Position numbers and translations under genes: made by a program
Notes under the pieces: model-generated
Told to the model about the DNA's origin: nothing
The model's input: only the letters and a program-made list of their open reading frames with translations
Databases searched by the model: none
Assembly: GCA_016790815.1 (NCBI GenBank)
Contig: JAEUOG010000022.1
Location: forward strand, 1-32,088
DNA length: 32,088 bases
Direction: 5' to 3'
From: Dechloromonas sp.
GTDB lineage: Bacteria; Pseudomonadota; Gammaproteobacteria; Burkholderiales; Rhodocyclaceae
Shown: positions 1 through 32,088 of the stretch, piece by piece
Layout: the number at the start of each line of letters is the position of its first letter
How positions within the stretch are numbered: position 1 is the first letter of the stretch

Positions 1-1
1 G

Positions 2-454
2 ATCTTCATGGCCGCTGCATTTACTGACTGGGCCGATGGTTACCTGGCACGCAAACTGAACCAGACTTCAGCCTTCGGCGCTTTCCTGGATCCAGTTGCT
101 GACAAGCTGATGGTTGCCGCTGCGCTGATCGTGCTGGTCCAACTCGGTCGCACTGATGCCATCGTCGCCACCATCATCATCGGCCGCGAGATCACCATCT
201 CGGCGCTGCGCGAATGGATGGCCAAGATCGGCGCGGCGAAGAGCGTCGCCGTCTCGATGCTGGGCAAGATCAAGACCACCGCCCAGATGGCGGCGATTCC
301 GCTGTTGCTGTTCCAGGCGCCCCTGTTTGGCATTGATACGATGTTGGCCGGCGAGTGGCTGATCTGGCTGGCGGCGCTGCTGACCTTGTGGTCGATGGCT
401 TATTACCTGCGCATGGCCTGGCCGGAAATTGCCAGGCGTAGTGCGGAAAAGTAG
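2..454 (+). CDS. pgsA: CDP-diacylglycerol--glycerol-3-phosphate 3-phosphatidyltransferase (3' part)
   Basis: This is the C-terminal part of an inner-membrane enzyme that joins CDP-diacylglycerol and glycerol-3-phosphate to make phosphatidylglycerol-phosphate, the first committed step to PG and cardiolipin. The frame is open to the left edge, so the start lies outside the window; an internal ATG at 8 is not the start. The CDP-alcohol phosphatidyltransferase signature DGxxARx8GxxxDxxxD is complete near the beginning (DGYLAR, then G, then DPVAD). Three or four hydrophobic helices follow, as expected for the family. It ends 53 nt before the first tRNA and has no obvious terminator of its own; the tRNA promoter starts 10 nt after its stop. 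Identity is secure from the signature; the missing N-terminus cannot be judged. Confidence 0.95.
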   Translation: MFMAAAFTDWADGYLARKLNQTSAFGAFLDPVADKLMVAAALIVLVQLGRTDAIVATIIIGREITISALREWMAKIGAAKSVAVSMLGKIKTTAQMAAIPLLLFQAPLFGIDTMLAGEWLIWLAALLTLWSMAYYLRMAWPEIARRSAEK

Positions 455-463
455 AAGAGGGTG

Positions 464-491
464 TTGACAAATCCCTTGGGGCGTCTATAAT
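464..491 (+). promoter_or_regulatory. Sigma-70 promoter of the tRNA array
   Basis: A perfect TTGACA (464-469) and a perfect TATAAT (486-491) are separated by 16 bp and lie 16 bp before the first tRNA-Gly. The bases just after the -10 are GC-rich (gcgcgc), the kind of discriminator typical of stringently controlled stable-RNA promoters. The stringent-control reading is inference. Confidence 0.88.
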
Positions 492-507
492 GCGCGCTCT
501 GTTTGAC

Positions 508-583
508 GCGGCAGTAGCTCAGTTGGTAGAGCGATACCTTGCCAAGGTATAGGTCGAGAGTTCGAGACTCTTCTGCCGCTCCA
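508..583 (+). tRNA. tRNA-Gly (GCC), copy 1
   Basis: A 76-nt cloverleaf with acceptor arms GCGGCAG/CTGCCGC, anticodon loop TTGCCAA (anticodon GCC), T-arm GTTCGA and an encoded CCA end. It is the first gene of the array and identical over its full length to the copy at 724-799. Confidence 0.97.
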
Positions 584-643
584 GATTTTATTGGAATTGG
601 TTTAGCTAACCAGTTCCGCAGCAGTAAAGCAGAATGTAGGCAC

Positions 644-717
644 GGCGCGATAGCAAAGCGGTTATGCACCGGATTGCAAATCCGTGTAGGTCGGTTCGAC
701 TCCGGCTCGCGCCTCCA
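644..717 (+). tRNA. tRNA-Cys (GCA)
   Basis: A 74-nt cloverleaf with acceptor arms GGCGCGA/TCGCGCC, anticodon GCA in the loop following CCGGA, T-loop GTTCGAC and an encoded CCA. It sits between two identical tRNA-Gly genes and is presumably processed from the same transcript. Confidence 0.96.
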
Positions 718-723
718 GATTTT

Positions 724-799
724 GCGGCAGTAGCTCAGTTGGTAGAGCGATACCTTGCCAAGGTATAGGTCGAGAGTTCGAGACTCTTCTGCCGCTCCA
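724..799 (+). tRNA. tRNA-Gly (GCC), copy 2
   Basis: Base-for-base identical to tRNA-Gly copy 1. It lies 6 nt after tRNA-Cys and just before a strong terminator. Identity suggests a recent duplication or ongoing gene conversion. Confidence 0.97.
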
Positions 800-804
800 A
801 ATAG

Positions 805-838
805 AAAAAGGGAAAGCGCTGGTCGCTTTCCCTTTTTT
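805..838 (+). terminator. Intrinsic terminator after the Gly-Cys-Gly tRNAs
   Basis: A 14-bp perfect stem (805-818 with 824-837, AAAAAGGGAAAGCG arm) with a 5-nt loop runs into six Ts. It should stop the Gly-Cys-Gly transcript, so tRNA-Leu needs its own promoter or readthrough. The stem is A/T-flanked and may also work on the other strand. Confidence 0.85.
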
Positions 839-839
839 C

Positions 840-859
840 ATATCGGGGCCCGATATAAT
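840..859 (+). promoter_or_regulatory. -10 box with overlapping palindrome before tRNA-Leu
   Basis: A perfect TATAAT (854-859) lies 11 bp before tRNA-Leu. It overlaps the right arm of a 7-bp inverted repeat, ATATCGG (840-846) and CCGATAT (850-856). No good -35 is visible; the expected position falls in the T-run of the preceding terminator. It could be a promoter with an operator over the -10. The promoter role is likely; the operator role is a guess. Confidence 0.45.
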
Positions 860-870
860 TGAAGCCCCCG

Positions 871-956
871 GCCTGGGTGGTGAAATTGGTAGACACAAGA
901 GACTTAAAATCTCTCGCTCTTTGAGTGTACGGGTTCGATTCCCGTCCCAGGCACCA
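871..956 (+). tRNA. tRNA-Leu (TAA)
   Basis: An 86-nt class II tRNA with acceptor arms GCCTGGG/CCCAGGC, anticodon stem AGAGA/TCTCT, loop CTTAAAA (anticodon TAA at 905-907), a long variable arm and an encoded CCA. The next gene starts only 11 nt downstream, so both are probably on one transcript. Confidence 0.96.
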
Positions 957-967
957 CGATTGAATAC

Positions 968-1423
968 ATGATCATCTACGACCTTAACTGCGACAATAAC
1001 CACCGGTTTGAAGGGTGGTTCCAGAATGCCGACGCGTTCGAGGCACAACTTGAAGAGAACCTTGTCTGCTGTCCGCAATGCGATAGCCACAACGTTCGCC
1101 GCGTACCTTCGGCTGTGGCAATTTCCGGGCACCACGTCGAGCAGGTCGCGGAGTCCTCAGCCAGTTCATCCTCAGCGCCGACGAGTACGGCGTTGATGCC
1201 GGTCGGCGAACATGCCACCGCCCTGTATCGCCAGCTTATCCAGACTATCGTCAGTCACAGTGAGGATGTTGGCCACTCGTTTGCCGATGAGGCGCGCAGG
1301 ATTCATTACAACGAAGCGCCACAACGCCCGATTCGCGGCCAGGCCAGCGAAGATGAATGTGATGCCTTGCGCGATGAAGGTATTCAGATCCTGAGTTTGC
1401 CGGTACCCAAAGGTGAGCATTGA
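968..1423 (+). CDS. DUF1178 family protein
   Basis: A 151-aa soluble protein of unknown function in the DUF1178 family. The diagnostic N-terminus is present: MIIYDLNC, a HRFEGWF block at about residues 13-19, and a CPQC pair near 35-38. With Cys8 this could form a small zinc-ribbon-like site. The middle is low-complexity (Ser/Ala rich), and the C-terminal half carries an ADEARRIHY block conserved in the family. There is no Shine-Dalgarno; the sequence before the ATG is the tRNA-Leu CCA end plus 11 nt, so translation probably begins on an mRNA with a very short leader after tRNA 3' processing. The gene is convergent with the oxidoreductase ending at 1435. Family assignment is firm; molecular role is unknown. 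Confidence 0.9.
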   Translation: MIIYDLNCDNNHRFEGWFQNADAFEAQLEENLVCCPQCDSHNVRRVPSAVAISGHHVEQVAESSASSSSAPTSTALMPVGEHATALYRQLIQTIVSHSEDVGHSFADEARRIHYNEAPQRPIRGQASEDECDALRDEGIQILSLPVPKGEH

Positions 1424-1434
1424 CAGGGAGAATT

Positions 1435-2577
1435 TCAGCTCCCGGGCTGGGTTTTTTCTTCCGCTCCGCTCGTCGGATTGATCTCGTATTGGCGCATGAA
1501 GCGCCGGTCGATCCGGTCCTTCCATAACCAGGCCCAGCGTCCGCTGGCGGAAAATCTGCCCCAGGACATGATGGCCTCTTTGGGGCCGGTTGCCAGCAGG
1601 TAAAGGCTCCTTTTTTGTGGTTGGTAACTTAGCGGCTCCTGCCCCGTTAGAACAAGATTGAGATTGCGGGCCAGCACGGGGCCAGCGCGAACGGCATAGA
1701 CGCCTGACTTGGCATGGGGGGCATCGATGCGGGATGCGACATCACCGGCGGCAAACACTTGCGGATGTGAAACGCTCTGCTGTCCGTCCTGAACTGCTAT
1801 AAAACCGTCCGGTGCAAGCGTCAGTCCGGAATCGGCCAGCCATATCGCTGGACTAACTCCGGTTGCCGCGATGATGCAATTGACCGGAACTGTTGTCCCG
1901 TCGTGCAACTCAAGGCCGGACAAGCAGCCTGACGCATACCCTTTGACGAACTCGATCCGGTGACGCACCAAGGCTTTCGTGACGCGCGCGACGATGCTCG
2001 GCCCGTGTCCGGGCAAAATGCCGCCGCCGACTAGTTTTACCAGTACCTTGCTTGCATCCAGTTCTCGGGTGAGCCGGTAACGCGCGGCGAGGGCCAGTTC
2101 CACTCCGGCGGCACCGCCGCCCACGACAGCGAGACTGGCCACGCCCCGCTGCTTGAAAACCTCAAGTTGCCGCGTCCAGCCGACGACAAAATCCTCGATG
2201 GGGCGGATCGACAGCAAGGTAGCATCTGTGGCGGCCAAGGCTGAAAGCTCGACCTCGGCACCCGTATCCAGAGATAGCGCATCGTAGGCTATCTCTCCGT
2301 GGTTCAGGGTTTGTATGGCCCGGCGCGGCGCATCCAGGCCGACCACGCTATCCTGGACAAAACGGACGCCGGCTGCGGCGAGCAGTGGCTTGAGGACAGC
2401 AGCGCATTGATCCAGTCTGTAATGACCTGCCATCCACCCCGGAAGCATGCCGGAATAGATCTGGCGGGGATATGGCGAGATCAAGGTGACTTCGACACCT
2501 GCCCACGGACGTTCCGCCAAAGCTTTCAGTACGTGAAGGTGGGCATGGCCGGCCCCGGCCAGAACAAGCTGCTTCAT
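1435..2577 (-). CDS. FAD/NAD-dependent oxidoreductase, SelD N-terminal-like family (TIGR03169)
   Basis: A 380-aa pyridine nucleotide-disulfide-oxidoreductase-fold protein of the type found fused to the N-terminus of some SelD selenophosphate synthetases (TIGR03169), here free-standing. The start is the ATG at 2577, which overlaps the previous stop as ATGA and gives the family N-terminus MKQLVLAGAGHAHLHVL. The FAD Rossmann motif is GAGHAH, followed by the family block YSGMLPGWMAGHY at about residues 45-57. A second dinucleotide motif, GGGAAGVE, lies mid-protein, and an AAGDV motif binds FAD towards the C-terminus. No redox-active CxxC follows the first motif, so it is more NDH-2/sulfide-quinone-reductase-like than disulfide-reductase-like. 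It is the last gene of the long minus-strand run and is coupled to two glycosyltransferases. Substrate is unknown. Confidence 0.85.
   Translation of the reverse strand: MKQLVLAGAGHAHLHVLKALAERPWAGVEVTLISPYPRQIYSGMLPGWMAGHYRLDQCAAVLKPLLAAAGVRFVQDSVVGLDAPRRAIQTLNHGEIAYDALSLDTGAEVELSALAATDATLLSIRPIEDFVVGWTRQLEVFKQRGVASLAVVGGGAAGVELALAARYRLTRELDASKVLVKLVGGGILPGHGPSIVARVTKALVRHRIEFVKGYASGCLSGLELHDGTTVPVNCIIAATGVSPAIWLADSGLTLAPDGFIAVQDGQQSVSHPQVFAAGDVASRIDAPHAKSGVYAVRAGPVLARNLNLVLTGQEPLSYQPQKRSLYLLATGPKEAIMSWGRFSASGRWAWLWKDRIDRRFMRQYEINPTSGAEEKTQPGS
1436..1457 (+). terminator. Possible weak terminator after the DUF1178 gene
   Basis: A short GC-rich hairpin (CAGC, 6-nt loop, GCTG) is followed by GG and six Ts. 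It lies between convergent genes, inside the last codons of the minus-strand gene. The stem is only 4 bp, so this is tentative. Confidence 0.3.
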
Positions 2578-3218
2578 GCTCGCACTTCGATACCCGGGGA
2601 GAGCGTATGAACCTCGGGACAGTGTTTTGCCAGACGCTCGAAGTCTTCCCTGCGGTCGACATCCCAGAGTGGCGGAAATTCGTGCCATCGCAAATATATT
2701 CCGGTCAGGCGAGAACGGGTCTGCGCCATGACGCGCTCTGTGCTCCAGTCAATTGCCTGAAACGCACGATGATCTGCTTCTCGCATTCCGATCAACACAT
2801 AGCCACCGTCTTCGGCAGGAACGACGGTCGCGTCGTGCTCCAGCAGGCTGCAGGCAGCCTGGCGCAAGAGATCGGAGCTCAGAACCGGGCAGTCCGTCCC
2901 GATCACCAGCGTACCGGCGGGCGTCGACGATTCTGCGATCGCTGCAAGCATGCGTTCGCCGAGATCGCCTTCCGGCTGGCGGCGCAAGGTTACGGCACCG
3001 AAAGAGAGGCAGGCCACGAACGCCGGATGAACGACATCGGGGGCACACCAGAGAGTTACCGGGCCTATATCGGCCCGCAACGCTGTCGCTACTGCGCGCT
3101 GCAAGAGCCAGCCTTGCAGCGTTGCCGCTCCATCTGCACCAAGGTGCGGAATTAGGCGTGTCTTGGCCAGCCCGGGAACAGGGGCTTTGGCCAGTATCGC
3201 AACCCCGACGCGCTGCAT
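2574..3218 (-). CDS. TIGR04282 family glycosyltransferase (CofC/DUF2064-like)
   Basis: A 214-aa GT-A-fold nucleotidyl/glycosyl-transferase-like protein. Visible motifs are the N-terminal VAILAKAPVPGLAKTRL nucleotide loop (like CofC/MobA), GTDCPVLSSDLL mid-protein, and AEDGGYVLIG, where an acidic residue should bind metal. I start it at the ATG at 3218, giving MQRVGVAI, 4 nt after the upstream stop. An ATG at 3233 would overlap that stop by 11 nt and cannot be excluded. Its stop overlaps the next start as ATGA. TIGR04282 and TIGR04283 genes are typically paired and often sit near arsS-type radical SAM genes, which fits this cluster. Sugar donor and acceptor cannot be told from the sequence. 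Confidence 0.85.
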   Translation of the reverse strand: MQRVGVAILAKAPVPGLAKTRLIPHLGADGAATLQGWLLQRAVATALRADIGPVTLWCAPDVVHPAFVACLSFGAVTLRRQPEGDLGERMLAAIAESSTPAGTLVIGTDCPVLSSDLLRQAACSLLEHDATVVPAEDGGYVLIGMREADHRAFQAIDWSTERVMAQTRSRLTGIYLRWHEFPPLWDVDRREDFERLAKHCPEVHTLSPGIEVRA

Positions 3219-3222
3219 GGGC

Positions 3223-3921
3223 TCAGGTTCCATCAGGGAGGTAGCCGTATTCCCTTGCCAGAGCGTTCGGGCTGGCACCAAAAAAGAATCGAAGGCGCAG
3301 CCACCACATCGTCAGGATCGTGCTTAGCAGACCATGTTTCTCCCAGCGTCGGCCCGAGGTCGTGACGCGTTCCGTGAGGCAAACCGGCCATCCTTCCTTG
3401 CGCATGACGTGGGAAAACACGATGTCTTCCATCAGCGGAATCGCCGGGAATCCGCCGCTGTGCTGAAAGGCTTCGCGCTTGACGAATATGCCTTGATCGC
3501 CGGTCGCTATGCCGGTCAGGCGCGAGCGCCAGTTCATCATGAATGCCACCATGCCAAGGCCCCGGATACCGCCATCGATGCTCACATCGAAGCGTCCCCA
3601 GCAGCCTCGATTGCTCACCGCTGCGCGTACCAATTCCAGGGCGGCAGAGGGGAGAAGCGTGTCCGCGTGCAGAAACAGCAGTATGTCACCTGACGCCAGA
3701 GCCGCACCGGCATTCATCTGAAGAGCTCTGCCCCGTCTGGATGTCGTCACGCAATCCGCCAGCGAACGGGCACATTCTGCCGTGTCATCGTCGCTGCCAC
3801 CATCGACGACGATCACCTCCGTACCTTGCGCGCGAAACCCTTGCAGGCGTTCAAGGACATGAACGATGCCGTCGGCTTCGTTCAGTACGGGAATGATGAT
3901 AGAGACAGCGGGCGTGTTCAT
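3223..3921 (-). CDS. TIGR04283 family glycosyltransferase (arsenosugar-type GT2)
   Basis: A 232-aa family-2 glycosyltransferase. The N-terminus VSIIIPVLNEADGI is the classic GT2 nucleotide-sugar loop, followed by VVDGGSDDDT and the metal-binding HADT motif (a DxD variant, about residue 85). GDQGIFVKREAF and LMEDIVFSHVM supply the acceptor and catalytic acidic region. A TIGR04283 name often used in databases is arsenosugar biosynthesis glycosyltransferase; that function is by association with ArsM/ArsS rather than by assay. The C-terminus is basic and hydrophobic and may touch the membrane. It follows DUF3047 after 44 nt and precedes the TIGR04282 gene by 4 nt. An arsS-type gene lies 9 kb upstream in the same direction. 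Confidence 0.87.
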   Translation of the reverse strand: MNTPAVSIIIPVLNEADGIVHVLERLQGFRAQGTEVIVVDGGSDDDTAECARSLADCVTTSRRGRALQMNAGAALASGDILLFLHADTLLPSAALELVRAAVSNRGCWGRFDVSIDGGIRGLGMVAFMMNWRSRLTGIATGDQGIFVKREAFQHSGGFPAIPLMEDIVFSHVMRKEGWPVCLTERVTTSGRRWEKHGLLSTILTMWWLRLRFFFGASPNALAREYGYLPDGT

Positions 3922-3965
3922 GGGTAAATCAGCTGTTCGTTTCGTTCAGTTTCTAGCGGCAAGAT

Positions 3966-4709
3966 TCAGTTCTTCGTCATCGGGCAGGCGTCTTCCGACG
4001 CAACGAAGCGGAAATCGGCGAAGCCGGCATGCGCTTCCTCGCCAGTATTATCGGTATCCGAGGCGATAGCCAGCCCCCTCAGTTCGCCGCCGATATCGCC
4101 AAATGCCGTTTGAAAATCGGCCAGGACGTTTCGCCGTTCCTGCACCCAGGCTCCCGCCTGCCCGGCACCAGAGCGCAACACCAGCATGCGCGCCCGATCG
4201 GTGTAGGCGTTGTCCTGCAAGGTGCCGATCGGGTGGCGGTTGTCCCAGATGTAGTTCAGCGCGGCATCGGGTACCTGACTGCCGTAGATCGACCGTGCCA
4301 GCCGAAGTTTGGAACGGGTGGCGAAGCCCAACTGATCGGGCGGCACCGCAAAGGTCAGATAGACTCGGGCGGCGTAATCATCGCCGGATTTTCGGGTCAT
4401 GTCGGCAGAGGCAACGGGCGCGTCTATCCGCCATTGCCAGCACAAAATGGGCGTTTTTCTGAGGTCGACCGCAGCAGTCCGTCCGAGCAATGCCATGCTC
4501 TTCTTTGCCCTTGCTTCGATGGCAACGACCCCGTCCCATTTGCGCAATGTGTACTGGGTTGGCGCCACACGCAGGTCGAGATGCTCAACTTTCCAGGGCG
4601 CCGGAATGGTCGTGTCACTTTCGTTGAAGCGGCCGACCCAGAGTGGATCGGCCAGGGTTGCAAAGGGAATGCCCATGCCAACCAGGCTGGCGAGGAAACA
4701 CCGAGTCAT
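3966..4709 (-). CDS. DUF3047 domain protein, exported
   Basis: A 247-aa protein with a signal peptide (hydrophobic residues 4-18, likely cleavage after TLA at about residue 20), so probably periplasmic. The rest fits DUF3047: LCWQWRI and KSGDDYAARVYLTF near the middle, LNYIWDN, and a final FADFRFV strand, consistent with a lectin- or glycanase-like beta sandwich. Function is unknown. The start overlaps the stop of the YiiX-like gene as ATGA. The stretch encoding TAAVDLRKTPIL (4442-4477) is one copy of the dispersed repeat described below. In this cluster DUF547, YiiX-like and DUF3047 genes form a coupled exported trio. Confidence 0.83.
   Translation of the reverse strand: MTRCFLASLVGMGIPFATLADPLWVGRFNESDTTIPAPWKVEHLDLRVAPTQYTLRKWDGVVAIEARAKKSMALLGRTAAVDLRKTPILCWQWRIDAPVASADMTRKSGDDYAARVYLTFAVPPDQLGFATRSKLRLARSIYGSQVPDAALNYIWDNRHPIGTLQDNAYTDRARMLVLRSGAGQAGAWVQERRNVLADFQTAFGDIGGELRGLAIASDTDNTGEEAHAGFADFRFVASEDACPMTKN
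4442..4477 (-). repeat. Dispersed CGGTCRACC repeat, copy in DUF3047
   Basis: Read on the minus strand: CTGCTGCGGTCGACC, then an A-rich block, CGCCC and ATTTTG. It matches the GCTGCGGT-type copies at 24362 and 9226 in order and spacing, and is translated in frame. Confidence 0.65.
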
Positions 4710-5500
4710 ATACTGGCCTCACGCTGCGCAGCCTCGGGCAAATGGTCGGCCCAGTTGAGACGACGGTATTCGAAGCCATTATCCAGTGTTGGCTTGATCA
4801 CCTGAAAATAGGGCGACACATCGAAATCCCGCGGGACGAACAGGCTGTGATGGCGAATGCGCAGTATTTCGTCGATGCATCCCGGGCAGTCCTGACGATT
4901 GCTAGCGCGCAGTTCGATATCGGGCAGGATGGGGTAGCGCACCGACTGAAAACATTGCGCGATCAACGTCGAGCAGATGGCTCGCGTCGGGTCTCCGCTA
5001 CCCAGCGAGAGCATTCGGCGTCGCCAGCGTTGCGGCACGGGAGGCGTGGGTATCAGGTAACGTGCCAGATCGAAGACATTTTTCAGGTCGTATTGCTGGC
5101 CAACCCGTCCCAGTCCGTAGTCGATGACGCGTTGCCGGTCCTCATCGGAAAGGCCGACAGGCCGGCAGATGCGGCAGTGCAAACCATCGAATTCGGCTAG
5201 TTCAACCAGGCGAATACCTTCGATGATATCTGCCTCGACAAAGTTCAGCGGGGTGCCGTTCGGGCCGTTGCATTCAGCAGCATCGCCGATAAAAAGTGCC
5301 GCATGCGACCAAGTGGATTGGGTCAGATATTTTATCGCCACACTGACTCTCGTTTCACCTTCAACCAGAAGCACGTCCCCGGGCCGGAGCGCTTTAGCAA
5401 GTAATTCCAGGGGCGTCGGTAGCGAGGCGCCATGGCGGTGATGGGGCTGGCTAAGCCAGCGTCCCAACCAACTACCGACACGGCGAGCCAGCACGTTCAT
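4706..5500 (-). CDS. YiiX/YebB-like permuted NlpC/P60 cysteine hydrolase
   Basis: A 264-aa protein of the circularly permuted papain-like group (YiiX/YebB). The block LRPGDVLLVEG, with catalytic His66 in WSHAALFIGDA, precedes the catalytic Cys176 in AICSTLIAQ, which is the permuted His-before-Cys order. FVEADIIEG (about 88-96) supplies the usual acidic region. Family members cleave amide or ester bonds in lipids or peptides; the substrate here is unknown. There is no clear signal peptide, though residues 5-18 are amphipathic. It overlaps both neighbours by 4 nt (ATGA at 5497-5500 and 4706-4709), so it is tightly coupled to DUF547 and DUF3047. Confidence 0.82.
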   Translation of the reverse strand: MNVLARRVGSWLGRWLSQPHHRHGASLPTPLELLAKALRPGDVLLVEGETRVSVAIKYLTQSTWSHAALFIGDAAECNGPNGTPLNFVEADIIEGIRLVELAEFDGLHCRICRPVGLSDEDRQRVIDYGLGRVGQQYDLKNVFDLARYLIPTPPVPQRWRRRMLSLGSGDPTRAICSTLIAQCFQSVRYPILPDIELRASNRQDCPGCIDEILRIRHHSLFVPRDFDVSPYFQVIKPTLDNGFEYRRLNWADHLPEAAQREASI

Positions 5501-6333
5501 TTTTGTGCCTTGGTGCGCTCTGTTGCACTGACATCATTCAGCCGCCAGTCGTATTCAAGGAACGTCAGTTTGTAGTCACCCTGGCGAATTCGCTCCTGTG
5601 CATCCGGTGTTTTGGCAAGTTGCCCGGCATAACGACCAAAGGTGATTTTGAGCGAAGCGAAGCCCTGATGACCTTTCTCGAAATCCTTGCCGTACCAGTC
5701 GAATATTTTCGAAACCTGGAGCTTTCCACTGGCTGTGTCGAAGCGATTGCGACTGCTGTCGGCGAGGAAGCGGCGCATGCCGTCTTCCAGATGGCTATCC
5801 AGCTTTTCAGCCGTAAAGGCTTCGGGCCGCAACATCGGGCAACCGATTGAAGCGCAGACGACGGCTGCATGAATACGCGGATCGTCGAAAGTACCCGGGG
5901 CGCGGATCAGGCCGTGTTCGATATCGTCGAGTGCCATTTCCTGGCCGAAGAGCGGGATGAACTTCTTCTTCCAGGGCGACTGGAAGACACTGCCTAGATC
6001 CTTGATCGATTTGAGGTCAGGATATTTACGCAACACTAGTTCAACCGTCCAGGCATTGTAGCCATTGATCAGGAAGGCCAGGCGTTTCGCTTTGGGCCAC
6101 TGCTTGTACTCGGCTTCCGGGACTGCGGAAACTGTTTTGAGCCAGGTTTGGAGCATCGCCTGATCGGCCGCCATACCGCGATAGTCTACCCGGCTCGAAT
6201 AGCCGTCCGGCGCCACCTTGACGTGTTTAGCCAGTAGCGTGTTCCATTCCCGGTAGTCGTGGTCAAAGGCGACAGCCGAGAAACTGGCCATCGTCATGAG
6301 CGCCAGCAGGCTGAATTTCTTAAGGATCGTCAT
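5497..6333 (-). CDS. DUF547 domain protein, exported
   Basis: A 278-aa protein with a signal peptide (MTILKKFSLLALMTMASF, cleavage near AVA-F at residue 22), so likely periplasmic. DUF547 hallmarks are FLINGYNAW (87-95), DPRIHAAVVCASIGCP (151-166, Cys160 and Cys165) and the C-terminal FLEYDWRLN. DUF547 is unassigned; the conserved His and Cys hint at a cysteine-peptidase-like or transglutaminase-like fold, which is inference. It begins 5 nt after the FAD/TVP38 fusion stop, with a GGGGGT ribosome-binding stretch before the ATG at 6333, and overlaps the next gene by 4 nt. In databases DUF547 genes commonly accompany TVP38/TMEM64 and arsenosugar-type glycosyltransferase genes, as here. Confidence 0.87.
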   Translation of the reverse strand: MTILKKFSLLALMTMASFSAVAFDHDYREWNTLLAKHVKVAPDGYSSRVDYRGMAADQAMLQTWLKTVSAVPEAEYKQWPKAKRLAFLINGYNAWTVELVLRKYPDLKSIKDLGSVFQSPWKKKFIPLFGQEMALDDIEHGLIRAPGTFDDPRIHAAVVCASIGCPMLRPEAFTAEKLDSHLEDGMRRFLADSSRNRFDTASGKLQVSKIFDWYGKDFEKGHQGFASLKITFGRYAGQLAKTPDAQERIRQGDYKLTFLEYDWRLNDVSATERTKAQK

Positions 6334-6338
6334 CGGGC

Positions 6339-8483
6339 TTACCCCCTGCGCCAGGCGTGGAATCGTTCCACCCAGGCCAGAAGCCCCTGCGGCGCATGCG
6401 CCTTCTTCCAGTTGCCGGCAACGTACTTGTTCGCCTCGGCCAGGGTCGGATAGATGTGGATGGTGCCGAGTATCTTGTTCAGCCCGATGCCTTGCTTCAT
6501 GGCCAGCACGTATTCGGCGATCAGGTCACCGGCATGTTCGCCGACAATGGTGACGCCGAGTATCTTGTCCTTGCCCGGCACGTTCAGCACCTTGAGCAGG
6601 CCGTGCGCCTCGCTGTCGGCGATGGCGCGGTCCAGGTCGTCAATGCCGTAGGTCGTGACCTCGTAGGGAATCCCTTTTTCCTTGGCTTCCAGTTCGTTCA
6701 GTCCGACACGGGCGACTTCCGGTTCGACGAAGGTGGCCCACGGAATCACCGAATAATCGGCCTTGAATTTTTTGAAGGGGTCGAACAGTGCATTGACCGC
6801 GGCATACCAGGCCTGGTGGGCGGCGGCATGGGTGAACTGGAAGGGCCCGGCAACGTCACCGGCGGCGTAGATATTCGGGTAATTGGTTTGCAGGAACTCG
6901 TTGGTATCGACGGTGCGTCCGGTCGGAATACCCAGTTCTTCGAGGCCGAATCCCTTGAGGTTGGCGACGCGGCCGACAGCGACCAGCACGGCATCGAAGG
7001 GAATGCGTATGTCCTGTCCTTCGTGTTCGGCAATCAGGATTTTCTCGCCGTTCTCGATGACAAATTGCTTGGCCCGGTGATTGAGCAGGACATCAATTCC
7101 CTCGGCCCGGAAGCGCTGGGCGACCAGTTCGGATATTTCCGGGTCTTCGCGAATCATGATGCGCGGCGCCATTTCGACCTGGGTCACCTTGGCCCCGAGG
7201 CGTGCGAAGGCCTGCGTCAGTTCCGAGCCGATCGGGCCGCCACCGAGCACGACCAGACGTTTGGGCAATTCGCGCAGATTCCAGACGTTGTCCGAGGTCA
7301 GGTAGCCGACTTCCTCAATGCCCGGAATCGGCGGCACGAAAGGCCGGGCGCCGGTGGCGATGACGACGCTGCGTGTGGTCAGGCGTTGCGTGCTGCCGTC
7401 CTCACGGGTGATGTCGACTTCCCACGGCGATACGATTTTCGCGCTGCCCTGAACGACATCGACGCCCAACTCGGTGTAACGCTCGACCGAATCGTGTGGC
7501 TCGATGGTCTTGATGACGGATTGCACGCGCTCCATCACATCGGAAAACGCGAACCGGGCACTGGCTGAAGCGATGCCGAATTCCTGCGAACGACTGACAT
7601 GCGACAGGAACTTGGCCGAGCGGATCAGCGCCTTCGAGGGCACGCAGCCGGTATTCAGGCAATCGCCGCCCAGCTTGTGCTTTTCGACCAAGGTCACCTT
7701 GGCCTTGACCGCTGCAGCGATGTAGGAAGTGACCAGGCCGGCGCTACCGCCGCCGATGACCACCAGATTGCGGTCGAAGCGGGCCGGCTTCTTCCAGTTG
7801 GCGAATACCTTGTTCATGCGAACGATCTCCACGATCTTGCGGGCAATCAGGGGAAAGATGCCGAGCAGAATGAAAGAGCCGAGCAGGGCGGGCGAGAGAA
7901 TGCCGGAGAGGGATTCCAGCTTGGCCAGCTGAGTGCCGGCATTGACGTAAACCACTGTCCCGGCAAGCATGCCAAGCTGACTGACCCAGAAGTAGGTCCG
8001 GGTTTTCATGACCGTCAGGCCGAGCAGCAGGTTGACCAGGAAAAACGGGAATGCCGGTACCAGACGCAAGGTAAACAGATAGAAACCGCCTTCGCGGCGC
8101 ACACCTTCGTCAATGGCGGCCAGGCGCTGGCCGAAACGCTTGCTCACCCAGTCACGCAGCAGAAAACGTGACATCAGGAAGGCAAGGGTGGCGCCGATTG
8201 TCGATGCGAAAGAAACAATCACCGTGCCCCAGATCAGGCCGAAGATGGCGCCGCCAGCGAGTGTCAGCAGCGCGGCACCGGGGAAGGAAAGGGCGGTGAC
8301 GATGACGTACACCACGAAATATCCGGCAACGCTCAATAGCGGATTGCTGGCCCGGAAAGCCTCGATGGCGGCTTGCTGATTCTTGAGCGACTGCAGGCTC
8401 AGGTATTGACCCAGGTCGAAATGAACATACAAACCGGCCAACACACCAATGAGCCCGAGCAGTGCCAGTTTCTTGGGGTTCAT
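6339..8483 (-). CDS. TVP38/TMEM64 membrane domain fused to a mercuric-reductase-like FAD disulfide oxidoreductase
   Basis: A 714-aa two-part protein. Residues 1-225 are a TVP38/TMEM64 (DedA-like) membrane domain with helices near 5-20, 50-70, 80-105, 140-160, 165-185 and 195-215; FPGAALLTLAGGAIFG and RLVPAFPFFLVN are its signatures. Residues 238-705 form a class I pyridine nucleotide-disulfide oxidoreductase: FAD motif GGGSAG (244-249), redox pair Cys275/Cys280 in GGDCLNTGCVPSK, NAD motif GGGPIGSE, AAGDVAG, and the C-terminal HxYPTLAE that supplies the His-Glu base pair. No mercuric-reductase C-terminal CC and no N-terminal metal-binding CxxC are present, so it is not a canonical MerA. It probably passes NAD(P)H electrons to a thiol or oxidised substrate at the membrane. 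It is the first gene after a putative ECF-type promoter and leads the 3' half of the cluster. Confidence 0.9.
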   Translation of the reverse strand: MNPKKLALLGLIGVLAGLYVHFDLGQYLSLQSLKNQQAAIEAFRASNPLLSVAGYFVVYVIVTALSFPGAALLTLAGGAIFGLIWGTVIVSFASTIGATLAFLMSRFLLRDWVSKRFGQRLAAIDEGVRREGGFYLFTLRLVPAFPFFLVNLLLGLTVMKTRTYFWVSQLGMLAGTVVYVNAGTQLAKLESLSGILSPALLGSFILLGIFPLIARKIVEIVRMNKVFANWKKPARFDRNLVVIGGGSAGLVTSYIAAAVKAKVTLVEKHKLGGDCLNTGCVPSKALIRSAKFLSHVSRSQEFGIASASARFAFSDVMERVQSVIKTIEPHDSVERYTELGVDVVQGSAKIVSPWEVDITREDGSTQRLTTRSVVIATGARPFVPPIPGIEEVGYLTSDNVWNLRELPKRLVVLGGGPIGSELTQAFARLGAKVTQVEMAPRIMIREDPEISELVAQRFRAEGIDVLLNHRAKQFVIENGEKILIAEHEGQDIRIPFDAVLVAVGRVANLKGFGLEELGIPTGRTVDTNEFLQTNYPNIYAAGDVAGPFQFTHAAAHQAWYAAVNALFDPFKKFKADYSVIPWATFVEPEVARVGLNELEAKEKGIPYEVTTYGIDDLDRAIADSEAHGLLKVLNVPGKDKILGVTIVGEHAGDLIAEYVLAMKQGIGLNKILGTIHIYPTLAEANKYVAGNWKKAHAPQGLLAWVERFHAWRRG

Positions 8484-8538
8484 GAAAAATTCCTGCCTAA
8501 TTTCGTTAAAGGGTTACGCGATAAGCTCACCCGTAATG

Positions 8539-8570
8539 ATTAGTCGCAGGAAGCAGCACCTTCCTTACAC
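8539..8570 (-). promoter_or_regulatory. Putative ECF-sigma-type promoter of the FAD/TVP38 operon
   Basis: On the minus strand GTGTAAG (8570-8564), a 17-nt spacer and CGACTAAT (8546-8539) lie 55 nt before the start at 8483. The same two blocks with a 16-nt spacer precede arsS. No TTGACA/TATAAT pair is seen. TGTAA-type -35 and CGnCTAA-type -10 blocks recall ECF-sigma promoters; assignment is inference from the duplication. Confidence 0.55.
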
Positions 8571-8594
8571 CGTGGGCAGAATTTTGCTGCATTG

Positions 8595-8642
8595 AGCCGG
8601 GCGGCGGGGGGCGTCAGGAAGCTCGCACCCACGCGCCCGGCT
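8595..8642 (-). other. GC-rich hairpin after msrA
   Basis: Perfect 9-bp arms AGCCGGGCG (8595-8603) and CGCCCGGCT (8634-8642) enclose a 30-nt loop with nested GCGT/ACGC pairing. The hairpin starts 8 nt past the msrA stop. There is no T-run on the minus strand, so it is a poor intrinsic terminator; it may mark the 3' end of, or protect, the msrBA mRNA. Confidence 0.4.
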
Positions 8643-8649
8643 GCATCGC

Positions 8650-9261
8650 TTACTTGCGATCGCCCCACAACTGCTGGACGCGTGCATCCCGGCCGCAGCC
8701 TGAACGATAGTACGCGTAGCGGATCGGGTTCTTCTTGTAATAGTCCTGATGGTATTCCTCGGCCGGCCAGAAGGTCGAAGCCGGAAGCACCTCGGTGTAG
8801 ATCACCGGAAAGCGCGCACTCTTGAGCAAGGCATCACGGCTGGCTTCAGCTGCGTTTTTCTCGGCATCGTTCTGCCAGTAGATGCCGCTGCGGTACTGGC
8901 TGCCTGCATCGCAGAACTGGCGATCCTTGACGGTCGGGTCGATGTGCCGCCAGAAGTACTCCACCAGTTGCGGGTAGCTGACTTTTTTCGGGTCATAGAT
9001 CACGCGCACCGCCTCGGTGTGCCCGGTCCTGCCAGAACTGACCGCTTCGTAGCTTGGGTTCTTCGTCGGGCCCGCTGTGTAACCGGATTCGACTTCGATG
9101 ACGCCGGGCAACTTTTCAAAGTCGGCTTCGATGCACCAGAAACAGCCGCCGGCAAACAACGCGCTGGCCTTGGCTGCCTGGGGTTCCAGCGCCAGAGTCT
9201 GGAAACTCGCCGTCAGCGCGGCTATTGCTGCGGTCGACCGGAAAAAATGATTGATTTTCAT
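8650..9261 (-). CDS. msrA: Peptide methionine-S-sulfoxide reductase MsrA, exported
   Basis: A 203-aa MsrA that reduces the S-epimer of methionine sulfoxide in proteins. The start at 9261 overlaps the msrB stop as ATGA and gives an N-terminal signal peptide (MKINHFFRSTAAIAALTASF, likely cleavage near LALE), so it is probably periplasmic. The catalytic GGCFWC (about 38-43) is intact, followed by GYTAGPTKNPSYEAVSSG, the HTEAV block and the QYRSGIYW signature. EYHQDYY and a late Cys in SGCGRD could serve as resolving thiol. The signal-peptide codons overlap a copy of the dispersed repeat (9226-9260). The gene is coupled to an exported MsrB, forming a periplasmic methionine-repair pair next to a sigma-factor-like promoter. 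Confidence 0.95.
   Translation of the reverse strand: MKINHFFRSTAAIAALTASFQTLALEPQAAKASALFAGGCFWCIEADFEKLPGVIEVESGYTAGPTKNPSYEAVSSGRTGHTEAVRVIYDPKKVSYPQLVEYFWRHIDPTVKDRQFCDAGSQYRSGIYWQNDAEKNAAEASRDALLKSARFPVIYTEVLPASTFWPAEEYHQDYYKKNPIRYAYYRSGCGRDARVQQLWGDRK
9226..9260 (+). repeat. Dispersed CGGTCRACC repeat, copy in msrA signal peptide
   Basis: Reads TTGCTGCGGTCGACCGG, six As, then TGATTGATTTTC on the plus strand. The first 22 bases match the intergenic copy at 24362 exactly. The distal half has diverged. It encodes the FFRSTAAIAA part of the MsrA leader. Confidence 0.7.
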
Positions 9262-9755
9262 GTCAGCAGCGCCGGCAGTGCGTCGCCCTTGGCGACAAAT
9301 TTGAGTGCGATACCATTGTTGCAGTAACGCTTTCCAGTCGGTTTCGGGCCATCGTCGAAAACATGCCCCTGATGCCCGCCGCAATGCGAGCAGTGATACT
9401 CGGTACGCGGGAGGATCAGCTTGAAATCGGTCGAAGTACCGACGGCGCCGGCCAGCGGCTGCCAGAAACTCGGCCAGCCGGTGCCGCTCTCGTATTTATG
9501 GGCGCTGTCGAACAGCGGATTGTTGCAGGCGGCGCAGATAAAGGTGCCAGCGCGTTTTTCGGCGTTCAACGGGCTACTGCCAGCGCGCTCGGTACCATCC
9601 TCGAAAAGCACGACGTAGGCGTCTGGCGGCAGCTGCTTTTTCCATTCAGCGCGGCTTTTGTTGAGCGGAAACTTGCTGGCTGCCGAAACGCCGAAGGGAA
9701 GGGCGCTGGCGGCAATCAGCCCGGATACGCGGGCAATCCAGTGGCGACGGTTCAT
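9258..9755 (-). CDS. msrB: Peptide methionine-R-sulfoxide reductase MsrB, exported
   Basis: A 165-aa MsrB reducing the R-epimer of methionine sulfoxide. The leader MNRRHWIARVSGLIAASAL with an RR pair and Ala-rich stretch looks like a Tat or Sec signal, cleaved near SAA-SKF, so it should act in the periplasm. The SelR domain follows: zinc pairs CAAC and CSHC, the GTGWPSFWQP block, GGHQGHVFDDGP, and catalytic Cys in RYCNN. The start has a GAGGAA ribosome-binding site 6-7 nt upstream. It lies 56 nt after phnC and its stop overlaps msrA. Separate exported MsrA and MsrB differ from the fused PilB-type enzymes. Confidence 0.95.
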   Translation of the reverse strand: MNRRHWIARVSGLIAASALPFGVSAASKFPLNKSRAEWKKQLPPDAYVVLFEDGTERAGSSPLNAEKRAGTFICAACNNPLFDSAHKYESGTGWPSFWQPLAGAVGTSTDFKLILPRTEYHCSHCGGHQGHVFDDGPKPTGKRYCNNGIALKFVAKGDALPALLT

Positions 9756-9811
9756 GATTTTTCCTCTCTACTTCTTGCTGATAAGACGTGTTTCCATGAC
9801 GAGTCGTTCCC

Positions 9812-10615
9812 TCAAGAAAATGCTGAGCGCCGGGGGCTATCCGGCAGTTGCCAGGGAACAGCGGGAACGGTCTCGTCGGGGCGATACAAATTGGTCAGTT
9901 TTTGGTCGTCGACCGCAGAAAGCGGCAAATCGAAGGCGATCCGGCCGCTTTTCAGGCCGATGACCCGATCGGCCAGCAAGGGCAGCAAGGACGGGTTGTG
10001 GACGATAGTGACCAGCGTAGCATGGCTCGCCGCCTGGGCCAGCAGGTGACAAACCTCGCCTGCGGCGGCCGGATCGAGCGCCGCCGTCGGTTCGTCGGCG
10101 AGAATGAGTTTTGGCCGCTGGACAAGCAGGCGGGCGATGGCGATCTTCTGCCGTTCGCCGCCGGAAAGCTTGTCGGCCCGTGTCGTGGCGCGGGCCAGCA
10201 GGCCGACGTCGTGCAGCGCAGCTTCGGCAGCGCTGACCTCGTCAGCCGGAAAATGGCGAACCCAGCTACGCCAGCCGGTGACGCGACCGAGGCTGCCGAT
10301 CAGCACGTTTTCCAGCGCACTCAGGCGACCCACCAGATGCAGGCCTTGGTGGATCTGTCCAACTTCGCGGCGCAGGGCGCGCAGTTCCCGGGGAGACGGG
10401 CTGCCGCTCAGATCGTGGGCGAGCACGTCGACCCGGCCATGCGCTGCCGGCATGAAGCCGGTCAGCAGGCGGAGCAGCGTCGATTTGCCGGCGCCATTGT
10501 GGCCGACGATGGCGATGCGCTCGCCGTGGCAGATGTTCAGCGTGCCGACATCGAGCAGCGACCGTCCTCCGGCAATGCAGCACACCTGCTGCAGGGAAAT
10601 GACCATTCCGTTCAT
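9812..10615 (-). CDS. phnC: Phosphonate-type ABC transporter ATP-binding protein (PhnC-like)
   Basis: A 267-aa ABC ATPase for a PhnCDE-type importer. Walker A GHNGAGKST lies at about residues 36-44, the signature LSGGERQK mid-protein, Walker B LILADEPTAALD after it, and a late switch His in TIVHN. The PhnC-like Q-loop region GQIHQGLHLVGRLSALENVL matches the phosphonate subfamily. I choose the ATG at 10615 because it overlaps the permease stop as ATGA. The gene order here is D-E-C rather than the common C-D-E. The C-terminal 40 residues after the H-loop are short of extra domains. Substrate is not determined by this subunit. Confidence 0.9.
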   Translation of the reverse strand: MNGMVISLQQVCCIAGGRSLLDVGTLNICHGERIAIVGHNGAGKSTLLRLLTGFMPAAHGRVDVLAHDLSGSPSPRELRALRREVGQIHQGLHLVGRLSALENVLIGSLGRVTGWRSWVRHFPADEVSAAEAALHDVGLLARATTRADKLSGGERQKIAIARLLVQRPKLILADEPTAALDPAAAGEVCHLLAQAASHATLVTIVHNPSLLPLLADRVIGLKSGRIAFDLPLSAVDDQKLTNLYRPDETVPAVPWQLPDSPRRSAFS

Positions 10616-11505
10616 GACAGAGCCTGCCGGATACGCCGGCTGACGGCGTCGAAGGCGGAAACCATCAGCGCGATGACGATCAACACGGTTGATAACCGGC
10701 CCCACTGGAACAGCGAGGTCGCTTCGGTAATCAACAGGCCAAGCCCGCCGGCGCCGATCAGGCCGAGGATGGTCGAGTCGCGAATGTTGAATTCCCAGAC
10801 GTAAAGGTGGCTGGAAACGAATTGCGGCAGCACCGAGGGCCAGACGGCGTTGAAGAAGACCTGATCGGGCGTTGCGCCGACACTGCGTACGGCGTCGATG
10901 GCCGCCATGTCGAGCGACTCGATGGCTTCGGCGAACAGCTTGCCGTAGGTGCCCATCGAATGCAGCCCGATGGCCAGAATGCCAGCGGTCGGGCCGAGTC
11001 CAACGATGCCGACCAGCACCAGCCCGAAGACCAGCGTATGGATGGAGCGGGCGACGTCAAGTACCCCCTTGGCCAGCCAGGCCAGTGGCTTCGGCGCGGC
11101 CAGATTGCGTGCAGTCAATACGGCCAGAGGCAGGGCGAGCAGGGCCCCGAGCAACGAGCCCAGCGTGGCGATGCGGATGGTCGTCCAGGTGGCACGGCCG
11201 AGGCCAGCCAGGTAATCGGCTTCGACTTCCTGGCGGTTTTCGACGCGCAGCACCGTGCCGTCGTCGCTCTTGTATTGGAGATTCGGGTTACCGAACCAGA
11301 GATCGAGAAAGCTGGGGTGAGCGAATTCGCCTGCCGTCTTGACCAGATTGGCCAAAGGATTACGCCCCAGCGACAGTTCGTCGTCGCGCGCCAGCGTGCC
11401 AAGGCAGGCAGCGACAAGCAGCGCGTAGATCAGCGTCAGCCCGAGAAAACCGAGCCGGCCGCTGAAACGATTGACGAAATGGTTCGTCAGGGCGTGGACA
11501 CTCAT
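10612..11505 (-). CDS. phnE: Phosphonate-type ABC transporter permease (PhnE-like)
   Basis: A 297-aa inner-membrane permease. One N-terminal helix (about 18-36) is followed by a roughly 70-residue periplasmic segment, then five or so helices. The cytoplasmic coupling (EAA-type) loop is GKLFAEAIESLDMAAIDAVRSVGATPDQVF, as in PhnE. The start overlaps the phnD stop by one nucleotide (TAATG) and the stop overlaps phnC as ATGA, so translation is coupled along the operon. A single permease gene implies a homodimer. Confidence 0.9.
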   Translation of the reverse strand: MSVHALTNHFVNRFSGRLGFLGLTLIYALLVAACLGTLARDDELSLGRNPLANLVKTAGEFAHPSFLDLWFGNPNLQYKSDDGTVLRVENRQEVEADYLAGLGRATWTTIRIATLGSLLGALLALPLAVLTARNLAAPKPLAWLAKGVLDVARSIHTLVFGLVLVGIVGLGPTAGILAIGLHSMGTYGKLFAEAIESLDMAAIDAVRSVGATPDQVFFNAVWPSVLPQFVSSHLYVWEFNIRDSTILGLIGAGGLGLLITEATSLFQWGRLSTVLIVIALMVSAFDAVSRRIRQALS

Positions 11506-12371
11506 TACCTGGCCTGCAGTTTTCCGGTCGCCAGGCCAGCATCGCGGATTGGCTTGTAGAAGGCGTTATCGCGGCTGACGAAGCCGGTGTAATGCGGCGG
11601 CAGCAGCTTGGGGTTGCTCTTCAGTGCTTCGCCGACATCACTGAGGGCGCCCTGGAGCTGGCCGATCAGCTTCTTGTCGCCGGCCAGCGCGTTGCTCACG
11701 GCAAAAGCGTCATTGGGCAGCGGAGCAGAGGTCCAGATAATCTTTGAGTCTTCGGCCTTGATCAGGCCTTGTTCGATCATCGCGTTGCGGTTTCGGTTGT
11801 AGTCGGCACCGGCATCAAGCACGCCCTGGGTGACCTGGGTTTCGATTGCCTGGTGCGAGGTATGGACCACCTTGCCGAAATATTTCTCCGGCGTGATGCC
11901 CTGCGTCATCAGGTAGTGCAACGGAATCAGGTAGCCGGACGTCGAGCCCTTGTCGCCAAAGGCGAAGGTCTTGCCCTTGAGGTCGGCCAGGGTGTTGATG
12001 CCGGATTTCGGGTGGGTGATCGTGATGGCGAAATACTCGGGCTTGCCATCGTAAAGGATGGTCGAAATGACCTGGGCGCCGGCCTGATGATTGGCCAGTA
12101 CGTAGCCCCACGGACCCATCAGGGCGATGTCGGTTTCACCGTTGGCCAGCGATTTGGCGAGCCCTTCCCAACTATCGACCGTGCGTAATTCGACCGGGCG
12201 GTTGAGTTTTTTCGACAGATAGTCGGCCAGGGGGCGATAGGTTGCATCGTTCTTGTCCCGGTCCGGCTGGAAGAGGCCGACGCCAAATTTGAGCGGGGGC
12301 TCGGCGGCGCTTGCCCCGCCAGCGATCAGGGTGCAGGCCAGCAGGGCGAGAATTTTGGCGGATATTTTCAT
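11505..12371 (-). CDS. phnD: Phosphate/phosphite/phosphonate-type substrate-binding protein (PhnD-like)
   Basis: A 288-aa periplasmic binding protein. The signal peptide MKISAKILALLACTLIAGGASA is cleaved before AEPPLKFGV. The PhnD fold is clear: YRPLADYLSKKLNRPVELR, DIALMGPWGYVLA, YFAITITHPKSGI and the anion-binding GDKGSTSGYLIP loop. The mature protein has no Cys, so it is unlikely to be an AioX-type arsenite binder even though AioX belongs to this fold. Ligand could be phosphonate, phosphite, phosphate or an analogue. It starts with an AGGA-type ribosome-binding site, 27 nt after arsS, and is the first transporter gene. Confidence 0.9.
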   Translation of the reverse strand: MKISAKILALLACTLIAGGASAAEPPLKFGVGLFQPDRDKNDATYRPLADYLSKKLNRPVELRTVDSWEGLAKSLANGETDIALMGPWGYVLANHQAGAQVISTILYDGKPEYFAITITHPKSGINTLADLKGKTFAFGDKGSTSGYLIPLHYLMTQGITPEKYFGKVVHTSHQAIETQVTQGVLDAGADYNRNRNAMIEQGLIKAEDSKIIWTSAPLPNDAFAVSNALAGDKKLIGQLQGALSDVGEALKSNPKLLPPHYTGFVSRDNAFYKPIRDAGLATGKLQAR

Positions 12372-12398
12372 GGTGATTCCTGAACAGGATGGGTTGAT

Positions 12399-13403
12399 TT
12401 AAGTGCTGGCATTCGCTGGTTGGGCTTCTTCAATCTCGGCATGGTCGAGTGCGCCGCCGCAACTGCTGCCCTGGCCGGCCGTACAGCCGTAGCAATGATC
12501 GGCTACCCGGATCGGGCGACCAGCCAGGTCGGCTTCGAGCAGGTCGGCCAGATGAACGGGGCCAGCTTCTTGACCACCCAGTTCGAGTTTGAGCATCTGG
12601 TTGAAGTCGCAATCAAAGACCTCGCCCTGCCAACTGACTGAAATCAGTGAGCGACACATCACGCCATCCAGGTTGGCAGGCTGGTAGGCGCCTTTGAGTA
12701 GCTCCATGTAATCCTGGAATTCGTTTCGCGTCACGAGCTGGCTGCCAAAACGCTGAATCGGCATGTTGGTCAGTGCAAAAAGCTGGTTGAAGACAATGCC
12801 GTAACGTGCAGCCAGTTGCTCCTTGTAAGCCTGCTCCAGCTTTTGCTGGTCGGGCGGCAGGCTGGGGCCGAGGGGGTTGTAAACCAGATTCAGAATACGG
12901 CCGCTACCCGCCTGGCCATAGCCCAGGGCGTTGAGTTTGCGCAAGCCCGCGATGCTGGCCTGGAAAGCGCCATCTCCGCGCTGGGCATTGACGTTTTCTT
13001 CCAGATAGCACGGCAGGGAGGCAACAATCTCCACGTTCTGTTCGGCAAGGAACTCGGCCATCGTCTCGTAGCCTGGTTCGCTCAGGATGGTCAGGTTGCA
13101 GCGATCGATGACGCGCATACCCAGTTCTCTGGCCGCGCTGACCAGACGGCGGAAGTTGGGGTTCATCTCCGGCGCTCCGCCGGTCAGATCAAGCGTTTGC
13201 ACCGCTTGTCTACGTGCAAATTCGAGCAGCACGTTCATGGTTTCCCAGCTCATTTCCTCGGTTCGCTTGGGGCTGGCGGCGACGTGGCAGTGGAAACAGG
13301 ACTGATTGCAGCGGTAACCGAGATTGGCTTGGAGTGTTTCAAGCCGGCGGCGCTTGATTGCCGGAAACGCTGTCTTGACCAACAAGGGGAAAGTGTCGTG
13401 CAT
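12399..13403 (-). CDS. arsS: Arsenosugar-biosynthesis-type radical SAM protein (ArsS/TIGR04167)
   Basis: A 334-aa radical SAM enzyme. The [4Fe-4S] motif CNQSCFHC (CxxxCxxC, about residues 32-39) binds SAM, followed by TGGAPEMNP. The C-terminal DUF3641 part has CRSLISVSWQGEVFDCDFNQML and CYGCTAGQGSSCGG, a Cys-rich patch that can hold a further cluster. TIGR04167 enzymes attach the 5'-deoxyadenosyl group of SAM to methylated arsenic to start arsenosugar synthesis, as shown for cyanobacterial ArsS. No arsM methyltransferase is in this window, so the substrate here is unproven. Some relatives carry selenocysteine; this one uses ordinary Cys codons throughout. A GGAG ribosome-binding site precedes the ATG at 13403. 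Confidence 0.88.
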   Translation of the reverse strand: MHDTFPLLVKTAFPAIKRRRLETLQANLGYRCNQSCFHCHVAASPKRTEEMSWETMNVLLEFARRQAVQTLDLTGGAPEMNPNFRRLVSAARELGMRVIDRCNLTILSEPGYETMAEFLAEQNVEIVASLPCYLEENVNAQRGDGAFQASIAGLRKLNALGYGQAGSGRILNLVYNPLGPSLPPDQQKLEQAYKEQLAARYGIVFNQLFALTNMPIQRFGSQLVTRNEFQDYMELLKGAYQPANLDGVMCRSLISVSWQGEVFDCDFNQMLKLELGGQEAGPVHLADLLEADLAGRPIRVADHCYGCTAGQGSSCGGALDHAEIEEAQPANAST

Positions 13404-13429
13404 CGTGCAACTCCGAATAGGGTTTAAGC

Positions 13430-13460
13430 ATTAGTCGGAGCAGGCAGCCAATGCTTACAC
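13430..13460 (-). promoter_or_regulatory. Putative ECF-sigma-type promoter of arsS-phnDEC-msrBA
   Basis: On the minus strand GTGTAAG (13460-13454), a 16-nt spacer and CGACTAAT (13437-13430) lie 27 nt before arsS. Both blocks are identical to those at 8570-8539, and the spacers share a GCTGC/CTGC stretch. The -35-like block is also half of an inverted repeat CTTAC-N4-GTAAG (13454-13467 region), a possible operator. Confidence 0.55.
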
Positions 13461-13540
13461 GCGTAAGTGAATAAAGTGCAGGCCAGCAATCCGATGTGGT
13501 CTGAACAATAGATCAGATCAGTGCTGTGCAGGAAGGAGGG

Positions 13541-13616
13541 GGTTGAGCTGATTCTCAACCTTTGGTTTGGTCCCGTCACACTACGACTCGTGTAATTTAA
13601 CATAATACAAATTATG
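13541..13616. promoter_or_regulatory. Inverted repeats in the dnaE2-arsS gap
   Basis: The 236-bp gap 13404-13639 holds the arsS promoter element and two more palindromes. One is GGTTGAG, a 6-nt loop, CTCAACC (13541-13560). The other is CATAAT-acaa-ATTATG (13601-13616). Neither has a T-run on the minus strand, so they do not look like a dnaE2 terminator. They may be operators or mRNA structures. No ORF is supported in the gap. Confidence 0.4.
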
Positions 13617-13639
13617 CGCGCAATACGGCAACTTGGCGC

Positions 13640-16600
13640 TCAGTGGAAATCCCGGCTCGATGTTTCCAGCCGGCCTAGCCATGCTGAAAGGTCGACCAGT
13701 CGCTTGGCAACGAGGTGAACGACTTCTCCTTCGATCTGCAGTTGGCCGTAAATACCGAGCAGCGTTGCGCTCAGTAATTCGCGGCGTTGCTTGTCGACCA
13801 GTTGCGGATGGACGACGACATTGACTAGTCCGCTTTCATCTTCCAGTGTAACGAATACGATGCCGGTTGCTGTGCCCGGTCGCTGGCGACCAACGACAAT
13901 GCCGGCGGCGCGGACTAGCGCGCGATGGCCGGTTGTTTTGAGTTCGGCTGCCGTAACGAAGCGGCGCTCGAACAAATGCTGGCGGAGCAGCGCCAAGGGA
14001 TGACGGCGCAAGGTCAGGCCGAGACTGTGGTAATCGGCGATCAGGTTTTCGGCTTCGTTGGGCATGGGCAGTTCGGTTTTTGGCTCGCTGATGGTTGTGC
14101 CCTCGAAGAGATCGCCCTGAACTTTTGTCATTGTTTTTTCCACGCAGGCTGCCCAGGCGGCTTGTCGGCGGTGACCGGCCAGGCTTTGCAGGGCATCGGC
14201 GGCGGCAAGCTGATCGAGATCGCGGCGTTGCAGGCCGGCGCGCGCCGCCAGATCGGATACATTCAAAAACGGCCCTTTTTCCCGGTTGACCGTGGCAATG
14301 CGTTGCGCGGCCGCCTGCGAGAAGCCGCTGATCTCGCGCAGGCCGAGGCGGACCGCTCCGTTTTCATCGATGATGCTGTCCCAGTCGCTAGCCGTGACAT
14401 CGGGTGGCAGGACGGTGACACCATGACGCCGCGCATCCTGAACCAGCATGGATGGCAAGTAGAAACCCATGGGCTGGCTGTTGAGCAGGCCACAGAGGAA
14501 AACGGCCGGATGGTGTCGTTTCACCCAGGCCGAAACATAGACGAGCAGCGCGAAGCTGGCGGCGTGCGACTCGGGGAAGCCGTATTCGCCGAAGCCCTGG
14601 ATCTGCTGGATGATGCGTCGGGCAAAAGCCTCTGGCAGGCCGTTGGCTGCCATGCCGGCGAGCAGTTTCTGCTCGAATGGTTCGAGGCCGCCCTTGCGCT
14701 TCCAGGCGGCCATGGCGCGGCGCAACTGGTCGGCTTCACCGGGGGTGAAATTGGCTGCAACGACGGCCAGTTGCATGACCTGCTCCTGAAAGATGGGTAC
14801 GCCGCAGGTGCGTTTGAGCACCGCATCGACGGCCGGCGAGATTTTGTCGATACGCTCCCTGCCCTGTCGCCGCTTGAGGTAGGGATGCACCATGTCGCCC
14901 TGGATCGGCCCGGGCCGGACGAGCGCCACCTCGATGACGAGATCGTAGTAGCAGCGTGGCTTGAGGCGCGGCAGCATGGCCATCTGGGCGCGCGACTCAA
15001 CCTGGAAGACGCCCATGCTGTCGGCGTGGCAGAGCATTTCGTAGGTTTTCGGGTCTTCCGGCGGGATATCCTTCAAGTTCCACGGTCGACCGGAAATTTC
15101 ACCCAGAATTGAAAGCATGCGGCGGATGGCCGAGAGCATGCCGAGGGCCAGTACATCGACTTTCATGAGGCCGACGGCGTCGAGATCGTCCTTGTCCCAC
15201 TGGATCACCGTGCGTTCGGGCATGGCGGTGTTTTCGACCGGAACCAGCCGGGCGAGCGGCCCGCGCGACATGACGAAGCCGCCGACGTGCTGCGTCAGAT
15301 GGCGGGGGAAACCGCGTAATTGCCCGGCGATCCACAGCCACTTTTCGACACGCGGCGAGCTTGGGTCCAGCCCCTGCTCAGCAAACCGCTCGGGCAATTG
15401 CTCGCGCTTGTCCCACCAGGCCAGCGAGGCGGTCAGCGCGTCGATGCGCGCCGTCTCGAAACCGAGCACCCTGCCCGCATCGCGCAATGCGCCCTTGGTC
15501 CGGTAGGTGATGAGCGCAGCGGCCAGCGCCGTGCGCTCGCGCGTGTATTTCTGGTAGATGTAGGCGATGACTTCGGGGCGGCGTTCGTGCTCGAAATCGA
15601 CGTCGATGTCCGGCGGCTCGCCCCGCTCCTTCGAGATAAATCGCTCGAACAGCATGCCCGAGCGATCCGGGCTGACTTCGGTGATGCCCAGCGCGAAACA
15701 GACGATCGAATTGGCTGCCGAGCCGCGCCCCTGGCACAGGATGCCGACGCTGCGCGCGAAGCAGACGATGTCGTACACCGTCAGGAAATAGGCTTCGTAT
15801 TTGAGTTCGGCGATCAGTGTCAGCTCGTGCTCCACGATCCTTCTAACATGATCCGGAACGCCTTGCGGATAGCGCCGCAGCAAGCCGCGCTCGGTTTCAT
15901 GGCGTAGCCAGGAAGTCGGCGTATGGCCGGTTTCGACGATTTCCTCCGGGTATTCGTAGCGCAGTTCATCGAGCGAGAAGCTGCACAGATCGGCAATCTT
16001 CAGCGTTTCAGCCAGCAGTTCCGGCGGATAGAGGCGGGACAGGCGCAAGCGCGTGCGGAGATGGCGCTCGGCGTTGGGAAACAGCGCGTAGCCGGCGTCG
16101 AAAACCGTCGCTTTGAGGCGCAGCGCGGTCAATACATCCTGCACCGGACGGCGCGCCTTGACGTGCATGTGGACGTCGCCACACGCCACCAGCGGCAAGT
16201 CGCAGGCCGCGCCAAGCGCTTGCAGTCCGGACAGCCGGGTCGCATCGTCCGGCCCGGCGTGGAGTTCGACGACGATCCATGCCCTGCCGGGAAAGCGCTC
16301 GGCCAGCCAGCGCCCGTCGTCGACCGAGGCACCCTCGCCCGGCACCCAGAGCAAAAGACAATCAGGCACGGCACCATTCGGCGAGACGATATTGAGGTCG
16401 TGTCGCTGCAAGGTGTAAGCCCCCTTCTCCGCCCGCCGCCGGGCCAGCGTGATGAGTGCTGAGAGATTGCCGTAGCCCTCGCGGTTTCTGGCCAGGAAGA
16501 CCAGTTTCAAGCCATCGATGGTGGTCATTTCGCTGCCGACGATCAGCTTGAGCCCGGCCTGCTTGGCTCCCTGATGCGCACGCACGATGCCAGCCAGCGA

Positions 16601-16735
16601 ACATTCGTCGGTCAATGCCAGCGCCGCGTAGCCCTGGGCTGCGGCCTGCGCGATCAGTTCAGCCGGATGCGAGGCACCACGCAGGAAACTGAAATTGGAG
16701 AGGCAATGCAGCTCGGCGTAATCAGGTAGCGACAT
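13640..16735 (-). CDS. dnaE2: Error-prone DNA polymerase DnaE2 (ImuC)
   Basis: A 1031-aa C-family polymerase that extends past DNA lesions in SOS mutagenesis. The N-terminal PHP domain begins YAELHCLSNFSFLRGAS. The catalytic palm has the PDIDVDFE acidic motif near residues 375-382, preceded by the GRGSAANS loop (about 335-342). The length is close to the DnaE2 norm and shorter than DnaE1. A C-terminal OB domain is present (VFVTLEDESGLVNVVVHP). It starts 18 nt after imuB and closes the lexA-imuA-imuB-dnaE2 operon. Two clear copies of the dispersed repeat lie in frame inside it (14262-14298 and 15078-15114), at ATVNREKGPF and ISGRPWNLKD. Confidence 0.96.
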   Translation of the reverse strand: MSLPDYAELHCLSNFSFLRGASHPAELIAQAAAQGYAALALTDECSLAGIVRAHQGAKQAGLKLIVGSEMTTIDGLKLVFLARNREGYGNLSALITLARRRAEKGAYTLQRHDLNIVSPNGAVPDCLLLWVPGEGASVDDGRWLAERFPGRAWIVVELHAGPDDATRLSGLQALGAACDLPLVACGDVHMHVKARRPVQDVLTALRLKATVFDAGYALFPNAERHLRTRLRLSRLYPPELLAETLKIADLCSFSLDELRYEYPEEIVETGHTPTSWLRHETERGLLRRYPQGVPDHVRRIVEHELTLIAELKYEAYFLTVYDIVCFARSVGILCQGRGSAANSIVCFALGITEVSPDRSGMLFERFISKERGEPPDIDVDFEHERRPEVIAYIYQKYTRERTALAAALITYRTKGALRDAGRVLGFETARIDALTASLAWWDKREQLPERFAEQGLDPSSPRVEKWLWIAGQLRGFPRHLTQHVGGFVMSRGPLARLVPVENTAMPERTVIQWDKDDLDAVGLMKVDVLALGMLSAIRRMLSILGEISGRPWNLKDIPPEDPKTYEMLCHADSMGVFQVESRAQMAMLPRLKPRCYYDLVIEVALVRPGPIQGDMVHPYLKRRQGRERIDKISPAVDAVLKRTCGVPIFQEQVMQLAVVAANFTPGEADQLRRAMAAWKRKGGLEPFEQKLLAGMAANGLPEAFARRIIQQIQGFGEYGFPESHAASFALLVYVSAWVKRHHPAVFLCGLLNSQPMGFYLPSMLVQDARRHGVTVLPPDVTASDWDSIIDENGAVRLGLREISGFSQAAAQRIATVNREKGPFLNVSDLAARAGLQRRDLDQLAAADALQSLAGHRRQAAWAACVEKTMTKVQGDLFEGTTISEPKTELPMPNEAENLIADYHSLGLTLRRHPLALLRQHLFERRFVTAAELKTTGHRALVRAAGIVVGRQRPGTATGIVFVTLEDESGLVNVVVHPQLVDKQRRELLSATLLGIYGQLQIEGEVVHLVAKRLVDLSAWLGRLETSSRDFH
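14262..14298 (-). repeat. Dispersed CGGTCRACC repeat, copy 1 in dnaE2
   Basis: On the minus strand: TTGCCACGGTCAACCGGG, an A5 block, GGGCC, G, TTTTTGAA. All blocks of the consensus are present in order. Translated as part of ATVNREKGPFLN. Confidence 0.75.
15078..15114 (+). repeat. Dispersed CGGTCRACC repeat, copy 2 in dnaE2
   Basis: Plus strand: TTCCACGGTCGACCGG, AAATTTC, ACCC, then AGAATTGAAA. The left end is the TTCCACGGT type shared with 17042 and 28984; the right end AATTGAAA is shared with 17042 and the copy at 28908. Confidence 0.75.
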
Positions 16736-16753
16736 GGATTCATCAGGTCGTGT

Positions 16754-18223
16754 TCAGGCGAACAGGCCGTGCAGGAACCAGCCGTCGGCGTTCCTGAACA
16801 CCCACGCCCACTGGCCGAGCGGGTTGCGGGCGACGAAATAGTCACGCCGCACGTCGCCGGTCGCACCGCCCTCGCCTTCGTCCCACCAGCCGCTTTCCAG
16901 CCGTTCGGCGCGTGGCAGCAGCTTGAGCGGGCCATGCCATTGCGGGCTGCCGGCCCGTTCGGGCAGCGCCTGCGGGGTCGGCAGCAGCCACAGCGGACGG
17001 GAAGGAGTGCTGTTGGCCACCACCCTGCCTGTTTTTTGCGCTTCCACGGTCGACCGGGAAAAACGGCCAAAATTGAAATCCACTTCTTGCGCCCGCGTCG
17101 CGCATTCGGGGCGGTAATCGGCCATTTCACCGAGGGCCAGCACCGCCCCTTCACCCAACCGGGCACGCAGACGTTCCAGACAGGCCAGCGTACCCTCGCC
17201 GGCCGTGGCTTGCTCGAACAGCGGGGCGCTGATACCGGGCTTGTCGACCAGCTCATCGGCCTGCAGGCGCAGGGCTTCGACCGGCGCCGTGAGGTGCAGC
17301 CGCGAAAGATGCTCGCGCAAGAGGCGAACGAAACGTCCCTCGTCTGCCGCCGGTTCGGCGAAATTCAGGGCCAACGACGTTGGCGGCCCGTCGTCGTGTG
17401 TCAGTTGCAGCGAGCAGCGACGAACCAGCAATTGCCGGCTGTACAGCCAGCCGGCCAGGGCCGCGAACAGACGCTGACCAGCAAAAACCAGCGCCTCGGC
17501 ATGTTCGACACGCGATGGCAACTCGATGGCAATGGCGAAGCTTTCCGGAAAAGCGAAGGACTTCTGCGGATCGTACAGTTCACCCCAGGCGCGCAGCAGA
17601 TCGTCGAGCGGCCCGTTGCCGATGCGCCGCCGCAAGCCGGCTCCGGGCAGTTTGTGCAGATCACCCAGTTGCCGCAGGCCGAATGATTCGAGCCGCTTCG
17701 TCACTTCCTCCGGCCAGCCGGGAACGGCACAGGGCAAGACGGCCAGCGCTGCCTGCATGCCAGCTGTTTCCGGGTGCATCCGGCCTGAAGCGGCACGCGC
17801 CAGCCAGTGCGCACCGAGCGGCGTTGGCGCCGCTGCCCAGCGGGTCGAATAGGACTGTTCGGCACAACCGGCCAGCGCCGCCATCACGATCGCTTCGGCG
17901 CCGCCAAACAGGCGCAGGCAGCCGCCTATTTCAAGCAACAGCGTATCCGGCGACACCAGGCTGATCGTTGGCGTGAAGCGCCCGGCCCAGCAGGCCAGAT
18001 TGTCCAGCGCCTGCTGTTCGCGCACCGCGCAGCGTTCGAAAACGCTTAACCAGGGCAGCAGGCCCAGCGCCGTCGATAGTTTCTGGCCGGCGCAAACCCC
18101 CGCTGCCACAGCCTCGGCATCAGCCACCTGCACCCGGCCGCGGGCGACGACCGCGCTAGGCGACTGGCGCAGCGGCAGGGCCTCGAGCGGCAACAAGGGA
18201 AAGTGCAGGGCCAGCCACAACAC
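16754..18223 (-). CDS. imuB: Y-family-polymerase-like protein ImuB
   Basis: A 489-aa ImuB, the non-catalytic Y-family relative that bridges DnaE2, ImuA and the beta clamp. I start it at GTG 18223 ([16 protein letters not shown]) because GGGAG sits 8-10 nt upstream and the family N-terminus matches. The longer open frame to an ATG at 18334 would read through imuA. The metal-binding acidic residues of true Y-family enzymes (usually a DxD near the N-terminus) are replaced by LALHF, as expected of ImuB. The little-finger-like part and a long C-terminal region follow, ending WVFRNADGWFLHGLFA. It overlaps imuA by 68 nt, an unusually long overlap. A repeat copy is translated as part of FGRFSRSTVEAQ (17042-17079). 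Confidence 0.93.
   Translation of the reverse strand: MLWLALHFPLLPLEALPLRQSPSAVVARGRVQVADAEAVAAGVCAGQKLSTALGLLPWLSVFERCAVREQQALDNLACWAGRFTPTISLVSPDTLLLEIGGCLRLFGGAEAIVMAALAGCAEQSYSTRWAAAPTPLGAHWLARAASGRMHPETAGMQAALAVLPCAVPGWPEEVTKRLESFGLRQLGDLHKLPGAGLRRRIGNGPLDDLLRAWGELYDPQKSFAFPESFAIAIELPSRVEHAEALVFAGQRLFAALAGWLYSRQLLVRRCSLQLTHDDGPPTSLALNFAEPAADEGRFVRLLREHLSRLHLTAPVEALRLQADELVDKPGISAPLFEQATAGEGTLACLERLRARLGEGAVLALGEMADYRPECATRAQEVDFNFGRFSRSTVEAQKTGRVVANSTPSRPLWLLPTPQALPERAGSPQWHGPLKLLPRAERLESGWWDEGEGGATGDVRRDYFVARNPLGQWAWVFRNADGWFLHGLFA
17042..17079 (+). repeat. Dispersed CGGTCRACC repeat, copy in imuB
   Basis: Plus strand: TTCCACGGTCGACCGGG, A5, CGGCC, AAAATTGAAA. This is the best match to the inferred consensus in the window. 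Confidence 0.78.
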
Positions 18224-18878
18224 GCGAAGATCTCCCGGCAACAGGACGAGGAATGGACAAGGCGAGCGGCCGGGAAATCGGCCGACCACGCCGCTTGATG
18301 ATGCGTACCGACAAATCAGTGTCGCTCGCCGCATTCAACATGACCCGCAGCGGCGCCGGCGACGGCATCCCGGCTGCTGCGGTCGACCGCCATAAACAGG
18401 CAAAAACCGAGCGCCCCTCGGCAGCCACCTGCAGCCGGCGCAAGGCACGGGCATTGATGTTCGCTTCCGGCCAGGCCAGTACGCCGGCAAAACCACCGCT
18501 GGCAAGCAGTTGTTCGACACTCCAGCCAACGCTCTTGCCCGCCTTGACAACGACCAGCCGGTCCAGCGCCACGCCAGCCGCCGACCAGGCCGGGGCATGT
18601 GGCAACCACGGCGGTGCAACGAGTGCCAGCCAGCCGCCCTCGGCCGACAAACGGGCCAGCGTCGGCAGGAGCAAGCTCATTTCACCGACACTGCTGCGGT
18701 CAACGAGAATTTCGGTCAAATTTCCGCGTGGCCAGCCGCCACCCGGCAATTCGGCATCGAGTTCGGCATGGCCGCTCGGGATGGCGCTTTCCGGCAGCGT
18801 GGCCAGCGTGTCGCCGCGCCAGACATCGCCCCGGGCCAGCACATCCGCCAAGGCAACCGGCAACGGCTGGGCGTTCAT
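18156..18878 (-). CDS. imuA: Translesion synthesis accessory protein ImuA
   Basis: A 240-aa ImuA (RecA/SulA-like fold) of the SOS mutasome. The core [19 protein letters not shown] matches RecA-family openings. The following nucleotide loop is degraded ([10 protein letters not shown] in place of a Walker A), as usual in Imu[22 protein letters not shown] and [20 protein letters not shown] follow. The start overlaps the lexA stop as ATGA, so it is translationally coupled to the repressor. Its C-terminal 22 codons overlap imuB in another frame and are Ala/Pro/Val rich. It contains two degraded repeat copies (18373-18405, 18691-18724). Confidence 0.92.
18373..18405 (+). repeat. Degraded repeat copy in imuA (proximal half only)
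   Basis: GCTGCTGCGGTCGACCG is intact, but the A-rich, GGCC and AATTGAAA blocks are eroded to CATAAACAGGCAAAAA. Kept as a weak member because the first 16 bases match the GCTGCGGT type. Confidence 0.4.
18691..18724 (+). repeat. Degraded repeat copy near the imuA start region
   Basis: CTGCTGCGGTCAAC, then GAGAATTTCGGTC and AAATTT. The spacing of blocks is right but the palindrome's second half is lost. Confidence 0.35.
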
Positions 18879-19480
18879 GACAGCTTTGAAACGGCTCCGC
18901 GAATCAGGCCGACGGCGATGCCTTCGATGGCAAATTCGACCTCTTCGGGATTGACGACGATGGGCTGGAAATCGGGGTTCTCGGCGATCAGCCTGATCTG
19001 CCCGCCGCTGCGTTCCAGCCGCTTGACGGTGACCTCTTCATCGATCCGGGCGACGACGATCTGCCCGTCACGCGCCTGGTTGGTCTTGTGCACGGCGAGC
19101 AGGTCGCCGTCGAACATACCGATGTCGATCATCGACAGCCCGCGCACCTTGAGCAGGAAATCGGCCTTGGGCGAAAACATGTTGGCATCGAAGGCGTAGC
19201 GGCCCTGGACGTTTTCGACGGCGAGAATGGGCGAACCAGCGGCAACGCTGCCGATCAGCGGTAAACCGAGTTGCTCGACGAGCCGGATGCCGCGTGCCGA
19301 GCCGGGCTCAAGGACGATGGCGCCCTTCTTGGCGAGCGCTTTGAGGTGGTCCTCGGCGGCATTCGGCGAGGCGAAACCGAAGGCGCTGGCGATTTCCACG
19401 CGCGTCGGTGGCGCGCCGAGCACTTCCAGCGTGCTTTTGATGAAGTCGAGAATTTCCTGCTGACGTGGCGTGAGTTTCAT
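18875..19480 (-). CDS. lexA: LexA SOS repressor
   Basis: A 201-aa LexA. The N-terminal winged helix opens with [13 protein letters not shown] and has [25 protein letters not shown] as the recognition helix region. The cleavage site is Ala-Gly in SVAAGSP (about residues 78-84). The catalytic Ser lies in RGLSMID (about 115) and the Lys in VTVKRLE (about 152). RGLSM in place of the usual KGDSM is a small deviation. A GGAGG ribosome-binding site precedes ATG 19480, and a LexA box lies 27 nt upstream. It heads an autoregulated operon with imuA, imuB and dnaE2, so it may be the mutagenesis-cassette copy (LexA2 type) and another lexA may exist elsewhere. Confidence 0.96.
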
Positions 19481-19506
19481 GGCCGGCCTCCGCTAAAAAC
19501 CAATAA

Positions 19507-19522
19507 CTGTATTTTTGTACAG
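19507..19522 (-). promoter_or_regulatory. LexA (SOS) box of lexA-imuA-imuB-dnaE2
   Basis: CTGTATTTTTGTACAG has the exact CTGT-N8-ACAG layout of the gamma/betaproteobacterial SOS box, extended on both sides to AACTGT and ACAGTAA. It lies 27-42 nt before the lexA start, over the expected promoter. Confidence 0.9.
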
Positions 19523-19578
19523 TAAATTGTTTTTGGCAAGCGAAAAATCAGGGGGGGCTGGCTGAATGGGCAGGCGTG

Positions 19579-19809
19579 TTAGTGAAATACAATAGGCTGG
19601 GCCGAAGCGCAATACTCTTTGAGCAGGGCGTCGACACGGGCTTCGTTGCGCAGCTTTTCGGGAATTTTTTCCATCGCCAGACGGAAATGCATTGCATCCC
19701 CGCCCTCAAGAAAGAGCGTGCATAGCCGCTGTTTGTCGAAGAGTTCGAAGCTATGCTGGGCCGGGTAGGCCAGTATCCAGAAATGATTGCTGCTGTAAAT
19801 GACATCCAT
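19579..19809 (-). CDS. DUF3567 family protein
   Basis: A 76-aa soluble acidic protein of the DUF3567 family, largely confined to betaproteobacteria. I start it at ATG 19809 (MDVIYSSNHFWILAY), preceded by GGAGG at good distance. An upstream ATG at 19827 lacks a ribosome-binding site. Family hallmarks are the SFELFDKQ strand, FLEGGDAMHFRLAMEKI helix and the closing QPIVFH. Function unknown. It stands alone between lexA and dgt, with 98 bp to lexA and 112 bp to dgt. Confidence 0.85.
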   Translation of the reverse strand: MDVIYSSNHFWILAYPAQHSFELFDKQRLCTLFLEGGDAMHFRLAMEKIPEKLRNEARVDALLKEYCASAQPIVFH

Positions 19810-19921
19810 CGCACGCCTCCAGGGCATTTATTTCCCCTGCGTGCCAGTAGACGACCAGCTGCATTTTTCCCGAAGTAACTAATTCACACTTTGGCCGACA
19901 TTTCCTGCCTGGCGCCCGTGC

Positions 19922-21268
19922 TCAGGTCGGCAGATCGAAGCCTTTCAGCTTGCGGTACATGTCGACTGCGTAGGAGTCGGTCATGCCGGCGACGAAATCG
20001 GCAACCTGCAACAGGCGAATGTAGGGATCGGCATCCGGTTCGCCACCATGGCCGAGGAACTGCGTCGGCAGCAGCTTGAGCAGCATGCGCTCACGAGTGG
20101 TGAAGCGGGCGTGCCCTGCCCTCGCCTCGACCGCATTGGTAAATAAGCCGAGCAAGGCGCCGAGGACCTCGAAACCGGCGGTTTCGATCTCCAGCGCCGG
20201 GCGGGCGGTGTAGATCGTTTCCTTGGCCAGCTTGAGAATGGCCTGCAGCGGATGCGCAATGGGCGAGCTTTCGAGCAGTTCGTCATCGAAGGAGCCGCTC
20301 AGGATGGCGTCCTCGTTTTCCAGAAAGACCGCCGCAGCGCTTTCGAGCAGACAGCCGATGGCCTTGGCGCGCAGGTATTCGAGGCGCTCCTTCGGGTCGT
20401 GCAGATGGTGCAGCCGAGCGCCGTTGATAGTGTTGCCGGCCAGATCGGCGAGCAGGCATTCGGCGTCCTTGTAGGGCACGAAGCCGAGCCGGGCGGCATC
20501 CTCGAGATCGACGATCAGGTAACAGGTATCGTCCGCGACTTCGACCAGAAAAGCCAGCGGATGGCGGCGCCAGGCGGTATTGGGAATTCGCTCGATTAAC
20601 CCGGTCGACCGTGCAACGCGCCGGAAATTATCGATATCCTGCTGGAAAAAGCCAAATTTCTTGCCGCTCTTGCCATCCAGCTCTTCGTCAAGATGCGATG
20701 GGCGCGGGTATTTGGTGAAAGTTGCCAGCACCGCGCTGCTCAGTTGCAGGCCGCCGGGATTGGCCGGGCTTTGCAAACGGCTGACGATGCGAAAACCCTG
20801 CGCGTTGCCCTCGTAGCGCTCAAAGTCGGCTCTCTGCGCCGGTGTCAGGTCGTGGCGATCAAGCAGGCCGGAATGGCGAAACCATTCGCGGATGGCGTCC
20901 TCGCCGGCGTGGCCGAAGGGTGGATTGCCGATGTCGTGGGCCAGGCAAGCCGCTGCAACGATGGCGCCGAAATCGCCCGATTCAACGTGCTGCAAGCTGT
21001 GCCGGGCGATGATCTCGCGGCCGACCACGGCACCCAGCGAGCGGCCGACGCAACTGACTTCCAGGCTGTGCGTCAGGCGGGTGCGCACGTAATCGCTCTT
21101 GGACAGCGGGAAAACCTGTGTCTTGTCCTTCATGCGCCGGAAGGCGGAGGTGAAGACGATGCGGTCGTAATCCTGCTGGAATGCCGTACGCTCTGCCGTA
21201 CCGGGCGCCTTGCCGGCCCCCAGACGTTCGCTCGACAGCAGTTTTTCCCAGATTTTTCGTTTGCCCAT
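19922..21268 (-). CDS. dgt: Deoxyguanosinetriphosphate triphosphohydrolase (Dgt family)
   Basis: A 448-aa HD-domain dNTPase that cuts dGTP or other dNTPs to deoxynucleoside plus triphosphate. ATG 21268 gives MGKRKIWEKLLSSERLG with a GAAGAG stretch upstream; a TTG at 21277 is a less likely start. Metal-binding HD residues are seen in RLTHSLEVS and CLAHDIGNPPFGHAGEDAI. The early block DYDRIVFTSAFRRMKDKTQVFP is the family nucleotide-binding region. Length fits the bacterial Dgt-like type 2 group. It lies 35 nt after the thioesterase stop, so the two may be cotranscribed. Confidence 0.93.
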   Translation of the reverse strand: MGKRKIWEKLLSSERLGAGKAPGTAERTAFQQDYDRIVFTSAFRRMKDKTQVFPLSKSDYVRTRLTHSLEVSCVGRSLGAVVGREIIARHSLQHVESGDFGAIVAAACLAHDIGNPPFGHAGEDAIREWFRHSGLLDRHDLTPAQRADFERYEGNAQGFRIVSRLQSPANPGGLQLSSAVLATFTKYPRPSHLDEELDGKSGKKFGFFQQDIDNFRRVARSTGLIERIPNTAWRRHPLAFLVEVADDTCYLIVDLEDAARLGFVPYKDAECLLADLAGNTINGARLHHLHDPKERLEYLRAKAIGCLLESAAAVFLENEDAILSGSFDDELLESSPIAHPLQAILKLAKETIYTARPALEIETAGFEVLGALLGLFTNAVEARAGHARFTTRERMLLKLLPTQFLGHGGEPDADPYIRLLQVADFVAGMTDSYAVDMYRKLKGFDLPT

Positions 21269-21303
21269 GCTCTTCAATTTCGACGATGCGATGGGCTGCG
21301 AGT

Positions 21304-21714
21304 TTACTCCGCTTCGAGCAATGCCCGCACGTGATCAGGCAGCGGCACCGATTTTCCGGTCGTCGTATCCATCCAGACGACCTTGGCAGCGCCCTCGGCA
21401 TAAACGCGATCATCGCCTTCGATGCGCATTTCGACGTAGGTCTGGCAGCTGGAACGGCCGATGGCGCCAACAAAGGTGCGCACCTCGACCATGCCCGGAT
21501 AGTTCATCGGAATCAGGAAGGTACAGCTGGCATTGATGATGACCGGCCCGGCGCCACCAGGACGCACCGGCACCTGCATATCCTCGATCCATTCGACCCG
21601 CGCCTGCTCCATGTAGCGGAAATACACCGTATTATTCACATGCCCATAGGCATCCATATCGCCCCAGCGGATGGGCATCTTCGTGACATGTATCAGCTTT
21701 TTCTTGTGTTCCAT
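21304..21714 (-). CDS. Acyl-CoA thioesterase (4HBT hotdog family)
   Basis: A 136-aa hotdog-fold thioesterase. The signature RWGDMDAYGHVNNTVYFRYMEQAR contains the catalytic Asp (DMDAYGHVNN) of the 4-hydroxybenzoyl-CoA/YbgC group. I start it at ATG 21714 (MEHKKKLIHVT); a TTG 30 nt earlier would add a non-family N-terminus. It should hydrolyse short-chain or aromatic acyl-CoAs. It is divergent from the ETF-QO gene with an 87-bp gap, which fits acyl-CoA metabolism. Confidence 0.88.
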   Translation of the reverse strand: MEHKKKLIHVTKMPIRWGDMDAYGHVNNTVYFRYMEQARVEWIEDMQVPVRPGGAGPVIINASCTFLIPMNYPGMVEVRTFVGAIGRSSCQTYVEMRIEGDDRVYAEGAAKVVWMDTTTGKSVPLPDHVRALLEAE

Positions 21715-21801
21715 AAACCTGACTACTAGAGTGGTGTTGATCAAAGTATTTCCATACTGTACCGTATTGAAATCAAGCTAACAATAAAATCAGGAGACAT
21801 C

Positions 21802-23448
21802 ATGGAACGTGAATCCATGGAATTCGACGTTGTCATCGTGGGTGGCGGCCCGGCAGGATTGGCGGCAGCAATCCGCCTGAAACAACTGGCAACGGAAAAA
21901 GGGACCGATCTGGGTGTCTGCCTGATCGAGAAAGGGGCCGAAATTGGTGCCCACATTCTTTCCGGCGCGGTCATGGACCCGCGTGCCCTGACCGAACTGA
22001 TGCCCAGCTGGCAAACTGACGGCGCACCGCTCAATGCCCCCGTCTCCGAAGACCGTTTCTTCATCCTTTCCGAAACCGGCGCCACCAAGGTACCGAACAG
22101 CCTGTTGCCCGACTGCTTTCACAACGAGGGCAACTACGTCATCTCGCTCGGCAACGTCTGCCGCTGGCTTGGCGAGCAGGCCGAAGCGCTGGGCGTCGAA
22201 ATCTACCCGGGCTTTGCCGGTTCGGAGGTGCTGTTTGATGAAAACGGCGCCGTCAAGGGCGTCGCTACCGGCGACATGGGCCGACTGCACGACAGTTCGG
22301 AAGGCCCCAATTTTCAGCCGGGCATGGAGCTGCACGGCAAATACACCTTCTTTGCCGAAGGCTGCCGCGGCCATCTCGGCAAACAGCTCGAAGAAAAATT
22401 CAATTTGCGCGACGGCGTCGATCCGCAAACCTACGGCATCGGCCTCAAGGAGCTCTGGGAAATCGACCCGGCCAAGCACCAGCTTGGCCTCGTCATCCAC
22501 AGTGGCGGCTGGCCCATGAAGCCCGACACCTACGGCGGCGGCTTCCTCTATCACCTGGAAAACAACCAGATTGCCGTCGGTTTCGTCGTCGGCCTCGGCT
22601 ACAGCAACCCGCACCTGTCGCCCTACGAAGAATTCCAGCGTTTCAAGACCCATCCGGAAATCCGCAAGTTCCTCGAAGGTGGCAAGCGCATCGCCTACGG
22701 CGCCCGCGCCCTGACGGCCGGCGGCCTGCAGTCGCTGCCTAAACTGACCTTCCCGGGTGGCGTCTTGATCGGTGACGATGCCGGTTTTCTCAATGCAGCC
22801 CGCATCAAGGGCTCACATTGCGCCATCAAGACCGGTTCGCTGGCAGCTGAAGCGTGCTTCGAAGCACTGGCCAGCGAACGTCAGCGAGACGAACTTTTTT
22901 CTTATACCGAGTTATTTAAAAACAGCTGGTTGCACGATGAACTTCACAAATCACGTAACTTCAAACCGTGGATGAGCAAGGGCCTGAAACTGGGCTCCAT
23001 CATGTTCGGTATCGATCAAGTGCTGCTGCGCGGCAAGGCCCCCTGGACACTGCACAACACCAAACCGGATCATGCCAAGCTCAAGCCAGCCGCCGAGTGC
23101 GAGCCGATTGTTTATCCGAAACCGGACGGCGTCATCACCTTCGATCGCCTGTCATCTGTCTTCCTCTCCAGCACCAACCACGAGGAAGACCAGCCCTGCC
23201 ATTTGCAACTCAAGGATGCCGGCGTGCCGATTGCTGTCAATCTGGCGCAATACGACGCGCCTGAACAGCGTTTCTGCCCGGCCGGCGTCTATGAAATCCT
23301 GCATGATGAAAGCGGCGCCAACCCGCGCCTGCAGATCAACGCGCAGAACTGCGTGCATTGCAAAACCTGCGACATCAAGGACCCGACCCAGAACATCAAC
23401 TGGGTGGTGCCTCAGGGCGGCGAAGGCCCGACTTACCCGAACATGTAA
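21802..23448 (+). CDS. Electron transfer flavoprotein-ubiquinone oxidoreductase
   Basis: A 548-aa ETF-QO that passes electrons from reduced ETF, loaded by acyl-CoA and other dehydrogenases, to ubiquinone at the membrane. The FAD motif GGGPAGLAAA (about residues 14-23) is followed by EKGAEIGAHILSGAVMDP, typical of ETF-QO. GYSNPHLSPYEEFQRFKTHP lies mid-protein. The C-terminal [4Fe-4S] ligands are in RFCPAGVYE and CVHCKTCDIKDPTQNINW, complete. Start ATG 21802 has AGGAGA 5-6 nt upstream. It precedes fabI by 89 nt, which has its own -10. No ETF alpha/beta genes are in the window. Confidence 0.96.
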   Translation: MERESMEFDVVIVGGGPAGLAAAIRLKQLATEKGTDLGVCLIEKGAEIGAHILSGAVMDPRALTELMPSWQTDGAPLNAPVSEDRFFILSETGATKVPNSLLPDCFHNEGNYVISLGNVCRWLGEQAEALGVEIYPGFAGSEVLFDENGAVKGVATGDMGRLHDSSEGPNFQPGMELHGKYTFFAEGCRGHLGKQLEEKFNLRDGVDPQTYGIGLKELWEIDPAKHQLGLVIHSGGWPMKPDTYGGGFLYHLENNQIAVGFVVGLGYSNPHLSPYEEFQRFKTHPEIRKFLEGGKRIAYGARALTAGGLQSLPKLTFPGGVLIGDDAGFLNAARIKGSHCAIKTGSLAAEACFEALASERQRDELFSYTELFKNSWLHDELHKSRNFKPWMSKGLKLGSIMFGIDQVLLRGKAPWTLHNTKPDHAKLKPAAECEPIVYPKPDGVITFDRLSSVFLSSTNHEEDQPCHLQLKDAGVPIAVNLAQYDAPEQRFCPAGVYEILHDESGANPRLQINAQNCVHCKTCDIKDPTQNINWVVPQGGEGPTYPNM

Positions 23449-23499
23449 GCTAACTCCGGGAAAGCGCGTTCGCATGCCGCGAATCAGTGTTTCCCGGTT

Positions 23500-23505
23500 T
23501 ATAAT
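23500..23505 (+). promoter_or_regulatory. -10 element of fabI
   Basis: TATAAT lies 32 nt before the fabI start, in GGTTTATAATTCGG. No good -35 is seen at 16-18 bp. Confidence 0.45.
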
Positions 23506-23537
23506 TCGGCGGCTAAACCCCTTAGGGAGAACATTAA

Positions 23538-24335
23538 ATGGGCTTTCTTGCCGACAAAAAGATTCTGATCACCGGACTGCTCTCCAAGCACTCCATCGCC
23601 TATGGCATTGCCAAGGCCTGCCACCGTGAAGGTGCGCAACTCGCCTTTACCTACCAGACCGAGCGTTTCGAAGACCGCATCAAGAAATTTGCCGCCGAAT
23701 TCGGCAGTGACATCACTGTGCAGGTCGATGTCGCCAGCGACGAACAGATCGACAACTTGTTTGTCGAATTGGCCAAGCACTGGGACGGACTTGATGGCCT
23801 GGTTCATTCCATCGCCTACGCGCCGACCGAAGCCATCGAGGGCGATTTCCTCAACGGCATCACCCGTGACGCCTTCCGCATCGCCCACGAAATCTCGTCG
23901 TACAGCTACCCGGCGCTGGTCAAGGCAGCTCGTCCGATGATGCAAGGTCGCAAGAGCTCTGCACTTGCCCTCTCCTACCTCGGCGCCGAGCGCACCATGC
24001 CGAACTACAACACCATGGGTCTGGCCAAGGCCAGCCTTGAAGCGGCAACCCGCTACCTGGCTTTCTGCCTCGGCCCTGAAGGCATCCGCGCCAACGCCAT
24101 TTCGGCCGGCCCGATCAAGACGCTGGCCGCTTCCGGTATCGGCAACTTCGGCAAGTTGCTCGCCTACAACTCGCACAATGCTCCGCTGCGTCGCAACGTG
24201 ACCATTGACGAGGTCGGCAATGCAGCAGCTTTCATGCTGTCCGATCTGGCCAGCGGCATTACCGGCGAAATCATGTACGTCGATGGTGGCATGAACACTG
24301 TCGCGCTGGGCAACGCCGACCCGCTACCTGCCTGA
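23538..24335 (+). CDS. fabI: Enoyl-[acyl-carrier-protein] reductase FabI
   Basis: A 265-aa NADH-dependent enoyl-ACP reductase, the last step in each fatty-acid elongation cycle, in the cytoplasm. The atypical SDR nucleotide loop [23 protein letters not shown] and catalytic Tyr/Lys in [16 protein letters not shown] are all FabI features. [14 protein letters not shown] is the substrate-loop region that also binds triclosan-type inhibitors. AGGGAGA precedes ATG 23538. A perfect hairpin terminator follows the stop by about 60 nt, with a repeat copy in between. Confidence 0.96.
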
Positions 24336-24361
24336 TCGGCTTCGGGAAAACCGTAGCAGGA

Positions 24362-24400
24362 TTGCTGCGGTCGACCGGAAAAATGGCCTGAAATTCGAAA
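24362..24400 (+). repeat. Dispersed CGGTCRACC repeat, intergenic copy after fabI
   Basis: Plus strand: TTGCTGCGGTCGACCGG, A5, TGGCC, TG, AAATTCGAAA. It is not coding on either strand and ends exactly where the fabI terminator stem begins. Confidence 0.75.
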
Positions 24401-24432
24401 ACGCCAGCCAGTGAAAACTGGCTGGCGTTTTT
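24398..24432 (+). terminator. Intrinsic terminator of fabI
   Basis: A 15-bp perfect stem (24398-24412 with 24417-24431; ACGCCAGCCAGT arm) with a GAAA tetraloop runs into Ts. The A/T flanks would let it act on both strands. Confidence 0.92.
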
Positions 24433-24463
24433 CATGGGGCCATTGCGCTGTTGAAACAGCAAC

Positions 24464-24491
24464 AAAAAAGCGGGCCGCAGCCCGCTTTTTT
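24464..24491 (-). terminator. Intrinsic terminator of ppiD (bidirectional)
   Basis: Stem AAAAAAGCGGGC (24464-24475) with its complement at 24480-24491 and a 4-nt loop. Read on the minus strand it ends in six Ts, 17 nt after the ppiD stop. Confidence 0.9.
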
Positions 24492-24507
24492 GCGTCCGGT
24501 CCGTTGC

Positions 24508-26394
24508 TTACCTGTCTTTCGACTCGAGCGCGGCCTGATTGATTTCCACCTTGTAGCGACTACGCAAGGCAGCCAGATAGAGCTGGACATCTTCCTGTGC
24601 AACCAGATTGCCCAATTGCTTGAACAAGCCCTGCTTGCGGGCATCGTCAACCTTTTCGCCGGCGTCAAGTTTGGTCAGCTTGTATAGCGCATAGCCCGAA
24701 CCGGGTAGTTCAACCCCGGAGTAGGAAGGCAGCTTGCCGGTTTCCATACTGAAGACAGCCTGGGCGACCGGTCCTGGGAGTTGGCGGGCATCCATGCGTG
24801 AAAGACTTTTGGCAGCGCCCCAAGCGAGCTTGTCTTCACCCTTCTTGAGCGCATCCAGACGTGCTTCACCATCCTTGCTGGCCAGCGCCTGAGCTTCCTT
24901 GTTCTTCAGGAGTGTCTCGACACTGGCCTTGACACCCTCAAAGGGCTGCAGGGCCTTGGCCTTGTAATCAACCAGACGGGCGGCGACCAGCGTATTGCTG
25001 GCAACTTCCACGGCTTCGGTATTGCGGCGGTTCTTGACCGAGTCATCGGAGAATAGCGCGGCCATGAGTTTCTCGTTGCCGAGCACGCCGTTGGCCGGAT
25101 TGGCCTGGCGGCCCAGCCAGTCGGAAGACTTGATGGCCAGCTTGAATTTGTCGGCAACCGGCTTGAGGCTGTCCGCCTGCTCGTAGACCATGTTGCTGAA
25201 GGTTTCAGCGGCTTCGGCAAACTTGCGGGAACCGGCAACCTTCTTTAGTTCGGCTTCGATATCGCCACGAACTTCCGCCAGGGGCTTTTCCTTGGCAGCG
25301 TGAATGCCCGTCAGCTTGATGATGTGGAATCCGAAATCGGACTCGACCACGCCGGAAATCTCGCCTTCCTTGAGGCTCATGGTGGTGTCTTCGAAGACCT
25401 TGACCATGGCGCCGCGACCGAAGAAGCCGAGATCGCCGCCCTTGGAGGCCGAACCCGGATCATCCGAATTTTTCTTTGCCAGATCGGCAAAGGCGGCCGG
25501 GTTCTTGCGGATTTCCACCAGCAATTCCTCGGCTTTGGCCTTGGCTTTATCCTTGCCGAGTTTTTCGGTACCGATCAGGATGTGGCTGGCGCGGCGCTCT
25601 TCCGGTACTTGATAACGATCTTTGTGGCCGTCGTACCAGGTCTTGATTTCGGCTTCGGTAACCGCCAGCTGGGCGGCGATGGCATCCATCGACAGCACGA
25701 CGTATTCAGCCTTGGCCTGCTCTGGCACTTCGAACTGACTGGCATTCTCGTCGTAGAATTTTTTGGCAGCATCGTCGGCCAGCTTGACCTTGCTGAGGTA
25801 GCTGTCGAGATTAAAACGATATTCCAAAACCTCCCGCTTTTCGGTTTGCATGGCCAACACGCGGTCGGCAACAGAACGTGACACCACGCCGGACTGCCCG
25901 ATCGCGCCGGCGAGTTGCTGTAGCGTCAGGTCCTGGCGCAATTGGGCTTCAAAACCAGCCGGCGACATGCCCTGGGAGCGCAATGCAGCTTCGTAACGCT
26001 CAGTGGAGAACTTGCCGTCAACCTTGAAAGCCTCAATCGCACCGATGGCCTGGCGCAAGGCGTTGTCACCGGCGAACATGTGCTTCTTGCCAGCCTCGAT
26101 GGCGAGCAGGCGCTGATTGATCAGGTCGTCGAGAATGGCCTTGCGGGCTTCGGCGTTTTCCAGCAGCTTGGGATCGTATTGGTCACCAAGCTGGACGCGC
26201 AGGCGCTCCTGCTGCTCGCGCAGGGTCTGCTGGAATTGCTGCTGGGTAATCTTGACGTCGCCAATGGTGGCGACATCGCCACCCATGCTGTCGTTGCGCA
26301 TATAAGAGTCAACGCCGAAGAAGGCAAAGGGCAGCATGATCAGCGCCAGAAAGACCTGGACGATTCTTTTATTGTTGCGGACTGCGTCGAACAT
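24508..26394 (-). CDS. ppiD: Membrane-anchored peptidyl-prolyl isomerase PpiD
   Basis: A 628-aa periplasmic folding factor tethered by one N-terminal helix (about residues 12-28: VQVFLALIMLPFAFFGV). A SurA-N-like chaperone region follows, with the typical QQQFQQTLREQQERLR segment. A parvulin (PpiC) domain at about 265-355 starts RRASHILIG and includes GGDLGFFGRGAMV and FGFHIIKL. A second, degenerate parvulin-like region and a C-terminal chaperone region complete the PpiD layout. It assists outer-membrane and periplasmic proteins leaving the Sec translocon. AAGGA lies rather far (about 12 nt) before ATG 26394. Confidence 0.9.
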   Translation of the reverse strand: MFDAVRNNKRIVQVFLALIMLPFAFFGVDSYMRNDSMGGDVATIGDVKITQQQFQQTLREQQERLRVQLGDQYDPKLLENAEARKAILDDLINQRLLAIEAGKKHMFAGDNALRQAIGAIEAFKVDGKFSTERYEAALRSQGMSPAGFEAQLRQDLTLQQLAGAIGQSGVVSRSVADRVLAMQTEKREVLEYRFNLDSYLSKVKLADDAAKKFYDENASQFEVPEQAKAEYVVLSMDAIAAQLAVTEAEIKTWYDGHKDRYQVPEERRASHILIGTEKLGKDKAKAKAEELLVEIRKNPAAFADLAKKNSDDPGSASKGGDLGFFGRGAMVKVFEDTTMSLKEGEISGVVESDFGFHIIKLTGIHAAKEKPLAEVRGDIEAELKKVAGSRKFAEAAETFSNMVYEQADSLKPVADKFKLAIKSSDWLGRQANPANGVLGNEKLMAALFSDDSVKNRRNTEAVEVASNTLVAARLVDYKAKALQPFEGVKASVETLLKNKEAQALASKDGEARLDALKKGEDKLAWGAAKSLSRMDARQLPGPVAQAVFSMETGKLPSYSGVELPGSGYALYKLTKLDAGEKVDDARKQGLFKQLGNLVAQEDVQLYLAALRSRYKVEINQAALESKDR

Positions 26395-26421
26395 GAGGAG
26401 AAAAATCCTTCGAATGCGTTC

Positions 26422-26443
26422 AAAAAGGCAATTGCAGCTTGCC
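26422..26443 (-). terminator. Probable terminator of the MocR gene
   Basis: On the minus strand GGCAA, a 7-nt loop, TTGCC and five Ts, located 45 nt after the regulator stop and 28 nt before ppiD. The stem is short (5 bp). Confidence 0.5.
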
Positions 26444-26487
26444 CAAAAGGCCGAATGATACCGTAATTCCGCCCTCCTCCATTTGAT

Positions 26488-27909
26488 TTAGGGACGGCAA
26501 AAGATCGCTCCAAGCCGACGCACGGCATCCTCGATTTCCGGCGTGTGCGGATTGCCGCAATTGAGCCGCAGGCAGTTGCGGTACATGCCGCTGGCCGAGA
26601 ACAGGTCGCCCGGCACGTAGGCGAGATTCTCGCGGATGACCAGGTCGTAACGGCTTGCGGTGTCAATGTTTTCGGGCAACTCCACCCACAGGACATAGCC
26701 GGCCTGCGGCTGGGTGATGCGAGTCTCCGCCGGGAAGTAACGACTGACGGCGAGGCGCATCGCGTCGACCTGCTGTTGATAGGCCCTACGCAGGGTACGC
26801 AGATGACGCTCGTAGGCGCCGGATTCCAGGTACTCGGCCAGCACATGCTGGGTAATCGGATTGGTACCGCCGCTGGTGATGGTTTTCTGCAGTGCGATCG
26901 CCGCGCGGTAGCGGCCGGCGGCGACAAATCCGATGCGCAAGGCCGGCGACAGGCTTTTCGAAAATGACGAGCAGAGCATGACGTTGCCAGTCTTGTCGAA
27001 AGCCTTGATTGGCCATGGCCGCTCGCTGCCAAGATGCAGGTCGCCGTAGATATCGTCCTCAATAACCACCACGCCGCGTGCTGCGGTCAACGCCGAAAAC
27101 TGCCGTTTTCTGTCGTCCGGCATGACGCAGCCGAGCGGGTTGCTGCCGTTCGCGACGATCAGACAGGCAGCGATACCGCCGTTGCGCGTCGCCATGTCGA
27201 GCGCTTCGACTGACATGCCGGTGCGTGGATCGGTCGGTATTTCCAGCGCTTTAAGGCCGAGCGTTTCCAGTAGTTGCAGCATCAGATAATAGGCCGGTGA
27301 CTCCACCGCCACCGTGTCTCCGGGCTTGGTAACGGCCCGCAGGCACAACCCGAGCGCTTCGGTGCACGAATTGGTGATGACGAATTCTTCGGCCGGTATC
27401 GGCCCGCCCCAGGCCAAAGAACGGCGAACAAGCTGGCGAACAAGCGCAGCCTCATCCATATTGATATGGCTGCCGCCTTCGAGCAGCTTCGGGAGGCGCC
27501 GAGCCACGCCGGCATACAGGCGCTGCAAGGCTGCGACCGGCAGCAAGTCAGGTGCAGGCAGGGCCGCAGCCAAGGGCGCCACCCCGCTTTTGGCCCCGGC
27601 GCGCAGGACGTTGACCAGCCGTTGAGAAATATCGACCGGCATCGGCGCTTCAGGCGTCGAGCGCACGACCGGCTCGGCCCGTACGGCCCGTACGCGCTGG
27701 ACGAAAAATCCGGACTGCGGGCGAGCCTCTATCAGGCCGCGATCCTCGAGCTGACGCAACGCCTGAACGACGGTCGACACGGAAAGCCGCCGCTCCTTCG
27801 ACAAGCGCCTCACCGACGGCAGGCGGTCGCCTTGATTCAAGACACCGCTGGCGATCATACCAGCAAGATCGGCCGCCAATTGCTCGTAGCGTAGTAGCTC
27901 TTCGTTCAT
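26488..27909 (-). CDS. MocR-type regulator (GntR HTH + aminotransferase domain)
   Basis: A 473-aa PLP-dependent transcription regulator. Residues about 1-75 are a GntR winged helix (GDRLPSVRRLSKERRLSVSTVVQALRQLE, then SGFFV). The rest is a class I aminotransferase fold: NGSNPLG, EDDIYGDLH, and the PLP-binding Lys in SSFSKSLSPALRIGF (near residue 317). MocR proteins usually sense an amino acid or PLP derivative and activate a divergent gene. Here the divergent gene is DUF2917 (148-bp gap), and the gap carries four ACTGTA/TACAGT half-sites. The C-terminus NCGNPHTPEIEDAVRRLG is complete. Ligand unknown. A partial repeat copy lies at 27079-27112. Confidence 0.92.
   Translation of the reverse strand: MNEELLRYEQLAADLAGMIASGVLNQGDRLPSVRRLSKERRLSVSTVVQALRQLEDRGLIEARPQSGFFVQRVRAVRAEPVVRSTPEAPMPVDISQRLVNVLRAGAKSGVAPLAAALPAPDLLPVAALQRLYAGVARRLPKLLEGGSHINMDEAALVRQLVRRSLAWGGPIPAEEFVITNSCTEALGLCLRAVTKPGDTVAVESPAYYLMLQLLETLGLKALEIPTDPRTGMSVEALDMATRNGGIAACLIVANGSNPLGCVMPDDRKRQFSALTAARGVVVIEDDIYGDLHLGSERPWPIKAFDKTGNVMLCSSFSKSLSPALRIGFVAAGRYRAAIALQKTITSGGTNPITQHVLAEYLESGAYERHLRTLRRAYQQQVDAMRLAVSRYFPAETRITQPQAGYVLWVELPENIDTASRYDLVIRENLAYVPGDLFSASGMYRNCLRLNCGNPHTPEIEDAVRRLGAIFCRP
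27079..27112 (+). repeat. Degraded repeat copy in the MocR gene
   Basis: GTGCTGCGGTCAAC, CGAAAAC, TGCC, GTTTTCTG. The blocks follow the same order as the dnaE2 copy at 14262, with small indels. Confidence 0.45.
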
Positions 27910-27919
27910 GGGGAAGCAC

Positions 27920-28004
27920 CTGTACAGTTATGCCGGACCATGACCAGCACAGTTAGAAATATTCATAACTGTATTGATCACAATTTAAATTCATTGCTAC
28001 TGTA
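27920..28004. promoter_or_regulatory. Four ACTGTA half-sites between MocR and DUF2917
   Basis: Two direct ACAGTT sites (27924-27929, 27949-27954) are followed by two direct ACTGTA sites of opposite sense (27968-27973, 27999-28004). Symmetric pairs of direct repeats in a divergent gap are typical MocR operators. None forms CTGT-N8-ACAG, so they are not LexA boxes. Confidence 0.55.
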
Positions 28005-28056
28005 TCACTCGGAGGCGCGAACCTACACTTTCTCCACGACTAGAGCGGAGAGTGTC

Positions 28057-28359
28057 ATGAATAGCCATCGGGTTTTGCGCGAAGTGGATCTACCCCAGGA
28101 TCACCCCATTCGCCTCCAAGACGCGGCAGGCACCCGCGTACGCTGCCTGCGGGGAACCATCTGGATTACCGTTGCCAGCGAACCTGACGACATTTTTCTG
28201 AGCACCGGCCAGAGCTACCTCATTCCACGCAACGGCCTGAGTCTTGTCGAACTGCTGGACGGCGGCAGCATTGAGCTGGAGCGCCAGAGGCCGTTCGGAA
28301 AGCTGAGGGAGTGGCTCGATGGCCTGGTCAGGCGCATGAGCAAGGAACTGGTGCTCTGA
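28057..28359 (+). CDS. DUF2917 domain protein
   Basis: A 100-aa protein. I start it at ATG 28057 (MNSHRVLREVDL), 7 nt after GGAG; an upstream ATG at 27940 would run through the operator half-sites. The DUF2917 core is visible: LQDAAGTRVRCLRGTIWITVASEPDDIFLSTGQSYLIP and GLSLVELLDGGSIEL, a cupin-like beta domain. Function unknown; DUF2917 genes often lie next to MocR or LysR-type regulators. It is divergent from the MocR gene and probably its main target. It converges with the 70-aa gene, with only 6 nt between stops. Confidence 0.85.
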   Translation: MNSHRVLREVDLPQDHPIRLQDAAGTRVRCLRGTIWITVASEPDDIFLSTGQSYLIPRNGLSLVELLDGGSIELERQRPFGKLREWLDGLVRRMSKELVL

Positions 28360-28365
28360 AAAAAT

Positions 28366-28578
28366 TCAATCGAAGAGATCCGGCTGCATGGGCACCAGGT
28401 TGTTCCGCTTGACGGTGAGCCTGACCAGCACGCCTTTCTTGCCAACCGCCTCGACCACCATGCGTCCGGCCGAGGCCTCGGCCACCACACGAACATTGCG
28501 CGTCGACTGGCGGCTGCGCCCACGGTAGATAGCCAGCGTCCCGGCTGGCGGAATCCAGGCTAGCTTTGGGCGCGGCAT
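28366..28578 (-). CDS. Small basic protein of unknown function (70 aa)
   Basis: A 70-aa protein starting at ATG 28578 (MPRPKLAWIPPAG), with GAAAGG about 7 nt upstream. An ATG at 28674 would extend it through a LexA box and is less likely. The middle is basic and beta-like (GTLAIYRGRSRQSTRNVRVV, GRMVVEAVGKKGVLVRLTVKRNNL), and the C-terminus is MQPDLFD. There is no membrane helix or signal peptide. I do not recognise a family. It is divergent from the 54-aa gene and shares its LexA-box region, so it could be SOS-linked. Confidence 0.6.
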   Translation of the reverse strand: MPRPKLAWIPPAGTLAIYRGRSRQSTRNVRVVAEASAGRMVVEAVGKKGVLVRLTVKRNNLVPMQPDLFD

Positions 28579-28640
28579 GGTGAGCCTTTCATACTTTGCA
28601 GATGTCCGAAGCCTACCCCGGAAAAATGATTTCCCGAATA

Positions 28641-28656
28641 CTGTACATCCATACAG
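28641..28656 (+). promoter_or_regulatory. LexA (SOS) box 1, sulA-like
   Basis: CTGTACATCCATACAG, CTGT-N8-ACAG. With flanks (28639-28658) it equals the E. coli sulA operator, as I recall it, at 19 of 20 bases. It abuts the -35 of the small-protein promoter. Confidence 0.8.
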
Positions 28657-28658
28657 TT

Positions 28659-28688
28659 TTGACTTATTGTGCACTTGAACGCAAATAA
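28659..28688 (+). promoter_or_regulatory. Promoter of the 54-aa gene, between two LexA boxes
   Basis: TTGACT (28659-28664) is a good -35. AAATAA (28683-28688) at 18 bp, or CAAATA at 17 bp, is a weak -10. The elements fit exactly between the two LexA boxes, so LexA would cover both ends of the promoter. Confidence 0.55.
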
Positions 28689-28704
28689 CTGTTCATCCAT
28701 ACAG
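28689..28704 (+). promoter_or_regulatory. LexA (SOS) box 2
   Basis: CTGTTCATCCATACAG, CTGT-N8-ACAG, one base different from box 1 and 48 bp (centre to centre) from it. It covers the likely transcription start, 23 nt before the ATG. Confidence 0.78.
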
Positions 28705-28726
28705 CTGTCGATAAGGAGTCTCCATC

Positions 28727-28891
28727 ATGAAACGTCTTCAACACTGGTTCGACCTGATTGCTGGCATTTCCCACGACGAGCATGCGCGCCTCGAGTACGC
28801 TAGGCGTATCTTCAGCGCCAGCGGCCCTGACGTCGAAAAACTCCAGATGCCCGCCTGCTGGCGACGCAGCGCCCGTGTCGTTATCAACTGA
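28727..28891 (+). CDS. 54-aa small protein, probable SOS-induced
   Basis: An ORF of 54 codons plus stop. A perfect AAGGAG (28713-28718) lies 8 nt before ATG 28727, and two LexA boxes flank its promoter, so expression upon DNA damage is very likely. It begins MKRLQHWFDLIAGISHDEHA, continues with an amphipathic RLEYARRIFSASG and ends CWRRSARVVIN. There is one Cys, no signal peptide and no membrane helix. I recognise no family. The position, size and operator resemble small SOS-induced cell-division inhibitors, but there is no sequence evidence for that role. It is followed by hairpins and the inverted repeat pair. Confidence 0.7.
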   Translation: MKRLQHWFDLIAGISHDEHARLEYARRIFSASGPDVEKLQMPACWRRSARVVIN

Positions 28892-28907
28892 CACCGAATG
28901 AACTCCC

Positions 28908-28945
28908 GTTTCAATTTCGGGCAAAATTCCCGGTTGACCGCAGGA
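28908..28945 (-). repeat. Dispersed CGGTCRACC repeat, left arm of inverted pair
   Basis: On the minus strand: CTCCTGCGGTCAACCGGG, AATTTTGCCC, GAAATTGAAAC. It faces the copy at 28984; their CCGGTTGACCG/CGGTCAACCGG cores are perfect complements. Confidence 0.75.
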
Positions 28946-28966
28946 GCGCCTTGCAAAGGCCTCCTG
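28941..28966 (+). other. Hairpin between the inverted repeat copies
   Basis: CAGGAG-CG-CCTT, loop GCA, AAGG-C-CTCCTG: about 10 bp with one bulge. No T-run follows. It may end or stabilise the small-protein mRNA. Confidence 0.45.
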
Positions 28967-28983
28967 CTGACTCAAAGACGGGA

Positions 28984-29021
28984 ATTCCACGGTCAACCGG
29001 AAAAAAAGGCCCAAAATGAAA
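28984..29021 (+). repeat. Dispersed CGGTCRACC repeat, right arm of inverted pair
   Basis: ATTCCACGGTCAACCGG, A7, GGCCC, AAAATGAAAA on the plus strand. It ends where the rhodanese-gene terminator stem begins, just as the fabI copy abuts a terminator. Confidence 0.75.
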
Positions 29022-29044
29022 ACGGAACTCCGTGGAGTTCCGTT
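29021..29044 (-). terminator. Intrinsic terminator of the rhodanese-like gene
   Basis: A perfect 11-bp stem AACGGAACTCC/GGAGTTCCGTT with a 2-nt tip, 29 nt after the minus-strand stop. On the minus strand it runs into TTTTCATTTT. Confidence 0.8.
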
Positions 29045-29072
29045 CAGGCAGCAAAGCGAATGCTGAATACGC

Positions 29073-29639
29073 TTAGAAATCGTCCTTGACGACTGGAAAG
29101 CCCAGCGCTTCCCAGTCCAGCATGCCGCCCCGGTAGTAGTAAATCTTGTCGGCAGGGAAGCCATCGCGAACCATGGCCTTGATCGCCGACGGGCTTTGCG
29201 GGCAGACCGGGCCGTTGCAGAAAGCATAGACCTTCTTGGCTTTGCTGCAGTCCCATTTTCCCCCTGTCTTGGCGCAGCCCAGCTCATCCATGCGCCCGGC
29301 AACCAGCGTGTAGGGAATATGGTACGAGTTCGGAATGGTACCGTTGATGCGGTCGTCCGGCTCGCGCATGTCGACGATCAGTGCGTCCTTGTCATTCATC
29401 GCGTGCAGCACTTCGATCTCACCGACCGGATGAACGCCAGGAACCGGAACCAGCGGCTGCAGCCAGCCCTTGTTCTTGGCGCACGGAGTCATCGTGCGGG
29501 TAATGACGAAGGGACCGCTCTTGGTCTGCACGACAAACTGCTTGTCCTCGCCGATGATGCGCAGCAATTCCTTGTCCTGGGCGCTGACCCCCATCGATGC
29601 GGCAACAATACCCGCCGCCAGCAATAGCTTTCCAATCAT
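29073..29639 (-). CDS. Exported rhodanese-like protein
   Basis: A 188-aa protein with a signal peptide (MIGKLLLAAGIVAASMGVSA, cleavage before QDKEL), so periplasmic. A C-terminal rhodanese fold follows: DALIVDMREPDDRINGTIPNSYHIPY, then the active-site loop with Cys in AFCNGPVCPQSPSAI, then YYYRGGMLDWEALGFPV. The loop has a second Cys three residues on and a Pro after it (CNGPVCPQS), unlike the usual CRSGxR, so it may work with a disulfide or as a sulfur carrier. GGAGGA precedes ATG 29639; a longer frame to 29741 lacks support. It stands alone with its own terminator. Sulfur donor unknown. Confidence 0.87.
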   Translation of the reverse strand: MIGKLLLAAGIVAASMGVSAQDKELLRIIGEDKQFVVQTKSGPFVITRTMTPCAKNKGWLQPLVPVPGVHPVGEIEVLHAMNDKDALIVDMREPDDRINGTIPNSYHIPYTLVAGRMDELGCAKTGGKWDCSKAKKVYAFCNGPVCPQSPSAIKAMVRDGFPADKIYYYRGGMLDWEALGFPVVKDDF

Positions 29640-29721
29640 GTGATTCCTCCATTGTTTTTTGATTTGGCGACCATTATTTATAAGTGATTGCGTATATTGT
29701 AATTTAACAATGTAGTTGCTG

Positions 29722-29750
29722 TAAAAAGAAAGGCGACCCACAGGCCGCCT
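29722..29750 (-). terminator. Intrinsic terminator of purL
   Basis: On the minus strand AGGCG-G-CC, a 4-nt loop, GG-A-CGCCT (29750-29731), then TTCTTTTT. It lies 19 nt after the purL stop. Confidence 0.7.
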
Positions 29751-29769
29751 CTTCTGTTTTCCCGGTCGC

Positions 29770-32088
29770 TTAACCGACCCAGCGCCGCGCGTTGCGGAAC
29801 ATGCGCATCCACGGCGAATCTTCTCCCCAGTTTTCCGGGTGCCAGGACATCTGCACGGTGCGGAAGACCCGTTCCGGGTGCGGCATCATGATCGTGAAGC
29901 GGCCATCGGCCGTGGTCACTGCCGTCAGACCATTCGGAGAACCATTCGGGTTGTATGGATAGACCTCGGTCGGCTCGCCCTTGTTGTCGACATAGCGCAC
30001 GGCAGACAGCACCTTGCTCTGGTCGTCGGCATTATCGAACACTGCCCTGCCCTCGCCGTGGGAGACGACGATGGGCACTTGCGAACCCTCCATGGCGGCG
30101 AAAAAGATCGACGGCGATTCGAGAATTTCTGTCATCACGAAACGCGCTTCGAACTGCTCGACTTTGTTACGACGGAAAGCCGGCCAGTGTTCGGCGCCGG
30201 GGATGATGGACTTCAGCGCGCTCATCATCTGGCAGCCGTTACAGACGCCAAGGGCAAAAGTGTCCTTGCGATTAAAAAACGCAGCGAATTCATCACGGCA
30301 GCCGTCGTGCATGAGGATGGTTCGCGCCCAGCCAAGGCCGGCACCGAGGACGTCACCGTAAGAGAAGCCACCGCAGGCAACCAAACCCTTGAAGTCCTTG
30401 AGGCTGACGCGGCCAGCCAGGATGTCGCTCATATGGACGTCGACCGAAGCGAAGCCGGCCTTGTCGAACGCGGCAGCCATTTCGTAATGGCTGTTGACAC
30501 CCTGCTCGCGCAGGATGGCGACACGCGGGCGACCGCTGATGTCCTGGTAGATCTTCGTGAAATCGTCTTGCGGATCAAAGGTCAGCTTCGGCGTCAGGCC
30601 AGGATCGGTGACGTCTAGGATGCGGTCGAATTCCTGCTGGGCGCAGCTCGGGTTGTCGCGCATGGCCTGCATCTGGTAGCTGGTCTCGGACCAGGCACGC
30701 TGCAGGTCGACGCGCTTCTCGCGCAGCACGCGCTTGGCGTTGCGGGTGACGCGGATTTCGTCCCACTCGTTCAGGGTGCCGACAAAGTGGTAAGGCACGC
30801 CGCAGGCACGCAGGATGGGCGTGACCTTCTCGCGGTCTTCGCGGCGAATCTGGATCAGGGCGCCAAGTTCCTCGTTGAACAGGGCGCGGACGATGTGTTC
30901 AAAATCGCGGCCGGCCAGCAGGTCCGGGCGCTTTTCGGCGCCATCGACATCGAGCGCGGCGGCATCGAAGCACAGGCCGTCGAGGTCGAGCGACACGCCA
31001 CGGCGGCTGGCGAAGGCCATTTCGCAGGCAGCGACGAACAGGCCGCCGTCGGAACGGTCGTGATAGGCGAGCAGCATGCCTTCGCGGTTGAGGCGCTGCA
31101 CGGCGTCGAACAGGCCCTTCAGCTTGGCCGGATCGTCGACGTCCGGCGCATCGCTGCCGGTGGCGTTGTACACCTGGGCCAGGGCCGAGCCGCCGAGGCG
31201 GTTCTGGCCGAGGTCGAGCAGCAACAGTTCGGTTTCGCCCTGGTCGACGGCCAGTTGCGGGGTTTTCGTCTTGCGCACGTCGTCGACGGCGGCGAACGAG
31301 GTGACAACCAGCGACAGCGGCGACACGACCTGCTTCTTCTCGCCGTTCTCGTCCCAGGCGGTACGCATCGACAGCGAATCCTTGCCGACCGGGATCGACA
31401 CGCCGATGGCCTTGCACAGGTCGGACACGGCCTCGACGGTGTCGAACAGGCGGGCATCCTCGCCCGGCACGCCGCAGGGCGCCATCCAGTTGGCCGACAG
31501 CTTGACCTTGCCGAGTTCGCCGATGTCGGCGGCAGCCAGGTTGGTCAGCGCCTCGCCGATGGCCATGCGGCCGGAAGCTGGGGCGTCGAACACGGCCAGC
31601 GGGGTGCGCTCGCCCATGGCGAAGGCTTCGCCGAGGTAGCCCTGGTAGCCCATCGTCGTCACCGCGACGTCGGCCACCGGCACCTGCCACGGGCCGACCA
31701 TCTGGTCGCGGGCGGTCATGCCGCCCACGGAACGGTCGCCAATGGAGATCAGGAAGGTCTTGTCGGCGATGGTCGGCAGACGCATCAGGCGATAGGCGGC
31801 GTCCTTCAGTTCGATGGACGTGGCGTCGAAGGAAACGAAAGTTTCCGGCTGGTGCGTCACGTCGCGCGTCATGCGCGGCGGCTTGCCGAGCAGCGCTTCC
31901 ATTTCCATATCGACCGGATTGACGCCGAAATGGGCGTCGGTCACGGTCAGGTGGCCGTCGCCGGTCGCTTCGCCGACCACGGCAAACGGGCAGCGCTCGC
32001 GCTCGCACATGGCCTGGAATTCGGCGATGCGGTCGGCCGGAATGGCCAGCACGTAGCGTTCCTGCGATTCGTTGGACCAGATTTCGGC
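29770..32088 (-). CDS. purL: Phosphoribosylformylglycinamidine synthase PurL (3' part)
   Basis: The last 772 codons of the large single-chain FGAM synthase (full length is usually near 1300 aa), which turns FGAR, glutamine and ATP into FGAM in purine synthesis. The frame is open to the right edge, where [16 protein letters not shown] continues the AIRS-like second half. [18 protein letters not shown] and [15 protein letters not shown] are ATP-binding and catalytic segments. The C-terminal glutamine amidotransferase has the nucleophile in LGVCNGCQ and the His/Glu pair in [10 protein letters not shown]. The C-terminus [15 protein letters not shown] is complete. A terminator follows. Confidence 0.97.

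Follow-up and report, generated by a model that had tools for sequence, protein, structure and literature searches.

A repeat of ~38 bp occurs in hundreds of copies genome-wide in an environmental bacterium and several of its close relatives, and on sequence grounds we consider it quite probable that this repeat serves an Azonexus-type betaproteobacterium as its DNA uptake signal sequence. It also seems likely that it belongs to a third, independently evolved self-recognising uptake system outside the Pasteurellaceae and Neisseriaceae, with its own 38-bp signal, a USS-like A/T architecture and species dialects. The first-pass annotation of the stretch analysed here (32,088 nucleotides, hereafter the window) had offered several options for this repeat, and our tests favour the uptake signal among them: the repeat resembles known uptake sequences in its copy number and rank as top oligomer, in a strand balance without polarity (polarity being assessed in the complete chromosome G029 only), in the origin of its copies by substitution and in their even spread over genes and intergenic DNA.

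Copy number and design of the repeat

A 19-base pattern made up of the core and the first A/T block had 399 matches in the draft genome (2.54 Mb, 60% G+C), and the same pattern read backwards had 0. The refined design reads T-n-C-Y-R-CGGTCRAC-(cgg)-A/T tract-GGCC-A/T tract. Its near-invariant portion is CGGTCRAC, with an upstream T at -5 and C at -3; position -1 is A or G depending on the species (A in G002, G011 and G210). The A/T tracts occupy positions +12 to +16 and +23 to +27, with a GGCC-like block between them, and are 11 bp, or about one helical turn, apart. The description of CGGTCRACCGG as a palindrome needs correction: its second half (CGG) is conserved in just 64 to 71%, making the core asymmetric.

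A position matrix gave 164 matches in a 403-kb sample of the same genome, compared with a mean of 0.1 and a maximum of 2 for 30 permuted matrices and 0 for reversed and complemented ones. Copies in the genome are far above expectation from base composition, so that the first of the two refuting outcomes named in the first-pass annotation did not occur. Six of the 164 matches are second readings, on the other strand, of a near-palindromic core already counted, and the spacing tests below use the 158 distinct cores, which score 15.1 to 53.5 bits (median 37.6). When 10-mers were ranked without reference to any motif, pieces of the repeat came highest in the samples of G000 (15 of the 15 top 10-mers listed), G002 and G011, some of the sampled stretches having been chosen at core matches. 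The GTCRAC within the near-palindrome could suggest that the repeat arose as a side effect of DNA modification or of biased mutation around GTYRAC-type sites, like HIP1, a palindrome of cyanobacteria; however, the conserved block spans ~38 bases with asymmetric A/T tracts, the reversed, complemented and permuted matrices find next to nothing and the second half-palindrome is the less conserved one, and we regard this explanation as highly improbable.

For the window, a matrix was built exclusively on sites outside it, taken from 20 further stretches of the genome, these training sites having been chosen with an earlier matrix that had included window copies. It recovered all 11 copies previously listed (24.8 to 50.2 bits), each at its place and on its strand, and two additional ones, giving a total of 13 (Table 1), while 10 column-permuted matrices gave 0 matches above 14 bits. 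Three copies that had been set apart as degraded (37.1, 29.2 and 24.8 bits) fall within the range of the 158 sample cores.

Table 1. Copies of the ~38-bp repeat in the window, with matrix scores
Position	Strand	Score (bits)	Context
4439..4476	-	29.8	In DUF3047 gene (Pfam DUF3047)
9226..9263	+	39.4	Junction of msrB-like (ends 9258) and msrA-like genes; SelR and PMSR domains
9883..9920	-	28.5	Additional copy; in ABC-transporter ATPase gene (Pfam ABC_tran)
14260..14297	-	40.7	In dnaE2-like DNA polymerase gene (Pfam DNA_pol3_alpha; orthologue alignment)
15078..15115	+	40.6	In dnaE2-like gene
17042..17079	+	50.2	In imuB-like gene (Pfam IMS); top score in the window
18375..18412	+	37.1	In imuA-like ORF (18156-18878, minus)
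18692..18729	+	29.2	Second copy in imuA-like ORF (18156-18878, minus)
20579..20616	-	28.4	Additional copy; in HD-domain gene (Pfam HD)
24363..24400	+	46.6	Intergenic
27079..27116	+	24.8	In GntR/aminotransferase regulator gene (Pfam GntR, Aminotran_1_2)
28908..28945	-	45.8	Intergenic; one half of divergent inverted pair
28985..29022	+	49.8	Intergenic; partner half of divergent inverted pair

ORF borders are ambiguous at the msrB-like/msrA-like junction, where the gene caller placed no gene across the copy. The imuA-like ORF, omitted by the gene caller, has a RecA-family match below the cut-off, and the imuB-like query around its copy matches many other places in relatives.

Distribution along the genome

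The distinct cores of the 403-kb sample are divided almost equally between the strands (80 minus, 78 plus) and are spaced more evenly than chance: the coefficient of variation of the spacing was 0.64, compared with 0.91 when sites were placed uniformly and 0.95 when placement took genes into account, and 0 of 2000 placements under either null were as even. Copies in coding sequence are not one protein motif, the second refuting outcome named in the first-pass annotation; they lie in unrelated proteins, on both strands and in several frames. For the window, the earlier statement that most copies lie inside genes is correct (7 of 13 with the gene caller, or 9 of 13 with the imuA-like ORF). In the sample, intergenic DNA is enriched: counting all 164 matches, 65 were intergenic with a crude gene caller, compared with 12.8% of bases. 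The intergenic density is ~4 times the coding density. The imuA-like ORF is at least one that this caller overlooked, and two of these 65 sites actually lie inside it.

Such intergenic enrichment would suit a transcription signal (an operator, terminator or mRNA-stability element), as would the fold of the window, in which the inverted pair at 28908 and 28985 falls inside a long predicted hairpin. Against this, 99 of the 164 sample copies fall within called genes (52 share the strand of the gene, 47 oppose it), the copy density is similar whichever way the flanking genes point (1.25 per kb in tandem gaps, 1.49 in convergent and 1.05 in divergent ones), A rather than T tracts come after the core and few copies are closely paired (3 of 137 spacings below 100 bp), and we therefore consider a transcription signal very unlikely. 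The copy at 24363..24400 adjoins a distinct strong hairpin that ends in T (fold of 24355-24430). The rarity of close inverted pairs, unlike the situation in Neisseria, also counts against the uptake reading.

The complete chromosome of G029 allowed orientation to be related to replication; as matrix iteration drifted to a degenerate motif in this genome, the exact pattern was used and all 80 copies were listed. KOPS and Chi have a preferred orientation along the path from origin to terminus, and SlmA/Noc-type sites are absent around the terminus. Neither property was found in this one chromosome: 38 copies run with and 42 against replication, and 18 of the 80 lie within 1.5-2.0 Mb, the terminus being at ~1.82 Mb by GC skew. 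The segregation option of the first-pass annotation is disfavoured by this lack of polarity. The two replichores carry 56 and 24 copies, an imbalance that uptake does not predict. An apparent strand polarity in G210, with plus only among the matches listed, is an artefact of a listing that favours forward matches.

Together with the very even spacing and the large information content, the replichore imbalance could suit a site maintained at regular intervals of the chromosome for the intracellular binding of a protein that acts in nucleoid organisation, replication or repair. We think this unlikely, given the absence of polarity and of terminus depletion in G029, the copies within genes on both strands, the patchy occurrence in one genus (0 to 559 copies per genome) and the turnover between orthologues described below; we know of no architectural site that combines a specificity of ~38 bp with hundreds of copies.

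Origin of the copies by substitution

REP/BIME elements are dispersed, partly palindromic and sometimes arranged in inverted pairs, and the repeat shares all three features. Together with its long consensus and many copies, they could point to a short, non-autonomous mobile element of REP or MITE type whose insertions at hundreds of sites have since decayed. However, in 174 comparisons at 38 sites a relative was missing at least 25 bases at the site in 0 cases, which argues that the repeat is not a mobile element, and 85 of the 88 comparisons with clear absence of the site in the relative had no gap of at least 10 in either sequence. Orthologues differ at the repeat by point substitution, as at the dnaE2-like copy 15078..15115, where relatives deviate mostly by gapless substitution. 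Unlike REP/BIME elements, the copies are not inserted, often lie within genes, including in frame within conserved ones such as dnaE2, and have an asymmetric A/T tail. The mobile-element option of the first-pass annotation is already contradicted by these comparisons, and we regard it as extremely improbable.

Relatives had gaps of 1 to 9 nt more often at sites (38 of 174) than at controls (46 of 520), an excess that fits fast-evolving positions. A smaller earlier run (67 alignments, 151 comparisons, 25 sites), which pooled gaps of both sequences and is superseded by the run with more relatives, had gaps of at least 15 in 5 of the 151 site comparisons and at 3 of 300 control places. In close pairs the core columns showed 94.6% identity, compared with 83.0% in the flanks, and the upstream T-n-C-Y-R block, at 77.8%, was no better than the flanks. 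This last result and the small gaps are further points against the uptake reading.

Known uptake sequences, competence genes and dialects

Haemophilus and Neisseria use uptake sequences to recognise DNA of their own kind and import it; such sequences are usually depleted in prophages and islands and in excess in genome-maintenance genes. The architecture of the repeat resembles that of published uptake signal sequences (USS; PMC1626085, PMC7811141). Like the Pasteurellaceae USS (Hin-type AAGTGCGGT, Apl-type ACAAGCGGT), the repeat has a fixed core with two one-sided A/T motifs, provides the most over-represented 10-mers of the genome, has copies that are not insertions and occurs in lineage-specific types. 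In PMC1626085, the two A/T motifs of the Hin-type are centred 12 positions apart (11 here), the top 10-mer of the Apl-type is ACAAGCGGTC, which has GCGGTC in common with repeat copies carrying G at -1, and H. influenzae has 1471 copies in 1.8 Mb, a higher density than the estimated ~270 per Mb here. In contrast to the Pasteurellaceae USS, the core is CGGTCRAC plus T at -5 with A or G at -1, the first tract begins behind RACCGGn and not directly behind the core, a GGCC-like block separates the tracts, and the genome is that of a 60% G+C betaproteobacterium. The repeat is not a Pasteurellaceae USS in the strict sense, in which an A/T motif immediately follows the core ANNNGCGGT on its 3' side, given A at -1 in three genomes and a tract that starts only at +12.

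The Neisseriaceae are Betaproteobacteria in NCBI taxonomy. Their DUS (GCCGTCTGAA and dialects) is like the repeat in being abundant and in having species dialects; DUS uptake is pilus-based, and members of the present genus match the ComP_DUS Pfam model. The DUS is ~10 bases long, is built around a CTG core and lacks flanking motifs, whereas the repeat is unrelated in sequence and more than three times longer, with few close inverted pairs. In eight genomes, the 15 top-ranked 10-mers listed per genome included no CTG-core 10-mer of the GCCGTCTGAA type.

The available portions of the uptake-sequence literature cover only the Pasteurellaceae and Neisseriaceae, and ideas on the evolution of such sequences and on the necessity of A/T tracts thus rest on two lineages. 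If the uptake reading is true, the repeat would be an independent replicate of the USS-like layout in a 60% G+C betaproteobacterium, suggesting that the A/T tracts have a function rather than being an accident of base composition; there would be a new receptor-motif pair to find, with dialects arising and vanishing inside a single genus and species dialects acting as barriers to genetic exchange. On this reading, the type IV pilus/competence machinery would include a putative DNA receptor, most likely a minor pilin, that favours core-bearing fragments, and the stiff A/T tracts would shape the DNA or help to kink it for passage through the outer-membrane secretin, after which it would be passed to ComEA and then ComEC. 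Recombination of the favoured fragments would raise the number of motifs wherever codon or intergenic constraint permits, about every 2 to 4 kb.

Competence genes, which the first-pass annotation had advised looking for, are present: the genus carries ComEC, DprA, ComEA and pilins of the FimT/GspH and PilE/ComP types (among 24 chosen genomes, ComEC in 23, DprA in 23, ComEA over the cut-off in 23 and pilins in 24). The motif-poor members G012, G015, G021 and G034 have the same competence and pilin families as motif-rich genomes, so that the presence of these genes does not follow that of the motif. ComEC, DprA, ComEA, GspH/FimT and ComP_DUS were accordingly rejected as discriminators. The net charge of the PF16732 pilin, judged by eye at 29 of 30 loci (two without a pilin; at G008 and G023 apparently a neighbouring FimT-like pilin instead), also gave no separation of motif-rich from motif-poor genomes. 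PF16732 matched in 24 of 24 genus genomes; past its N-terminal helix, the protein of the genome studied here matches a PilE minor pilin and looks like a generic PilE-type minor pilin. The same draft, 76% complete, has only a ComEA match below the cut-off. These three results (gene content, the generic pilin and the ComEA score) count against the uptake reading.

The pattern is abundant in a single Azonexus-like genus among those searched; the comparison covered 146 genomes of the family, drawn from 67 further genera, and 368 more genomes of the class. Two pattern scans of a viral collection, in which Azonexus phages may be few, gave no copies and say little. Literature searches on Azonexus and Dechloromonas for transformation or for uptake sequences gave no such report, which is another point against the uptake reading. 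Within the genus the repeat varies between species as dialects. An alternative dialect in motif-poor species was sought by motif-free 10-mer counts in 80-100 kb each of G012, G015 and G021, where no comparable dispersed repeat appeared. G012 contains a GGGAGAGGGG repeat.

Structure and abundance of the repeat

From genomes alone, the repeat looks and behaves like an uptake sequence: it agrees with the Pasteurellaceae USS and the Neisseriaceae DUS in most genomic criteria, but by sequence criteria it is neither. All eleven copies that the first-pass annotation had placed in the window (contig C54 of a 2.54 Mb draft genome, 81 contigs, 76% complete) were found at their positions, and a repeat tool clustered several of them unaided. 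We derived a position matrix from the window and 20 further stretches of its genome (403 kb in total); as these stretches were selected for containing a core match, copy density in this sample is raised. Above 11 bits there were 169 sites versus 2 in one order-3 Markov null, and above 14 bits 164 sites versus none for the reversed matrix and none for the complemented matrix, while 30 column-permuted matrices averaged 0.1 (maximum 2). A matrix made from the other stretches' sites alone recovered 13 window copies, i.e., the eleven and two more.

Read in its own orientation and numbered from the C of CGGTC (position 0), the repeat comprises an upstream block (T at -5, C at -3, Y at -2 and R at -1), a nearly invariant CGGTCRAC (0 to 7), a CGG conserved at only 64 to 71%, a first A/T tract (+12 to +16), a GGCC-like block (+18 to +21), a second A/T tract (+23 to +27) and a weaker SRAA to about +31, with conservation absent from +33 on. 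The tracts are 11 bp apart, in keeping with the spacing of about one helical turn proposed earlier; of the palindromic core with a fixed asymmetric design, the asymmetric unit stands while the palindrome is secondary, its CGG half being less conserved and the tracts lying on one side only.

Across the draft genome, CGGTCRACCGG occurred 217 times versus 19 for its reversed control, and CYRCGGTCRACNNNNAWWW 399 times versus 0. Since all 91 matches to the latter in the 403-kb sample fell at one of 158 distinct matrix cores, we estimate from the 399 that the 2.54 Mb of assembly carries some 690 copies, or about 270 per Mb. In a 10-mer ranking to which the motif was not given, all 15 top 10-mers listed for this genome were motif pieces, as were the first nine in the congener G011 and the first ten in the congener G002, while in G033 motif pieces were mixed with others; some stretches of these four genomes were chosen at known matches, which favours the motif's rank. 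The G029 list was swamped by another repeat, and those of G012, G015 and G021 held no motif pieces.

Placement and origin of the copies

The copies, noted earlier on both strands, were divided equally between them (78 plus and 80 minus among distinct cores of the sample). Their spacing was more even (CV 0.64) than under uniform placement (0.91) or a gene-aware null that respects the intergenic excess (0.95), none of 2000 random sets being as even in either case, and the largest inter-copy interval was 6.7 kb versus a median of 10.5 kb under the gene-aware null. By a crude gene caller, 65 of the sample's 164 sites were intergenic, while intergenic bases made up 12.8%; intergenic density for distinct cores was 4.2 times coding density, and tandem, convergent and divergent gaps had similar copy densities. 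Coding copies ran with the gene in 52 cases and against it in 47, with one reading frame preferred, not exclusively, per orientation (39/52 and 29/47, respectively). The complete G029 chromosome, in which GC skew over 20 samples places the origin near 0 and the terminus near 1.82 Mb, showed no replication polarity, 42 copies pointing against replication and 38 with it; density was uneven, with 56 copies on one replichore and 24 on the other (about twice as dense), and copies peaked before the terminus. Genome-maintenance genes often carry uptake sequences; copies in a mutasome operon are included in the table.

Alignment of 38 sites to relatives over 50 loci gave 174 comparisons and 520 controls, the comparisons being non-independent because many relatives share the dnaE2-imuB region. 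In no comparison, and in no control, did the relative lack 25 or more bases at the site; 10 to 24 bases were lacking in 2/174 versus 1/520. In 85 of the 88 comparisons where the motif was clearly absent from the relative, neither sequence had a gap of 10 or more. The orthologues, to which the first-pass annotation had looked to tell insertion from drift, differ mostly by substitutions, with small indels commoner at sites than in controls (gap-free 118/174 versus 457/520), as expected under low constraint. Motif presence fell from 25/33 at 85% identity or above to 7/26 below 75%. In pairs of at least 82% identity (42 comparisons, 21 sites), column identity was 94.6% at 0 to 7, 96.8% in the CGG, 88 and 89% in the A/T tracts, 91.6% in GGCC and only 77.8% in the T-n-C-Y-R block, versus 80.5% in the upstream and 86.9% in the downstream flank (core versus flanks, Fisher p about 1e-9, dependence ignored).

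Coordinates of features in the window and in same-genus genomes
Feature	Location	Position	Observation
tRNA cluster Gly-Cys-Gly-Leu	window	508-956	two tRNA-Gly genes nearly identical
Mutasome operon dnaE2-imuB-imuA-like	window	13640-18878	five repeat copies (dnaE2 two, imuB one, imuA-like ORF two)
27-base insertion in relative, at or near site	alignment L076	14262	one of three such alignments
27-base insertion in relative, at or near site	alignments L066, L073	15078	two of three such alignments
Ten-mer set	G029, L265-L271		about 49 occurrences in 140 kb, perhaps one CRISPR-like array
GGGAGAGGGG repeat	G012 (motif-free), L249-L253		19 counts in 86 kb versus 0.05 expected
ComEC domain match	G034:C1 (complete, motif-poor)	1959178-1959913	split over two overlapping pieces, possibly broken comEC or sequencing error

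Known uptake systems and competence machinery

In the passages bearing on it, the H. influenzae USS is described as a core followed 3' by two A/T motifs, and a section title states that USSs are not insertions, which the authors tested (PMC1626085); GCGG is reported to be crucial in uptake, with A/T tracts predicted to be rigid, slightly bent and interacting with the core (PMC7811141). Corresponding passages give the Neisseria DUS a CTG core and dialects and name ComP as its receptor (PMC3630211, PMC12616744). Others discuss the even spacing and absent orientation bias of uptake sequences (PMC1939737), and complementary copies lying close together are described as often forming terminators in both families (PMC1852404). 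We found no account of the repeat among the open-licence papers listed on uptake sequences in Rhodocyclaceae, Dechloromonas, Betaproteobacteria and Azonexus, on natural transformation in Azonexus and Dechloromonas (the latter with titles on unrelated topics), or in broader listings. None of the papers listed for Rhodocyclaceae contained that name, and the one uptake-sequence paper matching Azonexus concerns Neisseria and names Azonexus only in a reference.

Among 24 chosen genomes of the genus, ComEC was found in 23 (G008 had no match), DprA in 23 (G018 had no match), ComEA above cut-off in 23, and GspH/FimT and ComP_DUS in all 24. Because these competence and pilin families are present, a pilus capable of DNA uptake is plausible in the genus, judging by sequence matches. 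The suggestion that competence genes should be sought was rewarded in part: the genes were found, but motif-poor species carry the same competence and pilin parts and the ComEA match of the window's genome is below cut-off. The ComP_DUS match in that genome is a 127-residue pilin, adjoining a gene whose match to PilC-type tip adhesins falls below cut-off. Its best solved-structure matches are mainly to N-terminal pilin helices, past which it matches the type 4 fimbrial biogenesis protein PilE (4noa, E 1.4e-7); above cut-off, NCBIfam gave nothing beyond the general prepilin motif, and the pilin matches in this genome singled out no repeat-specific receptor.

Taxonomic range and dialects

Among 150 genomes of the family (four of the same genus and 146 from 67 other genera), more than four pattern matches occurred in own-genus members only, and none of 368 other genomes across the class had more than five. 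Within the genus, 19 genomes were counted in this way, some other members being counted with the shorter CGGTCRACCGG only. Counts were highest in G002 (559), G033 (498) and the window's own, partial genome (399), intermediate in G210 (146), G011 (129), G125 (102), G016 (95), G031 (89) and G019 (88), and lower in G029 (80), G007 (75), G023 (69), G018 (54), G175 (25) and G062 (20); the motif-poor members were G034 and G021 (3 each) and G015 and G012 (0 each). A long consensus pattern matched at least 117 stretches in a collection of 84,980 species, and the 80 matches listed were all in metagenome-assembled genomes, labelled Azonexus sp., Azonexaceae, Rhodocyclaceae, Betaproteobacteria, Proteobacteria or Gammaproteobacteria; we infer that the genus is Azonexus or close kin.

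The core and tracts were common to the genomes compared (the window's own, G002, G011, G033 and G210), the samples from the four relatives being small (23 to 86 sites each) and the G210 loci having been retrieved by means of the pattern. At position -1, G002, G011 and G210 have A, G033 has G, and the window's genome has one or the other; at +5, G002 and G011 have A. G011 has C or G at -2, and this would account for its scoring low with the CYR-containing pattern despite 458 matches to CGGTCRACCGG.
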